A DNA stretch of 64,000 bases from Cryobacterium arcticum (GTDB taxonomy: Bacteria; Actinomycetota; Actinomycetes; Actinomycetales; Microbacteriaceae). The notes beneath the pieces were generated by a model, which did no database searches, was not told the DNA's origin, and saw only the letters and a list, made by a program, of their open reading frames with translations. The stretch spans positions 930,001 to 994,000 of the forward strand of contig NZ_CP016282.1 of assembly GCF_001679725.1 (NCBI RefSeq), in the 5' to 3' direction. Below, piece by piece: positions 1 to 64,000 of this stretch; position 1 is the first letter of the stretch; each line of letters starts with the position of its first letter. The position numbers and the translations under genes are program-made.

Positions 1-272
1 CCTGCGGCGGGGTGCGCTTCGTCGGCCACGGAATCGGCGAGCTGACCCGCGTCTACGTGGCGGCCGCGGCCCGGGGGACCGGCACCGGCTCCCGGCTGCT
101 CGCCCACCTCGACGGCCTCGCCGTGGTGGCCGGGCTCAGCACACTCCGCCTGACGGTGCGCAGCGATCTCATCGAGGCCCGCCGCCTCTACGCCCGATCC
201 GGCTACGCCGAGGTCGACCCGTTCAACACCGAACCCTATGCGGAGCACTGGCTCGCGAAGGAGCTGCACTAA
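1..272 (+). CDS. GNAT family N-acetyltransferase, 3' part only
   Basis: This is the C-terminal part of a GCN5-related acetyltransferase; the 5' end lies left of the window, since the frame is open to base 1. The segment ELTRVYVAAAARGTGTG followed by SRLLAHLD is the acetyl-CoA pyrophosphate-binding signature (family motif Q/RxxGxG/A), and the end (ARRLYARSGYAEV) is the usual last GNAT strand. The substrate cannot be inferred. The stop is directly abutted by the ATG of the LysE-type exporter, so the two genes are cotranscribed. An internal GTG at 12 could be mistaken for the start, but the upstream residues CGG fit the family better as interior sequence. Confidence 0.85.
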   Translation, partial: CGGVRFVGHGIGELTRVYVAAAARGTGTGSRLLAHLDGLAVVAGLSTLRLTVRSDLIEARRLYARSGYAEVDPFNTEPYAEHWLAKELH

Positions 273-914
273 ATGGTCACCTTGCCCGCCGTCCTCGGCA
301 TGGCCCTCGTCGCCCTCGGTATGGTCCTCACCCCGGGCCCCAACATGATCTACCTGGTCTCCCGCAGCATCGGGCAGGGCTGGCGCGCGGGAATGGTCTC
401 GCTGGGAGGCACCCTGGTCGGGTTCCTCGTCTACATGACTATGGCCAACGTGGGCCTCGCCGCGGTATTCCTGCTAGTGCCGTGGCTCTACACGGCAGTG
501 AAGATCGCCGGTGCGGCGTACCTGCTCTACCTGGCCTGGAAGACCCTCAAGCCCGGCGGGCTGTCGCTGTTCGAAGCCAGGGACCTGCCGGCCGATTCCC
601 GCTCGAAGCTGTTCCGGATGGGCCTGGTCACCAACCTGCTCAACCCCAAGGCGGCCATCATGTACCTGGCCCTGATCCCTCAGTTCGTGACGCCGTCCGC
701 CGGAAACGTGATGCTGCAGGGCTTCATCCTCGGCGGGGTGCAGATCACCGTGAGCATGCTGGTGAACACCCTGATCGTGCTGGCTGCCGGTGCCATCGCG
801 GTGTTCCTGCGCAGCCGGCCCACCTGGCTGGTCGTGCAGCGCTGGATCACCGGCACCCTGCTGGGCGCGGTGGGCGTCAAACTCGCGATCGACGCCCCCG
901 CCCCCGCGGCCTGA
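273..914 (+). CDS. LysE/RhtB family exporter
   Basis: This 213-residue, almost wholly hydrophobic protein has about six membrane segments. The N-terminal motif LTPGPNMIYLVSRSIGQG is the hallmark of the LysE/RhtB family, which exports amino acids or related metabolites from the cytoplasm. The central NLLNPKAAIMYLALIPQF motif is the second family signature. The ATG follows the stop of the preceding acetyltransferase with no gap, which indicates translational coupling; an acetyltransferase with an efflux protein suggests detoxification or export of a small amine or amino acid. The substrate cannot be read from the sequence. The gene converges on the oxygenase gene at 919. Confidence 0.9.
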   Translation: MVTLPAVLGMALVALGMVLTPGPNMIYLVSRSIGQGWRAGMVSLGGTLVGFLVYMTMANVGLAAVFLLVPWLYTAVKIAGAAYLLYLAWKTLKPGGLSLFEARDLPADSRSKLFRMGLVTNLLNPKAAIMYLALIPQFVTPSAGNVMLQGFILGGVQITVSMLVNTLIVLAAGAIAVFLRSRPTWLVVQRWITGTLLGAVGVKLAIDAPAPAA

Positions 915-918
915 CCCT

Positions 919-1944
919 TTACTTGACCAGGTCGGGGTGGTGGATCGCCGCGACGTCGGGGTGCGCGCGCAGGCGGCTCTTGAGCACGTTCTCGCCGTAG
1001 GTGGTGAAGATCGGGTTCTCCGGGTCCACCGTGATGCCCGGGGCGTGCAGCTCCTCTGGCAGGGTGAGCACCGGGATGGTGGCGTCCAGCGCGGGACTGT
1101 AGAAGAACGGGATCGAGATGCGGTCGGTGCCGATCAGCGGGGAGATCACCCGGTGCACGGTTGCCTTGAGGTAACCATCCGTGGCCACCTCGAGCAGCTC
1201 GCCGATGTTCACCACGAACGCGCCGTCGAGCGGGGGAGCGTCGATCCACTCGCCGTCCTTCTCCACCTGCAGGCCGCCCTTGCCGGGCTCCACGAAGAGC
1301 AGAGTGAGCACGCCGGAGTCCTTGTGCGCGCCGACGCCCTGCTTGGGAGTGGGGTCGGACTTGCCGGGGTAGCGCACGATCTTGATCAGGGTCGAGGGCT
1401 TCTCGGCGAAGGCCGCGTCGAAGACATCCTGTGGGGCGCCGAGGGAGAGTGCCCACGCCTGCATCAGCCGGAGGGCGACGTCATTGAGCTCGTCGCGCCA
1501 CTTGGTCATGACCTCTTCGAGGGCGGGCAGGTTCTCCGGCCACTGGTTGGGGCCCTCGAGGCGCAGGTAGTCGGCGTCATCCGCCGTGAGGTCGAGCGCC
1601 GGGCGCTCCGCGCCGATGTCGATCTGCTCGCGCCAGTCCACCTTGCCCTGGGTGAGTTCGCCACCTACCCGGGTGTAGCCGCGGAAGTGCGGGCTCTTGA
1701 GGTTCTCGATGGCCATCTTGTCGTCTTCGGGCAGGTTGAAGAACGCCCGGGAGGTGGTCATGACACGTTCGATCAGCTCTGCGGGGACGCCGTGGCCGGT
1801 GAGGTAGAAGAATCCGTACTCGTGGGTCACTTCGCGCAGCTCGGCACGGAACGCCGCGGCTTCCTCGGGGCCTGCGTCGAGCCTGGAGAGGTCCAGGATC
1901 GGCAGGGAGAGGGCGGCGGTGGGGGCGTCGGCTGAAGTTGTCAT
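919..1944 (-). CDS. Isopenicillin N synthase-like 2-oxoglutarate/Fe(II) oxygenase
   Basis: This 341-residue cytoplasmic oxygenase has a DIOX_N-type N-terminus (SLPILDLSRL, then EYGFFYLTGHGVP) and a 2OG-Fe(II) core. The facial triad is visible: H207 and D209 in GAHKDSG, and H264 in TVHRVISP. The RISIPFF segment supplies the Arg/Ser pair that binds the 2-oxoglutarate carboxylate. Length and order match bacterial isopenicillin N synthase family oxygenases, whose substrates are mostly unknown. I chose the ATG at 1944 because the protein family begins there; the frame stays open further upstream but that sequence is not protein-like. A CAGAAT box lies 7 nt before this ATG. It is not in an obvious biosynthetic cluster. 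Confidence 0.85.
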   Translation of the reverse strand: MTTSADAPTAALSLPILDLSRLDAGPEEAAAFRAELREVTHEYGFFYLTGHGVPAELIERVMTTSRAFFNLPEDDKMAIENLKSPHFRGYTRVGGELTQGKVDWREQIDIGAERPALDLTADDADYLRLEGPNQWPENLPALEEVMTKWRDELNDVALRLMQAWALSLGAPQDVFDAAFAEKPSTLIKIVRYPGKSDPTPKQGVGAHKDSGVLTLLFVEPGKGGLQVEKDGEWIDAPPLDGAFVVNIGELLEVATDGYLKATVHRVISPLIGTDRISIPFFYSPALDATIPVLTLPEELHAPGITVDPENPIFTTYGENVLKSRLRAHPDVAAIHHPDLVK

Positions 1945-2071
1945 GACAACTATTCTGCCAACAACCGACACAAACGGGCCGGGTGTTACAGCGGATTGCC
2001 GGGCTCGAAGATCCTGCGCGTCGGCATCCGTCGAACGCCGCCGTATCGCAGAAAACGCGGATGAGGCGGGT

Positions 2072-2659
2072 TCAGGCGTCGGATTTGAGCAAGCAGCGCG
2101 CGGCCTTGATCTCTTCGGCCGTGCCCGGCTGCACGCGCGCGGGGATACCCAGCAGGATCGAACGCGCCGGAGCGTCCTTGGTGACCACGGCATTGGCCCC
2201 CACGGTGCACCATTCGCCCAGGGTGATGGGGCCCAGAATCTTGGCGCCGGCTCCCACGGTCACGCCATCGTGCAACAGCGGATGGCGCCGGGCCCCGGCC
2301 ACGACCCCGTGCCGGCTCTTCCCGCCCAGGGTGACCCCGTGGTAGAGCATCACGTCGTCACCGACCACGGCGGTCTCGCCGATCACCACACCCATGCCGT
2401 GGTCGATGAACAGGCGACGGCCGATGCTCGCACCGGGGTGGATCTCCACCCCGGTGAGGAAGCGGGCGAACTGCGAGAGCAGCCGGGCGGGAAGCCGGTA
2501 GCCGCCGAGCCACAGCCGGTGGGTGATCCGGTAGGCCCAGACGGCGTGCACACCGCTGTAGCCCAGGACGACCTCGGTCTTACTGTGCGCGGCGGGGTCG
2601 TGTCGCTGAGCCATCGCAATGTCTTCGCGAACGCGGGCGAACACTCCCATGCCGGGCAC
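2072..2659 (-). CDS. cysE: Serine O-acetyltransferase
   Basis: CysE acetylates L-serine with acetyl-CoA to give O-acetylserine, the substrate of cysteine synthase. The 195-residue protein has the short SATase N-terminal helix region (VFARVREDIAMAQRHDPA) and then the left-handed beta-helix of hexapeptide repeats, including IHPGASIGRRLFIDHGMG and VVIGETAVVGDDV, with the catalytic His/Asp in FIDHG. It is the shorter EpsC-like form. It lies 32 bases downstream of cysK on the same strand, so substrate and enzyme are made together and may form the cysteine synthase complex. The start is GTG 2659; ATG 2650 is an equally possible alternative. Confidence 0.93.
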   Translation of the reverse strand: MPGMGVFARVREDIAMAQRHDPAAHSKTEVVLGYSGVHAVWAYRITHRLWLGGYRLPARLLSQFARFLTGVEIHPGASIGRRLFIDHGMGVVIGETAVVGDDVMLYHGVTLGGKSRHGVVAGARRHPLLHDGVTVGAGAKILGPITLGEWCTVGANAVVTKDAPARSILLGIPARVQPGTAEEIKAARCLLKSDA

Positions 2660-2691
2660 CAGTCTTCTCGTCGGTCGGATGGAACGCAGGC

Positions 2692-3630
2692 CTAGTCGAC
2701 CAAATCTTCGTAAAGGACAGTACTGATGTATCGTTCCCCGAATCCGGGGACGATGACGACGATGGTCTTGCCGGCGTTCTCGGGCAGCTTGGCCTGCTCG
2801 AGGGCGGCCCAGACGGCGGCGCCGCCGGAGATGCCGGCGAGGATGCCCTCCTGGGTGCCGAGGGCGCGCGCGGTGGCCACCGAGTCGGCGAGGGTCACAT
2901 CGGTGACCTCGTCGTACACGTGGGTGTCCAGCACGCTCGGCACGAAGTTGGCGCCGATGCCCTGGATCTTGTGCGGGCCGGGTGCGCCGCCGTTGAGGAT
3001 GGGGGAGTCCTTGGGTTCGACGCCGATGACGCGCACCGAGGGCTTGCGCTCCTTGAGCAGCTGGCCGGCTCCGGTGATGGTGCCACCGGTTCCGATGCCG
3101 GCGACGAGCAGGTCGACGGCTCCGTCGGTGTCGTCCCAGATCTCCACGCCCGTGGTGGCCTTGTGGATGGCCGGGTTGGCCGGGTTGTCGAACTGACGCG
3201 CCCAGATCGCACCGGGCGTCTCGGCCACGATCTCCTGGGCCTTCTCGACCGCGCCGCGCATGCCGGCGGCCCCCGGGGTGAGCACGAGTTCTGCGCCGTA
3301 CGCGCGCAGCAGGATCTTGCGCTCCTTGCTCATGGTCTCCGGCATGGCCAGGATCACCTTGTAGCCGCGGGCCGCGCCCACGAGGGCCAGCGCGATGCCG
3401 GTGTTGCCGCTGGTGCCCTCGACGATGGTTCCGCCGGGCAGGAGCTCTCCCGAGGCCTCTGCGGCGTCGACGATGGCGATGCCGATACGGTCCTTGACGC
3501 TGCTGGACGGGTTGTAGAACTCGAGCTTGGCCAATACCGTGGCGGTGGAGTCACCGGTCAGCCGGTTGAGCTTGACCAGCGGGGTCCCGCCCACCGTCTT
3601 GGTAATGTCTGAGTAGATCCGTGCGGACAT
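2692..3630 (-). CDS. cysK: Cysteine synthase A (O-acetylserine sulfhydrylase)
   Basis: CysK is a PLP enzyme that joins O-acetylserine and sulfide to make L-cysteine. The 312-residue protein has the expected length. The PLP-binding lysine is K46 in NPSSSVKDRIG. The substrate loop EGTSGNTGIALA, the phosphate-binding loop AGIGTGGTITGAG and the C-terminal SGGAA motif are all intact. It is the first gene of the cysK-cysE unit. The ATG is preceded by a purine-rich GGAAAGG ribosome-binding site. The 140-base region upstream is shared with the divergent prmC gene; I see no S-box or T-box in it. Confidence 0.96.
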   Translation of the reverse strand: MSARIYSDITKTVGGTPLVKLNRLTGDSTATVLAKLEFYNPSSSVKDRIGIAIVDAAEASGELLPGGTIVEGTSGNTGIALALVGAARGYKVILAMPETMSKERKILLRAYGAELVLTPGAAGMRGAVEKAQEIVAETPGAIWARQFDNPANPAIHKATTGVEIWDDTDGAVDLLVAGIGTGGTITGAGQLLKERKPSVRVIGVEPKDSPILNGGAPGPHKIQGIGANFVPSVLDTHVYDEVTDVTLADSVATARALGTQEGILAGISGGAAVWAALEQAKLPENAGKTIVVIVPGFGERYISTVLYEDLVD

Positions 3631-3756
3631 CGATAGACCTTTCCTGGGGGCTCACCTGGAGCCCGAGTTGTGCGGACCTGCCGCGGGGAGTTAACGCCGC
3701 CACCGGGGGAATATCCCTCGTTCAGCCTAGAGCCCGACGATACCCACAGAGTTGCG

Positions 3757-3762
3757 TAAGAT
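3757..3762 (+). promoter_or_regulatory. Candidate -10 box for prmC (near-leaderless)
   Basis: TAAGAT ends 8 nt before the GTG of prmC. With transcription starting 6-8 nt after the box, the mRNA would have almost no leader, and no Shine-Dalgarno sequence is visible. No convincing -35 box is seen. Confidence 0.4.
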
Positions 3763-3770
3763 TCCACTTT

Positions 3771-4673
3771 GTGACAGCTCCCAGCAACGCGCCAGCCCAG
3801 CCCTCCCCGAATCCCACGACGGTCACCCGTCTGCGCGAGCTGGCGACCGCCACGCTCGGCCAGTCCGGAATCGCTGACCCGGAGGTCGACGCCGACCTGC
3901 TGATCGGCTTCGTGCTCGGCCAGAGCCGGGGCCAGGTGCAGGCCGCCGCCATCATGGGCACTGCCCTCGGTGACGCGGATGCGACGAGCGTCCTGGCCCT
4001 CGTCGAGCGCCGCGCCCGCCGCGAACCCCTGCAACACATCACCGGACGGGCACCGTTCCGGGCGCTCGAACTCAACGTGGGCCCTGGCGTCTTCGTTCCC
4101 CGCCCCGAGACCGAGGGGGTCGCCCAACTCGCCATCGATGCCCTGCGCTCGATGGCCGACCCTGAGCCGATCGGCGTAGACCTGGGCACCGGCAGCGGCG
4201 CCATCGCCCTGGCCCTGGCCACCGAGGTGCCGCACGCCCGAGTGTTCGCCTGCGAGAACTCCACCGACGCGTTCCCGTGGACCAGCCGCAACTTCGCCGA
4301 GGTCGCCGCCCCCAACGCCCGGTTGGTGTTCGCTGACCTCGCCGAGGCGTTTCCCGAGCTCGACGGCACGGTGTCGGTCGTCGTGTCGAACCCGCCGTAC
4401 ATCCCCGCCGACGCGATTCCGCGGGACCCCGAGGTGCGCCTGTTCGACCCGGCCCACGCGCTCTACGGCGGACCGGACGGGCTGGATGTGGTGCGGCTGG
4501 TCTCGCAGACCGGCCTGCGGCTGCTGCGCACCGGCGGCGTGCTCATCATCGAGCACGGCGAGCTGCAGGGCGCCGAGATCCGGGCGCTGCTGGACGCCGA
4601 CGGTTGGCGGGCCACCGCCACCCACCGCGACCTCACCACCCGCGACCGCACGACGACGGCGCTGCGGCCGTGA
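3771..4673 (+). CDS. prmC: Release factor glutamine methyltransferase
   Basis: PrmC (HemK) N5-methylates the glutamine of the GGQ motif in peptide-chain release factors, using S-adenosylmethionine. The 300-residue protein has the helical N-terminal domain, the VFVPRPETE motif, the SAM-binding GVDLGTGSGAIALALA loop, and the diagnostic NPPY motif (N207-Y210), which contacts the glutamine amide. GTG 3771 is chosen because the family N-terminus begins there; the frame is open upstream but that part is not conserved-looking. In many actinobacteria prfA lies directly upstream; here its place is taken by cysK on the opposite strand. The stop overlaps the next start by 4 bases. Confidence 0.95.
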   Translation: MTAPSNAPAQPSPNPTTVTRLRELATATLGQSGIADPEVDADLLIGFVLGQSRGQVQAAAIMGTALGDADATSVLALVERRARREPLQHITGRAPFRALELNVGPGVFVPRPETEGVAQLAIDALRSMADPEPIGVDLGTGSGAIALALATEVPHARVFACENSTDAFPWTSRNFAEVAAPNARLVFADLAEAFPELDGTVSVVVSNPPYIPADAIPRDPEVRLFDPAHALYGGPDGLDVVRLVSQTGLRLLRTGGVLIIEHGELQGAEIRALLDADGWRATATHRDLTTRDRTTTALRP

Positions 4674-5185
4674 CCGCATCCGGTCAGCCTGGCGTCGGAG
4701 CTGCCGCCGCCGCGGACCTGCGCCCGCTGACGTCGAAAGAACTGGCGGCCTGGCTCGTCACCAGCACGGCCGACTACGCCGACGACCTCGAAGCGGCGGG
4801 ACTGAGCCGGGCCGCGGCCGAGAGAAAAGCGAGCGAGTCGACCGCGCGCGAATTCCCGCACGGCATCCCCGCACCGGGCCAGCACGTCTACGCGGTCACG
4901 GTTTCCGATGAGCACGTCGGCGTGCTCTGGCTGGCCGCCGGACCGGTCGACGACCCCGACAACTGGTGGATCCTCGACATCCTGATCTTCGAAGCGTTCA
5001 GAGGTCGCGGCCACGGCCGCCTGGCGATGCTGCTCGCCGAGACCGAAGCCGCCCGGCTGGGCGCCGCCAAACTCACCCTCAACGTGTTCGCCCGCAACAC
5101 GGCGGCCCGGGCCCTCTACGCGTCCCTGGCCTACGAGCCCACCAAGATCTACCTGGAGAAGACGCTTACCCCTCGCGAACCGTAA
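4670..5185 (+). CDS. GNAT family N-acetyltransferase
   Basis: This 171-residue protein carries a GNAT domain. ILDILIFEAFRGRGHGRLAM gives the central beta-strand and the acetyl-CoA loop (RGRGHG), and AAKLTLNVFARNTAARALYASLAYEPT gives the conserved C-terminal strand and Asn/Tyr region. The N-terminal 30 residues are Ala/Pro-rich and probably unstructured. GTG 4670 overlaps the prmC stop (GTGA), which decides the start. Its position between prmC and tsaC is unusual for this operon. It could acetylate a protein N-terminus or a small molecule, but nothing seen identifies the substrate. The stop codon lies inside the left arm of a palindromic element. Confidence 0.85.
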   Translation: MTASGQPGVGAAAAADLRPLTSKELAAWLVTSTADYADDLEAAGLSRAAAERKASESTAREFPHGIPAPGQHVYAVTVSDEHVGVLWLAAGPVDDPDNWWILDILIFEAFRGRGHGRLAMLLAETEAARLGAAKLTLNVFARNTAARALYASLAYEPTKIYLEKTLTPREP

Positions 5186-5233
5186 GTCACGCCCGGAATT
5201 CCGGGATTTGCGGGGCTTTTGCTCACGGTTCGC
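5175..5233. repeat. Nested palindromic intergenic element, copy 1
   Basis: The outer arms GCGAACCGTAAG (5176-5187) and CTCACGGTTCGC (5222-5233) pair with one mismatch. Inside is the perfect 14-bp palindrome CCCGGAATTCCGGG (5192-5205), and GGGGCTTTT (5213-5221) sits before the right arm. The right half matches that of the element at 22695-22756. The TAA stop of the acetyltransferase gene is inside the left arm. It may act as a terminator or attenuator ahead of tsaC. Confidence 0.6.
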
Positions 5234-5328
5234 CGATGGGCGGCGAAAGAGGGGAGAGCGGCGCGCGGGGTGAGGCCGGTGAAACGGGCCGCACCGCCAG
5301 CCGCCGGGCCCTCCCAGGCAGGCTGCAC

Positions 5329-5334
5329 TAGAAT
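5329..5334 (+). promoter_or_regulatory. Candidate -10 box for tsaC (near-leaderless)
   Basis: TAGAAT ends 8 nt before the ATG of tsaC, with no Shine-Dalgarno sequence between. This would start transcription of the tsaC-wecA-atpI unit independently of prmC. Confidence 0.42.
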
Positions 5335-5342
5335 CGTGCCCG

Positions 5343-6044
5343 ATGACACGTATCTATGATTGCTCGGTCGACGCAGAACTCGCGACCGGCATGCGACTGG
5401 CACGCTCGGCGATCGGCCGCGGCGCGCTCGTTGTCATCCCCACCGACACCGTCTACGGCATCGCCGCGGACGCCTTCAACCCCGAGGCCGTGCAACGGCT
5501 GCTGGATGCCAAAGGCCGCGACCGCCAGTCGCCGCCGCCGGTGCTCATCCCGGGCATCCCCACCCTCGACGCCCTCGCCACGGATGTGCCCGAGCCCGTG
5601 CGCGCGCTCGTGGCGGAGTTCTGGCCCGGTGGTCTCACCGTGGTTCTCAACGCCCAGCCCTCGCTGGTCTGGGACCTCGGCGAGACCCAGGGCACCGTGG
5701 CGCTGCGGATGCCCCGCAACCAGGTGGCCCTCGACCTCCTGGCCGAGACCGGCCCGCTCGCCGTCTCGAGCGCCAACACCAGCGGCCTGCCGTCGGCCAT
5801 CGACGTGATCGGCGCCGAAGACATGCTCGGCGAGAGCGTCGCCGTCTACCTCGACGGGGGAGTGGCCGGCCTCGACTACGACGCCATCGGCGACCGGCCC
5901 GGCGACACCTCGTCCACCATCATCGACGCCACCGGCTTCGCCGACAACGGCGGCAAGCTCGCGATCGTGCGGAACGGCGTGATCTCCCGAGCCGCCATCG
6001 AAGCCGTGATCGGCGACGCGCTCGCCCCGGTGGCCGAGAAATGA
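5343..6044 (+). CDS. tsaC: Threonylcarbamoyl-AMP synthase
   Basis: TsaC/Sua5/YrdC condenses threonine, bicarbonate and ATP into threonylcarbamoyl-AMP, the first step in making t6A37 on ANN-decoding tRNAs. The 233-residue protein consists of the YrdC domain (about residues 15-205). Visible motifs are the PTDTVYGIAADA nucleotide-binding start, DAKGRDRQSPP (the KxR motif) and the SSANTSG motif. It lacks the C-terminal Sua5 domain, so it is the short form. Its stop overlaps the wecA start by 4 bases (ATGA). The tsaC-wecA-atpI order is normal for actinobacteria. Confidence 0.94.
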   Translation: MTRIYDCSVDAELATGMRLARSAIGRGALVVIPTDTVYGIAADAFNPEAVQRLLDAKGRDRQSPPPVLIPGIPTLDALATDVPEPVRALVAEFWPGGLTVVLNAQPSLVWDLGETQGTVALRMPRNQVALDLLAETGPLAVSSANTSGLPSAIDVIGAEDMLGESVAVYLDGGVAGLDYDAIGDRPGDTSSTIIDATGFADNGGKLAIVRNGVISRAAIEAVIGDALAPVAEK

Positions 6045-7270
6045 CTCTCTTCATCCTCCTGGCGCTGGTCTCGGCCGTCGTCACCTTCCTCATGTCGATC
6101 GTGGTGCTCAAGCTCACCCACAAGTACCGGCTGTACCCCAAGATCCGCGAACGCGATGTGCACACCCGGCCCACACCCCGGCTCGGCGGCATCGCGATGT
6201 TCCTGGGCATCCTGGTGGCCTTCGGCGTGTCCTACCTGGTGGCGTCGCAGTTCGCGCCGTTGCGGCTGATCTTCGCCGACCCGCACCAGATCATGGCCAT
6301 CCTCGGCGCCGCACTGCTGATCGTGCTGCTCGGCGTGGCCGACGACATCTGGGACCTCGACTGGATGACCAAGCTGCTCGGCCAGTTCATCGCCGCCGGC
6401 CTGGTGGCCTGGCAGGGCGTGCAGGTGTTCTCGTTGCCCATCGGCGGCCTCACCGTCGGCTCGTCCTGGATGTCGATCGTGATCACCGTGATGGCGATCG
6501 TGATCGTGATGAACATGATCAACTTCATCGACGGGCTCGACGGCCTGGTGGCGGGCGTGGCGCTCATCGCCAACGGTGTCTTCTTCATCTACAGCTATCT
6601 GTTGGTGCGCGACACCTCTCCCACCAACTACTTCAACCTCGCCTCCCTCATCGCGGCCCTCCTGATCGGCGCCTGCGTGGGGTTCCTGCCCCTGAACTGG
6701 CACCCCGCCAAGATGTTCATGGGCGACGCCGGAGCCCTGCTGGTAGGCCTGCTGATGGCCACCTCGGCCGTCGCGATCACCGGCCAGGTCGACCCCACGT
6801 CGATGAACCGCGCGCAGCTGTTCCCGGCCTTCATCCCGCTGATCCTGCCGGTGGCCATCCTCATCATCCCGCTGCTCGACTTCGGCCTGGCCGTGTTCCG
6901 GCGGGTGCGGGCCGGTAAATCCCCGTTCAGCGCCGACCGCAAACACCTGCACCACCGGCTGCTCGACATGGGCCACTCACACCTGCACGCCGTGCTGATC
7001 TTCTACGGCTGGACCGCCGCGGCATCCGTGGGGTGCCTGCTCTACTACGTCCTGCCGGTGTTCTTCGGCCTGCCCACCTGGTGGGCCACCGTCTTCCTGG
7101 TGAGCGCTCTGGTGATCTGCACCGTGGTGACCCTCGCGCCGCTGAGCCGCCGCAAGGCCATCGAAGCGGCCAGCCAGCTCGCGCCGGTGACCGACGCCAT
7201 CGGCATCCCGACCATTGCCCGGCTTGATCCCCTCGACGAGGCGTCTGACAACGCCAAGGAGCACGTATGA
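6041..7270 (+). CDS. wecA: UDP-GlcNAc:undecaprenyl-phosphate GlcNAc-1-phosphate transferase-like (MraY/WecA family)
   Basis: This 409-residue polytopic membrane enzyme transfers a sugar-1-phosphate from a UDP-sugar to a polyprenyl phosphate, starting synthesis of a cell-envelope glycan; in mycobacteria the homologue WecA/Rfe starts arabinogalactan linker synthesis. Motifs seen are RDVHTRPTPRLGGIAM near the N-terminus, the metal-binding NMINFIDGLDGLVAG, FMGDAGALL and the C-terminal DRKHLHHRLLDMGHSH, which is typical of WecA/TagO rather than MraY. ATG 6041 overlaps the tsaC stop, and its own stop overlaps the next start. The exact sugar is inferred from the family. Confidence 0.9.
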   Translation: MTLFILLALVSAVVTFLMSIVVLKLTHKYRLYPKIRERDVHTRPTPRLGGIAMFLGILVAFGVSYLVASQFAPLRLIFADPHQIMAILGAALLIVLLGVADDIWDLDWMTKLLGQFIAAGLVAWQGVQVFSLPIGGLTVGSSWMSIVITVMAIVIVMNMINFIDGLDGLVAGVALIANGVFFIYSYLLVRDTSPTNYFNLASLIAALLIGACVGFLPLNWHPAKMFMGDAGALLVGLLMATSAVAITGQVDPTSMNRAQLFPAFIPLILPVAILIIPLLDFGLAVFRRVRAGKSPFSADRKHLHHRLLDMGHSHLHAVLIFYGWTAAASVGCLLYYVLPVFFGLPTWWATVFLVSALVICTVVTLAPLSRRKAIEAASQLAPVTDAIGIPTIARLDPLDEASDNAKEHV

Positions 7271-7734
7271 GCACCACACCCAGCACCCAGCCCACCTCGA
7301 TCCCGGTCTTCCGCCAGGTGCTCGTCTACGGCGGTGTGCTGGCCCTCGCGATCGCCGTGATCGGCATGGTCGTCGGCGGGCTCACCGTGGGCGGTGTGGG
7401 CGTGCTGAGCGCCCTGATCGGCACCCTGATGGCCGTCGTGTTCATGGGGATCACCGCGGCCAGCATTCTGTTGGCGAATCGTTACGCGGGCCGGGAGTCC
7501 GCCATCGGCGCCTTCTTCGGCATCGTGATGGGCGGCTGGCTGCTCAAGTTCGTGGTCTTCCTGGTGCTGCTGATCCTGCTCAAGGACCAGCCGTGGATCA
7601 ACCCGCTGGTGCTGTTCCTGAGCATCATCGCCGGTGTCCTCGGTTCCCTCGTGGTCGATGCGATCGTGCTCTTCAAGAGCCGGATGCCCTACGCCAGCGA
7701 CGTCGTGCTGCCGCCCGCGCCGCACGATGACTGA
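7267..7734 (+). CDS. AtpI-like integral membrane protein upstream of ATP synthase
   Basis: This 155-residue protein has four clear hydrophobic segments and a short polar N-terminus rich in Ser/Thr/Pro. No catalytic motif is visible. Its position between wecA and atpB is that of the actinobacterial atpI gene (ATP synthase protein I), whose product is thought to help c-ring assembly or Mg2+ handling. Assignment rests on context and topology more than on sequence motifs. It is coupled to wecA by an ATGA overlap and separated from atpB by about 200 bases that may contain a separate promoter. Confidence 0.75.
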   Translation: MSTTPSTQPTSIPVFRQVLVYGGVLALAIAVIGMVVGGLTVGGVGVLSALIGTLMAVVFMGITAASILLANRYAGRESAIGAFFGIVMGGWLLKFVVFLVLLILLKDQPWINPLVLFLSIIAGVLGSLVVDAIVLFKSRMPYASDVVLPPAPHDD

Positions 7735-7820
7735 GGCTGACCTAACTCGCGACTCGCCGCACGGCCCAATCAGGCACTGAGCGGGGCTCACTCGATTCGT
7801 AAGCTGGGCTCGTTTATTGC

Positions 7821-7826
7821 TAGGGT
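7821..7826 (+). promoter_or_regulatory. Candidate -10 box upstream of atpB
   Basis: TAGGGT lies in the 199-base gap before atpB, about 108 bases upstream of the proposed start. It would give the ATP synthase operon its own promoter and a long leader. The -35 region is poor, so this is tentative. Confidence 0.3.
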
Positions 7827-7922
7827 TATGAGCGATTCACCCCGGTCCGACGTTGCCCATGCTGGCGCGAGGGCCGGCATCTATATTCGTCGTTGCGAGA
7901 GCAGAGCTCCACGCCCCGAACC

Positions 7923-7927
7923 AGGAG
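7923..7927 (+). promoter_or_regulatory. Shine-Dalgarno of atpB that selects a CTG start
   Basis: AGGAG lies 6 nt before CTG 7934. No ATG, GTG or TTG is available in frame at that spacing, so the site points to a CTG initiation codon. Confidence 0.6.
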
Positions 7928-7933
7928 AAAGCG

Positions 7934-8746
7934 CTGCTAGAAACCGCCGTAAACCTGCTCGTTCCGTTCGCGTCCGACGACGGTGAATTCCACGGTCCGA
8001 CGATCAACGAGTTCTTCCCGCCCGCGATCTTCTTCCCGGACACTCCGTTCGAGATGAACCGCATCATCCTCATCCGCTTCATCGCGGTTGCCGTGATGAT
8101 GCTGCTCTTCTGGGCCGGCACCCGTCGTATGAAGATCGTCCCGACCCGCCTTCAGAGCCTGGTCGAAATGGGCCTGGACCTCGTGCGCGTCAACATCGCG
8201 GAGGACCTGCTCGGCAAGAAGGACGGCAAGCGCTTCCTTCCGCTGATCACCACCATCTTCTTCATGGTTCTGTTCATGAACCTCACCGGTGTGATCCCGT
8301 TCCTGAACATCGCGGGAACCTCCGTCATCGGTGTCCCGCTGGTGCTCGCCCTGGTCGCCTACGCCGCGTTCCTCTACGCCGGCATCAAGAAGCACCCCGG
8401 CAAGTTCTTCCGCAACTCGCTCTTCCCGCCCGGCGTTCCCCCGGTGCTGTACATCATCGTCACGCCGATCGAGTTCGTGTCCACGTTCCTGATCCGCCCC
8501 GTCACGCTGACCCTGCGGCTCCTGATGAACATGGTCGTCGGCCACCTCCTGCTGGTGCTGTTCTTCGCGGCGACCCAGTTCTTCTTCTTCACCGCTGACG
8601 GCGGCTTCAAGCTGTTCGGTGTCGGTACCCTCGCGTTCGGATTCGTGTTCACGCTGTTCGAACTCTTGGTGGCGACGCTCCAGGCGTACGTCTTCGCATT
8701 GCTCACCGCTGTCTACATCCAGCTCGCGCTGGCTGACGAGCACTAA
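7934..8746 (+). CDS. atpB: F0F1 ATP synthase subunit a
   Basis: Subunit a forms the two half-channels that lead protons to the c-ring. The 270-residue product has about six membrane segments. The essential arginine is R195 in TLTLRLLMNMVVGH; the residues after it differ from the commoner LRLFxNMxAG form but the Arg is in place. The start is best placed at CTG 7934, giving MLETAVNLLVPFAS, because a good AGGAG site precedes it by 6 nt and family members begin with a similar sequence. The alternative in-frame ATG 7859 would add 25 unfamiliar residues. It is the first structural gene of atpBEFHAGDC. Confidence 0.93.
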   Translation: MLETAVNLLVPFASDDGEFHGPTINEFFPPAIFFPDTPFEMNRIILIRFIAVAVMMLLFWAGTRRMKIVPTRLQSLVEMGLDLVRVNIAEDLLGKKDGKRFLPLITTIFFMVLFMNLTGVIPFLNIAGTSVIGVPLVLALVAYAAFLYAGIKKHPGKFFRNSLFPPGVPPVLYIIVTPIEFVSTFLIRPVTLTLRLLMNMVVGHLLLVLFFAATQFFFFTADGGFKLFGVGTLAFGFVFTLFELLVATLQAYVFALLTAVYIQLALADEH

Positions 8747-9028
<282 letters not shown>

Positions 9029-9059
9029 TCCTCTTTTCTACAAATAGTTAGGAGGCACG

Positions 9060-9629
9060 ATGCTTCACTCAGTGATTGCAGCCGCCGCAGAAGCGGAAGA
9101 GGCGGTCAACCCGCTCATTCCCGCGATCTACGACATCATTTGGTCGTCCTTCGTCTTCGTCGTCATTCTCTTCTTCTTCTGGAAGCTCGTTCTTCCGCGG
9201 ATGCAGAAGCTCCTCGACGACCGCGCAGAGGCCATTGAAGGAAACATCGCGAAGGCCGACGAAGCCCAGCGCAAGGCGGAGGCTGCCCTCGAGCAGTACA
9301 CCGCCCAGCTCGCTGCGGCGCGCGTCGAAGCCGGCCAGATCCGTGAGCAGGCTCGCGCCGACGGTCAGCAGATCGTCGCCGAGCTTCGTGAGCAGGCGTC
9401 CAACGACGCCGCCCGGATCATGGCCACCGCCAAGACGCAGATCGAAGCAGAGCACCAGGCCGCCATCACCTCGCTTCGCAGCGAGGTCGGCACCCTGGCT
9501 CTCGACCTGGCCTCCGGTGTCATCGGTGAAAGCCTGGCCGACGACGCGCGCGCCAGCGCCATCGTCGACAGGTTCCTCGCCGACATCGAGTCCTCCGAGA
9601 ACACGGCCCCGTCGGCCGGAAAGCACTAG
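9060..9629 (+). CDS. atpF: F0F1 ATP synthase subunit b
   Basis: Subunit b is the peripheral stalk that holds the F1 head against rotation. The 189-residue protein has one N-terminal membrane segment (about residues 23-45, IIWSSFVFVVILFFFWKLVL) and a long charged, Ala/Glu/Gln-rich coiled coil (about 50-150). There is a single b gene here and no b-delta fusion, unlike mycobacteria. A strong TTAGGAGG ribosome-binding site precedes the ATG. The next gene, atpH, begins 4 bases after its stop. Confidence 0.96.
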   Translation: MLHSVIAAAAEAEEAVNPLIPAIYDIIWSSFVFVVILFFFWKLVLPRMQKLLDDRAEAIEGNIAKADEAQRKAEAALEQYTAQLAAARVEAGQIREQARADGQQIVAELREQASNDAARIMATAKTQIEAEHQAAITSLRSEVGTLALDLASGVIGESLADDARASAIVDRFLADIESSENTAPSAGKH

Positions 9630-9633
9630 ACAC

Positions 9634-10431
9634 ATGGGAAGCGCCACCAGAGAAGCCTTGGCCTCGTCGCGGACGGCCCTGGCCGCCCACGCCGACTCGG
9701 CCGATCTGGCGACGGGCGAAAGCCTGTTCGACGCCGGCCGGGTCATCGGCGACTCCTCTCAGCTGCTGGCCGCCATCGGCGACGCCTCAGCCGATGCGAC
9801 CGCCAAGACCGCACTGGTCAAGGCGGTCTTCGCTCCGACGCTGACGCCGGCAGCCCTCGAGCTGCTGCAGTCGGCAGCGGCAGCCCGCTGGTCGAGCCAC
9901 CAGGACCTGCTCGCAGGGATCGAAGAGCTCGGCCTGCGCGTGACCGCCGCGTCCGCTCCGGCGGACGTGTCGATCGATTCCGAGCTGTTCACCTTCGGCG
10001 CGGCGGTCTCCTCCGACGCCGAACTCGAACTGGCGCTGACCAGCAAGCTCACGCCGGCTGCGGCCAAGCTGAGCCTCGTCGACGCGCTGCTCTCCGGCAA
10101 GGCGAGCGCGCAGACCCTCGTCATCGTGCGTCACCTCGTGCAGCAGCCCCGCGGCCGCCGCATCGGTGAACTGCTCGGCGACGCCGCCGCGATCGTGGCC
10201 GACCAGGCCGACACCATCATCGCCACCGTCATCTCCGCGACGCCGTTGCACAGCACTCAGCTGGACCGGCTCGCGAAGACCCTCTCGGTTCGATACGGCC
10301 GCAACCTCACCATCAATCAGGTCATCGACGCATCCGTCGTCGGCGGCCTGAAAGTACAGATCGGCGATGACGTCATCGACGGCAGCATCGCCACCCGTCT
10401 CAAGGACTTGAGACTGCAGCTTGCTGGGTAA
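9634..10431 (+). CDS. atpH: F0F1 ATP synthase subunit delta
   Basis: Subunit delta connects the b stalk to the top of the alpha/beta ring. The 265-residue form is longer than the roughly 180 residues of E. coli delta but is the usual size in Micrococcales. The C-terminal end (TRLKDLRLQLAG) corresponds to the conserved delta C-terminus. ATG 9634, just after the atpF stop, is the only start giving the known MGSATREAL-type N-terminus. Its stop codon lies inside the stem of an intercistronic hairpin preceding atpA. Confidence 0.93.
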   Translation: MGSATREALASSRTALAAHADSADLATGESLFDAGRVIGDSSQLLAAIGDASADATAKTALVKAVFAPTLTPAALELLQSAAAARWSSHQDLLAGIEELGLRVTAASAPADVSIDSELFTFGAAVSSDAELELALTSKLTPAAAKLSLVDALLSGKASAQTLVIVRHLVQQPRGRRIGELLGDAAAIVADQADTIIATVISATPLHSTQLDRLAKTLSVRYGRNLTINQVIDASVVGGLKVQIGDDVIDGSIATRLKDLRLQLAG

Positions 10432-10446
10432 CCTTCGGGTTCCCAG
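10424..10446 (+). other. UUCG-loop hairpin at the atpH-atpA junction
   Basis: CTGGG (10424-10428) pairs with CCCAG (10442-10446), and AACC (10430-10433) pairs with GGTT (10438-10441) around a TTCG tetraloop closed by C-G; one T is bulged. The atpH stop codon is within the stem. No T-run follows, so it is more likely an RNA-stability or translation element than a terminator. Confidence 0.55.
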
Positions 10447-10515
10447 AACACACAAACCTCGAGACGGTAACGTGTCGAAAAGACAAAGCCTGTACTGCTG
10501 TACAGAAAAGGGAAG

Positions 10516-12156
10516 ATGATGGCAGAACTAACGATCAGCCCCGATGAGATCCGTGACGCTCTCCAGGACTTCGTCAAGTCCTACGAGCCGAACAAGACCG
10601 CAACGACCGAGGTCGGCTACGTCACCACCGCGGGCGATGGCATCGCCCACGTTGAGGGTCTCCCCGGCGTCATGGCCAACGAACTCATCAAGTTCGCCGA
10701 CGGCACCCTGGGCCTCGCGCTGAACCTCGACGAAGACGAGATCGGTGTTGTCGTCCTCGGCGAGTTCGCCGGCATCGTCGAAGGCATGGAGGTGTACCGC
10801 ACCGGCGAGGTCCTCTCCGTACCCGTCGGCGATGGCTACCTCGGCCGCGTCGTCGACCCGCTCGGCGCCCCGATCGACGGTCTCGGCGAGATCAAGACCG
10901 AAGGCCGCCGCGCTCTCGAGCTGCAGGCGCCCGGCGTCATGCACCGCAAGAGCGTGCACGAGCCGATGCAGACCGGCATCAAGGCCATCGACGCCATGAT
11001 CCCGATCGGCCGCGGCCAGCGCCAGCTGATCATCGGTGACCGCCAGACCGGCAAGACCGCCATCGCGGTGGACACCATCATCAACCAGAAGGCCAACTGG
11101 GAGTCCGGCGACACCAACAAGCAGGTTCGCTGCATCTACGTCGCCATCGGCCAGAAGGGCTCCACCATCGCTTCGGTGAAGGGTGCGCTCGAGGACGCCG
11201 GAGCGATGGAGTACACGACCATCGTCGCCGCTCCCGCGTCCGACCCGGCCGGCTTCAAGTACCTCGCCCCGTACACCGGTTCGGCCATCGGCCAGCACTG
11301 GATGTACGCCGGCAAGCACGTCCTCATCATCTTCGACGACCTGTCCAAGCAGGCCGAGGCCTACCGTGCCGTGTCGCTGCTGCTGCGTCGCCCGCCGGGA
11401 CGCGAAGCGTACCCCGGCGACGTGTTCTACCTACACTCCCGCCTGCTGGAGCGTTGCGCCAAGCTCTCCGACGAGCTCGGTGCCGGATCGATGACCGGCC
11501 TGCCGATCATCGAGACCAAGGCCAACGACGTCGCAGCGTACATCCCGACCAACGTGATCTCGATCACCGACGGCCAGATCTTCCTGCAGTCCGACCTCTT
11601 CAACGCCAACCAGCGCCCCGCTGTCGACGTGGGAATCTCGGTCTCCCGAGTCGGTGGTGACGCGCAGGTCAAGTCGATCAAGAAGGTCTCCGGTACCCTC
11701 AAGCTCGAACTGGCCCAGTACCGCTCGCTCGAGGCGTTCTCCATGTTCGCCTCCGACCTCGACCCGGCCAGCCGTCGCCAGCTTGCTCGCGGCGCCCGCC
11801 TGACCGAGCTGCTCAAGCAGCCGCAGTACTCGCCGTACCCCGTCGAAGACCAGGTCGTCTCGATCTGGGCCGGCACCAACGGCAAGCTCGACGAGGTTCC
11901 CCTCGAAGACATCCTGCGTTTCGAGCGCGAACTGCTCGACTACCTGGGCCGCAACACGGGCATCCTCACCACCCTGCGCGAGACCAACGTGCTCTCGGAC
12001 GACACCGTCACCGAGCTCACCGCGGCCGTCGACACCTTCAAGCGCGAATTCCAGACCGGTGAGGGCAAGGCACTCGCCTCCGTCGGCCGCGAAGAGTTCG
12101 TCGCCACCAAGGCGGAAGACGTCAACCAGGAAAAGATCGTCAAGCACAAGCGCTAG
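10516..12156 (+). CDS. atpA: F0F1 ATP synthase subunit alpha
   Basis: Alpha is the regulatory nucleotide-binding subunit of the alpha3beta3 catalytic head. The 546-residue protein has the beta-barrel N-domain, the P-loop [10 protein letters not shown], the ALPHA/BETA signature [14 protein letters not shown] and a helical C-domain with a charged tail ([13 protein letters not shown]). Two consecutive ATG codons (10516, 10519) follow an AAGGGAAG site; either may be used. It is separated from atpH by an 84-base gap containing a hairpin, and from atpG by an 86-base gap with a second one. Codon use is very strongly C-ending, as expected of a highly expressed gene. Confidence 0.97.
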
Positions 12157-12165
12157 CCGCTGTAC

Positions 12166-12194
12166 GGTCCGCGCCTCCCCAGGAGGCGCGGACC
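12166..12194 (+). other. 13-bp perfect hairpin in the atpA-atpG gap
   Basis: GGTCCGCGCCTCC (12166-12178) and GGAGGCGCGGACC (12182-12194) are perfect inverted repeats with a 3-nt loop. There is no T-run, so it is not a classical terminator. It starts 10 bases after the atpA stop and could protect the atpA mRNA 3' end or lower expression of the following genes. Confidence 0.7.
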
Positions 12195-12242
12195 GATGCT
12201 CGACACCCACCGACACGACAGACAAGTAAGCACAGGAGACAC

Positions 12243-13145
12243 ATGGGAGCGCAACTTCGGGTCTACCGGCAGAAGATCAAATCTGCCCAGACGACCAAGA
12301 AGATCACTCGGGCCATGGAGCTGATCTCCGCCTCGCGCATCCAGAAGGCGCAGGCGAGGGTTGCTGCGTCCACCCCGTATTCGCGCGCGATCACGCGCGC
12401 CGTTTCAGCCGTCGCCACCTACTCGAACATCGAGCACGTGCTGACGACCGAGCCGGAGACCATCAACCGCGCCGCGGTCGTCATCTTCGCCTCGGACCGC
12501 GGTCTGGCCGGAGCATTCAGCTCCCAGGTCCTCCGTGAGGCCGAGCAGCTCACCGAGCTGCTGCGCAGTCAGGGCAAGGACGTCGTCTACTACCTCGTCG
12601 GCCGCAAGGCGCTCGCGTACTTCAGCTTCCGCCGTCGTGTCTCGGAGCGATCCTGGACCGGCGCCACCGACCAGCCCGTGTTCGACACGGCGCAGGAGAT
12701 CGGCGAGGCCCTTCTCGAGGCGTTCCTCCGCGGAGCCGACGACGGTGGCGTGGACGAGATCCACATCGTCTACAACCGCTTCGTCAGCATGGTCACCCAG
12801 GTGCCCGAGGTTGTTCGTCTGCTGCCGCTCGAGGTCGTCGAAGGCGAAGAAGCCCCCGAGGCCGCCAACGTGCTGCCGCTCTACGAATTCGAGCCTGAGG
12901 CCGAGACCGTTCTCGACGCCCTGCTGCCGGTGTACATCGAAAGCCGCATCTTCAACGCCATGTTGCAGTCCGCCGCTTCCGAGCACGCCAGCCGCCAGAA
13001 GGCGATGAAGTCGGCCAGTGACAACGCCGACAAGCTCATCAAGGACTTTACGCGGCTGTCGAACAACGCGCGTCAGACCGAGATCACGCAGCAGATTTCC
13101 GAGATCGTGGGTGGAGCCGACGCGCTCTCATCCGCCAAGAACTAA
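12243..13145 (+). CDS. atpG: F0F1 ATP synthase subunit gamma
   Basis: Gamma is the central rotor shaft joining the c-ring to the catalytic head. The 300-residue protein shows the N-terminal coiled-coil helix ([20 protein letters not shown] then [16 protein letters not shown]), and the C-terminal helix containing the conserved [18 protein letters not shown] and [19 protein letters not shown]. The sequence [15 protein letters not shown] is the conserved Rossmann-like segment. GGAGAC lies just upstream of the ATG. Only one gamma is made per three alpha subunits, which makes the hairpin immediately upstream noteworthy. Confidence 0.97.
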
Positions 13146-14627
<1,482 letters not shown>

Positions 14628-14629
14628 GC

Positions 14630-14896
14630 ATGGCTTCGGCTCCGCTTTCCGTGAGTGTCGTCTCGGCGGACCAGCAGGTCTGGTCCGGCGAGGCCACCAT
14701 GGTCGTGGCGCGCACCGTGGAAGGCGAGATCGGTATTCTCGCCGGCCACGAGCCGTTGCTGGCCATCCTGTCCAGCGGTGAGGTGCGCCTGACCCTGCTG
14801 GACGGCACCAAGGTCGTCGCCGAGGCGGCCGACGGGTTCCTCTCGGTCGAGAACGACACCATCACCATCGTGGCCCGCAAGGCCGCACTCGTTTAG
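14630..14896 (+). CDS. atpC: F0F1 ATP synthase subunit epsilon (short form)
   Basis: Epsilon sits at the base of gamma. At 88 residues this protein contains only the N-terminal beta-sandwich (LSVSVVSADQQVWSGEATMV to TITIVARKAALV) and ends where the C-terminal helical hairpin of longer homologues (about 130-140 residues) would begin. That hairpin is the part that inhibits ATP hydrolysis, so epsilon-type inhibition should be absent. The ATG, 2 bases after the atpD stop, is the only start giving the expected N-terminus. Similar short forms occur in related actinobacteria, so I read it as lineage-typical rather than damaged. Confidence 0.93.
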   Translation: MASAPLSVSVVSADQQVWSGEATMVVARTVEGEIGILAGHEPLLAILSSGEVRLTLLDGTKVVAEAADGFLSVENDTITIVARKAALV

Positions 14897-14916
14897 GAAC
14901 TGCCCGCTAGGACACT

Positions 14917-15669
14917 GTGTTTGTATTGCTACCGCCGTCGGAGACGAAACGCTCCGGCGGCGGTTTTGCGTCCCTGGACATCGAATCCCTGGCCTTCCCG
15001 GAACTGACCGGGCGCCGGCGCACGCTGGTCACCGCGGTGACGAAGCTGGCCGCTGACCCGGATGCGACGGTCCGGGCACTCAAGCTCGGCCGCACCCAAC
15101 TGGCTGAGGTGGAGCGCAATGCCACCGTCGTCTCCTCCCCGACGACCCCGGTGATCGACCGGTACACCGGAGTGCTCTACGACGCCCTCGCCGCCGACAC
15201 CCTGTCGGCCGAGGCTCGCGCCTTCGCCGGGCGGCACCTGCTCGTGCACTCCGCGCTGCTCGGGCCCGTTGCCGGCCTCGACCTGGTGCCCGCGTACCGC
15301 CTCTCGCACGATTCCAGGCTGCCCGCGCTGCCGCTGAAGAAGCACTGGGCCGTCGACGTGTCCGCCGTGCTCGAGGTGACGGAGGGGCTGCTGCTCGACC
15401 TGCGCTCAGAGGGCTACGTCGGGCTGGGCTCCGCGGCGGCCCATCCGCAGCGGCACTTCCTGCGCGTGGTCACCGCGGGCGCCGACGGGCGGACCCGGGC
15501 GCTCAATCACTTCAACAAGAAGGCGAAGGGCGAATTCACCCGAGCCCTGCTCGAGAACGGCCGGGACTTCCAGACTGTCGACGAGCTCCTCGGCTGGGCC
15601 CCGACCGCCGGCCTCACCCTCCGGCACGGCGCCGCCGGAGAACTCGAACTGGTCGTGAACTCGCACGCC

Positions 15670-15672
<3 letters not shown>
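14917..15672 (+). CDS. yaaA: YaaA family peroxide-response protein
   Basis: YaaA (DUF328/UPF0246) proteins lower intracellular free iron and protect DNA under peroxide stress in E. coli; the biochemical activity is a DNA-binding fold without a clear enzyme role. The 251-residue protein begins MFVLLPPSETKRSGGG, the family signature, and has the later conserved segments TPVIDRYTGVLYDAL and HFNKKAKGEFTRALLENG. GTG 14917 gives this N-terminus. It follows atpC by 20 bases and may be read through from the atp operon. Its TAG stop forms the first half of the candidate mdh -10 box. Confidence 0.92.
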
Positions 15673-17275
<1,603 letters not shown>

Positions 17276-17279
<4 letters not shown>

Positions 17280-17785
17280 CCGACGTACTCGATGCTCTCG
17301 TGCCGCAGCAGCCACTGCTTGGTGGGGATGCCCTCGCCGGCGCTGAAGCCGGTGATGCGTCCGTTGGAGGCGAGCACGCGGTGGCAGCCGACCAGGATCG
17401 GCGCCGGATTGGCACCGACGGCGCCACCGATGGCGCGGCCGGCTCCGCACTTGCCGATCGACCGGCCCAGCTCGCCATAGGAGAGGTGCGCGCCGAACGG
17501 GATCGCGGCCAACCCGGCCCAGACGCTCCGCTGGAACTCGGTGCCGCGGGACAGCCGCACGGGCACGTCGAAGTCGGTCCGCTCGCCCGCGAAGTACTCG
17601 GTGAGCTGTGCGGCCGCCTGGCGCAGCAATGGGTTGGGGGACTCGGGGAGGCCCTCGAAGGGCAGGTGGCCGTTCCGGATGATGGCCAACGACCAGACCT
17701 CGCGGTCGTCGCCGGTGAGCTCGAGGTCGCCGAGCGGACTCGAGAGGCGAATCAGGTTCGGGGGAAGGGGGCTTGGGCTGCTCAT
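17276..17785 (-). CDS. ogt: Methylated-DNA--protein-cysteine methyltransferase
   Basis: This suicide enzyme removes the methyl group from O6-methylguanine onto its own cysteine. The 169-residue single-domain protein has the active-site cysteine C134 in LVGCHRVLASNGRITGFSAG; the residue before Cys is Gly instead of the commoner Pro, a variant found in other family members. The DNA-binding helix region FQRSVWAGLAAIPFGAHLSYGEL and the Asn hinge GANPAPI are present. The ATG has a TACAGT box exactly 6 nt upstream and no ribosome-binding site. Coupled to tag downstream. Confidence 0.93.
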
Positions 17786-17791
17786 ACTGCG

Positions 17792-17797
17792 ACTGTA
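17792..17797 (-). promoter_or_regulatory. Candidate -10 box for ogt-tag (leaderless)
   Basis: On the minus strand TACAGT is followed by 6 nt and then the ogt ATG. No Shine-Dalgarno sequence fits in the gap. Confidence 0.5.
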
Positions 17798-17906
17798 GTC
17801 GGCGGGCCCGGGCGGAACCGGCGGATTTCGGACACTGGAATATCCGGCCGCACCGCGGCCTGTGGAGGAGGGGCGGAAGGCCCGTCATTCTGGCGCTGGA
17901 GAGGAA

Positions 17907-17912
17907 TAGTCT
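17907..17912 (+). promoter_or_regulatory. Candidate -10 box for the aldo/keto reductase (leaderless)
   Basis: TAGTCT ends exactly 6 nt before ATG 17919. The GGAG in between is too close to the ATG to work as a ribosome-binding site. Confidence 0.5.
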
Positions 17913-17918
17913 GGAGCA

Positions 17919-18881
17919 ATGGCTCAGATCGACTATCGCACCCTCGGCAACTCCGGACTCGTCGTTTCGACGATCGGACTCGGCTGCAACAACTTCGGGC
18001 GGACCGGCACCACCACCGAGACCCAGGCGGGCACATCCCTGGTCATCGACGCTGCCATCGACACCGGGGTCACCCTCTTCGACACCGCGGACATCTACGG
18101 CGCCGAGCGGGGCCTCAGCGAGACCCTGATGGGGCACGCGCTGCGCGGCAAACGCGATCAGATCGTGCTGGCCACCAAGTTCGGCATGGACATGAGCGGT
18201 GCGAACGGGCCGGACTGGGACGCCCGCGGCTCCCGCCGCTACATCCGCCTGGCCGTCGAGGCGTCGCTGACCCGGCTGCAGACCGACTGGATCGACCTGT
18301 ACCAGCTGCACCGGCCCGACCCCAACACGCCCATCGAGGAGACCCTGTCGGTGCTCGACGACCTCATTCGCGAGGGCAAGATCCGCTACATCGGCCACTC
18401 CAACCTGGCCGGCTGGCAGATCGCCGAGGCCGAGTTCACCGCCAGGATCGGTGGGCATCCGGCGTTCATCTCGGCGCAGAACGAGTACAGCCTGCTCGTG
18501 CGCGAAGCCGAGGAGGAAGTGCTGCCCGCCGTGAACGCCTACGGCCTGGGCTTCCTGCCGTTCTTCCCGCTCTACAACGGGCTGTTCACCGGCAAGTTCA
18601 ACCGCGACGGCGGACCGGCCGACAGCAGGATTATGATGGTGCGCCGGCACCTGCTCGACGACGCCCCCTGGGACACCATCGAGCGCTACCAGCAGTTCTG
18701 CGACGACCGCGGCGTCACCATGCTCGGCGCGACGCTGGCCTGGTTGCTGGCGCAGCCCGGCCTCACGAGCGTGATCGCCGGGGCCACCAAACCCGACCAG
18801 ATCGTGCAGAACGCCGAGGCCGCCACCAGCTGGCGGCCCACCGCCGAGGACGTCGCCTACATCTCGGCCCTCTTCGCCTGA
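17919..18881 (+). CDS. Aldo/keto reductase
   Basis: This 320-residue NADPH-dependent oxidoreductase has a (beta/alpha)8 barrel. The catalytic tetrad is visible as Asp and Tyr in LFDTADIYGAERGLSE, Lys in VLATKFGMDM and His in LYQLHRPDPNTPIEE. The C-terminal SVIAGATKPDQIVQNAEA binds the cofactor phosphate. It is close to the YajO/voltage-gated channel beta-subunit-like branch. The physiological substrate is unknown. It is followed by 27 bases and then a 16-bp tandem repeat before the ABC exporter. Confidence 0.93.
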   Translation: MAQIDYRTLGNSGLVVSTIGLGCNNFGRTGTTTETQAGTSLVIDAAIDTGVTLFDTADIYGAERGLSETLMGHALRGKRDQIVLATKFGMDMSGANGPDWDARGSRRYIRLAVEASLTRLQTDWIDLYQLHRPDPNTPIEETLSVLDDLIREGKIRYIGHSNLAGWQIAEAEFTARIGGHPAFISAQNEYSLLVREAEEEVLPAVNAYGLGFLPFFPLYNGLFTGKFNRDGGPADSRIMMVRRHLLDDAPWDTIERYQQFCDDRGVTMLGATLAWLLAQPGLTSVIAGATKPDQIVQNAEAATSWRPTAEDVAYISALFA

Positions 18882-18908
18882 CCTGTCCCCACCCCGCTTC
18901 ACCCCGAC

Positions 18909-18972
18909 GCTCCACCCACATCTCGCTCCACCCACACTGCGCTCCACCCACACTGCGCTCCACCCACACCAA
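18909..18972 (+). repeat. Four tandem copies of a 16-bp repeat upstream of the ABC exporter
   Basis: GCTCCACCCACACTGC is repeated at 18909, 18925, 18941 and 18957. Copies 2 and 3 are identical; copies 1 and 4 differ only in the last four bases. The array ends about 10 bases before ATG 18982 and takes up most of the 100-base intergenic gap. It is almost free of G on the plus strand apart from the unit ends, so the RNA would be unstructured. Confidence 0.85.
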
Positions 18973-18981
18973 GGACACCGG

Positions 18982-20715
18982 ATGCTCTGGAAATTGCTCG
19001 TACGCTACCTGCGGCCGCATTGGCGGCTGCTGGTTGCGGTCGTCGTGTTCCAACTCGCCCAGTCGATAGCGTCGCTGTACCTGCCCTCGCTGAACGCCGA
19101 CATCATCGATGAGGGCGTCGCGACGGGCGACACCGGGTACATCATGCGCGTCGGCGGGGTGATGCTGCTGATCACCCTCGGGCAGATCATCTGCGCCATC
19201 ATCGCGGTGTACTTCGGCGCGAAGGCGGCCATGGCCCTCGGCCGAGACCTGCGCGGCGCGGTGTTCACCCGGGTCGGGGAGTTCTCCGAGCAGGAGGTCA
19301 GCCGGTTCGGCGCCCCGTCGCTGATCACCCGCTCCACCAACGACGTGCAGCAGGTGCAGATGCTGGTGCTCACCACCTGCACCCTGCTGGTCTCGGCGCC
19401 CATCCTTTGCGTCGGCGGCATCATCATGGCCATGCGCCAGGACCTCGAGCTGTCCTGGCTGATCGCCGTCAGTGTGCCGGTGCTGCTCGTGGCCGTCGGC
19501 CTCATCATCGTGCGCATGGTGCCGTTGTTCCGGGTGATGCAGGTGCGCATCGACACCGTCAACCGGGTGCTGCGCGAACAGCTCACCGGCATCCGCGTGG
19601 TGCGCGCGTTCGTGCGCGAAGACGTGGAGACCCGCCGGTTCGGCCAGGCCAACACTGATGTCACCACCACGGCCCTGCAGGCCGGCCGGCTGATGGCTCT
19701 GATGTTCCCGGTCGTGATGCTGGTGCTCAACGTCTCCAGCGTGGCCGTGATCTGGTTCGGCGCGTTCCGCATCGAGGACGGTTCGATGCAGGTGGGCACC
19801 CTGATCGCGTTCCTCAGCTACCTCATGCAGATCCTGATGGCCGTGATGATGGCCACCTTCATGGCCGTGATGATCCCGCGCGCCACGGTCTCGGCCGACC
19901 GCATCGGCGAGGTCCTCGAGACCCCGTCCAGCGTGCGCCCGCCGGTGAGCCCGGTGAACGAGACGATCGGGCGCGGCGAACTCGAGCTGCGCGGGGTCGG
20001 TTTCGCCTACCCTGGCGCCGAGCAGCCCGTGCTCAGCGACATCAGTTTCGTGGCCCGGCCCGGCTACACAACGGCGATCATCGGCAGCACCGGCTCGGGC
20101 AAGACCACCCTGGTGAACCTGATGCCGCGCCTGTTCGACGCCACCAGCGGCACCGTGCTCTTCGACGGCGTCGACGTGCGCGAGCTCAACCCCGACCTGC
20201 TCTGGGGGCACATCGGCCTGGTGCCGCAGAAGCCGTACCTGTTCTCCGGCACCGTGCGCAGCAACCTGCTCTACGGCAAGCCGGATGCGTCCGAGGCGGA
20301 GATCTGGCAGGCGCTGGAGACCGCGCAGGCGCGGGACTTCGTCGAGAAGCTGGAGGGCGGCCTCGACGCCCCGATCTCCCAGGGCGGCACCAACGTCTCC
20401 GGCGGGCAGCGGCAACGACTCGCCATCGCCCGGGCGCTCGTGAAACGGCCGGAGCTGTACATCTTCGACGACTCCTTCTCGGCCCTCGACCTCGCCACCG
20501 ACTCCCGGCTGCGTGCGGCGCTGGCCGAGGACGTCTCCGACGCCACCATGATCATCGTCGCCCAGCGGGTGTCCACGATCCTCGACGCCGACCAGATCCT
20601 CGTCGTCGAAGACGGCCGGATCGTCGCCAGCGGCACCCACGAGGAGCTCCTGGAGACCTCGACCACCTATCAGGAAATTGCGGCATCCCAGCTGGCAGCG
20701 GAGGCCACCAAATGA
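18982..20715 (+). CDS. ABC exporter half-transporter, degenerate-site subunit
   Basis: This 577-residue fused membrane/ATPase protein has six N-terminal membrane helices (about residues 15-310) and an ABC domain (about 330-577). Walker A is GSTGSGKTT (K374) and the signature is VSGGQRQ, but the residue after the Walker B Asp (D496) is D497 in place of the catalytic Glu, and the switch His is replaced by Q528 in VAQRVST. This pattern is typical of the non-catalytic half of heterodimeric exporters such as TM287/288 or TAP. Its partner starts 4 bases inside its end. Substrate unknown; drugs or lipids are usual. AAGGA precedes the ATG directly after the 16-bp repeats. Confidence 0.92.
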   Translation: MLWKLLVRYLRPHWRLLVAVVVFQLAQSIASLYLPSLNADIIDEGVATGDTGYIMRVGGVMLLITLGQIICAIIAVYFGAKAAMALGRDLRGAVFTRVGEFSEQEVSRFGAPSLITRSTNDVQQVQMLVLTTCTLLVSAPILCVGGIIMAMRQDLELSWLIAVSVPVLLVAVGLIIVRMVPLFRVMQVRIDTVNRVLREQLTGIRVVRAFVREDVETRRFGQANTDVTTTALQAGRLMALMFPVVMLVLNVSSVAVIWFGAFRIEDGSMQVGTLIAFLSYLMQILMAVMMATFMAVMIPRATVSADRIGEVLETPSSVRPPVSPVNETIGRGELELRGVGFAYPGAEQPVLSDISFVARPGYTTAIIGSTGSGKTTLVNLMPRLFDATSGTVLFDGVDVRELNPDLLWGHIGLVPQKPYLFSGTVRSNLLYGKPDASEAEIWQALETAQARDFVEKLEGGLDAPISQGGTNVSGGQRQRLAIARALVKRPELYIFDDSFSALDLATDSRLRAALAEDVSDATMIIVAQRVSTILDADQILVVEDGRIVASGTHEELLETSTTYQEIAASQLAAEATK

Positions 20716-22670
20716 GCGACAGCACCGACGACGACGTGAAGGTTCCCGCCAGGCCGCCACGCGGCGGCGGGCCCTTCGGCGGTATGAACATGCCCGCCGA
20801 GAAGGCCATGAACTTCGGTCCAAGCGCCAAACGTCTGATCGGCAAGCTCCACCCCGAACGGCTCTGGCTGGTTCTCGTCCTGGTGCTCGCCGTGGTCAGC
20901 GTCACCTTCTCGGTGATCGGTCCGCGCCTGCTCGGCGAGGGCACCAACCTGATCTTCTCCGGCATCGTGTCCAAGACGCTCCCGGCCGGCATGACGCAGG
21001 CCGAGATCATCGCCGGGCTGAACGCATCCGGTGACACGGCCAAGGCCGACATGCTCAGCGCCATGACGCTCACGCCGGGCCTCGGTATCGACTTCGCGGC
21101 GCTGTCCAGCGTGCTGTTCTGGGTGCTGGCGCTGTACATCCTCGCCTCCGTGTTCAGCTGGCTGCAGGCCCTGGTACTCAACGCCGTCGTGCAGCGCACC
21201 GTCTACCGGCTGCGCGAGGAGATCGAGGCGAAGATCAACCGCCTGCCGCTGGGCTACTTCGACACCGTCAAGCGCGGCGAGCTGCTCAGCCGGGTGACCA
21301 ATGACGTCGACAACATCTCGCAGAGCCTGCAGCAGTCGCTCAGCCAGGTCGTCACGTCGCTGCTCACGGTGGTGGGCGTGATCGTGATGATGCTGCTGCT
21401 CTCGCCGCTGCTCGCGGTCATCGCGCTCGTGACGGTGCCGCTCACCCTGGTGACCACCGTGCTCATCGCCAAGCGCTCGCAGAAGCTCTTCGTGGCGCAG
21501 TGGACCCACACCGGGGAGCTGAACGGCCAGATCGAGGAGACCTTCTCCGGTCACGCCCTGGTGAAGGTCTTCGGCCGGCAGAAGGAGGTGGAGCAGCGCT
21601 TCACCGCCAAGAACGCCGAACTCTACGAGGCCAGCTTCGGTGCCCAGTTCGTCAGCGGCATGATCATGCCCGCGATGACCTTCATAGGCAACCTGGTCTA
21701 CGTCGGCATCGCTGTCGTCGGCGGTCTGCAGGTGGCCTCCGGTGCCATGCAGCTCGGTGACGTGCAGGCGTTCATCCAGTACTCCCGGCAGTTCACCCAG
21801 CCGCTCGCGCAGCTGGGCTCCATGGCCAACCTGCTGCAGTCCGGTGTGGCCAGCGCCGAGCGCGTGTTCGAGCTGTTGGATGCCGACGAGCAGACACCCG
21901 ATGAAGAGCCCGCAGAGACCCCGGTTCAGACTCACGGGCGCCTGGTGTTCGAGAACGTGTCGTTCAGCTACAGCCCGGACAAGCCGCTCATCGAGAATCT
22001 CAACCTGGTGGCCGAACCCGGTCAGACCGTGGCGATCGTGGGCCCAACGGGGGCCGGCAAGACCACCCTGGTGAACCTGATGATGCGCTTCTACGAGATC
22101 GGCGGCGGCCGGATCACACTGGACGGCGTGGACATCTCGAAGATGACCCGCAACGACCTGCGTAGCCGGATGGGCATGGTGCTGCAGGACACCTGGCTGT
22201 TCGGCGGCAGCATCCGCGACAACATCGCCTACGGTCGGCCGGACGCCACCGAGGAGCAGATCCTCGAGGCGGCGAAGGCCACCTACGTGGACCGGTTCGT
22301 GCACTCGTTGCCCGAGGGCTACGACACCGTGCTCGACGACGAGGGCGGCAACGTCAGCGCGGGGGAGAAGCAGCTGCTCACCATCGCCCGGGCGTTCCTG
22401 GCCCGGCCGAGCGTGTTGATCCTCGACGAGGCCACCAGCTCGGTCGACACCCGCACCGAGGTGCTCGTGCAGCACGCCATGAGCGCGCTGCGGGCCGACC
22501 GCACGAGCTTCGTGATCGCGCACCGCCTGTCCACCATCCGGGACGCCGACCTGATCCTGGTGATGGAGGCCGGCCGCATCGTGGAGCAAGGCAACCACGA
22601 GCAGCTGCTCCTGGCCGACGGCGCCTACCGGGCCCTCTACGACTCCCAATTCGCGGCCGCGATCGAGTAG
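20712..22670 (+). CDS. ABC exporter half-transporter, catalytic subunit
   Basis: This 652-residue partner of the preceding exporter half has a Gly/Pro-rich cytoplasmic N-terminus (ARPPRGGGPFGGM), six membrane helices and a C-terminal ABC domain. It carries the intact catalytic set: Walker A GPTGAGKTT (K450), Walker B D572 with E573, and the switch His in VIAHRLST. Its signature is VSAGEKQ rather than LSGGQ, as expected for the half that completes the degenerate site. A roughly 60-residue insertion between helices 1 and 2 (about residues 85-125) could be an extracellular loop. The ATGA overlap makes it coupled to the upstream half. Confidence 0.92.
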   Translation: MSDSTDDDVKVPARPPRGGGPFGGMNMPAEKAMNFGPSAKRLIGKLHPERLWLVLVLVLAVVSVTFSVIGPRLLGEGTNLIFSGIVSKTLPAGMTQAEIIAGLNASGDTAKADMLSAMTLTPGLGIDFAALSSVLFWVLALYILASVFSWLQALVLNAVVQRTVYRLREEIEAKINRLPLGYFDTVKRGELLSRVTNDVDNISQSLQQSLSQVVTSLLTVVGVIVMMLLLSPLLAVIALVTVPLTLVTTVLIAKRSQKLFVAQWTHTGELNGQIEETFSGHALVKVFGRQKEVEQRFTAKNAELYEASFGAQFVSGMIMPAMTFIGNLVYVGIAVVGGLQVASGAMQLGDVQAFIQYSRQFTQPLAQLGSMANLLQSGVASAERVFELLDADEQTPDEEPAETPVQTHGRLVFENVSFSYSPDKPLIENLNLVAEPGQTVAIVGPTGAGKTTLVNLMMRFYEIGGGRITLDGVDISKMTRNDLRSRMGMVLQDTWLFGGSIRDNIAYGRPDATEEQILEAAKATYVDRFVHSLPEGYDTVLDDEGGNVSAGEKQLLTIARAFLARPSVLILDEATSSVDTRTEVLVQHAMSALRADRTSFVIAHRLSTIRDADLILVMEAGRIVEQGNHEQLLLADGAYRALYDSQFAAAIE

Positions 22671-22694
22671 CCCCCCTCCCGGGAGAACCTCCTC

Positions 22695-22756
22695 CGCGAA
22701 CTGTGAAAAAAGCCCCAAAAACGTCAAGTTTTTGGGGCTGTTCCTCACAGTTCGCG
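22695..22756. terminator. Nested palindrome, likely bidirectional terminator (element copy 2)
   Basis: The inner stem AGCCCCAAAAAC (22711-22722) / GTTTTTGGGGCT (22728-22739) has a 5-nt loop. The outer arms CGCGAACTGTGA (22695-22706) / TCACAGTTCGCG (22745-22756) are perfectly complementary. It separates the convergent ABC exporter and acetate-transporter genes, ending 3 bases before the latter's stop. The right half, GGGGCTGTTCCTCAC then AGTTCGC, matches copy 1 at 5213-5233. Confidence 0.8.
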
Positions 22757-22758
22757 AG

Positions 22759-23394
22759 TTACTTGGCGGGCCAGACGGGGAGGACGGCGCGGCCGGCGGT
22801 GGAGTTGTAGACCACGGCGAAGGAGCCGTACCAGGCCAGCAGCGCGGTGAGGATGCCGAACCAGCCGCCGAGCTGGTGGATGGCGGTGATACCGGTGAAG
22901 GCGCCGATCGCCAGCAGCAGGAACGTGATGGACAGGGCCACGAAGACCGCGAAGATCGAGCCGTTGGTCTTCTTGGCCGCCACGGTCATGTACACCGTGA
23001 AGATGGCCCAGGCGAGCAGGAAGGTGCCCATGCCGGACGCTCCGGCGGCGATGTTGCCCCCGGTGCTCTCGAGGTACCAGAACGCCAGCCAGAACGCGCC
23101 GAACGAGGTGAACGCCGTGGCGCCGAACGTGTTGTGGTTGCGGAACTCCCAGATGCCCGCGATGACCTGGGCGATTCCGCCGTAGAACAGGGCGAGGCCG
23201 AGCACCGCGGCGCTCGAGGGGACGATGCCGGTGTTGGACATGCTGAGCACGAAGGTGGTGAGCGCGAATGCGGCCAGGCCCAGCGCGCCGGGGTCGGCAA
23301 GGGCTGAGTGGGACGGTGCTGCGAGTGCGGGTGCGGAGGGTGCTGTCGCGGACGCCGGGGAGGCATCCGGAATAGTCATATTATTCTGAGTCAT
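22759..23394 (-). CDS. GPR1/FUN34/YaaH (SatP) family acetate/succinate transporter
   Basis: This 211-residue protein has six membrane segments and the family motif near the first one, here DPGALGLAAFALTTF (family NPxPLGL). Members are proton-coupled acetate or succinate uptake channels. The N-terminal 35 residues are Ala/Pro/Ser-rich. ATG 23394 is used as the start; ATG 23379 is possible. A TAATCT box lies 8 nt before 23394, consistent with a nearly leaderless mRNA. The divergent upstream region holds helically phased TGCAC repeats, which may be its operator. Confidence 0.88.
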   Translation of the reverse strand: MTQNNMTIPDASPASATAPSAPALAAPSHSALADPGALGLAAFALTTFVLSMSNTGIVPSSAAVLGLALFYGGIAQVIAGIWEFRNHNTFGATAFTSFGAFWLAFWYLESTGGNIAAGASGMGTFLLAWAIFTVYMTVAAKKTNGSIFAVFVALSITFLLLAIGAFTGITAIHQLGGWFGILTALLAWYGSFAVVYNSTAGRAVLPVWPAK

Positions 23395-23448
23395 TTGTTC
23401 TGAGATTATCAGCCGCTGGGCCAGGTGCCCGGGCCGTTGGCCCTGTCG

Positions 23449-23560
23449 TGCACAGGCCTGCACAGTCGTGCACGCCGCTGTGGCGGCCGATGCACGGTCG
23501 TGTGCGCGGCCGATGCACAGCCGTTATCCACAGGCGGGGCCACTCGGCGGAATTCTGCAC
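23449..23560. promoter_or_regulatory. Phased TGCAC repeat cluster in divergent intergenic region
   Basis: TGCAC occurs at 23449, 23459, 23469, 23491, 23514 and 23556; the first three are spaced exactly 10 bp, one helical turn. GCGGCCGATGCAC is repeated at 23483 and 23506. A DnaA-box-like TTATCCACA lies at 23524. The cluster lies between the acetate-transporter gene and the DUF4192 gene and looks like a multi-site operator. Confidence 0.5.
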
Positions 23561-23612
23561 AGCTTCGGCGGCGCCCGGTGGGCGCGGCCCGTGCGGGCGC
23601 ACCGTGGTGCGC

Positions 23613-24863
23613 ATGCAGAAGACAATCGTGAAGACCCCGACTCCCCAGGACTTTCTCGCCCTCGTGCCCCAGCTCGTGGGGTTCCTTCCGGAACGCAGTC
23701 TCGTTCTGGTCGCCTTCCGCGGCAACCGCACCTGCGGCGCGCTGCGGTTCAACCTGCCCCAGGACCAAGCCGGCGTGACCGAGCTGCGCCGCATCGCCGG
23801 CACGCTGCTGGGCACCCTGTGCAAGATCCCCGGTGTGGACGCCCTGGTGCCGGTGCTCTACACGGACGAGGAGATCGGTGACGCGCCGGCCGAGACCTCG
23901 GCCGGCTTGCCGCAGGGCGCGTTCCTCCGCGCCATCCTGGCCCGGGCCGTGCAGTCCGGCTTCCTGGTGCGGGACGCCCTCTGCGTGGCAGCGGATGGGT
24001 GGGCCTCCTATCTGGACCTCGAACAGGTTCCGGGTCAGACGGCCCCGGTGCTCGGGGATCGAGTCGGCCGTAGGCTGCGGCATCCGCTCAGCGACATCGC
24101 GGAGTCGAGCGTGACCGAGGTCGTTCCGCCGGGTGACCGCCGGGAACTCGCCCGGCTGCAGACCGGCGCCGAACTGCCCAAGGTGGACCTGGCCACACGG
24201 GAACGGTGCGCCCGCAGGCTGGCCCGCTACCAACGGCTCGGCCCGGACATGGGGCCCATCCCCGAACTCGTCGAGATGGTGGGCGACATGCTCGACCCGG
24301 TGGGCACCGCCGAGACCGTGCTCGGGCTCACCCCCGCCGAGCTCAGCATCGACGAGGCCGCCGTGCTGCTCTTCCTCGTGCAGAGCCCGGCCACCCGCGA
24401 CCAGATGATGCTGCAGTTCGCCTTCGGCGAGGAGGAGGGGCGCCGCAGCCACGCCCTCAACCGGCACTACGCCCAGCGGCAACGCGAAACCGGTCTGAGC
24501 ATGGACGACCTGGTCGCGGCGGACATGGCCGCTGGGCGATCCTTCCACGAGACATCGCCGACCACGGGCGACCTGATGCTCGGGCTGAGCCGGCAGCGGC
24601 CGGATCCGGAGCGGGTGGCCCGGGGGATCCAGCTGCTCAAACTCCTCGTGGCGATGGCCCCCCGGCCGGCCCGGCCGGCTCCGCTGTGCATGCTGGCGTG
24701 GCTCTGTTGGGCGCTCGGCCAGGGTTCGGTCGCGGGGATCTACATCGACACGGCCCTCGACATCGACGACGACTACGGCATGGCGCTGCTGCTCCGGCAG
24801 GTGCTCGGCAGCGGGCACCTGCCGGAGTGGGCCTTCGAGGTGCCCAGGGAGGAGGACGCCTGA
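23613..24863 (+). CDS. DUF4192 domain-containing protein
   Basis: The roughly 416-residue cytoplasmic protein matches DUF4192, a family nearly restricted to actinobacteria with no known function. The diagnostic start is TPQDFLALVPQLVGFLPERSLVLVAFRG, and the C-terminal half has the helical AARPARPAPLCMLAWLCWALGQGS-like region (here PRPARPAPLCMLAWLCWALG), followed by YIDTALDIDDDYGMALLLRQ, which resembles a TPR-like segment. No catalytic or membrane motif is visible. ATG 23613 is preceded by two in-frame GTG codons (23604, 23607), so the exact start is uncertain. Confidence 0.82.
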   Translation: MQKTIVKTPTPQDFLALVPQLVGFLPERSLVLVAFRGNRTCGALRFNLPQDQAGVTELRRIAGTLLGTLCKIPGVDALVPVLYTDEEIGDAPAETSAGLPQGAFLRAILARAVQSGFLVRDALCVAADGWASYLDLEQVPGQTAPVLGDRVGRRLRHPLSDIAESSVTEVVPPGDRRELARLQTGAELPKVDLATRERCARRLARYQRLGPDMGPIPELVEMVGDMLDPVGTAETVLGLTPAELSIDEAAVLLFLVQSPATRDQMMLQFAFGEEEGRRSHALNRHYAQRQRETGLSMDDLVAADMAAGRSFHETSPTTGDLMLGLSRQRPDPERVARGIQLLKLLVAMAPRPARPAPLCMLAWLCWALGQGSVAGIYIDTALDIDDDYGMALLLRQVLGSGHLPEWAFEVPREEDA

Positions 24864-24893
24864 TGCGGCCGGGCCGGGTCGGGCCCGATGGGG

Positions 24894-26354
24894 TCAGAGG
24901 TGTTTCGGCGCCTCCGACAGCACACCGTGCAGGATGTCGCCGATCTCCCGGATCTCGGCGGGACCGATGGTCAACGGCGGGGCGAGCTGCACCACGGGGT
25001 CGCCCCGGTCGTCGGCCCGGCAGTACAGGCCGGCCTCGAACAGCGCCCCGGACAGGTAACCGCGGAGGAGGCGTTCGGACTCGTCATCGGAAAACGTCTC
25101 CTTGGTGGCCTTGTCCTTGACCAGTTCGATGCCGAAGAAGTAGCCCTCGCCGCGCACATCACCCACGATCGGCAGCTCGAGCAGTTTCTCCAGCTCGGCG
25201 CGGAACACCGGGGAATTCTCCCGCACGTTCTCGTTGAGCTTCTCCTCGTCGAAGATGTCCAAGTTGGCCAGCGCCACCGCGGCCGAAACCGGGTGCCCGC
25301 CGAAGGTATAGCCGTGATAGAACGCCGTGTCACCGTACTTGAACGGCTCGTAGATGCGGTCGCTCACGATGGTGGCGCCGATCGGGGAGTACCCGCTCGT
25401 CATGCCCTTGGCGCAGGTGATCATGTCGGGTTCGATACCGAAGGTCGTGGAGGCGAACATGTTGCCGATCCGGCCGAACGCCGTGATGACCTCGTCGGCC
25501 ACCAGGAGCACGTCGTACTGGTCGCAGATCTCCCGCACCCGCTTGAAGTAGCCCGGCGGCGGCGGGAAGCAGCCGCCGGAGTTCTGCACCGGTTCGAGGA
25601 ACACCGCGGCGACGGTCTCCGGACCCTCGAACTGGATCATCTCCTCGATGCGGTTCGCGGCCCACAGGCCGAACGCCTCGACGTCGTCGCCGTGCCCGGA
25701 GCCCATCTCATCGGCGCGGTAGAAGTTGGTGTTCGGCACCCGGAAACCGCCCGGGGTGACCGGTTCGAACATCTCCTTGAGGGCGGGGATGCCCGTGATC
25801 GCCAGGGCGCCCTGCGTCGTGCCGTGGTAGGCGACGGAACGGGAGATCACCTTGTGCTTGGTGGGCCGGCCCTGCAGCTTCCAGTAGTACTTGGCGAGCT
25901 TGAACGCCGTCTCGACGGCTTCACCGCCTCCGGTGGAGAAGAACACCCGGTTGAGGTCGCCCGGCGCCTGGTCGGCGAGACGGTCGGCGAGCTCGATCGC
26001 GCTGGGGTGCGCGTACGACCAGAGCGGGAAGAATGCGAGCTCCTCGGCCTGCGCGGCGGCGGCCTGGGCGAGGCGGGTGCGGCCGTGCCCGGCGTTGACC
26101 ACGAACAACCCGCTCAAGCCGTCGATGTAGCGCTTGCCGTGGGAGTCCCAGATGTGGTGGCCCTGCCCCTTGGTGATGATGGGCACGCCGGCGCCGGATT
26201 CCATCACCGATTGCCGGGCGAAGTGCATCCAGAGATGGTCCTTGGCCTTCTGCTGCAGGTCGGCGTTCTCGGCGTCGGAGTAGACGCGCGGTGCGGCGGC
26301 CGGCGCGGTCGGCTGGTCGGTCGTGGTCTGTTCTGTCGTGGTCATATCGGTCAC
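24894..26354 (-). CDS. Class-III omega-aminotransferase, putrescine/polyamine type
   Basis: This 486-residue PLP aminotransferase has the class-III fold: GLSGLFVVNAGHGR near the start, STGGGEAVETAFKLAKYYW for PLP phosphate binding, the Asp in LLVADEVITAFGR, and the PLP lysine K316 in MITCAKGMTSGYSPIG. This set resembles putrescine- or beta-alanine:pyruvate transaminases. GTG 26354 overlaps the stop of the Lrp gene, so regulator and enzyme are coupled. Given the potDABC-type importer and two GABA aminotransferases elsewhere in the window, I infer a role in polyamine or GABA catabolism; the precise substrate is not shown by sequence. Confidence 0.85.
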   Translation of the reverse strand: MTDMTTTEQTTTDQPTAPAAAPRVYSDAENADLQQKAKDHLWMHFARQSVMESGAGVPIITKGQGHHIWDSHGKRYIDGLSGLFVVNAGHGRTRLAQAAAAQAEELAFFPLWSYAHPSAIELADRLADQAPGDLNRVFFSTGGGEAVETAFKLAKYYWKLQGRPTKHKVISRSVAYHGTTQGALAITGIPALKEMFEPVTPGGFRVPNTNFYRADEMGSGHGDDVEAFGLWAANRIEEMIQFEGPETVAAVFLEPVQNSGGCFPPPPGYFKRVREICDQYDVLLVADEVITAFGRIGNMFASTTFGIEPDMITCAKGMTSGYSPIGATIVSDRIYEPFKYGDTAFYHGYTFGGHPVSAAVALANLDIFDEEKLNENVRENSPVFRAELEKLLELPIVGDVRGEGYFFGIELVKDKATKETFSDDESERLLRGYLSGALFEAGLYCRADDRGDPVVQLAPPLTIGPAEIREIGDILHGVLSEAPKHL

Positions 26355-26833
26355 CGTGTTCCCCAGTTGTACAGCTGCTTGTGAAGCTTCAGATAGACGA
26401 AGGTCTCGGTGGAGGAGACCCCCTCGAGGGCGCGAATCTGCGAGTTGAGCAAAGCGATGAGCTCGTCGTCGTTCTCGCAGACGACCTCGGCGAGGATGTC
26501 GAAGGAGCCCGCTGTGAGCACGACGTAGTCCACCGCGGGTATCGCCGCGAGTTGGTCGGCGAGCACCCGGGTGTCGCCGGTGGCGCAGATGCCGATCATC
26601 GCCTGCCGGTAGAAGCCCAATTGCATGGGGTCGGTCACCGCGACCACCTGCATGACGCCGGACTCGGTGAGCTTCTGCACCCGCTGGCGCACGGCGGCCT
26701 CGCTGAGCCCCACGGCCTTGCCGATCTCCGCGTAGGAGCGACGGCCGTCGACCTGCAGCTGTTCGATGATCTTCTTGGACACATCGTCCAGCTGCGCCGG
26801 TTTGCCGGCACTTCCGCGTGTATTGCTGCTCAT
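26351..26833 (-). CDS. Lrp/AsnC family transcriptional regulator
   Basis: This 160-residue regulator has an N-terminal winged helix-turn-helix (residues about 18-65, DDVSKKIIEQLQVDGRRSY then AEIGKAVGLSEAAVRQRVQKL) and a C-terminal RAM ligand-binding domain (about 80-155). Family members sense amino acids or related amines and usually control the adjacent gene and their own. Here it is coupled to the downstream aminotransferase by a 4-base overlap. A 9-bp inverted repeat lies 38 bases upstream as a likely operator. CAGAAT lies 6 nt before the ATG, suggesting leaderless transcription. Confidence 0.93.
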   Translation of the reverse strand: MSSNTRGSAGKPAQLDDVSKKIIEQLQVDGRRSYAEIGKAVGLSEAAVRQRVQKLTESGVMQVVAVTDPMQLGFYRQAMIGICATGDTRVLADQLAAIPAVDYVVLTAGSFDILAEVVCENDDELIALLNSQIRALEGVSSTETFVYLKLHKQLYNWGTR

Positions 26834-26839
26834 CGTCCG

Positions 26840-26845
26840 ATTCTG
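26840..26845 (-). promoter_or_regulatory. Candidate -10 box for the Lrp-aminotransferase unit
   Basis: On the minus strand CAGAAT is followed by exactly 6 nt and the ATG. It departs from TANNNT at the first base but has the same spacing as the other leaderless promoters. Confidence 0.35.
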
Positions 26846-26871
26846 ACAGCCGAAGTGCCCCACGGCAAGCG

Positions 26872-26905
26872 AATCAGTTGTTTTAGGTCTGCTTCTCAAC
26901 TGATT
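26872..26905. promoter_or_regulatory. Inverted repeat, probable Lrp/AsnC operator
   Basis: AATCAGTTG (26872-26880) and CAACTGATT (26897-26905) are perfect 9-bp inverted repeats separated by 16 bp that include the T-rich TTTTAG. They sit at about -38 relative to the lrp start and between it and the divergent FHA gene. Arm centres are 25 bp apart. Confidence 0.6.
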
Positions 26906-26974
26906 ACCACGCCCAGCTCGCGGGTGTGCGAGGCCGGTGCCGGCAGGTCTAGCATCGAAGGCAGAGGGAGCATC

Positions 26975-28039
26975 ATGCAACTGGGACGAGTCGGGGGACA
27001 GACGGCGCCGGGGGAGAGCCCCGAGTGGACCTTCGTGGTCGGCCGCGGTTTCCTGGTGGTGGTGCCCGTCAGCACGCCCACCCCTGTCGTCGCTGCCCTG
27101 CACGGTCTGGCCGCGGAGTCCGTCGTGCCGATCGAGGATCTGGTGGCCCTGATCCCGCTCGGTGGCCTGGACGACGTGGACTCGTTCGCGGTGATCGTGC
27201 CCGGTCTGCCGCCCGAGACCGCGCGGGCAACCGACGGGCCGCCGCACGACGGGATCCCGGTGCACGCCCTGGTGCGAGGCGCCCTCGCCGTGGATGTCTT
27301 CTCCATCGGCGGGTCGCGCCGGTTCACCGACCGCAATATCAGGCCGTGGCTGCTGGCGGAGTTCCAGGCCGTGACCGGTCTTGTGATCGGATCACCGCTG
27401 GCCGCCGTCGCCCGGACGCACCAGCTCGGCGCCGGCCGGGTGCTCGGCGAGGGAATCGACGCCGGTGACACCCTGTTCTGGTCGGTCGCCGGCCGCGGCG
27501 CCGGGGCGGCCGACACGGTCCTCCGCCCCCGAAGGATCGTGGATGACACCGTGCTCCTCACCCGCACCGGGGACCCCGACGAACGACGGGCCGCGGCCCC
27601 GCTCGGCGGCAGCGCCAACGACGCGGCGGTGATCCACGACCGAACCGCCGACAGTCGAACCGTCGATAGCAGTGCCGATCCGGATGCCGCACCGCCCGGG
27701 CCATGCGGCTTCCGGTTGGCCACCGGCCGGGAGGCCAGGCTCGACCGGGTGTACCGGATCGGGCGGAACCCCCGCACCCGCCGCATCCCAGCCGGAGAGA
27801 TTCTGGAGTTGGTGACGGTGGACTCGCCCAACGCTCTCGTGTCGGGCAACCACCTCGAAATCCGGCAGACCGGCACCGCTGTGGTGCTCACCGATCTCGG
27901 CTCCACCAACGGCACACTCGTGCGATTCGCCCTCGGCCGCACCCAGAGACTGCGCTCCGGAGCCTCCCTCACAGTGCTGCCCGGTACGACGGTGGACATC
28001 GGGGACGGTAACCTGATCGAGATACTGCCAGCGGGCTGA
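26975..28039 (+). CDS. FHA domain protein, first gene of the PFNA-like cluster
   Basis: This 354-residue protein has a C-terminal FHA phosphothreonine-binding domain (about residues 258-354): YRIGRNPRTR supplies the Gly-Arg, SGNHLEIRQ the conserved Ser/His, and DLGSTNGTLV the Asn. The first 250 residues have no motif I recognise; they begin LGRVGGQTAPGESPEWTFVVG and are predicted as mixed alpha/beta. A GAGGGAG site precedes ATG 26975, although the frame is open further upstream. It is followed by PP2C phosphatase and kinase genes, so the likely ligand is a phosphorylated partner in the cluster. Confidence 0.85.
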   Translation: MQLGRVGGQTAPGESPEWTFVVGRGFLVVVPVSTPTPVVAALHGLAAESVVPIEDLVALIPLGGLDDVDSFAVIVPGLPPETARATDGPPHDGIPVHALVRGALAVDVFSIGGSRRFTDRNIRPWLLAEFQAVTGLVIGSPLAAVARTHQLGAGRVLGEGIDAGDTLFWSVAGRGAGAADTVLRPRRIVDDTVLLTRTGDPDERRAAAPLGGSANDAAVIHDRTADSRTVDSSADPDAAPPGPCGFRLATGREARLDRVYRIGRNPRTRRIPAGEILELVTVDSPNALVSGNHLEIRQTGTAVVLTDLGSTNGTLVRFALGRTQRLRSGASLTVLPGTTVDIGDGNLIEILPAG

Positions 28040-28087
28040 GCGTCGCTCGTTGACTAGCCGCACGTTCGCATTCGGAAGGCACCACCC

Positions 28088-28942
28088 GTGACCCAGATAG
28101 GTCAAGGCTCTCCCAGCCACACGATCGCGCTCCCCGCGGTGAAGAAATCAGTCACCCTGGCGTGGTCCGCGCTCACCGACGTCGGTCACCGCCGCGAGGT
28201 CAATGAAGACAGCCTGGTGACGGCGTGGCCCGTGTTCGCGGTCGCCGACGGCATGGGCGGCCACTCGGCCGGCGATGTCGCCAGCAAGGCCGTGGTCACA
28301 CGGCTAGCCGAACTCGGCGGCACCCCGACCACCACGGCGGAGTCGCTCAACCAGGCACTCGCCCTGGCCGTGGACGACATGAAGGCCGGTGAGGGTGTCA
28401 CCGACCTCGGCACCGGAACCACCGTCACCGGCGTGGCCCTGGCCATCGTCTCGGATGCCGCGCAACTCATCGCCTTCAACATCGGCGACTCCCGGGTCTA
28501 CCAGCTCACCTCCGGGGTGCTGGAGCAGGTGACCATCGACCACTCCGTGGTGCAGGAACTCGTGGACGCCGGCCGGATCACCCGCGAAGAAGCGGATGTG
28601 CACCCGCACGGCAACGTGATCACCCGCGCCGTCGGTTTCCACGAACCGCCGGTGCCGGACTACCGGATCCTCCCGCTGCACGAGGGCCTGCGCATCCTGG
28701 TCTGCTCCGACGGCCTCACCAAGGAACTCACGGCGTACGGCATCCGGCACTTCCTGATGTCGAACCCGAACGCGGACGACGCCGTGTCCGCCCTCGTGAC
28801 CGCCGCGCTCGAGAACGGCGGCCGCGACAACGTGACCGCGATCGTGCTCGACGTGCTGGCCGTGGACGATCTCGAGGGCGAGCCCGACCCGGCCGACGAG
28901 CGCGAGGGCGGCGACGCGGCCGACGACGCCTCCCGGACCTGA
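28088..28942 (+). CDS. PP2C-family protein serine/threonine phosphatase
   Basis: This 284-residue soluble phosphatase has the PPM fold: GHRREVNEDS (metal-linked N39-D41), FAVADGMGGHSAGDVAS (D54, G55), VCSDGLTKEL (D208) and GGRDNVTAIVLDV (D247). All metal ligands of the dinuclear site are present. It has no transmembrane segment, unlike PstP of mycobacteria. The C-terminal tail (residues 260-284) is Asp/Glu-rich. GTG 28088 has a GGAAGG site. It lies between an FHA gene and a Ser/Thr kinase and is most likely the phosphatase that opposes that kinase. Confidence 0.93.
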   Translation: MTQIGQGSPSHTIALPAVKKSVTLAWSALTDVGHRREVNEDSLVTAWPVFAVADGMGGHSAGDVASKAVVTRLAELGGTPTTTAESLNQALALAVDDMKAGEGVTDLGTGTTVTGVALAIVSDAAQLIAFNIGDSRVYQLTSGVLEQVTIDHSVVQELVDAGRITREEADVHPHGNVITRAVGFHEPPVPDYRILPLHEGLRILVCSDGLTKELTAYGIRHFLMSNPNADDAVSALVTAALENGGRDNVTAIVLDVLAVDDLEGEPDPADEREGGDAADDASRT

Positions 28943-29062
28943 ATGCCCACGGCCATAGAATTGAGCCGGGTGGTCGTTTACCCGTGACGACGCCCGACAC
29001 ACCGTAACCGGCAAGCAATCCGGCGCGAGAGCGACCGGCCGACACGAACCACGGGAGGCGCC

Positions 29063-30484
29063 ATGGCAGGACGACTGCCGTCGACGCCCCCGGCGCTGCC
29101 GGGGTTCTCCTACCTGCGTCTGCTGGGCTCCGGCGGATTCGCGGATGTGTTCCTGTACGAACAGAACCTGCCACGCCGCCAGGTGGCCGTGAAGGTCCTC
29201 CTCGCCGAGGTCGTCAGCGACCCCGTGCAGCGACTGTTCCAGGCCGAGGCCAACCTGATGGCGCAGCTGTCCGCGCACCCGTCCGTGCTCACGGTCTTCC
29301 AGGCCGGCGTGTCGGCCGACGGCCGGCCCTACCTGGTGATGGAGTACTGCTCCAGCGCCCTCGAGGAGCGGTACCGCTCCGGCCGATTGCCCATCTCCGA
29401 GCTGCTCCGCATCGGCGTGACGATATCCAGCGCCGTGGAGACCGCCCACCGGGCCGGCGTGCTGCACCGCGACATCAAGCCGTCGAACATCCTGATCACC
29501 GCGTACGGGCATCCGGTGCTGGCCGACTTCGGCATCGCGGCGACACTGGGCGAGGTGGAGGCGGCCGACCAGGTCGGCCTGTCGATCCCCTGGTCGGCGC
29601 CCGAGGTACTGCTCGAGGACTGCGCCGGGTCGGTCGCCGCCGAGGTCTGGTCGCTGGGCGCGACCCTGTACACGTTGCTGTCCGGCCGGTCACCGTTCGA
29701 GGTGCCCGGCGACCAGAACAGCCCTGCCCAGCTCATCTCCCGCATCGGCAAGGCGGCGTTGCCGGCCATCGGACGGGCCGATGTGCCCCCGCGCCTCGAG
29801 CTACTGCTGGCCAGGGCGCTGTCCAAGCGGAGCGAGCGCCGGCCGGCGAGCGCTCTCGAATTCGCCCGGGAGCTGCAGGCCGTCGAGGCCGAACTCGGAC
29901 TTCCGCAGACGCCGCTCGAGCTGGCCAGCGCCGAGTGGGAGGCGCAGGCGGCCGGTGATTCGGCCGATCAGACCCGCATCACCGCCCTGGTGAGCGTGGC
30001 CGCCCGGCCCGAGCGGCGCCGGCGCCGCGAGCCCGGCACCCGCCCGGCCCCGGTGGTGGCCGCGACGGCCGTGACCCGGCGGCCACGGCGCCTGATCGTC
30101 GCGGCCGTCGTGGGCGGTGTGCTCGTCACCGGCGTGATGGCCGGGGCCCTGCTCATCGGCCCGTTGCTCGCCCCGCCGGCTGTGAGCACCGGCACGACCG
30201 GGATTCCCCGGGTGAGCGACGTGGCCGGCAGCGGCTCGGACGGCACCGTGGTGTTCAGCTGGGCCGACCCTGGCACCGTGCCGGGTGACAGCTACCTGGT
30301 GCGCCTCGGCACCGGCGAGACCAGCCTGCAGCGCGGTACCGAGTTCACCGTGCAGACCGACAGCGCCCAGCCCGGTGCAGGCCAGGCCGAACCGGTGTGC
30401 GTCACCGTGAGCGTCAACCGCGACGGCCGCACCGGCGCTGCCAGCACCGAGAAATGCGTCGACCCCGGCGAGTTCGATCGATGA
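29063..30484 (+). CDS. Membrane Ser/Thr protein kinase with an Fn3-like ectodomain
   Basis: This 473-residue kinase has a cytoplasmic Hanks-type domain (residues about 15-285): Gly loop LLGSGGFADV, K44 in VAVKV, catalytic D137 in HRDIKPSN, and D155 in DFGIA. A basic linker (about 310-343) leads to one membrane segment (about 344-370) and a roughly 100-residue outer domain (VSDVAGSGSDGTVVFSWADPG then SYLVRLG) that looks like a fibronectin type III fold. There are no PASTA repeats. The ATGA overlap couples it to the giant Ig/Fn3 gene. It corresponds to the Pkb2 position in the bifidobacterial PFNA cluster. Confidence 0.92.
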   Translation: MAGRLPSTPPALPGFSYLRLLGSGGFADVFLYEQNLPRRQVAVKVLLAEVVSDPVQRLFQAEANLMAQLSAHPSVLTVFQAGVSADGRPYLVMEYCSSALEERYRSGRLPISELLRIGVTISSAVETAHRAGVLHRDIKPSNILITAYGHPVLADFGIAATLGEVEAADQVGLSIPWSAPEVLLEDCAGSVAAEVWSLGATLYTLLSGRSPFEVPGDQNSPAQLISRIGKAALPAIGRADVPPRLELLLARALSKRSERRPASALEFARELQAVEAELGLPQTPLELASAEWEAQAAGDSADQTRITALVSVAARPERRRRREPGTRPAPVVAATAVTRRPRRLIVAAVVGGVLVTGVMAGALLIGPLLAPPAVSTGTTGIPRVSDVAGSGSDGTVVFSWADPGTVPGDSYLVRLGTGETSLQRGTEFTVQTDSAQPGAGQAEPVCVTVSVNRDGRTGAASTEKCVDPGEFDR

Positions 30485-33400
30485 TGCGCGCCTGGCTCGC
30501 CGGCCACCGCTCGCTCGCTGCGACCATCACAGGCGGCACCGTCGTGACGGCCCTCGTCGTGACCCTCGCCGTCGTCTCCGGCGGGTACTCCGCCCAGAAG
30601 GTCGACCTCGGCGATGCAGCGGTCTGGGTGTCCAGCGAGACCAGGCAGCTCGTGGGCCGGGTCAACACGGAGATCGCCGAGCTGAACACCGTGGTGCCGG
30701 TCGAGTCCGACTCCAGCACCGTGGTGCAGAGCGGCGGCACCGTCCTCGTCGTGGACAGCAACACCGGCACCGTCGGCATCCTCGACCCTGCCACGGCGAC
30801 CCTGGCCGACAGTGTGGCCCTGCCGCCGGGCGCCCCCGAGGTGCAGCTGGCCGGCGACCTCGCCGCGATCTGGTCCGACGGTGACCTGTGGACCACCACA
30901 GCCGGCGCGCTGGCCGATTTCGACAGCACGATGGAACCCGCTCTCACGCTCGGCGACGGCACGCTGTTCAGCCTCGCCCCCTCCGGTGAGCTGTTCGCGT
31001 TCACCCCGGCCACGCAGGCCCTGGTGCGCATCGACCCCGACCGCGCCGACGCCGTGACCGAGACGACCACGCTCGCCGCCGGCGAACCCGACGACGCCTA
31101 CCAGCTCAGCCAGGTGAACGGCAGCTGGGCCCTGCTCAACGCGACGACGGGCATCCTGCTGCTGGCCAGCGGCGCCGTCGACCTTGCCGAATCCCTGGGC
31201 ACGGATGCCGAGCCCCGGCTGCAGGATGCGGCCACCGGCGGCGACCGGGTCCTCATCGCCCACAGTGCGGGCCTGATCGCCGTGCCGGTGGGCGGCGGGG
31301 CGGCCACGGAACTCCTCCCCGACGGCGCCGCGGCGGGCGCCCCGGCCCGGCCCGCGATCTCGGGGCTGTGCGCGTATGCGTCCTGGGCCGACGGCACCGC
31401 CTGGCAGGCCTGCGGCATCGGCTCCCCGGCCGGGAACACCGCCACCCTCGTCGGACTCAACGGCGACGCCCGCCTGGACTACCGGCAGAACGGCAGCCGG
31501 CTGCTGCTCAACGACTCCCGCAGCGGCACCACCTGGAACGTCCAGGACGGCAACACCGTCATCGACAACTGGGACGACCTCATCGACCCGGTCTCCGACC
31601 GGCAGGTGGTCACCGAGGCCACCGACGACAGCCCGCCGGAGTACGAGGACACCCAGGCGCCGCCCGTGGCCGTCGACGACGACTTCGGCGCCCGCCCGGG
31701 CCGCACCGTCACGCTTCCCGTGCTGCTGAACGACTACGACCCCAACAACGACGTGCTCGTGATCGACACCGTCAGCCAACCACCGGCGAGCCAGGGCCGG
31801 GTGGAGCTCGTCGCCGCCAACCAGCAACTCCAGCTCACCCTCACCGCCGACGCCACGGGCATCCTCACCTTCGACTACACGATCAGCGACGGGCGCGGCG
31901 GCAGCGACTCGGCCCGCGTGACCGTGACCGTACGCGGCCCCGACGAGAACTCGCCGCCGCAGCAGGTGCGGCAGACTCGCGCGACGGTCGAGGCCGGCGG
32001 CCGGGTCGGAAGCCAGGTCCTCGGCGACTGGGTCGACCCGGACGGCGACCCCTTCTACCTCACCGCCGCCACCGCGATCGCCCCGGACATCGCCACCGCC
32101 ACCCCGCAGGGCCTGGTGGTGTTCACTGACGCGGGCGGTGGCGGCACCGAGGCGCAGGTCGGCCTCGTCGTCTCCGACGGCAGCCTCACCGGCACGGGCA
32201 CCCTCGACGTGACCGTGCGCCCCGCCGGCACGGTTCCGCTCGTCGCCGACGGCTTCGCCGTGCGCGTCACCGCGGGCACCGAGGTGACGGTGTCCCCGCT
32301 CGAGCACGCCCGCGGCGGGGCCGGCCCGCTGCGGCTCGGCGCCGTGCCGGCCCGGCCCGACGTCACCATCACCGCCGACTTCGCCGGCGGCACCTTCCGC
32401 TTCGCCAGCGACGCGGTGGGGGTGCACTACCTCGACTACGCCGTGACCGACGGGGTGGCCACGGTCACCGGCATCATCCGGGTGGATGTCGCCCCTGCGC
32501 CGGACGGCCCCGGCCGGCCCATCACGGTGCCGCACACCGCCTTCCTCCGCGCCCAGCAGCCCACCGTGATCGATGTGCTGGCGACCGACATCGACCCGGC
32601 CGGGGGAGTGCTCTTGGTCACCGGAAGCAGCAACCAGCCCGCCGTCAGCGGCCTGACCGTCGAGATCCTCGACCAGCACCTGCTGCGGGTCACGCTGACC
32701 CGGCCGCTGCCCGCCGGTACGACCGGCTTCGACTACACGGTGAGCAACGGACTGGCCGAGGCCACCGGCACCGTCACCGTGATCGAGATCCCGGCGGCGA
32801 GCACCCGGCAGCCGCCCGTAGCGACCCCGGACACCGTCTCGGTACGGGTGGGCGACACCGTCGACATCCCCGTGCTCGCCAACGACGAGCATCCGGATGG
32901 TGACGAGCTCACCCTCGACCCCGCCCTGACCACCCCGCTGCCGGCCGGCGCCGGGCTGCTCTTCGCATCCGGCCGGGTGCTGCGCTACCTGGCACCGCTG
33001 ACCGCGGGCAACTTCACCGCCGTCTACCGGGTGAACGCGCCGGACGGCCAATTCGCCGACGCGGAGGTGCGCATCTCCGTGCGGGAGGCAGACCTCGCCA
33101 CCAACAACCCGCCCCGGCCCACCACGGTGACCGCGCGGGTGCTCGCCGGCGACACCGTGCGCATCCCCATCCCGCGCACGGGTATCGACCCCGACGGCGA
33201 CTCCGTGCAGCTGCTCGGCCAGGAGACCAACCCGGAGAAGGGCGCCGTCATCTCGTCGGACGCCGACTCGCTCAGCTACCGCGCCGGGGACTACTCGGCC
33301 GGAACCGACACCTTCACCTACGCCGTCATCGACGCCCTCGGCGCCCGTGCCGTCGGCACCGTGCGGGTGGGCATCAGCCCGCGCCCGGACGGCGCCCGCA

Positions 33401-36400
33401 ACCCCGTCGCCGTGCCCGACGAGGTGACGGTGCGGCCCGGCTCCCGGGTCTCCGTGCGGGTGCTCGGCAACGACTCCGACCCCGACGGCGGCGCGCTGAC
33501 CATCACGGGCGTCGACGCGACCGGCAGCGGAGACGCCCAAGCCGGCACCGCGACCGTGGACGGCGACCTCATCGTGGTGAAGGCGCCGACGGTCGAGGGC
33601 CGGTTCGGCTTCGTCTACGAGATCCAGAACGACCGCGGCGGTTCGGGCTCGGCGTTCCTCACCGTCGTCGTGGCCGCGAACGCCCCGCGCGCCCACCCCG
33701 AGGCCGCCGACACCCGGCTCACCCTGTCGGATGTGCTCGGCCGTGCCACCGTGGACGTCGACGTGCTGGCCCGGGTGTTCTTCGCCGAGGGTCCGGCGCG
33801 CTCGTTGACCCTGGCGGTGCTGCCCGGCAACGCTGCGGCCGGAGCCGCGAGCGTCACCGACGCCCAGCGCATCCGGGTCACCGTGGGCAAGACCAGCCAG
33901 ATCATCCCGTTCAGCGTCACCCACCCGCAGGACCCGGGGATCGTGTCCTACGCGTTCGTGTGGGTGCCGGGCACCGACGACGCCCTCCCGCAGCTGCGGG
34001 CCGGCGCGGCCAAGCTCGTCGTGGCCAGCGAGGCGACCCTGACCATCGACATCAACGACTACGTCGTGGCGGTGGGGGATGCGCCCGTGCAGCTCACCGA
34101 CCGCAACACCGTGCGCGCCACCCACGCGAACGGCGCCGAGCTCAGCACGGGCCCCCGCACCCTCAGCTTCACCAGCGCCGACCAGTACTTCGGCCCGGCC
34201 TCGATCTCCTTCGAGGTCACCGACGGCGCCAGCCCCACCGACCCGGCCGGCCGCACCGCCACGATTGTGCTGCCCATCACGGTGACGCCCCGGGAGAACC
34301 AACCGCCCGCATTCGACGGCGCCCTGATCGACTTCGAACCCGGCCAGGAGAAGGTCATCGACCTGGCCCGGCTCACCTCCTACCCCTACCCGGACGACCG
34401 GGACGAGCTCGCCTTCACCGTGCTCGACCCGCAGCCCACCGGATTCGACTACTCGCTGGCCGGCAGCCTGCTCACGGTGCGCGCCCTCGAGGGCACGATC
34501 AAGGGCAGCAGCAGCTCGGTGACCATCGGGGTGCGCGATGCCCTCTCGGCGGGCAAAGCCGGCCGGATCGTGCTCGGCGTCGTGGCGTCGACCCGGCCCC
34601 TGGCCGTGCCCGTGACGGATGCGGCGATCGCGCCGCGCGGGCGCAGCACCGTCATCGACGTGCTCGCCAACGACGGCGCCGCGAACCCGTTCCCCGCCGT
34701 GCCGCTGCGGGTCGTCGCGGTGCAGGGCCTGGACTCCGCCGCGCTACCGGCCGGGGTATCGATCAGTCCGAGCGCCGACAACAACCGGCTCACCGTGCGG
34801 GTGTCCGGTGACGCCCTGCCCACCGACACCACCCTGCAGTACCAGGTGGCCGATGCCACGGGCGACCCCGACCGCTACACCTGGGGCCTGGTGCGGATCT
34901 CGGTGCAGGACGTGCCCGAGCCCGTCACGGGGCTCCGCGCCACGGGCTTCGGCGACGGCAGGATCACCGTGGCCTTCAACCCCGGCCCGGCGAACAACGC
35001 GCCCATCACCGGCTACCAGCTGAGCACCGTCGACGCCGCCACCGGCCGTGCCCTCGGCAGCACCTCCTGCGCCTCCACCTCCTGCACGCTGAGCACCCCG
35101 GGCAACGGCCAGGCCAACGCCGTGCGGGTCGGCGTCACCGCCCGCAACAGCATCGGCGACTCCTCCGACACGACCCTCGCCCAGACTGTGTGGTCCGACG
35201 TGATCCCGGCGGCGCCGACCGGGCTCACCGCGGCGCCCCTGGATGCCGGGCTGCTGCTCTCCTGGAACGTCGTCGCGCCGACCGGCGGGGGCACCGGCAT
35301 CCGCGGCTACCAGGTGAGCGTTGCCGGCACGATTCAGCCCGAGGTGAGCGCCACCGGCGCGCACTGCGACGGCACCCGGTGCACCCTCACGGTGAGCGGC
35401 CTGCAGAACGGAACCAGCGTCGAGTACACCGTCAGCGCCCGGAACGACGCCTACCCGGCGCTGTCCAGCTGGAACAGCACGGCCGCCACCGGGCAGCCCT
35501 ACGGCCCAGCGCAGGCCGGCGGCATCACCGCGACCGCCGCCGACAGCACCGGCGCCGTGACCGTGGGCTGGGACGGCTTCGCCGACCGCGGCGACGCCAT
35601 CGCCGGGTACTACGTGCAACGCATCAGCGGGGACACCGTGCCCACCGGCGCGCAGGCCTGCACGGTCAGCACCCCGGCGCCCGGCACCGTGACCGCACCG
35701 CGCGCCGGCGGCCCAGTGCTCGAGCAGAAGAGCGTGCCGGCCGGGGGGCGCAGCGCCGTGTTCGACGGTCTGCTGGCCGACAACGGCAACTATTCGTTCG
35801 TCGTGTGGGGCTACAACCGGGCCGGCTGCGCCGCGACGACGGTCGCCACAGTGCTCGTGCGGCCGGCGCCCACCGCGATCGGCGACGTGCGCGGCGGCAT
35901 GGAGAAGAAGGGTGACGCCTGGGACTACCACCTCACCTCGGCGAGCCCGTCGGCCGGGGTCGACCACTACGACATCCGCGCCGGCGACGGCAGCGGCGCG
36001 GTGCAGAGCATCCCGACGGCGAACGCCTGGCCCCGGGAACTGCTCGGGCTCCCGTTCGGCTCCACGGTGTCGTTCCAGTTGCGCGCATGCACGGTCTGGG
36101 GCAGCTGCGGGCCGTGGTCCGCCGCGACGACCGCGCCGGAGGCATCCGTGAGCTTCACCGTCACCGGACTGGAATACGACGGCACCGCCGGCCGGTTCTC
36201 CTGGACCGGAGCGCCCGCCAACGGCGGACTGCCGGCCGGATTCGACTGCGCCGTGGCCGGTTCGCCGGCGCCGAGGACGCCAGCCGACAGCAGCACGACC
36301 TGCACACTGCCCGCCCCGCTGCCCGCCAGCGGAACCGTGGTGCTCACCGTGACGGTGAACGGCCACTCCTTCGACTACACCCGCCCGATCCCGACGAAAG

Positions 36401-36414
36401 CGATCACACCATGA
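30481..36414 (+). CDS. Giant membrane-anchored Ig-like/Fn3 repeat protein (1977 aa)
   Basis: The N-terminus has a short cytoplasmic tail and one membrane segment (about residues 14-35), so the rest is outside. Residues 40-390 resemble a beta-propeller-like region with GDGTLFSLAPSGELFAF-type strands. Residues 395-1478 hold at least six cadherin-/Ig-like repeats marked by LNDYDPNND, ATDIDPAGG, ANDEHPDGD, TGIDPDGDS and GNDSDPDGG, which are calcium-site-like loops. From residue 1479 (PEPVTGLRATG) two or three Fn3 domains follow. There is no LPXTG or C-terminal anchor. It corresponds to the fn3 gene of the PFNA cluster. Start: ATG 30481, overlapping the kinase stop; ATG 30484 is also possible. Ligand unknown. 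Confidence 0.9.
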   Translation: MMRAWLAGHRSLAATITGGTVVTALVVTLAVVSGGYSAQKVDLGDAAVWVSSETRQLVGRVNTEIAELNTVVPVESDSSTVVQSGGTVLVVDSNTGTVGILDPATATLADSVALPPGAPEVQLAGDLAAIWSDGDLWTTTAGALADFDSTMEPALTLGDGTLFSLAPSGELFAFTPATQALVRIDPDRADAVTETTTLAAGEPDDAYQLSQVNGSWALLNATTGILLLASGAVDLAESLGTDAEPRLQDAATGGDRVLIAHSAGLIAVPVGGGAATELLPDGAAAGAPARPAISGLCAYASWADGTAWQACGIGSPAGNTATLVGLNGDARLDYRQNGSRLLLNDSRSGTTWNVQDGNTVIDNWDDLIDPVSDRQVVTEATDDSPPEYEDTQAPPVAVDDDFGARPGRTVTLPVLLNDYDPNNDVLVIDTVSQPPASQGRVELVAANQQLQLTLTADATGILTFDYTISDGRGGSDSARVTVTVRGPDENSPPQQVRQTRATVEAGGRVGSQVLGDWVDPDGDPFYLTAATAIAPDIATATPQGLVVFTDAGGGGTEAQVGLVVSDGSLTGTGTLDVTVRPAGTVPLVADGFAVRVTAGTEVTVSPLEHARGGAGPLRLGAVPARPDVTITADFAGGTFRFASDAVGVHYLDYAVTDGVATVTGIIRVDVAPAPDGPGRPITVPHTAFLRAQQPTVIDVLATDIDPAGGVLLVTGSSNQPAVSGLTVEILDQHLLRVTLTRPLPAGTTGFDYTVSNGLAEATGTVTVIEIPAASTRQPPVATPDTVSVRVGDTVDIPVLANDEHPDGDELTLDPALTTPLPAGAGLLFASGRVLRYLAPLTAGNFTAVYRVNAPDGQFADAEVRISVREADLATNNPPRPTTVTARVLAGDTVRIPIPRTGIDPDGDSVQLLGQETNPEKGAVISSDADSLSYRAGDYSAGTDTFTYAVIDALGARAVGTVRVGISPRPDGARNPVAVPDEVTVRPGSRVSVRVLGNDSDPDGGALTITGVDATGSGDAQAGTATVDGDLIVVKAPTVEGRFGFVYEIQNDRGGSGSAFLTVVVAANAPRAHPEAADTRLTLSDVLGRATVDVDVLARVFFAEGPARSLTLAVLPGNAAAGAASVTDAQRIRVTVGKTSQIIPFSVTHPQDPGIVSYAFVWVPGTDDALPQLRAGAAKLVVASEATLTIDINDYVVAVGDAPVQLTDRNTVRATHANGAELSTGPRTLSFTSADQYFGPASISFEVTDGASPTDPAGRTATIVLPITVTPRENQPPAFDGALIDFEPGQEKVIDLARLTSYPYPDDRDELAFTVLDPQPTGFDYSLAGSLLTVRALEGTIKGSSSSVTIGVRDALSAGKAGRIVLGVVASTRPLAVPVTDAAIAPRGRSTVIDVLANDGAANPFPAVPLRVVAVQGLDSAALPAGVSISPSADNNRLTVRVSGDALPTDTTLQYQVADATGDPDRYTWGLVRISVQDVPEPVTGLRATGFGDGRITVAFNPGPANNAPITGYQLSTVDAATGRALGSTSCASTSCTLSTPGNGQANAVRVGVTARNSIGDSSDTTLAQTVWSDVIPAAPTGLTAAPLDAGLLLSWNVVAPTGGGTGIRGYQVSVAGTIQPEVSATGAHCDGTRCTLTVSGLQNGTSVEYTVSARNDAYPALSSWNSTAATGQPYGPAQAGGITATAADSTGAVTVGWDGFADRGDAIAGYYVQRISGDTVPTGAQACTVSTPAPGTVTAPRAGGPVLEQKSVPAGGRSAVFDGLLADNGNYSFVVWGYNRAGCAATTVATVLVRPAPTAIGDVRGGMEKKGDAWDYHLTSASPSAGVDHYDIRAGDGSGAVQSIPTANAWPRELLGLPFGSTVSFQLRACTVWGSCGPWSAATTAPEASVSFTVTGLEYDGTAGRFSWTGAPANGGLPAGFDCAVAGSPAPRTPADSSTTCTLPAPLPASGTVVLTVTVNGHSFDYTRPIPTKAITP

Positions 36415-37454
36415 CCCTCACCCCCGATCGTGTGAACCAGGGACAGCCGCGTGCGCAGCCCGGCGCCGACCTGATGACCAGCGAGGAAGCCAGCCAGTTC
36501 GCCACCCTCTTCGACCGGCTGGTGCGCGGCGTCGAGGAGGTCGTGCTGGGCAAGCAGCACGTGATCCGGCTCGCGTTCACCACGTTGTTCAGCGGCGGGC
36601 ACCTGCTGCTGGAGGACGTGCCGGGCACCGGGAAGACCTCGCTGGCCCGCGCCGTGGCGCAGAGCGTGCGCGGCACCAGCAGCCGGGTGCAGTTCACCCC
36701 CGACCTGCTGCCCGGTGACATCACCGGGGTGAGCATCTTCGACCAGCGCACGGCCACCTTCGAATTCCACCGCGGGCCGGTGTTCGCCAACATCGTGCTC
36801 GCCGACGAGATCAACCGGGCGAGCCCGAAGACGCAGTCCGCGCTGCTCGAGGTGATGGAGGAGGGCCAGGTCACGGCAGACGGGATCACCCATCGGCTGA
36901 GCGGCCCATTCATGGTCATCGCCACCCAGAACCCGATCGAGCAGGCCGGCACCTACCGGCTGCCCGAGGCCCAGCTGGACCGGTTCCTGATGAAGACCTC
37001 GATCGGCTACCCCGACCACGCCGCCACCGTGCGGATCCTCGAGGGTGCCAGCCGGGCCGCCGGCGACGCCCAGGTGGCGCCGGTGCTCTCGGCCGAGTCA
37101 GTCGTGGAGGTCGCCGCCCTGGCCCGCACCGTGTTCGTCGACGCGACCATCAACGACTACGTCTCCCGGCTCGTCGACGCCACCCGCTCCAGCCCGGAGG
37201 TGCGCCTGGGCGCCAGCGTGCGCGGCGCCCTCGCCCTGGTGCGCACGGCCAAGACCTATGCCGCCTCACAGGGCAGGCACTACGTGGTGCCCGACGACGT
37301 GAAGGCGCTCGCCGAACCCGTGCTGGCGCACCGGATGCTGCTGGACGCCGAGGCCGAATTCGACGGGGTCACCGCCTCGAGCGTGATCGGCCGGATCCTG
37401 GTGGAGACCCCTCCGCCGCGCAGCGCCGAGGAGCGGCGGGCGGATGCGCTCTAA
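36411..37454 (+). CDS. MoxR-family AAA+ ATPase
   Basis: This 347-residue soluble AAA+ ATPase has Walker A PGTGKT (K75), Walker B IVLADEINRA (D132, E133), sensor 1 in VIATQNPIEQAGTYRLPEAQLDRF, and the C-terminal lid domain. MoxR proteins act as chaperones, usually with DUF58 and von Willebrand-type partners, to mature or assemble envelope complexes. ATG 36411 overlaps the stop of the Ig/Fn3 gene; ATG at residue 22 is a less likely start. The gene ends 11 bases inside the DUF58 gene. It is the aaa-atp member of the PFNA-like cluster. Confidence 0.95.
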   Translation: MTLTPDRVNQGQPRAQPGADLMTSEEASQFATLFDRLVRGVEEVVLGKQHVIRLAFTTLFSGGHLLLEDVPGTGKTSLARAVAQSVRGTSSRVQFTPDLLPGDITGVSIFDQRTATFEFHRGPVFANIVLADEINRASPKTQSALLEVMEEGQVTADGITHRLSGPFMVIATQNPIEQAGTYRLPEAQLDRFLMKTSIGYPDHAATVRILEGASRAAGDAQVAPVLSAESVVEVAALARTVFVDATINDYVSRLVDATRSSPEVRLGASVRGALALVRTAKTYAASQGRHYVVPDDVKALAEPVLAHRMLLDAEAEFDGVTASSVIGRILVETPPPRSAEERRADAL

Positions 37455-38616
37455 CCTCCGGATGCTCCGCGCGGTCACGCCGCTCGGCTGGGCCGTCTCC
37501 TGCTGCGCGCTCGCGGCGCTCGCGGCCGGATACACCCTGGGCTGGGCCGAGCTCGTGACGATCGGCTGGGCGGCCGCCGTTCTGGTGGCCGTCGCCGTGG
37601 CGTACCTGTTCGGCGGCACGAGCCACCGCATCTCGCTGAGCTTGCCCGTCGACAGGGTCGTCGCCGGGGAACGGGTGCCCGGCCAGGTGGACGTGCAGAA
37701 CCCGACCGGCCGACGGCTGGGCGCCGTGACCGTGCAGGTGCCCGTTGGCGCCGGGGGAGTGGCCGAGTTCCCGGTGCCGTCGCTGGCGGCGCACGCCGTC
37801 CTCGACGAGGTCTTCGTCGTGCCGGCCGAACACCGCGGCATCGTCCCGATCGGCCCCGTGCACACCGTACGCGGCGACCCTGTGGGCCTGGTGCGGCGCG
37901 AGACCGTGCTCGCCCAACGCATCGACCTGTACGTGCACCCGCGCACCATCGCCATCCCCAGCATGAGCCAGGGCTTCGTACGCGACCTGGAGGGCACCCC
38001 GACCCGCGACCTCACCTCGAGCGACATCGCGTTCCACGCGCTGCGCGAATACCAGCCCGGCGACGACAGGCGCAGCATCCACTGGAAGAGCACCGCACGG
38101 ACCGGGCGGTTCATGGTGCGCCAGTACGAACAGACCCGGCGCAGCCATCTGCTCGTGGTCTTCAGCCTGGCGCCGGCCGACTACGCCGGCGACGAGGAGT
38201 TCGAACTGGCCGTGAGCGTGGCCGGGTCGTTGGGCGTGCGGGCGATCCGCGACGCGCGCACCGTGTCGGTTCTGGTGAGCAGCGGACCGTTGGCCACGGT
38301 GACGCCCGCCCGGCTGCTCGACGGCCTGAGCGGCGTGGACCTGACCCCCTCGGCCGCAGGCCTCCGCACCCTGGCCCGTCAGGCCGCCCGGTCGGTGGCC
38401 GGGCTGTCCGTGGTCTTCCTCGTCTGCGGCTCGTCGACCCCGCTGGCCGTGCTGCGGGCCGCGGCCGCCGGCTTCCCGCTGGGCGTCGAGGTCGTCGCCG
38501 TGGTCTGCGACCCGGGAGCCCGGCCGGGGCTCGTCCACTCCGGCAACCTGAGCCTGGTCACCATCGGCTTCCTCGACGACCTCAAACAGAGCCTGGCCAG
38601 GGGAGCCGCGGCATGA
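37444..38616 (+). CDS. DUF58 domain-containing membrane protein
   Basis: This 390-residue protein has two N-terminal membrane helices (about residues 12-55), a beta-rich extracytoplasmic or membrane-proximal part, and the diagnostic DUF58 motif YQPGDDRRSIHWKSTARTG (around residue 210), followed by a von Willebrand A-like region (HLLVVFSLAPADYAGDEEFE). DUF58 proteins nearly always lie next to a MoxR ATPase and a transglutaminase-like protein, as here. Function is unknown; an adaptor for MoxR is the usual inference. It overlaps moxR by 11 bases and the next gene by 4. Confidence 0.92.
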   Translation: MRSNLRMLRAVTPLGWAVSCCALAALAAGYTLGWAELVTIGWAAAVLVAVAVAYLFGGTSHRISLSLPVDRVVAGERVPGQVDVQNPTGRRLGAVTVQVPVGAGGVAEFPVPSLAAHAVLDEVFVVPAEHRGIVPIGPVHTVRGDPVGLVRRETVLAQRIDLYVHPRTIAIPSMSQGFVRDLEGTPTRDLTSSDIAFHALREYQPGDDRRSIHWKSTARTGRFMVRQYEQTRRSHLLVVFSLAPADYAGDEEFELAVSVAGSLGVRAIRDARTVSVLVSSGPLATVTPARLLDGLSGVDLTPSAAGLRTLARQAARSVAGLSVVFLVCGSSTPLAVLRAAAAGFPLGVEVVAVVCDPGARPGLVHSGNLSLVTIGFLDDLKQSLARGAAA

Positions 38617-40961
38617 CCGCGCACGGCACCCGCTGGATCCTGGGCAACACCGCGGCCATGCTCGCCGCCACCGCCGTGGCGGCCACCGCCCTGTGGCCGG
38701 TGTACCAGAGCACGGCGTTCGTGCAGCTGGTCGCCGTGACCGCCGTGCTCGGCTGCGGCATCGCCGTCGCCGGCAGGGTGTGGCGCTGGCCGGCCTGGCT
38801 CGTCGCCGCGGCGACCCTGGCCGGCTACCTCCTCGTCGGGGTGCCCCTGGCCATTCCCGGCCGCGCGCTGTTCGGCGTGCTGCCGACCCCCGCCGGCCTC
38901 GCCGAGCTGGTGCCGGCGACCGCGCTCAGCTGGAAACAGCTGGTCACCATCGTGCTGCCGGTCGGCTCCTATCAGGCCCTGTTGGTGCCCGCCCTGATCC
39001 TGGTGCTGGGCAGTACCGTCATCGGGCTCACCGTGGCGCTGCGCAGCCGGGCCGCCGAGACCGCGCTGCTGGCGCCCGCACTGCTCTTCGTGGCCGGCAT
39101 CATCCTGGGCCCTGGCACCGCCGAGTCACCGGGACTCCGCGGGCTGGCCCTGTTCACGGTGCTGGTGCTTTGGTTGCTCTGGCTGGGCCACGAACGACGG
39201 CGGCACCGGCTGACGGTCAGCGGCGGCCGCGCCAGGCCGGTCGGTGCCCGTCGCCCGGCCGCCCTCAGGGTGGCCGCGCTCACCGCGCTGTCGCTTCTGG
39301 TGGCCGTCGGCGCCGGTTCGCTCGCCTCCTCCGCACTGCCGCCGACGGCGACCAGGGACGTGCTGCGCACCCGGGTGCAGGCCCCGTTCGACGTGCGCGC
39401 CTACCCGAGCCCGCTCACCGGTTTCCGCGGCTACCTGGCGGCCGACCGGGCCGACGCCGTGTTGTTCGAGGTGTCCGGTCTGCCCGCGGGCGGACGCATC
39501 CGGCTGGCCACCCTCGACGACTACGACGGGGTGGTCTACGCCGTCGGCAGCGCGGATGCGGCGTCCGGTACCGCCGATTCGGGCACCTTCACCCGGCTGC
39601 CGTACCGCCTCGACCAGAGCGCCGTCGCCGGTGACGAGGTCACCCTCACGGTGACGGTCCAGGACTACTCGGGAGTGTGGGTCCCAGGAGCCGGCGCGCT
39701 GGAGCGCATCCGGTTCACCGGCCCGGCGGCGTCTGAACTGCAGGACTCGTTCGTCTACAACAACCTCGGCGGCACCGCCGCCGTGATCGCAGGCCTCGGA
39801 CGCGGCGATGGCTACACCAGCACGTCGGTCGTGCCGTCTACTACCGGCGACCTCGCCGACGCCCTGCCCGGCACTGCGGTGCTGCCGCCCATCGGGGTGC
39901 TGCCCGACGGGCTCGACGAGACCCTCGCCGGGTACCTGCGTCCCGGAGACAGTACGGGCGAGCGGCTGCAGGCCATGCTCGACGGTCTGGCTGCGGACGG
40001 GTACGTCAGCAGCGGGGCCGCCGGGGAACCGGCCAGCCGCTCCGGCCACGGCGCCGACCGGATCAGCGAGCTCCTCGACGACCAGCCGATGCTCGGCGAC
40101 GCCGAGCAGTACGCGGTGACGGCCGCGCTGATGGCCAGGCAGATCGGCTTTCCCGCCCGGGTCGTGCTGGGCTTCGCCCCCGACGGCGACGGCGACGGCG
40201 GCCCCACGGCCGTGACCGGGGCCGACGTGTCGGCCTGGATCGAGGTGCAGACGCTCGCCGACGGCTGGGTGAGCCTGGACCCCACCCCGCCCGTGCGGGA
40301 CATCCCGGAGAGCCAGCCGGAGGACCCCACCCAGGTGGCCCGCCCGCAGACCGTGCTGCCGCCTGCGGTACCGGACACGGCCGACCAGATCGACCCGGCC
40401 CCGCCGGAGAGCAGCACGGCGGACGACCCGCCCACCGCTGATCCGTTCTGGGGTGTCGTGCGCCTGGTGGTCGCCGTCGTCGGATGGTCGGCGCTCGGCC
40501 TGCTCGTGCTCGCCGCACCGTTCCTGGCCGTGATCCTGGCCAAGTGGCGTCGGCGCCGACGCCGGCGGCGGGCCCCAGGGGCCGTCGACCGGGTCGTGGG
40601 CGGTTGGCGGGAATTCGCCGACACCGCCACCGACTACCGCATCGACGTGCCCGGACAGGCGACACGCGCCGAACTGGCACGGTCCGTGGGCGGTGTGCGC
40701 GCCGCGTGGCTGGCGGCGGAGGTGGACCGGGCGGTCTTCGCGCCCGACGGGGCCGCGCAGGCCGACGGCGACGCGGTCTGGGTATCGGTGCGGGAGCTGC
40801 GCACCAGCCTGGGCGCTGGGCGCACCCGCCGCGAGCGGATGCGGGCGGCTGTCTCGGTGCGCTCTTTCGGTCGCTACGCTAAGAAGACGACCGGGCGGGA
40901 GGGTCGACGCAGGCGCCGGCCGGGGGGAACCGGCGCGAGCACGAAGGGAACGGGCACGTGA
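38613..40961 (+). CDS. TgpA-like membrane protein with a degenerate transglutaminase domain
   Basis: The 782-residue protein has about seven N-terminal membrane helices (residues 10-230), a large outer region, a transglutaminase-core-like domain (about residues 440-560), one more membrane helix (about 613-640), and a cytoplasmic tail. In the core, the usual GxCEx(F/Y)A becomes GDAEQYA (A497 for the catalytic Cys), and the usual AHAWxEV becomes VSAWIEV (S540 for the His); only D556 in LDPT remains. It therefore cannot be a cysteine transglutaminase/protease and is probably a binding pseudoenzyme. It fills the tgm position of the PFNA-type cluster. ATGA overlap with DUF58. Confidence 0.88.
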   Translation: MTAHGTRWILGNTAAMLAATAVAATALWPVYQSTAFVQLVAVTAVLGCGIAVAGRVWRWPAWLVAAATLAGYLLVGVPLAIPGRALFGVLPTPAGLAELVPATALSWKQLVTIVLPVGSYQALLVPALILVLGSTVIGLTVALRSRAAETALLAPALLFVAGIILGPGTAESPGLRGLALFTVLVLWLLWLGHERRRHRLTVSGGRARPVGARRPAALRVAALTALSLLVAVGAGSLASSALPPTATRDVLRTRVQAPFDVRAYPSPLTGFRGYLAADRADAVLFEVSGLPAGGRIRLATLDDYDGVVYAVGSADAASGTADSGTFTRLPYRLDQSAVAGDEVTLTVTVQDYSGVWVPGAGALERIRFTGPAASELQDSFVYNNLGGTAAVIAGLGRGDGYTSTSVVPSTTGDLADALPGTAVLPPIGVLPDGLDETLAGYLRPGDSTGERLQAMLDGLAADGYVSSGAAGEPASRSGHGADRISELLDDQPMLGDAEQYAVTAALMARQIGFPARVVLGFAPDGDGDGGPTAVTGADVSAWIEVQTLADGWVSLDPTPPVRDIPESQPEDPTQVARPQTVLPPAVPDTADQIDPAPPESSTADDPPTADPFWGVVRLVVAVVGWSALGLLVLAAPFLAVILAKWRRRRRRRRAPGAVDRVVGGWREFADTATDYRIDVPGQATRAELARSVGGVRAAWLAAEVDRAVFAPDGAAQADGDAVWVSVRELRTSLGAGRTRRERMRAAVSVRSFGRYAKKTTGREGRRRRRPGGTGASTKGTGT

Positions 40962-41557
40962 ACTGCCAGATTTGCAGTGCGCACCTGCCGGAGGGCGCCA
41001 TGTTCTGCGGCGGCTGTGGGAGTTCGACCACGGCCACCCCGTTGACCCGCAAGCGCGCCGATCCCCGGCCCAACGACACCACCATCATCCAACCGGTGGC
41101 GCCGCGGTCCACGGTGATCTCGGTTCCGCTCTGGCCGGCCGGCAGCCTGCAGGCCGGCACGGCTCCAGCCCCCGCCCCGGCCTCCGCGGATGCCGCTCCG
41201 GAGGGTGCCGGCACGCCGGCGCCCGTCGTCGCTGAGCGGTACACCCTGCAGTTCAGCACGGGCGAGACCGTCTCGGTGCGCGGCACGGGCCTGATCGGCC
41301 GCCGGCCGCTGCCGCAGCCGACCGAACGATTCGATCACCTCATCCAGATCACCGACCTCGGCATGTCGGTGTCCAAGAGCCACCTGGAATTCGGCCAGCA
41401 CGACGGCGAGTTCTGGGTCAACGACAGGTTCTCCGGCAACGGCACCGTCGTGCGCCGGGCGCCGGCCCCCGCGCTGCGCTGCGAACCCGGGCGCCGGTAC
41501 CTTGTCGGGCGTGGGTCCCGGGTGGAGATCGGCGACCAGTTCTTCATGGTGCTCTGA
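40958..41557 (+). CDS. Zinc-ribbon plus FHA domain protein
   Basis: This 199-residue cytoplasmic protein begins with a zinc ribbon (C3, C6, C17, C20; CxxC-x10-CxxC), has a Pro/Ala-rich linker (about residues 60-85), and ends with an FHA domain (about 100-199): GLIGRRPLPQ, then SVSKSHLEFG, then VNDRFSGNGTVV. It is the second FHA protein of the cluster, at its distal end, and directly precedes the FtsK/EccC-like ATPase. In Firmicutes EssC, FHA and FtsK-type domains are fused, so the two may function together here. GTG 40958 overlaps the upstream stop. Confidence 0.88.
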   Translation: MNCQICSAHLPEGAMFCGGCGSSTTATPLTRKRADPRPNDTTIIQPVAPRSTVISVPLWPAGSLQAGTAPAPAPASADAAPEGAGTPAPVVAERYTLQFSTGETVSVRGTGLIGRRPLPQPTERFDHLIQITDLGMSVSKSHLEFGQHDGEFWVNDRFSGNGTVVRRAPAPALRCEPGRRYLVGRGSRVEIGDQFFMVL

Positions 41558-41654
41558 CCGACGACAGGTCCTCCACAGCCTGCTGACGACGGAAGTTCTT
41601 CACCGGTCTCCGGCCCGGCCGGGCACGGGAGCGCCGTCCGGCTTCGCTGGAGCC

Positions 41655-44606
41655 ATGGCCACCGACTCACCGCAGCTCCCGCCGGCCGACCCGATCCGGT
41701 TGCCGACCCGGCCGACGGCGCCCGACCGGGCCGCGTTCCCCCTCATCGCCTGCGTGGCGCCGCTGATCGCCGCGGGCCTGATCTGGTGGATCACCGGGTC
41801 GGCGCTGGTCCTGGTCTTCGCCGTGCTCAGCCCGGTGATCGCCGTGGCCGGGCTGCTCGACGGGCGATGGTCCACCGCCCGGCGACGACGCCGGGATGCC
41901 GCGGACTACGCGGCCGCGATGACCGAGGCCGCGGATGCCGTGGACCGGGCCCTCGAGAGGCTGCGCGACGCCGCCTGGCACCAGGCGCCCTCCGTGCAGA
42001 CCATGCTCGAGCGACCGGACGAGCCGGGCCGCTGGGCGGACCCGGCCGAAGCACCCGTCGTTCTCGGCGCCGGCACGGTGCCCAGCGGCCTGCGCCTGGA
42101 GGGGGCCGGTGACGCCGCCGAGCACCGGGAGCTGCGGGCGCGCGCCGCCGGGCTCGCGGGGGCACCGATCGTCGTCGACCCGGCCGGCGGCATCGGGCTG
42201 ATCGGGCCTGGGCTGCTGCTGCGGGCGCTCGCGCGGAGCCTGGTGGTGCAGTTGACCGGGCAGCTCAGCCCTCGCAGTCTGGGCCTGCGGCTGCCGGACG
42301 GACCGGACTGGGCGTGGGCGGCCCGACTCCCGCACCACCGTGCCGAGTCCCCGGCGCAGTGGCTCACGGTGCTCGACGCCGATCAGACATCCCCGCCGCC
42401 GCACCGGCCAGGGGACGGACCCTGGATCGCGTTGGCCGGCACCGGAGCGGGCCTGCCGCCGGGGTGCGCCACCGTCGTGCGGGTGCACGGGCCCGTCGGC
42501 GCGGAGATCGTGCGCTTGGCGGGCCGCCCGGCTGCCGTGCCCGTGGCTCCCGTTCTGGTGGCCGAGAGCCAGGTGGCCGGGCTGGGGGAGGCGCTCGGCC
42601 GTGCGGCAGACGCGGCCGGCCTCGGGGGACCCACCGGCACCCTGCCCGACACGGTCTCCTTCGCCGCGCTCGGTGCTGCGACGGGCGCAGGTGCGGCCAG
42701 CACCCGCGTGGCCGGGCCCGTGACGGAGCTGAGCTGCGCGGTGGGCCTGGGCGAGCACGGGCCCCTCGTCGTCGACCTAGTGCGCGACGGCCCGCACGCC
42801 CTCGTGGGCGGCACGACGGGCAGCGGCAAGAGCGAACTGCTGGTGACATGGGTGGCGGCGCTGGCCTCCCGGTACGACCCCGGCCAGGTCACCTTCCTGC
42901 TCGTCGACTTCAAGGGCGGCGCGGCCTTCGACCTGCTCCGCGCCCTGCCGCACTGTGTGGGGCTGATCACCGACCTCGACGAGCGGGAGGCGCACCGCGC
43001 CCTGGCGAGCCTCGCGGCCGAACTGCGGCACCGGGAGCGCGTGCTGCGGGACGCCGGCGCCCGCGACATAACCGACTTGCCCAGCGCCGCCCTCGCGCGG
43101 CTCGTGATCGTCGTGGACGAGTTCGCGACCATGGTGGCCGCGTTCCCGGCCCTGCACGCCGTGTTCGTCGATATCGCCGCCCGCGGGCGCTCCCTCGGGG
43201 TGCACCTGGTGCTCTGCACGCAGCGGCCGGCCGGCGTGCTGAGGGACGCGCTCCTGGCCAATTGCAGCCTGCGGATCTCGCTGCGAGTGAACAACCGGGC
43301 CGACAGCCAGGCCGTGCTCGGTTCGGATGCCGCCGCCCTGATCGACGCCGCCCGCCCCGGCCGGTGCGCGCTCGTGCGGGGGTCCACGCCGGTCGAGACC
43401 GCACAGGTGGCCGCAACGGGTGACGCCGACATCCGGCAGATCGCGAATGATCGGCCGGCCGGGCCGAACCTGCCGCGGCGCCCCTGGCTGGACCCGCTCC
43501 CGCACCGGGTGACCCGGGCGCAGCTGGCCGCAACGGGCGCCGCCCCGCCAGGACTGCTGCTCGGCCTGCTCGACGAGCCGGAGCACCAGCGTTACCGGGT
43601 GGCCGGCTACGACCCCGGCGTCGACGGCAACCTGCTGGTGATCGGCGGTGCGCGCACCGGCAAGTCCACTCTGCTGGCCGCGCTCGCCGAGCAGGCGCCG
43701 TCCAGGGTGCGGCTGGTGCCCGCCGACGTCGAGGGCACCTGGGATGCGCTGGTGCGGGCCCACGCCGAACTGGACGGCCTCGTCCACACGGACCGGGCGA
43801 CCGGCGCTCACCGGCAGGAGGGCGCCCGGGAGAGCCGGCTGCTGCTGATCGACGACCTGGACGCCGTGCTGGCGCGCTGGGGCGACGAACACCGGGCCGC
43901 CGCTGTGGACCTCGTGACCGGTCTTCTCCGAGACGGCGGGCCGAGCGGGCTGCGGCTGGTCATCACCGTTCAACGGCTCACCGGCGCCTTGCAGATGCTG
44001 CCCGCCCTGTGCCAGAGCCGGGTGGTGCTGCGGCTGCCGGGCGTGCACGAGCACCAGGCCGCGGGGGAGCCGGCGGCCAGCTACGACGCAACCCTGCCTA
44101 CCGGCGGCGGCCGTTGGCGGGGCGGGCGCATCCAGCTGCTGCAGCCGGAGCCGGTCGGCGGCGGCTCGGCGCAGCCGGTGCGACGACACGTCGATGTGCC
44201 CTCGGCCTCGGATACGGCGGGTCCGGAGGGGGTACGGGCGGTGCTGCTCGTGGTCGCCGGTTCGGTCGCCCGGTCGGCCGCGGCGTTCCAGGTGGATGGG
44301 CCGGCCGGCTCCCGCCGCGTGGTCGAGCTGGCGGCCGGTCCCGTCGCCGGGGCGGGTGGCCGGATAGAAGTGTCCACGGTGGCCGCAGGCACCGTGCTGG
44401 TGGGCGACGCCGATGCCTGGCAGGGGAACTGGTCCCTGCTGGCCGGGCTGCGCCGAACAGCACCGCTGGTCTTCGACGGCGCCTCCCTCGGCGATTACCG
44501 CCTGCTGACACGTCGGCGAGAGCTGCCGCCACCGTTGGCGCCGGGCCGCTCGCGGGGCTGGCTCGTCGAGCCGGACGGCACCGTCCGGCGGGTGACGCTG
44601 CCCTAA
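41655..44606 (+). CDS. FtsK/SpoIIIE-type membrane ATPase, EccC/EssC-like
   Basis: The 983-residue protein has two N-terminal membrane helices (about residues 29-70), a roughly 300-residue spacer, then a full FtsK/SpoIIIE ATPase (Walker A GTTGSGKSE with K392; Walker B IVVDEFA with D488, E489; CTQRPAG sensor) and a second, weaker ATPase (GGARTGKST with K670; LLIDDLDA with D733, D734). This two-helix plus tandem-ATPase layout is that of type VII secretion EccC/EssC rather than of DNA-translocating FtsK, which has four helices and a gamma domain. No WXG100 gene is seen nearby. ATG 41655 is chosen as the first Met before the membrane part. It converges on ald. Confidence 0.85.
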   Translation: MATDSPQLPPADPIRLPTRPTAPDRAAFPLIACVAPLIAAGLIWWITGSALVLVFAVLSPVIAVAGLLDGRWSTARRRRRDAADYAAAMTEAADAVDRALERLRDAAWHQAPSVQTMLERPDEPGRWADPAEAPVVLGAGTVPSGLRLEGAGDAAEHRELRARAAGLAGAPIVVDPAGGIGLIGPGLLLRALARSLVVQLTGQLSPRSLGLRLPDGPDWAWAARLPHHRAESPAQWLTVLDADQTSPPPHRPGDGPWIALAGTGAGLPPGCATVVRVHGPVGAEIVRLAGRPAAVPVAPVLVAESQVAGLGEALGRAADAAGLGGPTGTLPDTVSFAALGAATGAGAASTRVAGPVTELSCAVGLGEHGPLVVDLVRDGPHALVGGTTGSGKSELLVTWVAALASRYDPGQVTFLLVDFKGGAAFDLLRALPHCVGLITDLDEREAHRALASLAAELRHRERVLRDAGARDITDLPSAALARLVIVVDEFATMVAAFPALHAVFVDIAARGRSLGVHLVLCTQRPAGVLRDALLANCSLRISLRVNNRADSQAVLGSDAAALIDAARPGRCALVRGSTPVETAQVAATGDADIRQIANDRPAGPNLPRRPWLDPLPHRVTRAQLAATGAAPPGLLLGLLDEPEHQRYRVAGYDPGVDGNLLVIGGARTGKSTLLAALAEQAPSRVRLVPADVEGTWDALVRAHAELDGLVHTDRATGAHRQEGARESRLLLIDDLDAVLARWGDEHRAAAVDLVTGLLRDGGPSGLRLVITVQRLTGALQMLPALCQSRVVLRLPGVHEHQAAGEPAASYDATLPTGGGRWRGGRIQLLQPEPVGGGSAQPVRRHVDVPSASDTAGPEGVRAVLLVVAGSVARSAAAFQVDGPAGSRRVVELAAGPVAGAGGRIEVSTVAAGTVLVGDADAWQGNWSLLAGLRRTAPLVFDGASLGDYRLLTRRRELPPPLAPGRSRGWLVEPDGTVRRVTLP

Positions 44607-45730
44607 CCGGCCGGTGCGGCGAGCACCTCGGCCAGGGGCGTGAGCGGCAGGGCGTGTGCCGTGGCGACCGGGGCACTGGTGAGCACCCCGCCGAATGTGT
44701 TCAGCCCCAGCGCCAGGGACGCGTCGGCGCGCAACGCATCCACCCACCCCCGGTTCGCGATGGCACGCACATAGGGCAGCGTCGCGTTGGTGAGCGCATA
44801 CGTCGACGTGCTCGGCACGGCGCCCGGCATGTTGGCCACGCAGTAGAACAGCGAACCGTGCACCGTGAAGGTGGGCTCGGTGTGCGTGGTGGGGTGGGTG
44901 TCAGCGAAGCAGCCGCCCTGGTCCACCGCGATGTCCACGAGCACGCTTCCGGCCTTCATGCGCGACACCAGCTCGTTGCTGACGAGTTTGGGCGCCCGGG
45001 CGCCGGGAATGAGGACCGACCCGATCACCAGATCGGATTGCAGCAGCGCGGTCTCGATCTCGAAGGCATTCGACGCGATGGTCTTCACCCGGCCGTAATG
45101 CAGGGTGTCCAACTCGCGCAACCTGAAGAGATTGGTGTCGAGGACAGTGACCTCCGCGCCCAGCCCGATCGCCACCTGCATCGCGGCGGTTCCGGCGACA
45201 CCGCCACCCAGGACGGTGACCCGGGCCGGATGCGTGCCGGGCACGCCGGGCACCAGCAGACCGGGGCCACCGTTGGGCTTGAGCATGGCGTTGGCCCCGA
45301 CGATGGGCGCCAGACGTCCGGCGACCTCGCTCATGGGCGCCAGCAGGGGCAGCGCCCGGGTCGGCAGCTGCACGGTCTCGTACGCGATGGCGGTGACTCC
45401 AGCGTCGAGCAGCGCCCGGGTGAGGCCCGCCTCGGCGGCCAGATGGAGATAGGTGAAGAGCACCAGGTCGGCCCGGAAGTACCCGTATTCGCTCGGCACC
45501 GGCTCCTTCACCTTGAGCAGCAGCTCGGCCGCCGACCAGGTGGAGACGGCATCGGGCAGGATCGCGGCGCCGGCCGCTGAGAACTGGTCGTCGGTGATCG
45601 ACGACCCCAGCCCTGCGCCGGTTTCGATCAGCACCTCATGGCCGTGCAGCACCAGGTCGTGCACCCCGGCGGGCGTGATCGCCACCCGGAACTCGTTGTC
45701 CTTGATCTCTTTCGGTACACAAATCCGCAT
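44603..45730 (-). CDS. ald: Alanine dehydrogenase
   Basis: Ald interconverts alanine with pyruvate and ammonium using NAD. The 375-residue enzyme has the substrate-binding MRICVPKEIKDNEFRVAITP start, LLKVKEPVPSEY (substrate Lys), TYLHLAAE (catalytic His), the Rossmann motif VTVLGGGVAGTAAMQ and the DIAVDQGGCFA motif. AAAGGAG precedes the ATG. It faces away from the potD gene across a 265-base divergent region. In this setting it would recycle the alanine formed by pyruvate-dependent aminotransferases, which is an inference from the neighbourhood. Its stop overlaps that of the FtsK-like gene. Confidence 0.95.
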   Translation of the reverse strand: MRICVPKEIKDNEFRVAITPAGVHDLVLHGHEVLIETGAGLGSSITDDQFSAAGAAILPDAVSTWSAAELLLKVKEPVPSEYGYFRADLVLFTYLHLAAEAGLTRALLDAGVTAIAYETVQLPTRALPLLAPMSEVAGRLAPIVGANAMLKPNGGPGLLVPGVPGTHPARVTVLGGGVAGTAAMQVAIGLGAEVTVLDTNLFRLRELDTLHYGRVKTIASNAFEIETALLQSDLVIGSVLIPGARAPKLVSNELVSRMKAGSVLVDIAVDQGGCFADTHPTTHTEPTFTVHGSLFYCVANMPGAVPSTSTYALTNATLPYVRAIANRGWVDALRADASLALGLNTFGGVLTSAPVATAHALPLTPLAEVLAAPAG

Positions 45731-45871
45731 GGGGCTCCTTTGCCGGCGCGGGCGACCCGGGAGAGGCGCACGCCCGTGGCCACAGCATACTGGTGCGCCC
45801 CGTCGAAGCCCGTGTGCGTTTTCGAACGTGTTCAGGGCACCTGACCGACGGTATCCGCTGAAATCGCGTCG

Positions 45872-45900
45872 AATGTTAACGTTTTAGACATTTTATGGCG
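45872..45900. promoter_or_regulatory. AT-rich promoter/operator candidate upstream of potD
   Basis: This is the most AT-rich stretch in the ald-potD divergent gap. It contains the short inverted repeat AATGT/ACATT (45872-45876, 45888-45892), the palindromes GTTAAC and AACGTT, and GTTTTAG also seen within the Lrp inverted repeat spacer region. It probably holds the potD promoter and a regulator site. Confidence 0.35.
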
Positions 45901-45995
45901 CGTCTCGTTCCGACTGTGCCAGTATCGGTCCACTCGTCACCCAGCGGACCACCCCTCGATGGAGCGGCCGCTGAAGAATGCAAGGAGACCGCCCC

Positions 45996-47201
45996 ATGGC
46001 CCTGCCCGCAGACCCGATGATCCGTCAACTCGTACAGCAGGCCCAGCGCGCCCAGATGGGGCGCCGCGCTCTCCTGGCCGGCGCGGGTGCCGGTGCGGCA
46101 GCCCTGGCGCTCGCCGCCTGTTCCACAGGCAGTGCGGCCAGGCCCACCGCGGCCACCGACAAGTCGGCGAGCGAGAAGACCCTGCGCTGGGACAACTGGG
46201 CGCTCTACATCGACGTGGACGACGCCGGCAACTACCCCACCCTCGAGGCGTTCACGGCGGAGACCGGCATCAAGGTGAATTACACCGAGGCCGTCGATGA
46301 CAACAACACGTACTACGGCAAGGTGAAGGACCAGCTGGCCCTGGGCAAGGACATCGGCGCCGACACGGTATGCCTCACCGACTGGATGGTCGGCCGGCTC
46401 GCCCGGTTCGGTTACCTGCAGGAACTCGACCACGCCAACATCCCCAACCTTGCCAATCTGCTGCCCAACCTGAAGGATGTCGACTTCGACCCGGGCCGGG
46501 AGCTGTCGGTGCCGTGGCAGGGCGGCTTCGCCGGTATCTGCTGGAACAAGGAGAAGTTCCCCGACGGCATCACGTCTGTCGAACAGCTGTGGAGCACACC
46601 CGAACTCAAGGGCCGCGTCGGCGTGCTCTCCGAGATGCGCGACACCATGGGCCTGATCATGCTCGACGCGGGCGTCGACATCTCCGGCGACTGGGGTGAC
46701 GACGACTTCACCGCCGCGATCGAGGTGCTCAAGAAGCAGGTCAGCGACGGCCAGGTGCGCAACATCAAGGGCAACTCCTACAAGGAAGACCTCGTCAACG
46801 GCGACAGCCTCGCCGCCATCGTGTGGTCGGGCGACATCGTGCAGCTGAACGCCGAGAACGGCGACAAGTGGGGGTTCGTGGTGCCCGACAAGGGCGGCAC
46901 CATCTGGAACGACAACTTCGTCGTGCCGATCGGCTCCGCGCACAAGGCCAACGCCGAAGCGCTCATCAACTACTACTACGACCCCGCCGTGGCCGCCGAG
47001 GTCGCCGCGTACGTCAACTTCATCACCCCGGTGGCCGGGGCCAAGGAGGCGGCCATGGAGATCGACCCCGAACTGGCCGACAACCCGTTGATCTTCCCCG
47101 ACGACGCCACCCTCGCCAAGGCCAAGGTGTTCCGCACCCTCACCGGCGCCGAAGAACAGACCTACGGGGCAGAGTTCCAGAGCATCCTGCTGGGAGCCTG
47201 A
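45996..47201 (+). CDS. potD: Polyamine-type ABC transporter substrate-binding lipoprotein
   Basis: The 401-residue protein is a spermidine/putrescine-binding PotD/PotF homologue exported as a lipoprotein. It has a twin-arginine (R23-R24) followed by an Ala/Gly-rich hydrophobic stretch and the lipobox LAAC with C42, so Tat export is likely. The mature part begins with the PotD-like KTLRWDNWALYIDVD and has later LSVPWQGGFAGICWNKEKFPD. AAGGAG at 45982-45987 sits 8 nt before ATG 45996, which decides this start over ATG 45978. It heads a four-gene importer operon. Polyamine specificity is inferred from family and neighbours. Confidence 0.9.
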   Translation: MALPADPMIRQLVQQAQRAQMGRRALLAGAGAGAAALALAACSTGSAARPTAATDKSASEKTLRWDNWALYIDVDDAGNYPTLEAFTAETGIKVNYTEAVDDNNTYYGKVKDQLALGKDIGADTVCLTDWMVGRLARFGYLQELDHANIPNLANLLPNLKDVDFDPGRELSVPWQGGFAGICWNKEKFPDGITSVEQLWSTPELKGRVGVLSEMRDTMGLIMLDAGVDISGDWGDDDFTAAIEVLKKQVSDGQVRNIKGNSYKEDLVNGDSLAAIVWSGDIVQLNAENGDKWGFVVPDKGGTIWNDNFVVPIGSAHKANAEALINYYYDPAVAAEVAAYVNFITPVAGAKEAAMEIDPELADNPLIFPDDATLAKAKVFRTLTGAEEQTYGAEFQSILLGA

Positions 47202-47204
47202 CGC

Positions 47205-48407
47205 GTGGCCACCGGAGCGTTCGCCGACCGCGGCGCCGACCTCGAACTCGTCGGCATCCAGAAACGGTTCCCCGGCTTCACCGCCATCGAACACCTCAAC
47301 CTGGTCATCCCGGCCGGTTCGTTCTTCGCCCTGCTCGGCCCCTCCGGCTGCGGCAAGACCACCACCCTGCGGCTCGTGGCGGGGCTGGAAGACCCCACCG
47401 GCGGGCGCATCCTGATCGGCGGCCAGGACGTCACCGGGCAGAAGGCCTACCAACGCCCGGTGAACACGGTGTTCCAGAGCTACGCACTGTTCCCGCACAT
47501 GACCGTGCTCGAGAACGTGGCGTTCGGCCTGCGCCGGCGCAAGATCGCGGATGCCGTGGCCAAAGCCCACGAGGCGCTGCGACTGGTGGAACTCGACCAC
47601 CTGGCCGCCCGCAAACCCGTGCAGCTCTCCGGCGGGCAGCAGCAGCGGGTGGCGCTGGCCCGTGCCATCGTGAACCGGCCGGCGCTCTTGCTGCTCGACG
47701 AACCGCTCGGCGCGCTCGACCTCAAGCTCCGCCGCCAGATGCAACTCGAGCTCAAGACCATCCAGGAGGAGGTCGGCCTCACGTTCCTGCACGTCACCCA
47801 CGACCAGGAGGAGGCCATGACCATGGCCGATACCATCGCGGTGATGAACAAGGGCCGCATCGAGCAGATGGGCACCCCCGAACTGCTCTACGAGCTGCCG
47901 CGCACGGCCTTCGTGGCCAACTTCCTCGGCCAGTCCAACCTCTTCACCGGGGCCGTGGTGGGGGAGACCAGCACCTCGATAGCCGTCGACGTTGCCGGGC
48001 GCAGCATCGTGGTGCCCAAGGCCCGCTCGCACCGGCACGCCGGTGATGTCACCGTGGGGGTCCGGCCCGAGAAGATCACCCTGCATCGGCAGAAGCCGGA
48101 GCCGGACCCCGCCCACAACGTGATCGGCCCCGGCCGGGTGACGGATGTGTCGTTCACCGGAGTGAGCACCCAGTACCTCGTCACGGTGCCCGGGGTGGGC
48201 ACCATCATCGTGTTCGAACAGAACCGCTCCTTCGGCCCCGTCGAGGGCGAGGGCGACGAGGTCTGGATGACCTGGAACGTGGAACACGGCTTCGGCCTGG
48301 ACGACGACCCGGCAGGGCCGGACCCCAAGTTCGTCGCCGACACCACCACCAAGAGCATCGCGGCGCAGCGCCGGGCCGCCCTCGTCACGGAGCTCGAGGA
48401 GGCCTAG
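47205..48407 (+). CDS. potA: Polyamine-type ABC transporter ATP-binding protein
   Basis: This 400-residue ATPase drives import by the PotBC permease. Walker A is GPSGCGKTT (K51), the signature LSGGQQQRVALARA, Walker B LLLLDEPLGALD, and the switch His in LHVTHDQEEAM. The C-terminal third is a TOBE regulatory domain (VGVRPEKITLH region). Order potD-potA-potB-potC and short gaps (3 bases, 2 bases, overlap) define one operon. The GTG start follows the potD stop by 3 bases. Confidence 0.94.
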   Translation: MATGAFADRGADLELVGIQKRFPGFTAIEHLNLVIPAGSFFALLGPSGCGKTTTLRLVAGLEDPTGGRILIGGQDVTGQKAYQRPVNTVFQSYALFPHMTVLENVAFGLRRRKIADAVAKAHEALRLVELDHLAARKPVQLSGGQQQRVALARAIVNRPALLLLDEPLGALDLKLRRQMQLELKTIQEEVGLTFLHVTHDQEEAMTMADTIAVMNKGRIEQMGTPELLYELPRTAFVANFLGQSNLFTGAVVGETSTSIAVDVAGRSIVVPKARSHRHAGDVTVGVRPEKITLHRQKPEPDPAHNVIGPGRVTDVSFTGVSTQYLVTVPGVGTIIVFEQNRSFGPVEGEGDEVWMTWNVEHGFGLDDDPAGPDPKFVADTTTKSIAAQRRAALVTELEEA

Positions 48408-48409
48408 GA

Positions 48410-49327
48410 ATGGCCTTCGCCGCGTTCTCCAGCACGGCAGCACCGCCCGCCGATGCGCCGCCGCGCCGCCGCAGCAACGTGGCGCTGCTCCTGCTGCTGC
48501 CCGGAATCCTCTACCTGGTGCTGTTCTTCCTGGCCCCGCTGGTGTCACTGATCCTCACGTCCCTGCAGGCGCCGACCGAGTTCGGCGACATCGGCATGTA
48601 CAGCTACGCGTTCCGGTGGGAGAACTACGTGGCGGTGATCGAGCAGTACTGGCCGCACATCCTGCGCTCGTTCGGCTACGCCATCGTCGCCACGGTGCTG
48701 GCGCTGGCGTTCAGCTACCCGCTGGCGTACTTCATCGGGGTCACGGCCCGCAAATGGCCTCTGCTGCAGAGCCTGATGCTGGTGCTCGTGATCGCACCGT
48801 TCTTCATCAGCTTCCTGCTGCGCACCCTGGCCTGGAAGCAGATCCTCTCCGACGAGTCGTTCCTCGTGACATCGCTCAAGGCGGTGTCGCTGCTGGCGCC
48901 GGATGCGCACCTCACCGGCACGGCGTTCTCGGTGATCTTCGGGCTGACCTACAACTTCATCCCGTTCATGACGCTGCCGCTCTACACCACCCTGGAGCGA
49001 CTGGACCTGCGCTACCTGGAGGCCGGCAACGACCTGTACGCCAGCGGGTTCCACACCTTCCGCACCGTCACCATCCCACTGTCGATGCCCGGCATCGTGG
49101 CCGGCACGCTGCTCACCTTCATCCCCGCTGCCGGCGACTACATCAACGCCAGCCGCGACTTCCTCGGCGGGGCGGATACCCAGATGATCGGCAATGTGAT
49201 CGAGGCGAACTTCCTCGTGCTGTTGAACTACCCGGCGGCAGCGGCCCTGTCGATCATCCTGATGACCGTGATCCTCGTGATCGTGGGCGTCTACGTGAAG
49301 AGAAGCGGAACGGAGGAACTGCTGTGA
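48410..49327 (+). CDS. potB: Polyamine-type ABC transporter permease, PotB-like
   Basis: The 305-residue inner-membrane permease has six membrane helices and the EAA loop (LEAGNDLYASGFHTFRTVTIPLSMPG) that contacts the ATPase. The first helix is preceded by a basic cytoplasmic tail (APPRRRSN). The long periplasmic loop after helix 1 (APTEFGDIGMYSYAFRWENYV) is typical of PotB. It starts 2 bases after potA and overlaps potC by 4 bases, so the two permease halves are coupled. Confidence 0.93.
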   Translation: MAFAAFSSTAAPPADAPPRRRSNVALLLLLPGILYLVLFFLAPLVSLILTSLQAPTEFGDIGMYSYAFRWENYVAVIEQYWPHILRSFGYAIVATVLALAFSYPLAYFIGVTARKWPLLQSLMLVLVIAPFFISFLLRTLAWKQILSDESFLVTSLKAVSLLAPDAHLTGTAFSVIFGLTYNFIPFMTLPLYTTLERLDLRYLEAGNDLYASGFHTFRTVTIPLSMPGIVAGTLLTFIPAAGDYINASRDFLGGADTQMIGNVIEANFLVLLNYPAAAALSIILMTVILVIVGVYVKRSGTEELL

Positions 49328-50133
49328 CCCGATTCTCGCTGGGCAAGTGGCTACTGCCGGTCTATTCGGCGCTCGCGCTGATCTTCCTGATGATCCCGAT
49401 CGTCTACACCTTCGTCTTCTCGTTCAATGACTCGCTCAAGTCCAACATCACCTGGCGCGGCTTCACCTTCGACAAGTGGCTCAACGTCTGCGCGGTGCAG
49501 AACGGCGCGGTCTGCGAGGCCTTCGGAAACAGCCTGATCATCGGGGTGGTGGCCACCGTGATCGCCACGACGCTGGGCACCATGATCGCGATCGCCCTGG
49601 TGCGTTACCGGTTCCGGTTCCGGGCCGGCACCAGCCTGCTCCTGTTCCTGCCGATGGCGACCCCCGAGGTGGTGCTCGGCGCCGGTCTGGCCGCACAGTT
49701 CCTGTCGCTGGGGGTGCCCAAGGACATGCTCACGATCATCCTGGCGCACACGATGTTCTGCATCAGCTTCGTCGTGGTGACCGTGAAGGCCCGCGTGGCC
49801 GGACTCGACCCGGCGCTGGAGGAGGCGGGGCGCGACCTGTACGGCTCGCCCGCCCAGGTGTTCGCCCGGATCACCTTCCCGCTGCTGCTGCCCGGCATCC
49901 TCGCCGCCGCGCTGCTGTCGTTCGCGCTGAGCTTCGACGATTTCATCATCACGAACTTCAACTCGGGGGCGGTGACCACGTTCCCCAAGTACATCTACAT
50001 TTCGGCGTCACGCGGTATCCCCGCCGAGGCGAATGTGATCGCGTCGGCGGTGTTCATCCTGGCCCTGGTGATCGTGGTGACCGCGCAGGTATCCGCGGCC
50101 GCCCGGGCCAAGCGTCAGGCCCGCCAGGGCTAA
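49324..50133 (+). CDS. potC: Polyamine-type ABC transporter permease, PotC-like
   Basis: The 269-residue second permease subunit has six membrane helices, the PotC-type N-terminus VYTFVFSFNDSL and the EAA loop LEEAGRDLYGSPAQVFARITFPLLLPG. GTG 49324 overlaps the potB stop (GTGA), which decides the start. A pair of cysteines (CAVQNGAVC) in the first outer loop could form a disulfide. It is the last gene of the operon and converges on the asparaginase gene across 90 bases that contain a GTCGAG-type repeat. Confidence 0.92.
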   Translation: MTRFSLGKWLLPVYSALALIFLMIPIVYTFVFSFNDSLKSNITWRGFTFDKWLNVCAVQNGAVCEAFGNSLIIGVVATVIATTLGTMIAIALVRYRFRFRAGTSLLLFLPMATPEVVLGAGLAAQFLSLGVPKDMLTIILAHTMFCISFVVVTVKARVAGLDPALEEAGRDLYGSPAQVFARITFPLLLPGILAAALLSFALSFDDFIITNFNSGAVTTFPKYIYISASRGIPAEANVIASAVFILALVIVVTAQVSAAARAKRQARQG

Positions 50134-50154
50134 CGCGTGACCGTGAGGCGGTCG

Positions 50155-50182
50155 GTGGTCGAGCCAGTCGAGACCTGGTGAC
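50155..50182. repeat. GTCGAGC...GTCGAGACC dispersed repeat, copy 1
   Basis: GGTCGAGCCAGTCGAGACC followed by TGGTGAC lies between the convergent potC and asparaginase genes. It resembles the copy at 53349-53372 (GGTCGAGCTTGTCGAGACC then CGGTGAC), differing at a few bases. Both fall in short gaps between converging genes. Confidence 0.55.
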
Positions 50183-50223
50183 GTGTGCGCGGGTCGATCT
50201 GCGGTGCGTGAGTCCCGAGTCGG

Positions 50224-51267
50224 TCAGACGTAGCTGGCGCGGATCTGCCCGATGGGCTGGCCGCCGCCGAAGACCGCGAGCTTGAGCTCGGGGATGATGG
50301 CGTCGACCTCGGAGCGGGGCACCGCGCCGGCATCCGCCAGCAGGCTCAGCGCCACGATGGTGGCCGCCCGCAGGTTGCCGTCGAGGATCTTCAGCGCCAC
50401 GGTCATGCCGTTGTCGGCCGAGGCCACCATGATGCCCTCTGCGCCGCCCTTGACGAACAGGCCCAGACGCTCGATCGCGATCGAGTCCGGCAGCCCGGGG
50501 CCGGCAATGACCCAGCCGTTCTCCCGCACGGCCTCGGCCAGGAAGCCGGCCTCACGGTAGATGGCGAAGGGCGAAGTCGACTTGGACGTGGCAATGCGGG
50601 CGATGCCGCGGGCCAGTGCCGTGAGGGAGAGTGCGTGCACGGGGGCGCCGCATCCGTCGACGCCCGAGGCAGTCGGACGTTCGCCGGTGAAGCGCTCCAC
50701 GACGTCGAGAATGCGCTTCTGCAGCGGATGCTCCGGGTCGAGGTAGCCCACGATCGGCCAGTGGTTCTGCACGCAGGCGACGAGCATCGCCGCGTGCTTG
50801 CCCGAGCAGTCGGAGTAGATCGGGGCGGGGCCGGCGCCCTGGCGCACGAGGCCGTCCCGGGTGGCGGAGTCTCCCGGCCAGGTGGGCGTGCAGCCGAGGT
50901 CGGCCTCGGAGAGACCGGCGCGGGCGAGCAGCCCACGCACCAGGTCGGTGTGCTTCTGGGTGCCGGAGTGGCTGGACGTCGCGATCGCGGCATCCTCCCC
51001 GCGCAGCACGACGCCGCTGGCCATGACCGCGATGGCCTGGAACGGCTTCATCGACGAGCGCGGGAACACCGGCGCGTTGACGTCGCCGAGCGCGCGCAGC
51101 ACGGCGCCGTCACTGCCGAGAAGTACGGCCGCGCCGGCGTGCCGGGATTCGATGAAACCGGACCGTTCGACGACGGCGAGCTCAACCGAGTCGATCACCT
51201 CGATGGTTCCCGCGCTGCCGGAGGGGCCGGCCGCACCGAATGCGGCGGAACTCGTGGTGCTCGTCAC
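50224..51267 (-). CDS. Asparaginase (AnsA/L-asparaginase II-like, PF06089 type)
   Basis: The 347-residue protein matches the thermolabile asparaginase family found in Rhizobium and actinobacteria, which hydrolyses asparagine to aspartate and ammonia. Motifs include ERSGFIESRHAGAAVLLG near the start, FPRSSMKPFQAIAVM with the Ser/Lys pair, YSDCSGKHAAMLVAC and GVDGCGAPVHALSL. It is unrelated in fold to E. coli type I/II enzymes. GTG 51267 lies 2 bases after the gabT stop, so the genes are cotranscribed, linking asparagine breakdown with GABA transamination. Confidence 0.88.
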   Translation of the reverse strand: MTSTTSSAAFGAAGPSGSAGTIEVIDSVELAVVERSGFIESRHAGAAVLLGSDGAVLRALGDVNAPVFPRSSMKPFQAIAVMASGVVLRGEDAAIATSSHSGTQKHTDLVRGLLARAGLSEADLGCTPTWPGDSATRDGLVRQGAGPAPIYSDCSGKHAAMLVACVQNHWPIVGYLDPEHPLQKRILDVVERFTGERPTASGVDGCGAPVHALSLTALARGIARIATSKSTSPFAIYREAGFLAEAVRENGWVIAGPGLPDSIAIERLGLFVKGGAEGIMVASADNGMTVALKILDGNLRAATIVALSLLADAGAVPRSEVDAIIPELKLAVFGGGQPIGQIRASYV

Positions 51268-51269
51268 GG

Positions 51270-52652
51270 TTACAGTGTCGCCATCGCGTCGTCGATGACC
51301 GACAGGGCGTCGGCCAGCAGGGCATCCGTGACGGCCAGGCTGGGCAGGAACCGCAGCACGTTGCCGTAGGTGCCCGCGGTGAGCAGCAGCACACCGTGCT
51401 GAGCCGCGTAAGCGGCGATCGCGGTGACGGCGGCGGCGTTGGGCGCCTTGGTCGTCGTCTGGGTGCCGGGCTGCACGAGCTCGATGGCGATCATGGCGCC
51501 GCGGCCGCGGATGTCGCCGATGATGTCGTGCTTGTCGGCCAGTGCGGTCAGACCGGCGCGGAGGGTCTTCTCGATGCGCTGGCCCTCGGCCAGGAGATTG
51601 TTGCGCTCGATCGCGTCGAACACGGCGATCGCGGCGGCGCAGGCGACGGGGTTGCCACCGAAGGTGCCGCCGAGGCCGCCGGGCTGGGACGCGTCGAGGA
51701 TCTCGGCGCGGCCGGTCACGGCGGCCAGCGGCATGCCGCCGGCGATGCCCTTGGCCACGAGCACCAGGTCGGGTTCCCAGCCGAAGTGCTCGCTGGCGAA
51801 GTAGGCGCCGGTGCGGGCCATGCCGCTCTGGATCTCGTCGGCGATCATGACGACGCCGTTGGCGGTGCACCATTCCTGCAGCAGCGGCAGGTAGCCCTCG
51901 GCGGGAACCATGAAGCCGCCCTCGCCCTGGATCGGTTCGACCACGAGGCAGGCCAGGTCGCTGGCGCCGATGACCTTCTCGAGGTACGCGATGGTGCGGG
52001 CCGCGGCCTGCTCACCGGTGAGGCCGTCGTGGTACGGGTAGGAATTGGGGGCGTGGTACACGTCGCTGGCGAGCGGGCCGTAGCCGGTGGCGTAGGGCGC
52101 CGCCTTGTAGTTCATCGCCATGGTGAGCACGGTGCGGCCGTGGTAGGCGTGGTCGAGCACGGCAACCGCGCGGCGGCCGGTGTACTTGCGGGCGATCTTC
52201 ACGCCGTTCTCCACGGCCTCAGCGCCGGAGTTGATCAGCACGCTCTTCTTGGCGAAGCTGCCGGGGGTGTGGGCCGCGAGCAGTTCGGCGACGCGCACGT
52301 ATTCCTCGTACGGGGTGATGGTGAAGAGGGTGTGCACGAAATCACCCAGCTGGTCGGTCGCGGCGGCGACGACGCTGGTCTCGGAGTGTCCGACGGTGGT
52401 CACACCGATTCCGGCGCCGAGGTCGATGAACTGGTTGTCGTCGAGGTCGACGACGATGGCGCCGCTGGCTTTCTTGATGTACACGGGCAGGGCGGAGCTG
52501 ACGCCCGTGGACACCGCAGCCAGGCGTCGCTGGTGCATCTCCGTGGAACGCGGACCCGGGATCGCAGTGACGATCTTGCGTTCCTGGCTCACCGAATACA
52601 CGGGAGCCGGGGTGGAGGAGGAGGCAGCGGAGTCAGTCAACGTGTCAGTCAT
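51270..52652 (-). CDS. gabT: 4-aminobutyrate aminotransferase, paralogue 1
   Basis: GabT transfers the amino group of GABA to 2-oxoglutarate, giving succinate semialdehyde. The 460-residue class-III enzyme has the PLP Lys K301 in LVAKGIAGGMPLAAV, the ADEIQSGMARTG aspartate motif, and NSGAEAVENGVKIARKYTGR for PLP phosphate. The N-terminal SQERKIVTAIPGPRS is typical of actinobacterial GabT. It is clearly paralogous to the gene at 53406. It heads a unit with the asparaginase gene. TAAACT lies 9 nt before its ATG and no ribosome-binding site is visible. Confidence 0.92.
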   Translation of the reverse strand: MTDTLTDSAASSSTPAPVYSVSQERKIVTAIPGPRSTEMHQRRLAAVSTGVSSALPVYIKKASGAIVVDLDDNQFIDLGAGIGVTTVGHSETSVVAAATDQLGDFVHTLFTITPYEEYVRVAELLAAHTPGSFAKKSVLINSGAEAVENGVKIARKYTGRRAVAVLDHAYHGRTVLTMAMNYKAAPYATGYGPLASDVYHAPNSYPYHDGLTGEQAAARTIAYLEKVIGASDLACLVVEPIQGEGGFMVPAEGYLPLLQEWCTANGVVMIADEIQSGMARTGAYFASEHFGWEPDLVLVAKGIAGGMPLAAVTGRAEILDASQPGGLGGTFGGNPVACAAAIAVFDAIERNNLLAEGQRIEKTLRAGLTALADKHDIIGDIRGRGAMIAIELVQPGTQTTTKAPNAAAVTAIAAYAAQHGVLLLTAGTYGNVLRFLPSLAVTDALLADALSVIDDAMATL

Positions 52653-52661
52653 GATGGGGCC

Positions 52662-52667
52662 AGTTTA
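52662..52667 (-). promoter_or_regulatory. Candidate -10 box for gabT paralogue 1
   Basis: On the minus strand TAAACT ends 9 nt before the ATG, which would give an RNA leader of only a few bases. Confidence 0.35.
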
Positions 52668-52742
52668 CCGGCCGGTTCCCCCGCGGCCACGATGATTCCC
52701 TGCGAGAATTAACAGTGACGCGTTTATCCCGAAGGAGTCACC

Positions 52743-53231
52743 ATGATCGGTGCACATCACTACGCCGTGCAGACCCAGTGGACCGGCAACCGGGGCACCG
52801 GCACGAGCAGCTACCGCACCTATGGCCGGGAGCACACCCTCACCTCCGCCGGTAAGGAGCCGATCGCCGGTTCGGCCGATCGCACCTTCCACGGCAACGC
52901 CGACCGGTGGAACCCCGAGGAGCTGCTCCTGGCCGCCCTCAGCCAGTGCCACATGCTGTCCTACCTGCACGTGGCCGTGAACCACGGGGTGATCGTGGTC
53001 GACTACTCCGACGATGCGATCGGCACCATGGCGCAGACGGCGGATGGTGGCGGTCACTTCACCGCCGCAACCCTGCGCCCCCGGGTCACCATCGCCGACC
53101 CGGACCAGGCCGAACTCGCCGAGTCCCTGCACGCCGAGGCGGCCAAGGCCTGTTTCATCGCGGCGTCGGTCAACTTCCCGGTGGGCCACGAAGCGGTCAC
53201 CATCGTGGCCGCACCGGCCTCGGTGCTCTAG
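52743..53231 (+). CDS. OsmC family peroxiredoxin-like protein
   Basis: This 162-residue OsmC/Ohr-superfamily protein reduces organic hydroperoxides through two cysteines, here C69 in ALSQCHMLSYL and C137 in AKACFIAASVNFPV. The sequence WNPEELLLAALSQCHM is the family signature; the overall pattern is closer to YhfA/OsmC than to Ohr. It stands alone between two gabT paralogues, transcribed in the opposite direction. AAGGAG precedes the ATG by several bases. Confidence 0.9.
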   Translation: MIGAHHYAVQTQWTGNRGTGTSSYRTYGREHTLTSAGKEPIAGSADRTFHGNADRWNPEELLLAALSQCHMLSYLHVAVNHGVIVVDYSDDAIGTMAQTADGGGHFTAATLRPRVTIADPDQAELAESLHAEAAKACFIAASVNFPVGHEAVTIVAAPASVL

Positions 53232-53241
53232 GCCGCGTAGC

Positions 53242-53360
53242 CCGGTCTGCGGTCGGTTCCCATCTCGTCGGTCGAGCTTGTGGACTTGTGCTGAGCCTGT
53301 CGAAGTAGACCCGGTGACCCGGTTTGCGGTTGATGACCATCTCGTCGGTCGAGCTTGTCG
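53242..53360. repeat. Two ~42-bp direct repeats between osmC-like and gabT2
   Basis: CCGGT...GCGGT...CATCTCGTCGGTCGAGCTTGT occurs at 53242-53283 and again at 53319-53360, 77 bases apart, with a few mismatches. TTGTGCTGAGCCTGTCGAAG lies between them. These elements resemble GTCGAG-type repeats dispersed in many actinobacterial genomes. Confidence 0.65.
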
Positions 53361-53389
53361 AGACCCGGTGACCCGGTTTCGACAAGCTC
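53351..53389. terminator. Hairpin between convergent genes, possible terminator
   Basis: GAGCTTGTCGA (53351-53361) and TCGACAAGCTC (53379-53389) are perfect 11-bp inverted repeats with a 17-nt loop. It ends 17 bases before the gabT2 stop and would be transcribed from both sides. No T-run follows. Confidence 0.5.
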
Positions 53390-53405
53390 AACCAGCGAAC
53401 TGACC

Positions 53406-54749
53406 CTACTGCTGGGCGGCCTGGAACAGCGTGAAGGCCTCTTCGAGCACCGAGGCGGCGTCGTCGATGAGGGCTTCGGAGATGACCACAGACGGCATGA
53501 TCCGCAGCACGGAGTCCCAGCTGCCGGCATCCAGTGCGATGACGCCGTTGGTGGTGGCGTGCTTGAGCACGAACGCGAGCGCCTCGGGGAACGGCTTCTT
53601 GGTGCCGGGGTGCACGAGCTCCACGCCGAACATGGCGCCCTTGCCGCGCACGTCGCCGACGATGTCGAATTTGTCTGCCCAGTCGCCGATGCGGGCCCAG
53701 AGGGCCTTCTCCACGCGCTTGGCCTCGTCGATCAGGTTGTCGCGCTCGATGATGTCGAACACCGCCAGGGCCGCCGCGGTCGAGACCGGGTTGCCGCCGA
53801 AGGTGCCGCCGATGCCGCCGGGCTGCACGGCGTCCATGATCTCGGCGCGGCCGGTGACGGCGGCCAGCGGGAAACCGCCGGCGATGCCCTTGGCCGTGGT
53901 GACCAGGTCGGGCACCACACCGTGGTGCTCGATGCCGTACCAGGCTCCGGTGCGGGCGATGCCGGCCTGGATCTCGTCGGAGACGAAGACGATGCCGTTC
54001 TCGGTGCAGAACTCGCTCAGTCGCTTGAAGTAGCCGGGGGCGGGGATGACGATGCCGCCGTCGCCCTGGATCGGCTCGACGAAGAACGCCGCGATCTCCG
54101 AGGCGCCGATGTGCGTCTGGATGTAGTCGATGGTCTTCTCGGCCGCTTCCTCGCCGGACAGGCCGTCCTGGTACGGGTAGCTGGTGGGAACGCTGTAGAT
54201 CTCACCGGGGAACGGGCCCATGCCCACGCGCTCCGGCCACGGGCGGTAGGTCATCGCCATGGTGAGGTTGGTGCGGCCGTGGAAGGCGTGGTCCAGGCTC
54301 ACGATGGCGCGGCGGCCGGTGTACTTGCGGGCGATCTTCACCGCGTTCTCCACGGCTTCGGCTCCGGTGTTGACCAGGATCGAGTGCTTCTCGAAGTCAC
54401 CGGGGGTGATCTCGGCGAGCTTCTCGGCCACGCGCACGTAGTTCTCGTACGGGGTGACGGTGAAGAGCGTGTGGGTGAGCTTGCCGGCCTGCGCGGCGGC
54501 GGCCGCGGCCACCTCGGGGTGGGCGTGGCCGATGGTGGTCACGCCGATGCCGCAGCCCAGGTCGATGATCTGGTTGCCGTCGACGTCGACCAGGATCGCT
54601 CCCGCGCCGTGGTCCATGTAGATGTTCGCGAGGGTGCCTGCGCCGGCAGACACGGCGCGAACGCGTCGTTCCTGCAGCGCGATTGACCGTGGGCCCGGGA
54701 GGGCGGTGACGAGCTTGCGCTCCTGGCTGACCGAGAAGGAAGAAGACAT
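53406..54749 (-). CDS. gabT: 4-aminobutyrate aminotransferase, paralogue 2
   Basis: This 447-residue GABA aminotransferase is similar along its whole length to the gene at 51270: SQERKLVTALPGPRS at the start, NTGAEAVENAVKIARKYTGR, SDEIQAGIARTGA, and PLP lysine K287 in VTTAKGIAGGFPLAAV. Differences in the active-site entrance (FHGRTNLTMAMTYRPWPE against YHGRTVLTMAMNYKAAPY) may mean different amine preference. It is a single-gene unit. TAAGCT lies exactly 6 nt before the ATG; the GGAG between is too close to be a ribosome-binding site, so leaderless initiation is likely. Confidence 0.92.
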   Translation of the reverse strand: MSSSFSVSQERKLVTALPGPRSIALQERRVRAVSAGAGTLANIYMDHGAGAILVDVDGNQIIDLGCGIGVTTIGHAHPEVAAAAAAQAGKLTHTLFTVTPYENYVRVAEKLAEITPGDFEKHSILVNTGAEAVENAVKIARKYTGRRAIVSLDHAFHGRTNLTMAMTYRPWPERVGMGPFPGEIYSVPTSYPYQDGLSGEEAAEKTIDYIQTHIGASEIAAFFVEPIQGDGGIVIPAPGYFKRLSEFCTENGIVFVSDEIQAGIARTGAWYGIEHHGVVPDLVTTAKGIAGGFPLAAVTGRAEIMDAVQPGGIGGTFGGNPVSTAAALAVFDIIERDNLIDEAKRVEKALWARIGDWADKFDIVGDVRGKGAMFGVELVHPGTKKPFPEALAFVLKHATTNGVIALDAGSWDSVLRIMPSVVISEALIDDAASVLEEAFTLFQAAQQ

Positions 54750-54755
54750 GGCTCC

Positions 54756-54761
54756 AGCTTA
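54756..54761 (-). promoter_or_regulatory. Candidate -10 box for gabT paralogue 2 (leaderless)
   Basis: On the minus strand TAAGCT is followed by exactly 6 nt and then the ATG at 54749. Confidence 0.48.
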
Positions 54762-54880
54762 CGGACGTCGGCTGGGGGCTGGCCCCGCCGGGCTGCACGG
54801 ATGCGCGCCGCGGGAGGGGACGGTGGCCGAGGAGGTCGCGGTGGCGCTCTGTGTCGCACGCCGAGCGTCGTCGGCAGAGG

Positions 54881-55579
54881 TCAGGCCTTGGCCTGGCTTC
54901 GCATCCGCGCCAACCCGACCGCGTAGATCCCGAGAATCAGGGTGATGGTGCCGAGGGTTGCCAGAAGCAATGCCGCCCAGGCCGACACGAACGCCAGGGC
55001 GATGGTTGCGCCACCGATTAGGACCAGGACACGGGCCGCCGGCCGATAGATCGGCCCGACGGCATCCTGCAAGCGCTGGAGGTAGGGCGGCAGAGACAGG
55101 TCTTGGGACCGGGACAGGGGAAGAGCGTTGCCGAGCAGAATGACGATTAGCCCCAGGCTTGCCGCCATCGACTCGGCCATTGGGAAGTTCGTGCCGGCGA
55201 ATGCGCTCACAAGTCCAAAATGCGACACCGTCATCGCGATCGCCACGCCCGAGATCAAGTACCCCATCACGCGCACCCCGTTCGCGGAATTCAGGGCGGA
55301 CTTCTGTCCGATCACCCTGCGCAGCTTTCGATCGAGTTCGGGTGTCACGGCGAACAATGCGGTGAGGAGAAGAAGGATGATGGGGAATGCTCCGGCGGCG
55401 AACCAGCGCTGGACCACGCTTTCGCCGTGCCGACCGTTCGCGGCCCTGGTCACGAGGGACTCCGCCATGTCCGGCCAGAACACGACCGAGGCGACGGCCA
55501 TCGTCACGCAGGCGACACCGACAGTGACGAGTGCCGGTCGCAGCACTTTCAGGTCTGGTGACAGTCTCAGATTTGGCAT
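54881..55579 (-). CDS. Multi-pass membrane protein, possibly SdpI-like
   Basis: The 232-residue protein has six hydrophobic segments. I do not recognise a firm family. The segment LIVILLGNALPLSRSQDLSLPPYLQRLQDAVG and then RVLVLIGG loosely resembles the SdpI core (GNYMP...RTPWTL...G), and the gene lies 3 bases downstream of an ArsR-type repressor, the same pairing as sdpR-sdpI immunity pairs. That reading is an inference; the key Pro-Asn and Trp positions are not conserved. The surrounding DNA is visibly less GC-rich than the genes on either side, suggesting transfer. The start is ATG 55579. Confidence 0.6.
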   Translation of the reverse strand: MPNLRLSPDLKVLRPALVTVGVACVTMAVASVVFWPDMAESLVTRAANGRHGESVVQRWFAAGAFPIILLLLTALFAVTPELDRKLRRVIGQKSALNSANGVRVMGYLISGVAIAMTVSHFGLVSAFAGTNFPMAESMAASLGLIVILLGNALPLSRSQDLSLPPYLQRLQDAVGPIYRPAARVLVLIGGATIALAFVSAWAALLLATLGTITLILGIYAVGLARMRSQAKA

Positions 55580-55582
55580 GAG

Positions 55583-55897
55583 TCAGCTCTCTTTTCCTCG
55601 GGTCGGTGGATCCTGTGGTCCGTCATCACGACGCAATCTCGACAGGGCAACGATCGCTTCTTCAATGACCGTCAGGTTTGCTCGGTATTGAATTTCAGTT
55701 CCTTGCCGTCGGGAGACCACCAGGTCGGCGTGACGAAGCACCTTGAGGTGGGCGGAAAGTGTTGAGTGTCCGATCTCCAGATCACGGGCGATGTCGCCGG
55801 CGCGAACGAAGTCTTTGTCACGAAGAAACTGCAGAATGCGGCGGCGGTTGCTGTTCGCCAAGGCATCAAAGATCCCCTCTTCGTTATTTCGTGACAT
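55583..55897 (-). CDS. ArsR-family (SdpR-like) transcriptional repressor
   Basis: This 104-residue winged-helix protein has the ArsR fold: IFDALANSNRRRILQFLRDK, then the recognition region HSTLSAHLKVLRHADLVVSRRQGTEIQY. There are no metal-binding cysteines, so it is a non-metal ArsR member such as SdpR. It lies 3 bases upstream of the membrane protein gene and probably represses itself and that gene. TACTAT is exactly 6 nt before the ATG, without ribosome-binding site, so it is a strong leaderless candidate; a dimer bound there would block transcription. Confidence 0.9.
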   Translation of the reverse strand: MSRNNEEGIFDALANSNRRRILQFLRDKDFVRAGDIARDLEIGHSTLSAHLKVLRHADLVVSRRQGTEIQYRANLTVIEEAIVALSRLRRDDGPQDPPTRGKES

Positions 55898-55903
55898 AGC
55901 GAA

Positions 55904-55909
55904 ATAGTA
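55904..55909 (-). promoter_or_regulatory. Candidate -10 box for the ArsR/SdpI-like unit (leaderless)
   Basis: On the minus strand TACTAT is followed by 6 nt and then the ATG. It is the best match to the TANNNT consensus in this set. Confidence 0.5.
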
Positions 55910-56013
55910 GCACCGGCCAAGTCCTCCGCACCAGACGATTCGCGCCTAGAAGGGCGCACGCCTCCGAAAGGTCGATACTGTGTCCTTGATGTGTACGTCC
56001 TGAGGGGGGCCCA

Positions 56014-56493
56014 GTGAGTAGACAGTCCATCATTCTTGCGTCGTTGGCAGTGGTCGGAGCTCTGACGCTGTCCGGTTGCACCGCGAGCGCCGAAGCGGCT
56101 CCGACCGAATCGACGGCATCCGCGGAGTCGACCGAGTCGGCGGCATCCGCAGGATCGACGACGGACGCGATGAGCTGCAGCGGCTTCAATGACACCGCCA
56201 CGATCATCGTGAACGCGGATGCCGGTGTGCGCGATGGTCGGATGGCTGCACAGGAGCAACAGGGCTGGTACCGACTGGCCACCCGGGTGCTGGACGGTGT
56301 GCCCATCCGAGGGGAGGGCGCTGTCAGTGACGCGCTCGCCGGGTTGAAGACCATCGCACCGTCGGTCACCCTGGGCGCCATGAGCACGACGGGTATCGGC
56401 TCGGCGGAGTGGTACACCGGCCAGGATGCGCTGTCTGCCGCGTGCGCAGATGCCGGCTCCGAGCTGGCCGTCGAAAGCTTCACCGGTGGATGA
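56014..56493 (+). CDS. Small secreted lipoprotein of unknown function
   Basis: The 159-residue protein has a lipoprotein signal (hydrophobic ILASLAVVGALTL, then lipobox LSGC with C22), a Ser/Thr/Ala/Glu-rich linker (about residues 23-52) and a roughly 100-residue domain with two further cysteines (SCSGF, AACAD) that could form a disulfide. No family is recognised. The start is GTG 56014, preceded by a strong GAGGGGGG site. The next gene begins just after its stop, so the two may be cotranscribed. It lies in the lower-GC accessory stretch. Confidence 0.75.
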   Translation: MSRQSIILASLAVVGALTLSGCTASAEAAPTESTASAESTESAASAGSTTDAMSCSGFNDTATIIVNADAGVRDGRMAAQEQQGWYRLATRVLDGVPIRGEGAVSDALAGLKTIAPSVTLGAMSTTGIGSAEWYTGQDALSAACADAGSELAVESFTGG

Positions 56494-56512
56494 GGTGGAG
56501 TCGCCAGAACTG

Positions 56513-57052
56513 ATGAGCATCGCAGGCGCCCAAGCGGACGTGCGCCGCATCTTTCGCGGCGGCTATAGCGGTCCGCTCGTCTCCGCAATCCTGTGGGCGG
56601 GGGCGAACACGGTTTACTTTCTTGTGTCGCCTGGAGCGGCAATGGCCGTCCTCTTCTTCGGGGGCATGCTGATATTTCCGCTGTCCGCGGTGATCCTCAG
56701 GCTCACCTCGGGGTCCGCGATGCTGCCGAAAGGACATCCGTCGACGGCCTTGGCCATGCAATCGGCCTTCACGGTTCCCCTGGGACTTCTCATCGCCATA
56801 GCGCTCGGGTCCTACGAGCCCATCCTGTTCTTTCCCGCGTCGCTGATCATCGTGGGCGCGCACTACCTGGTCTTCATGTCCCTGTACGGAATGAGGGTTT
56901 TCGCGGTTCTGGCCGCGGCACTCCTGCTGGTCGGAACCGTGGGTATCTTCGTTGTCCCCGAAATCGGCGCGATCAGCGGTTGGATCGGTGCGATCGTTTT
57001 CGCGGCCTTCGCTCCCGTGCTGTATCGCACCGGGGTGGCGCGACAGGTGTAG
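56513..57052 (+). CDS. Small integral membrane protein (DUF7010-like)
   Basis: The 179-residue protein has about six short hydrophobic segments with few polar loops (LVSAILWAGANTVYFL, MAVLFFGGMLIFPLSAVILR, then GSAMLPKGHPS, then four more). The GGMLIFPLS and LPKGHP pattern resembles DUF7010 proteins, whose function is unknown; the match is from memory and tentative. ATG 56513 fits the likely family start; in-frame GTG 56495 would add 6 residues. It probably shares a transcript with the preceding lipoprotein. Confidence 0.7.
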   Translation: MSIAGAQADVRRIFRGGYSGPLVSAILWAGANTVYFLVSPGAAMAVLFFGGMLIFPLSAVILRLTSGSAMLPKGHPSTALAMQSAFTVPLGLLIAIALGSYEPILFFPASLIIVGAHYLVFMSLYGMRVFAVLAAALLLVGTVGIFVVPEIGAISGWIGAIVFAAFAPVLYRTGVARQV

Positions 57053-57121
57053 CCATTCCTGTCGACCACGCGACGTGGTTGCCAGAACAGATGCGGTAAT
57101 CAGACAGGAAAAGGTGGGGCA

Positions 57122-57868
57122 ATGGGGATTCGACGTGGTTGGGGACTGGCGGGAACTATCGTGGCGGCGGTGCTGCTCGTGAGCGGATGTGCGGGGTCGG
57201 CGCCCGAGGCCACTCCGAGCCCGACGCACACGACGCCGCCACGCATCGAGGACCTCATCACGCCGACCCCGACGCCGACCGCCACGGTGCCGGCCACGGC
57301 GGAGCCGGTGGCGCAGACCGTCGACGCCGGTGTCGTGGCGGAGGGCACCTCCGCGTCGGCCTCCGGGAGCGGGCCCTCGAACGTCGCCTATCAGCGTCAG
57401 GGTGAGTTCGCTGTCGTCATGAATATCGACTGCTCGGCCTGCACCGGCACAACGACCGTGACGGAGCCCGGGCGCATGTCACCCTTCGGTGAAATGGCGG
57501 CGCCGATGAGCGGCTCGTTCCTGAAGGACGTCTTCAAGAACGACCCCGTCAACCAGACGCTCATTGTGCTCGCCGAAGGGCCGTGGACGGTGACGCTGCA
57601 GAGTTGGAATGACATCCCCTCGGTGTCCGGCGCGCAGTCGGGTATCGGGCCCGCAGTGTTGTTCCTCTCCGACGACGTGCCCCGCCTCACGGTCGATTAC
57701 GCCCCCGCCTCCGCCGACGACTCGTTCTCCGGACGCGTGTTCACGACCTCCGACTCGCCCAAGTTGTTCGGAAACACCGAAGCGTTCTCCGAGGTGTACG
57801 ACGTGGACCTGCCGGGAGTCATGGCGATCCAGACCAACGGCACCTGGATGGTGACGCCGACACCGTAG
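57122..57868 (+). CDS. Secreted lipoprotein of unknown function
   Basis: The 248-residue protein has a lipoprotein signal (GLAGTIVAAVLLVSGC, C23), a Pro/Thr-rich linker (TPTPTATVPATAEP), and a C-terminal globular domain with a CSAC pair (NIDCSACTGTTTV). Nearby VLAEGPWTVTLQSWNDIP resembles the beta-sandwich domain of other actinobacterial surface lipoproteins, but no function is known. AAGGTGG lies before the ATG. The C-x-x-C pair could be redox active or structural. Confidence 0.75.
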   Translation: MGIRRGWGLAGTIVAAVLLVSGCAGSAPEATPSPTHTTPPRIEDLITPTPTPTATVPATAEPVAQTVDAGVVAEGTSASASGSGPSNVAYQRQGEFAVVMNIDCSACTGTTTVTEPGRMSPFGEMAAPMSGSFLKDVFKNDPVNQTLIVLAEGPWTVTLQSWNDIPSVSGAQSGIGPAVLFLSDDVPRLTVDYAPASADDSFSGRVFTTSDSPKLFGNTEAFSEVYDVDLPGVMAIQTNGTWMVTPTP

Positions 57869-57890
57869 CCGCGTGCGCCAGACTGGGCTC

Positions 57891-58556
57891 ATGCCCGATC
57901 TCACGTTGCGCGGCGGCGTCGGCAGCCGGGTCTCGGCCGAGATCGACGTCAAACGATCCAGATTCCTCTGCCGTATCGTCAGGGTCGACACCGAGGATGC
58001 CGCGCGTGCCGCCATCGACGCCGCGCGCGTCGAACACTGGGGTGCGCGCCACCACTGCTCGGCGTTCATGGTCGGACCGAGCGGCACTCCCGATCAGGTG
58101 CGCCGGTCCAACGACGACGGTGAACCGTCGGGAACGGCGGGCCGACCCATGCTGGAGGCCCTTGCGGGTCGCGGCCTCGTCGACTGCGTTGCCGTCGTCA
58201 CACGCTATTTCGGCGGCACACTCCTCGGCGCGGGCGGTCTCGTGCGCGCCTACTCCGACGCCGTTCTCACCACGATCGACCTGGCCGAGTCCCGGGGCCT
58301 CCTCGTGGCGCGCGAGCGTCGTGAACTCTTCAGACTCGCACTGTCCCATGCGGACGCCGGTCGTATCGAGGCGGAACTGCGCCAGCGCGGGGTGCTCATC
58401 CTCGGCACGACCTACGGAGAGAATGCCGTGCTGAGTATTGCCGGCGACGACGCCGAGAAGCTGGGCGCGATCGTCGCCCAGGTCACCGCCGGGGCAACCG
58501 AGCTGGAGGCCATCGGACATGAATGGGTCGATGTGGAGCGCGAGTCACACCCCTGA
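57891..58556 (+). CDS. yigZ: YigZ/IMPACT family protein
   Basis: The 221-residue protein has the UPF0029 N-terminal domain (SRFLCRIVRVDTEDAARAAIDAARVEHWGARHHCSAFMV-type sequence, with HHCSAF and the SNDDGEPSGTAGRPML motif, then VTRYFGGTLLGAGGLVRAYSDA) and the YigZ C-terminal domain. Homologues include E. coli YigZ and yeast Yih1; the biochemical role is unclear. ATG 57891 matches the family N-terminus. A CAGACT box is 6 nt upstream, so initiation may be leaderless. Confidence 0.93.
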   Translation: MPDLTLRGGVGSRVSAEIDVKRSRFLCRIVRVDTEDAARAAIDAARVEHWGARHHCSAFMVGPSGTPDQVRRSNDDGEPSGTAGRPMLEALAGRGLVDCVAVVTRYFGGTLLGAGGLVRAYSDAVLTTIDLAESRGLLVARERRELFRLALSHADAGRIEAELRQRGVLILGTTYGENAVLSIAGDDAEKLGAIVAQVTAGATELEAIGHEWVDVERESHP

Positions 58557-58587
58557 GGTCACGTCACGAGAAAAGGATGTCGGAACC

Positions 58588-59118
58588 TTAGAAGGACGAA
58601 ATCCCGGAATCGGTCCTTTCTTGCCCACTTTGTCCTTCCAAACGTGCGTCGTGCTCCGCGAGTTCGGCGAGTTGGCGGATGACGGTGCCCCAGCCGTCGT
58701 GGAAGCCGAGTTCCTCGTGCTGGTCGCGGTCCGCTCGGTTGCGGTGCATCGCAGTGGCGGTGTACTCGGTGCCGTCGGGGTGGTCGGTCATGGTCATCAC
58801 GGCGGTCACGAATGAGGCGTCGGCGGGGCGCCAACCCGCGACCAGTGCATCCGTGAACACGATGCGCTGGAGCTCGTCAACGGCGAGGAAACAGCCGGTG
58901 ATGTGTGGGCCGAATTCGAGACCGTCGTCGCTGATCTCGGTGCGGAAGGAGCCGCCGGGGCGCAGGTCCATCTCGCGCACGCGGCATATCGTGGGTGCCG
59001 GAACCCACCATTGTTCGAAGCTGGCCGGGTCGGCCCAGGCGTTCCACACTGCTGCGCGCGGGGCCCGGATGATGCGGGAGACGGTGAGGTCGAGTTCGGG
59101 GTGAGCGGATGTGGTCAT
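58588..59118 (-). CDS. SRPBCC/AHSA1 domain protein
   Basis: The 176-residue protein has a START-like/AHSA1 fold: RIIRAPRAAVWNAWADPASFEQWW at the start, GGSFRTEISDDG in the middle, and the terminal helix GFHDGWGTVIRQLAELAEH. Such proteins bind hydrophobic ligands; in this two-gene setup with an ArsR regulator the ligand and role are unknown. ATG 59118 overlaps the stop of the upstream regulator (ATGA), so they are coupled. Its last residues are Ser/Asp/Gln-rich and may be disordered. Confidence 0.9.
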   Translation of the reverse strand: MTTSAHPELDLTVSRIIRAPRAAVWNAWADPASFEQWWVPAPTICRVREMDLRPGGSFRTEISDDGLEFGPHITGCFLAVDELQRIVFTDALVAGWRPADASFVTAVMTMTDHPDGTEYTATAMHRNRADRDQHEELGFHDGWGTVIRQLAELAEHDARLEGQSGQERTDSGISSF

Positions 59119-59474
59119 GCGGGGGTCTCCTTGTCGCGGCTGGGGTCGGTGGTGGGGGAGGTGGCGAACCGCTCGAGGCGATCGGTGCGGCCCTCCCAGA
59201 TGCGGCGCTGCTCGTTGAGCCAGCTCTCCATCACGATGAATGTGTCGCGCTCGATCGTGCAGATGCGCACCCGCCCGGTCTTGCGGGTGCGGATCAGGCC
59301 GGCCCGCTCGAGGTAACCGATGTGCTTCATGAACGACGGCAGGGCCATGTCGAAGGGCGCGGCCAGCTCACCGATGCTGGCCGGCCCGGAGCCGAGCCGG
59401 CCCAGAACTGCCCGGCGGGTCGGGTCGGAAATGGCCTGGAAGACGCCGTCGAGCGTGGAGGAATGCTGAACCAT
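59115..59474 (-). CDS. ArsR-family transcriptional regulator
   Basis: The 119-residue winged-helix repressor has the ArsR pattern: VFQAISDPTRRAVLGRLGSGPASIGELAAPFDMALPSF, then MKHIGYLERAGLIRTRKTGRVRIC. No metal-binding Cys cluster is present. It is the partner of the downstream SRPBCC gene, a common pairing (ArsR-AHSA1). TAACTT lies 6 nt before the ATG with TTGCGC 18 bp further up as a -35; two GGCTAAGT direct repeats overlap this region, so autorepression is likely. Confidence 0.92.
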   Translation of the reverse strand: MVQHSSTLDGVFQAISDPTRRAVLGRLGSGPASIGELAAPFDMALPSFMKHIGYLERAGLIRTRKTGRVRICTIERDTFIVMESWLNEQRRIWEGRTDRLERFATSPTTDPSRDKETPA

Positions 59475-59476
59475 AC

Positions 59477-59519
59477 GGCTAAGTTATCCCAGGCCTAACA
59501 CTGAGCGCAAGGGCTAAGT
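59477..59519 (-). promoter_or_regulatory. Promoter and possible ArsR operator of the arsR-SRPBCC unit
   Basis: TAACTT (59481-59486, minus strand) lies 6 nt before the ATG, and TTGCGC, 18 bp upstream, gives a reasonable -35. On the plus strand GGCTAAGT occurs at 59477-59484 and 59512-59519, 35 bp apart, bracketing the promoter. This is the best two-box promoter in the window. Confidence 0.5.
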
Positions 59520-59540
59520 GTGGAGCCGGCGGGGCCGCGG

Positions 59541-60371
59541 CTAGCGCAGTTCGCGCCACCAGATGGCGCGCTTGACGCGCTGCACGACCGTGGTCGGCGG
59601 CGACTCGTTGTAGCTGTGCGCCAGTTCCTGCCCGGTCAGCCCGTGGATCGCGGCCATGATGTCGTCGGTGGCCTTGCGGCGGGCCCGGCCGGAGTCGGCG
59701 GTGCCGTGCACGCTCACGTCGATCGGCTCGCCGAACTTCACGCTGATGCGGCGGATGCGCGGCATCTTCGAGCCCACCGGCATGATCTCTTGCGTGCCGA
59801 TCAGTCCGACGGGCACGACCACGGCGCCGGTGGTGAGGGCCAGCCATGCCACGCCGGTGCGGCCGCGGTAGAGCCGGCCGTCGAGAGAGCGTGTGCCCTC
59901 CGGGTAGATCGCGAAGGCGCCGTCCACGTCGAGCACCTCCTTGCCGGCGTCGAGGGCCACCTGGGCGGCCTGGCCGGCGCCGCGTTCCACGCCGATGGCG
60001 CCGATCGAGGTGAAGAACTGGCGTGACACCCAGCCCTTGAACCCGGTGCCGGTGAAGTATGTGGACTTGGCCAGGAACTGCACCCGGCGGGGCGCGGTGA
60101 GCGGGATGACGATGCTGTCGATGAACGACAGGTGGTTGCTGGCCAGGATCACGCGGCCCTCGCGGGGGATGTTCTCCTTGCCGGTGATGCGGGGCCGGAA
60201 GACCAGGCGCGCGATGGGCGCCATGATGCCGTAGCCGAGGAAGTAGACGAACCCGGGCCGCTTGGGCTTGGCGGGCAGCTCGACTATCTCGTCGGAGGCC
60301 GGCACCTGTTCGACGGGGGCATCCGGCGCGGTTTCGGGCTCGGATGCTGGGTCGTGCTTTGCTCCGGTCAC
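59541..60371 (-). CDS. plsC: 1-acyl-sn-glycerol-3-phosphate acyltransferase
   Basis: PlsC makes phosphatidic acid from lysophosphatidic acid in membrane lipid synthesis. The 276-residue protein has a membrane-associated N-terminal segment after a 40-residue acidic/Pro-rich tail, the HX4D catalytic motif in NHLSFID, and the conserved FAIYPEGTRSLDG motif that binds glycerol-3-phosphate. The C-terminus is basic (RVKRAIWWRELR). TAGGGT sits exactly 6 nt upstream of GTG 60371 and there is no ribosome-binding site. It diverges from dxr. Confidence 0.93.
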   Translation of the reverse strand: MTGAKHDPASEPETAPDAPVEQVPASDEIVELPAKPKRPGFVYFLGYGIMAPIARLVFRPRITGKENIPREGRVILASNHLSFIDSIVIPLTAPRRVQFLAKSTYFTGTGFKGWVSRQFFTSIGAIGVERGAGQAAQVALDAGKEVLDVDGAFAIYPEGTRSLDGRLYRGRTGVAWLALTTGAVVVPVGLIGTQEIMPVGSKMPRIRRISVKFGEPIDVSVHGTADSGRARRKATDDIMAAIHGLTGQELAHSYNESPPTTVVQRVKRAIWWRELR

Positions 60372-60377
60372 TCAACG

Positions 60378-60383
60378 ACCCTA
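60378..60383 (-). promoter_or_regulatory. Candidate -10 box for plsC (leaderless)
   Basis: On the minus strand TAGGGT is followed by 6 nt and then GTG at 60371. Confidence 0.5.
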
Positions 60384-60426
60384 CAGCGCGGGTCAGTCGC
60401 GGCCCGGCATATGTGAGCGGTGCGCC

Positions 60427-60432
60427 TAGCAT
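60427..60432 (+). promoter_or_regulatory. Candidate -10 box for dxr (leaderless)
   Basis: TAGCAT ends exactly 6 nt before the GTG of dxr. The plsC and dxr promoters are back to back in a 67-base gap. Confidence 0.5.
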
Positions 60433-60438
60433 GGGCTC

Positions 60439-61527
60439 GTGCAGCGAATCATCATTCTCGGGTCCACGGGCTCGATCGGAACCCAGGCGCTCGACGTCAT
60501 CAAGGCCAATCCCACCCGGTTCGAGGTGGTCGGCCTGTCGGCCGGCAGCAACCGGGAGCTCCTGGCCGAACAGGCCGCGGAGTACAACGTGGACGACACC
60601 GCGGTGGGCGCCGCCGAGGCCGAACAGCTGGTGCGGGATGTCGACGCCGACGTCGTGCTCAACGGCATCACCGGATCGGTGGGGCTGGGCCCGACCCTCG
60701 CCGCGCTCACGGCCGGCCGCACGCTGGCGCTGGCGAACAAGGAATCGCTCATCGTGGGCGGCGACCTGGTCAAGGCGCTCGCCGCGCCCGGCCAGATCGT
60801 GCCGGTCGACTCCGAGCACTCCGCCATCGCGCAGGCCCTGCGCTCCGGCACCGCCGACGAGGTGCGCCGCCTGGTGCTCACGGCCTCCGGCGGACCGTTC
60901 CGCGGCCGCTCCCGCGCCGAGATGGCGAACGTGACCCCGCGAGAAGCCCTCGCCCACCCCACCTGGGACATGGGCCTGGTCATCACCACCAACTCGGCCA
61001 CCCTGGTCAACAAGGGACTCGAGATCATCGAGGCCCACCTGCTCTTCGACGTGCCCTACGACCGGATCGACGTCGTCGTGCACCCGCAGTCGCTCATCCA
61101 CTCGATGGTCGAGTTCATCGACGGCTCCACCATCGCCCAGGCGTCGCCGCCGAACATGCGCCTGCCCATCTCGTTGGGCCTGGACTGGCCGAACCGGGTG
61201 GCCGCGGTGGGCGTGCCGATCGACTGGACCACTCCGCACACCTGGACATTCGAGCCGCTCGACGACACCGCGTTCCCCGCGGTGGAGCTGGCCAAGCAGG
61301 TCGGCCGGGCCCGCGGCACCTACCCGGCGGTGTTCAACGCGTCGAACGAGCAGGCCGTGCTGGCCTTCCACGCCGGGCGGATCGGCTACCTCGACATCGT
61401 CGACACCGTGCAGCGTGTCGTCGAGGCCCACGAGACCCAGGGCGAGCTGACCCTGGACTCGCTCGCCGAGGCCGAGCGGTGGGCCCGCGCCTCAGCCGAC
61501 ACCATCATCGACGCCATCGGCCACTGA
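60439..61527 (+). CDS. dxr: 1-deoxy-D-xylulose-5-phosphate reductoisomerase
   Basis: Dxr (IspC) converts DXP to 2-C-methyl-D-erythritol 4-phosphate with NADPH in the non-mevalonate isoprenoid pathway. The 362-residue protein has the NADPH-binding [11 protein letters not shown] motif at the start, the metal/substrate motifs VDSEHSAI and SGGPFRGR, and the NMRLPI and [13 protein letters not shown] conserved segments. GTG 60439 is the natural start; TAGCAT lies 6 nt upstream. Actinobacteria rely on this pathway for quinones and undecaprenol. Confidence 0.96.
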
Positions 61528-61550
61528 GCGAGCCCGGCGGCTGACCTCGG

Positions 61551-62468
61551 CTACCGGGTGCGGTAGCTCTCCGCCACGGTGACCAGCGCCTCATCCCAGG
61601 GTGTGGCGTGGATGCCGAGTTCCCGCTCGGTCTCGGCCGAATCGATCACGTACGGAACCAGGAACTGATAGCTGGACTGGTAAACCTCACGCATCAGCGG
61701 GCTCACCGCGCCGAGCGAGCGCAGCATCCACTGCGGGTACCCGGCGACCGTGCCGTGGGTGCCGTAGCGTGCGTTGAGTTGGGCGGCGATATCGGTACGG
61801 CTGTATGCCCCGCTCGGTACATGCCAGACGCGTCCCCACGAGCCCGGGTAGACGGCCGCGGCGATCATCGTGGCGGCGATATCCGGGATGAAGCTCCAGC
61901 TATGCACGAGGTCTGGCCGGCCGACGCCCCTGGCGGTCTTCGAGGCCAGCACTGCGCTGAAGAACGCCTTGCCGAGATGGGCTGTGCCGCTCACCCCGGC
62001 GCCGAAGTAGTCGCTCGCGCGCACCTCGACGGCCCGGATTTCGCCCCGGTCGTGCGCGTCGAGCACGCGGTGCCAGCCGTCTCGGCGGATGATGCCCTTG
62101 GACTCGGTCGTGGTCTCGGGGGAGTGCTCGGTCATCGCACCCGCTGGCGAGCCATAGGGGTAGAGGTTGCCCATCACCACGAGGTTCGCGCCCGACACGG
62201 ATGCCGCGGCGATCGCGGCTGCGAACACCGGCGGCCAGCGCCGGGCCCAGTCGGGGTATGGCGGGTTGGTGCACAGGAAGATGGTGTGTGCGCGCTCGGC
62301 CGCCAGGCAGAAGGCCACCGGATCGGAGGCGTCGAGGGAGCGTGCCGTGGCACCGGCGAGGGCTGTGCCGGAGCGGGTGGCGACAGTCACGTCATCGCCA
62401 CGGGCCACCAACTGGCGAGCCAACTCGCTGCCGACCCAACCGGCTCCGACGACAAGGTGCTGGGTCAT
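61551..62468 (-). CDS. NAD(P)-binding epimerase/dehydratase-like protein
   Basis: The 305-residue protein is an atypical SDR with a Rossmann fold: HLVVGAGWVGSELARQL binds NAD(P) and VATRSGTALAG follows. The usual SDR YxxxK is not obvious, so the catalytic role is uncertain; a reductase-type or non-catalytic NAD-binding role is possible. AGGAGG lies 6 nt before ATG 62468, which decides this start over the longer reading from 62498. It converges with dxr across 23 bases. Confidence 0.85.
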   Translation of the reverse strand: MTQHLVVGAGWVGSELARQLVARGDDVTVATRSGTALAGATARSLDASDPVAFCLAAERAHTIFLCTNPPYPDWARRWPPVFAAAIAAASVSGANLVVMGNLYPYGSPAGAMTEHSPETTTESKGIIRRDGWHRVLDAHDRGEIRAVEVRASDYFGAGVSGTAHLGKAFFSAVLASKTARGVGRPDLVHSWSFIPDIAATMIAAAVYPGSWGRVWHVPSGAYSRTDIAAQLNARYGTHGTVAGYPQWMLRSLGAVSPLMREVYQSSYQFLVPYVIDSAETERELGIHATPWDEALVTVAESYRTR

Positions 62469-62554
62469 GAGGATCCTCCTGGCTGTGGGGTCGGACATGC
62501 GGGGCGTGGACCACGATCAGGTGCTGAGGACTGTCTAGCAGGTGCAGGCGTCTT

Positions 62555-63058
62555 CTAGTCGCACTTGCCCTTCTTTTCGCAGGCCCCTTTCCCAGGCTTG
62601 TCCGGGCCGGAGTCGCCGGATTTGTCCGGTCCCTTGGGCCCCTCAGGCGCCTCCTCGGGATCGTCGTCGGTGCTCACGGGCTCCGGCGCGGTGGTCTCGA
62701 CGGGAGTGGTCTCGACCGGGGTGGTCTCGACGGGGGTGCTCGCGGCGATGGACGAGGCAAGGTCGGCCGCGACGAGGTCGATGGCGGCCTGGATCTCGGC
62801 GGCCCGCGCCGCCGTGACGGTGTCTGCGGCCGAGGCTTCGGCCAGGCTCTCGCGCAGAGTGTCGAGGGCGGTCTGCGCCGAGGTGTAGTCGCCCGCGGCG
62901 GCTGCCGTGCTGACGGCCAGAACGCCGCTCTGCAACTCGCTCGCGGCGTCGGCGTGCAACGCCGTCGTCCCGGCGCAACCGGCCAGCATGCCGCAGGCCA
63001 GGCCGACGCCGGCCAGCGCGACGACGACCCTGGGGAAGAACTTCCGGGTGGCGCTCAT
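62555..63058 (-). CDS. Lipoprotein coupled to Ser/Thr kinase
   Basis: The 167-residue protein has a lipoprotein signal (VVVALAGVGLACGM then LAGC, C28), a helical domain (about residues 38-105, LQSGVLAVSTAAAAGDY then TSAQTALDTLRESL) and a Thr/Pro/Glu linker with three PVETT repeats (about 110-124), ending in a charged Lys/Asp/Gly tail. Function unknown; its outer helical domain may be sensed by the kinase that overlaps it. The start (ATGA overlap with the kinase stop) makes them one operon. Confidence 0.8.
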   Translation of the reverse strand: MSATRKFFPRVVVALAGVGLACGMLAGCAGTTALHADAASELQSGVLAVSTAAAAGDYTSAQTALDTLRESLAEASAADTVTAARAAEIQAAIDLVAADLASSIAASTPVETTPVETTPVETTAPEPVSTDDDPEEAPEGPKGPDKSGDSGPDKPGKGACEKKGKCD

Positions 63059-64000
63059 GGGGTCACGCTCTCTTGAAGCTGCTGCAGGTGGGTGCCGAGG
63101 TCGCCGTCGACAGCGGGGTAGGCGGGCGGTTCGGGTGCCGGGTCCCCCGGCTGCACCAGGAAGACCAGGGCGAGAATCGCGGCCAGCGCCACCGCGGCGC
63201 CGATGATCACCAGGCGGGGGCGGCGGGCGGCGTTCCGGAGTGCGGCACGCGGCCAGGTTGACGTTCGAGGCGTCGGGCCGGACGGCTGGGACCGCTGCCC
63301 GGCGTTCTGGGGCCTGAACGCGACCGTTGTCGCCCCGGTGTCGGCAGAGCCGACCTCGCCGGCCGTGGTGAACGCCCGGGTGACGTCGTCGCCTCCGGAG
63401 GCCGGCAGGCGGCGGGTGGGCGCATCCTGGGCCCGGGTGCGTTCCAGGGCCTCGGTACGTTCCAGGAGATCCGTCTGCACCTCAGTCGCTCCGTCCGTGG
63501 TCGCACCGATCGGCGCCGGGACCCAGGTGGACTCTCCGGCCTCGAAGGTTTCCAGCGGGACCAATTCGCGCAAACGCACCGCGGCATCCGCCGACGTGAG
63601 GCGGTCACCGGGCTCGCGGGCCGTCATACCGGTCAGGACGTCGTGCCACGCGGCGCCGAGCTCGGCGGGGATCTCGGGTTGACGCTGCAACCGGGCCATG
63701 GCCGACTCGATGGCCGTGCCCGGGTAGCTGCGCACACCGGTGACGGCCTCGAGCAGCACCAGGCCCAGCGAGTACACGTCGCTGGGCGGCCCGATCGGGT
63801 GGCCCATCGCCTGCTCCGGGCTGAGGTAACCGGCGGTACCCAGCACGGCTCCGGTGCTGGTGAGGTGGGTGGCGTCGATGAGCCGGGCAATGCCGAAGTC
63901 GGCCAGCTTGGCGTGCGAGACGCGGCCGGGAAAGTCGGACGGGGCCAGGAGCACGTTGGCGGGTTTGATGTCGCGGTGGATGATGCCCCTGGCGTGCACA
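63055..64000 (-). CDS. Ser/Thr protein kinase, C-terminal part (cut by window edge)
   Basis: This kinase continues beyond the right edge, so its N-terminal lobe is missing. The visible part has HRDIKPANVLLAPSD with catalytic Asp, DFGIARLID, GTAGYLSPEQAMG and the C-lobe, then a Thr/Arg-rich linker, one membrane segment (LVIIGAAVALAAILALVFLV) and a short outer tail (DGDLGTHLQQLQESVTP). There are no PASTA or Fn3 domains. It overlaps a lipoprotein gene by 4 bases. It is distinct from the kinase at 29063. Confidence 0.92.
   Translation of the reverse strand, partial: VHARGIIHRDIKPANVLLAPSDFPGRVSHAKLADFGIARLIDATHLTSTGAVLGTAGYLSPEQAMGHPIGPPSDVYSLGLVLLEAVTGVRSYPGTAIESAMARLQRQPEIPAELGAAWHDVLTGMTAREPGDRLTSADAAVRLRELVPLETFEAGESTWVPAPIGATTDGATEVQTDLLERTEALERTRAQDAPTRRLPASGGDDVTRAFTTAGEVGSADTGATTVAFRPQNAGQRSQPSGPTPRTSTWPRAALRNAARRPRLVIIGAAVALAAILALVFLVQPGDPAPEPPAYPAVDGDLGTHLQQLQESVTP

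Follow-up and report, generated by a model that had tools for sequence, protein, structure and literature searches.

What is a gene set resembling the PFNA operon of bifidobacteria doing next to a gene for an FtsK/EccC-like ATPase, and do the two belong to one system? The question is raised by nine + strand genes at 26975–44606 of a 64,000-nucleotide stretch of Cryobacterium arcticum DNA, analyzed as a whole and here called the window (coordinates count from its first base). All nine genes named in a first-pass annotation of this DNA are present, in the order it gave, with families above Pfam cut-offs: FHA, PP2C, Pkinase, Big_9/cadherin-like plus fn3 (the “giant”), AAA_3 (MoxR), DUF58, TgpA_N plus Transglut_core (Tgm), FHA, and FtsK_SpoIIIE. 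Genes were called as stop-to-stop frames and ranked by third-position GC, a procedure that may miss small genes. The cluster is bordered on the left by a gene for an Lrp/AsnC-type regulator (26351–26833, – strand) and on the right by ald, for alanine dehydrogenase (44603–45730, – strand).

The first FHA gene (FHA1) is separated from the PP2C gene by 48 bases, and the PP2C gene from the kinase gene by 120. From the kinase to the second FHA gene (ZnFHA), each junction is an overlap, as had been claimed, for a total of five: ATGA at kinase/giant, giant/MoxR, and DUF58/Tgm, GTGA at Tgm/ZnFHA, and 11 bp at MoxR/DUF58. Because these junctions overlap, the kinase through ZnFHA genes are likely carried on a single transcript. 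The FtsK gene probably starts at an ATG at 41655, 97 bases 3′ of the ZnFHA stop, with no need for an overlap; a longer open frame starts at a TTG at 41502, within the ZnFHA gene.

The proposed resemblance of the kinase/Fn3/AAA/DUF58/Tgm core to PFNA is borne out by both order and homology. The order kinase–giant–MoxR–DUF58–Tgm, on one strand, is common to the window and to named Bifidobacterium loci, and profiles from relatives of the window genes matched the giant in 77, MoxR in 75, DUF58 in 79, Tgm in 80, and the kinase in 77 of 80 named loci (73 of them from Bifidobacteriaceae; sequences from two Bifidobacteriaceae loci, L064 and L065, were included in the profiles). As described in the PFNA literature (PMC8430577, PMC6803598, PMC10688814), the operon matches the window in its five core genes and in their order, and in some species has a PP2C gene (prpC) and an fha gene as well. 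Since prpC and fha both occur in published loci, that of B. longum among them (PMC8430577), the FHA and PP2C genes are not an extension of PFNA, as the FHA genes had been taken to be. What does distinguish the window is that PP2C and one FHA gene lie upstream of the kinase, and that the other FHA gene encodes a zinc-ribbon protein and is followed by the EccC-like ATPase; the available text of PMC8430577 and PMC6803598 contains no mention of FtsK. PFNA is described in the part of a review available to us as unique to bifidobacteria, but core loci are also found in Cellulomonas, Flavimobilis, and many other families, and within the order 196 of 297 genomes have Tgm-type matches, counting weaker TgpA-like ones.

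The FHA and FtsK genes recur in the same order across genera, a result that the first-pass annotation had named as support. Fifteen of the 17 same-genus loci fetched show the plain nine-gene order, the exceptions being one with FtsK split in two frames (L083) and one whose order was not readable by script (L084), as do four of eight core-bearing loci from other genera. Of the other four, L098 has the nine-gene order with MoxR and FtsK each split over two frames, L100 is without the second FHA gene, L102 without the first, and L107 without both (perhaps cut or unrecognized in L102 and L107). The ATPase occupies the same place beside the core in four genera of the family, with core and ATPase trees agreeing broadly by eye, and the two are neighbors in 19 of 19 same-genus genomes with both on one contig. 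All window-type loci seen belong to one family, and this recurrence might simply reflect recent common descent, with little functional meaning; but ATPase orthologues are just 40–48% identical between genera, and, provided that linkage came first, the core has parted from the ATPase module in at least three lineages. We consider this the least probable of the readings discussed here.

The reading that we favor, at just short of an even chance, is that two modules, the PFNA core and a PP2C–ZnFHA–short ATPase set, come together at this site as a phospho-controlled envelope/export complex. Alternatively, the core may work by itself in the envelope or in adhesion, and the FtsK gene may be an unrelated neighbor sharing only the phosphatase and the site. 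The window-type ATPase is present in 57 of 57 same-genus genomes, versus 22 of 36 for the window-type Tgm; all 14 genomes without this Tgm still have the ATPase, and one of them (G010) has no Tgm match of any kind. Separation of the FHA and FtsK genes from the core, which had been named as evidence against a link, is seen in part: the core is missing from the 14 kb upstream in 12 of 20 FtsK-centered family loci, where the ATPase and PP2C are retained, but PP2C is present in all 20. Further, most of 18 Bifidobacteriaceae genomes have the core and no long EssC match (three have one anywhere, and two more have a frame of ~1330 aa that matches less well). Set against these are the co-location in four genera, the 19 neighboring pairs, and the ten families in which the core is linked to EssC; a stand-alone core seems to us somewhat unlikely.

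This linkage appeared when 396 actinobacterial genomes were drawn at random. Of the 33 that have both Tgm and an EssC-type ATPase, ten, each from a different family, place the two no more than 15 kb apart, against ~0.5 (0.47) expected for random genome-wide placement of the top two candidates per genome, an expectation that ignores contig ends and ancestry; the Tgm match is weak in four of the ten (E 1e-43 to 1e-21). Of the 17 genomes whose Tgm is a close match to the core type (E up to 1e-40), 16 also have EssC, as compared with 30 of 379 others. Among 30 long loci, picked along with 20-kb loci for family spread rather than at random and some of them ended by contig ends, 12 have the order giant–MoxR–DUF58–Tgm–FHA–PP2C–FHA–kinase–FhaHTH–EssC, mostly then WXG100, with small variations allowed. 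Thirteen of the 30 have an ATPase of the EssC clade, three a divergent EccC (SG103, SG221, SG303), and 13 none; that of SG073 has no firm place in the tree (support 44), and the ATPase of L171 is likewise not part of the main EssC clade (support 50). Several EssC-linked loci carry WXG100 genes, above the Pfam cut-off in three of three tested. In a tree of 75 cores, omitting near-duplicates, most Bifidobacterium loci, and SG103, EssC-linked cores are found in many clades (L055, L056, and L069 are labeled as without type VII genes merely because the loci end early), and the window core is sister, with local support 1.0, to a group including two of them.

Together these distributions suggest that the PFNA core often travels with a type VII secretion machine across actinobacteria. 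It is this setting beside a type VII EssC, not the FHA and PP2C genes, that is new: no publication pairing PFNA with type VII secretion, and none for four of five terms on type VII, MoxR, FHA, transglutaminase, and WXG100, was found in a literature search whose scope excluded bioRxiv preprints and most subscription journals and which other wording could have escaped. Among the papers listed, PMC8191103 alone combines WXG100, MoxR, DUF58, and type VII secretion; its passages give a mycobacterial MoxR-DUF58-RDD gene list and references that it does not link to type VII. No WXG100 match (PF06013) was found in the window; the two WXG100 genes above cut-off in this genome are at 3.1 and 3.3 Mb, away from it.

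The ATPase that lies beside the core here (41655–44606, + strand) is short, at 983 aa, with a membrane segment, two ATPase domains, and intact Walker motifs; the D1 Walker lysine and DE are conserved in 38 of 38 ATPase sequences. Like EccC/EssC it has an N-terminal membrane segment followed by D1 and D2 domains, and its closest solved chains are 4nh0 (the best; titled FtsK/SpoIIIE, presumably an EccC), YukB, and EccC5. It differs in length, most EssC frames having ~1480–1530 aa, and in a D1 tree of 71 retained frames, all of at least 500 aa, it falls on a branch separate from type VII EssC, which rules it out as an orthologue. Its nearest relatives in the tree, weakly supported as such (49–53), adjoin whiB1. 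This, and the FtsK-type fold, could point to a DNA or division motor controlled by PP2C and FHA proteins, its site beside the core being historical. NCBIfam scores run the other way, with EssC at 239 bits (cut-off 778) and EccC at 193 (cut-off 509) versus 50 for the FtsK translocase, although all are below cut-off, and the genome has a separate match resembling an FtsK translocase elsewhere; a role in DNA movement or division is very improbable.

An EccC-like motor in the same cluster as a large surface protein led the first-pass annotation to propose that the ATPase exports or assembles the latter. The giant (30481–36414, + strand; 1977 aa, counted from the ATG at 30481) has an N-terminal membrane anchor, a beta-propeller, eight Big_9 stretches, and fn3 repeats, and corresponds to the FN3 protein of PFNA. 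A sequence search of the propeller region against solved structures gave no significant match, but its Foldseek matches are propellers. By hydropathy, 150 of 153 giant homologues have an N-terminal membrane segment, which would fit Sec-dependent insertion, and none of the 153 has a C-terminal transmembrane helix. The ATPase is retained where the giant is absent, including the 14 same-genus genomes without a window-type Tgm, and conversely no such ATPase occurs within 10 kb, or to the contig end, of any of the 73 named Bifidobacteriaceae loci. On these grounds we set aside, as improbable, the idea that the ATPase exports the giant; with its anchor, propeller, and Ig/Fn3 repeats, the giant looks like part of the machine.

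Control by phosphorylation, the other element of the two-module reading, has a gene set at the locus: a kinase, a PP2C, and two FHA genes, all confirmed. The kinase (29063–30484, + strand), the counterpart of Pkb2, has one transmembrane segment and behind it a tail of ~110 aa, for which Pfam gave no match even at E 10; an Fn3 domain there, suggested by eye only, was rejected. B. longum Pkb2 phosphorylates the MoxR of the PFNA operon, according to the part of PMC8430577 available. The phosphatase (28088–28942, + strand) is of the PP2C/Stp Ser/Thr type. FHA1 (26975–28039, + strand) consists of an N-terminal domain without a known fold, a disordered linker with D-T-[VI]-[VIL] motifs, and a C-terminal FHA domain. 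Two D-T-V-L motifs in the linker (27512–27565, + strand) are candidate phosphothreonine docking sites; 46 such motifs are found in 18 orthologues, versus 1.45 expected from shuffling. The N-terminal domain has no Pfam match, and the 50 Foldseek matches listed, of 507, all come from FHA-containing entries. In the consensus type VII/PFNA loci an FHA protein is encoded between PP2C and kinase, and FHA1 is homologous to it (profile comparison on whole frames: probability 94.5%, E 8e-8, 123 columns); the comparison used 18 of the 22 consensus frames and excluded four that have at least 800 aa. ZnFHA (40958–41557, + strand) has a zinc ribbon, a linker, and an FHA domain. Of its earlier description as a Zn-ribbon/FHA protein, the FHA half holds outright; the ribbon is below the Pfam cut-off, yet its CxxC pairs are found in 26 of 26 orthologues. 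An NDTTII motif in its linker (41072–41089, + strand) keeps DTT in all 26. The two FHA proteins with their conserved D-T motifs offer a testable phospho-switch.

The remaining core genes encode a MoxR-type AAA+ ATPase (36411–37454), a DUF58 protein with two N-terminal hydrophobic segments (37444–38616), and Tgm (38613–40961), all on the + strand. Tgm is polytopic, with TgpA_N and a transglutaminase-fold domain. At the codon that alignment places at the catalytic cysteine (40101–40103, + strand) it has alanine, and the cysteine is missing from 160 of 161 aligned Tgm sequences, the window's included, and from the Tgm of 73 fetched Bifidobacteriaceae loci. The active-site positions are those we take to be catalytic, checked against L050, where the cysteine is present. 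L050, the genome's third Tgm, resembles an ordinary triad member. Because this cysteine is lost, Tgm is, by its sequence, a pseudo-transglutaminase, and its annotation as an enzyme should be corrected. MoxR and DUF58 genes in the same order are also known from MoxR-DUF58-transglutaminase triads (Wong and Houry, cited in PMC6803598) and from the mycobacterial moxR operon, likened to PFNA in PMC12067865, as far as the portions available of these sources go; the triads differ in that the window's trio has a pseudo-transglutaminase and is tied to the kinase, giant, and FHA genes.

The proposed complex could operate as follows. The PFNA core, comprising the kinase, the giant with its propeller and Ig/Fn3 repeats, MoxR, DUF58, and the pseudo-transglutaminase, together with an FHA protein, is in many Actinomycetota a putative companion of type VII secretion systems; here it would have met the PP2C–ZnFHA–short EccC-like ATPase module at a single point of the chromosome, flanked by lrp and ald. 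The kinase would phosphorylate threonines of D-T-T/D-T-V motifs in the FHA proteins, FHA domains would then tether motor and envelope proteins to each other, and PP2C would reset the switch. MoxR, DUF58, and the membrane-bound pseudo-transglutaminase may assemble or open the envelope complex, whose outward-reaching part, adhesive or conduit-forming, would be the giant; the ATPase might power export of some substrate, or assembly of the complex. The interactions at this locus, the direction of transport, and the substrate are points that we infer. The type VI threonine phosphorylation pathway, which includes a PP2C phosphatase, provides an analogy in how it works, a kinase and an FHA protein controlling a secretion machine, although the machine itself is not homologous.

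That analogy is also drawn, in the part of the text available, in the description of T7SSd of Actinomycetota (Garrett, Higginson and Palmer 2024, PMC11217815). As described there, T7SSd shares with the EssC-linked relatives of the window a membrane kinase, an FHA-bearing EssC-type ATPase, WXG100, a large Ig-like envelope protein, and, in some loci, a protein with one TM segment and an unstructured tail. With its transmembrane helix, the window kinase is the same kind of protein as TsdD. TsdI, however, has a C-terminal transmembrane helix, and the giants have none; TsdC has an N-terminal FHA domain, also present on the EssC-type ATPases of L058 and L246, whereas the window ATPase chain has no FHA match, FHA being encoded by the preceding gene; and the window cluster is without WXG100 and a full EssC. 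MoxR, transglutaminase, and fibronectin are not mentioned in the main text of PMC11217815.

A bolder form of the two-module reading, which we put forward tentatively as possible though doubtful, would make the PFNA core the envelope half of a new actinobacterial type VII subtype, in which kinase, PP2C, and FHA proteins act as a gate on the motor via D-T-T/D-T-V threonines, and a complex of MoxR, DUF58, and pseudo-transglutaminase handles a wall-spanning propeller-Ig-Fn3 rod. Bifidobacterial PFNA would then be a remnant or dispersed form, and the window a WXG100-less derivative with a short EccC paralogue in the motor's place. So far PFNA has been taken for an operon specific to bifidobacteria that serves communication with the host immune system; if the core does belong with type VII systems across many families, that reading needs revision, and there would be concrete candidates for the wall-spanning part and for kinase and phosphatase roles in actinobacterial type VII systems.

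As to the borders of the cluster, an orthologue of the Lrp/AsnC-type regulator gene is also found close to the core-less module in two loci (L090 and L091), and ald is the right border of most core-less PP2C–FtsK modules as well.

The nine genes at 26975..44606 are all present on the + strand and belong to the families named in the first-pass annotation (FHA1, PP2C, kinase, a giant Ig/Fn3 protein, MoxR, DUF58, Tgm, ZnFHA, and FtsK), and the five junctions from the kinase to ZnFHA, the second FHA gene, all overlap as it described. For FtsK, ATG 41655 is the most likely start codon, which leaves a 97-base gap between ZnFHA and FtsK. The cluster is bordered by - strand genes, for an Lrp-type regulator on one side and alanine dehydrogenase on the other, in a 4.35 Mb genome of the same order as those named Bifidobacterium.

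As described in PMC8430577, PFNA loci consist of five core genes (kinase, fn3, MoxR ATPase, duf58, and tgm), joined in some species by a phosphatase, a hypothetical gene, and an fha gene. A scan of named genomes found 80 loci: 73 in Bifidobacteriaceae and seven in Cellulomonas, Actinotalea, Flavimobilis and the like. Profiles built from relatives of the window genes recover the core from nearly all of these loci, with its gene order unchanged. The proposed PFNA-like core thus matches the Bifidobacterium loci in both homology and gene order, and on these grounds is PFNA. The FHA genes had been read as an extension of it; since published loci of some species already include fha (PMC8430577), this part of the proposal falls away, and the PP2C gene is no extension either. 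That source also states that PFNA is unique to bifidobacteria, which does not hold: core loci are found in Cellulomonas, Flavimobilis, and further families. A likeness to the mycobacterial moxR operon has been remarked on earlier (PMC12067865, in part). The window's own genome has a second PFNA-type cluster, without FtsK (G000:C1 about 2410000-2436000; loci L051 and L052), in the order PP2C, FHA, kinase, FHA/helix protein, two giants (one cut by the locus border), MoxR, DUF58, Tgm, and FHA.

Among 30 core loci of up to 40 kb, hand-picked for spread over families, 13 encode an EssC-clade ATPase (about 1500 aa) and three a divergent EccC type; in one the ATPase has an uncertain place in the tree, and 13 have no such ATPase. 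The commonest order (12 of 30, with small variations) is giant, MoxR, DUF58, Tgm, FHA, PP2C, FHA, kinase, FHA/helix protein, and EssC, mostly followed by WXG100 genes. In Pfam, both EssC proteins tested show FHA and FtsK domains, and all three small proteins tested match WXG100. Flavimobilis marinus (L247) is one example of a relative whose core is linked to EssC.

Because these loci were hand-picked, a random draw was made from the phylum. Of its 396 genomes, 46 have EssC, 106 have Tgm, and 33 have both; in 10 of the 33, Tgm lies within 15 kb of EssC, where 0.47 would be expected. The ten linked genomes represent ten different families. The Tgm match is weak in four; two ATPases once counted as EssC have an uncertain place in the tree. 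Of the 17 genomes whose Tgm is close to the core type, 16 have EssC; of the other 379, 30 do (P about 1e-15, without correction for ancestry). Six of the ten linked loci were read (G041 (L057), the joined G073 locus, and four from outside the order), leaving out those of G099, G523, G457, and G422. The four outside the order contain giant, MoxR, Tgm, EssC, and WXG100 (L170); giant, MoxR, DUF58, Tgm, and EssC (L173); a weak giant match, MoxR, and Tgm, with EssC some 6 kb further on (L171); and a weak DUF58 match, Tgm, three WXG100, PP2C, EssC, and kinase (L172).

No EssC was found in any of the 73 named Bifidobacteriaceae loci, each covered to 10 kb or to the end of its contig. Among 18 genomes of this family, a long EssC match occurs in three, and a weaker match, in a frame of about 1330 aa, in two more; in two Bifidobacteriaceae (G115 and G170), the contig that bears the PFNA Tgm also has a full-length EssC, about 32 kb away. 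The window's own genome has a type VII locus elsewhere (L053, G000:C1:3318000-3337000), which has an EssC frame of 1494 aa and a gene for a WXG100 protein; no kinase or core gene was found next to this locus. The WXG100 protein appears very similar to those encoded next to the core in two other loci (L089 and the joined G212 locus).

In a tree of MoxR, DUF58, and Tgm from 75 loci, EssC-linked cores are scattered over many clades. Window-type cores form one clade (local support 0.91); its sister group (support 1.0) includes two loci with EssC next to the core. In the commonest EssC-linked arrangement, the FHA protein between PP2C and kinase is matched by the window FHA1 (probability 94.5%). On this basis, the window contains nearly all the parts of that arrangement in a changed order; EssC, WXG100, and FHA/helix genes were not detected in it.

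With E up to 1e-75 and two candidates scored per genome, the window FtsK has orthologues in 25 of the 297 genomes from its order, every one of them belonging to the same family; it also has them in all 57 same-genus genomes examined. The supposed linkage of the FHA and FtsK genes to the core holds for only some relatives: of 20 FtsK-centred loci, eight include the core, and in 12 it is absent from the 14 kb upstream. All 20 loci include PP2C; in the 12 core-less ones it adjoins FtsK, or just ZnFHA and one small gene stand between the two. In two same-genus species the locus comprises lrp, an aldehyde dehydrogenase-like gene, PP2C, a small PhnA-like gene, ZnFHA, FtsK, and ald (the two "-like" labels assigned by eye), with the five core genes absent and no recognisable FHA1. 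A window-type Tgm (at least 55% identity) is found in 22 of 36 same-genus genomes; it neighbours FtsK in all 19 that have both on one contig, and is on a different contig in the other three. The remaining 14 keep FtsK. These genomes and the core-less loci show PP2C-(ZnFHA)-FtsK to be a module able to exist without the core.

In a tree of the first ATPase domain, the window FtsK is split from the EssC clade with support of 100, and is a paralogue different from the type VII EssC. All 38 relatives compared keep the Walker A lysine and Walker B DE. The tree places the window FtsK closest, at a support of only 49-53, to short ATPases encoded next to whiB1 in four genomes, two of them Bifidobacterium and two from another family. 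One of these ATPases carries an N-terminal FHA fusion, whereas in the window FHA is encoded separately. In these four loci (L254, L255, L256, and L257) the ATPase gene is just upstream of the whiB1-like gene, with a small reverse gene between them in the non-Bifidobacterium family.

By hydropathy, 150 of 153 giants have an N-terminal membrane segment and none of the 153 a C-terminal one. The giant includes a high-confidence beta-propeller, with best Foldseek matches to an archaeal surface-layer propeller, AztD, and BamB, and downstream of it Ig/cadherin-like and fn3 repeats. Tgm is polytopic, and the catalytic cysteine is absent from 160 of 161 sequences, the exception being the window genome's third, ordinary Tgm. 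Tgm is accordingly a predicted pseudo-enzyme, which would run contrary to its description as a transglutaminase-like enzyme in PMC8430577.

The nearest described type VII subtype, T7SSd, includes a kinase, WXG100, an ATPase with an FHA domain, and an Ig-like protein of 1654 aa (PMC11217815, in part); that protein has a C-terminal transmembrane helix, which the giant lacks. The main text of the same paper makes no mention of MoxR, transglutaminase, or fibronectin. No publication containing both PFNA and T7SS was found in the literature searched, although papers using other wording may escape such a search; of the papers listed, PMC8191103 alone contains WXG100, MoxR, DUF58, and type VII secretion, mentioned separately and without a link. 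We class the cluster itself as a PFNA variant; the main finding, in our view, is the association of PFNA with type VII secretion. By eye, the first 100 or so residues of two EssC proteins (L058 and L057), before the FHA domain, have a ubiquitin/YukD-type look; if true, this could account for the reported absence of a ubiquitin-like protein in T7SSd.

The FHA1 linker is disordered, with D-T invariant in 17 of 17 aligned sequences. Each FHA1 has one to seven D-T-[VI]-[VIL] motifs, 46 in 18 proteins vs. 1.45 expected; an orthologue in L079 has seven, mostly as tandem DDTVIRGAD-like units. The D-T-T of ZnFHA is kept in 26 of 26. Arg, Ser, and Asn of the FHA domain, which we take to be its phosphate-binding residues, are invariant in FHA1. 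A kinase/phosphatase switch could act on the D-T threonines of FHA1 and ZnFHA, and FHA domains would read the switched threonines, coupling the motor to the envelope complex. To this explanation as a whole, a PFNA core and a PP2C-ZnFHA-FtsK module with a phospho-switch joining motor and envelope complex, we give slightly less than an even chance. In B. longum, MoxR is phosphorylated by the PFNA kinase (PMC8430577, in part). The logic of the switch would be similar to that of the type VI secretion threonine pathway, to which the type VII survey likens its own subtypes as well (PMC11217815, in part).

In six loci (L054, L061, L062, L063, L068, and L089), a small protein with one membrane segment (by eye) is encoded downstream of PP2C, with one to six D-T-V/D-T-R motifs; that of L054 has six, DDDTVLGR-like. 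It may serve as a phosphosite scaffold for FHA domains, comparable to TsdH of T7SSd.
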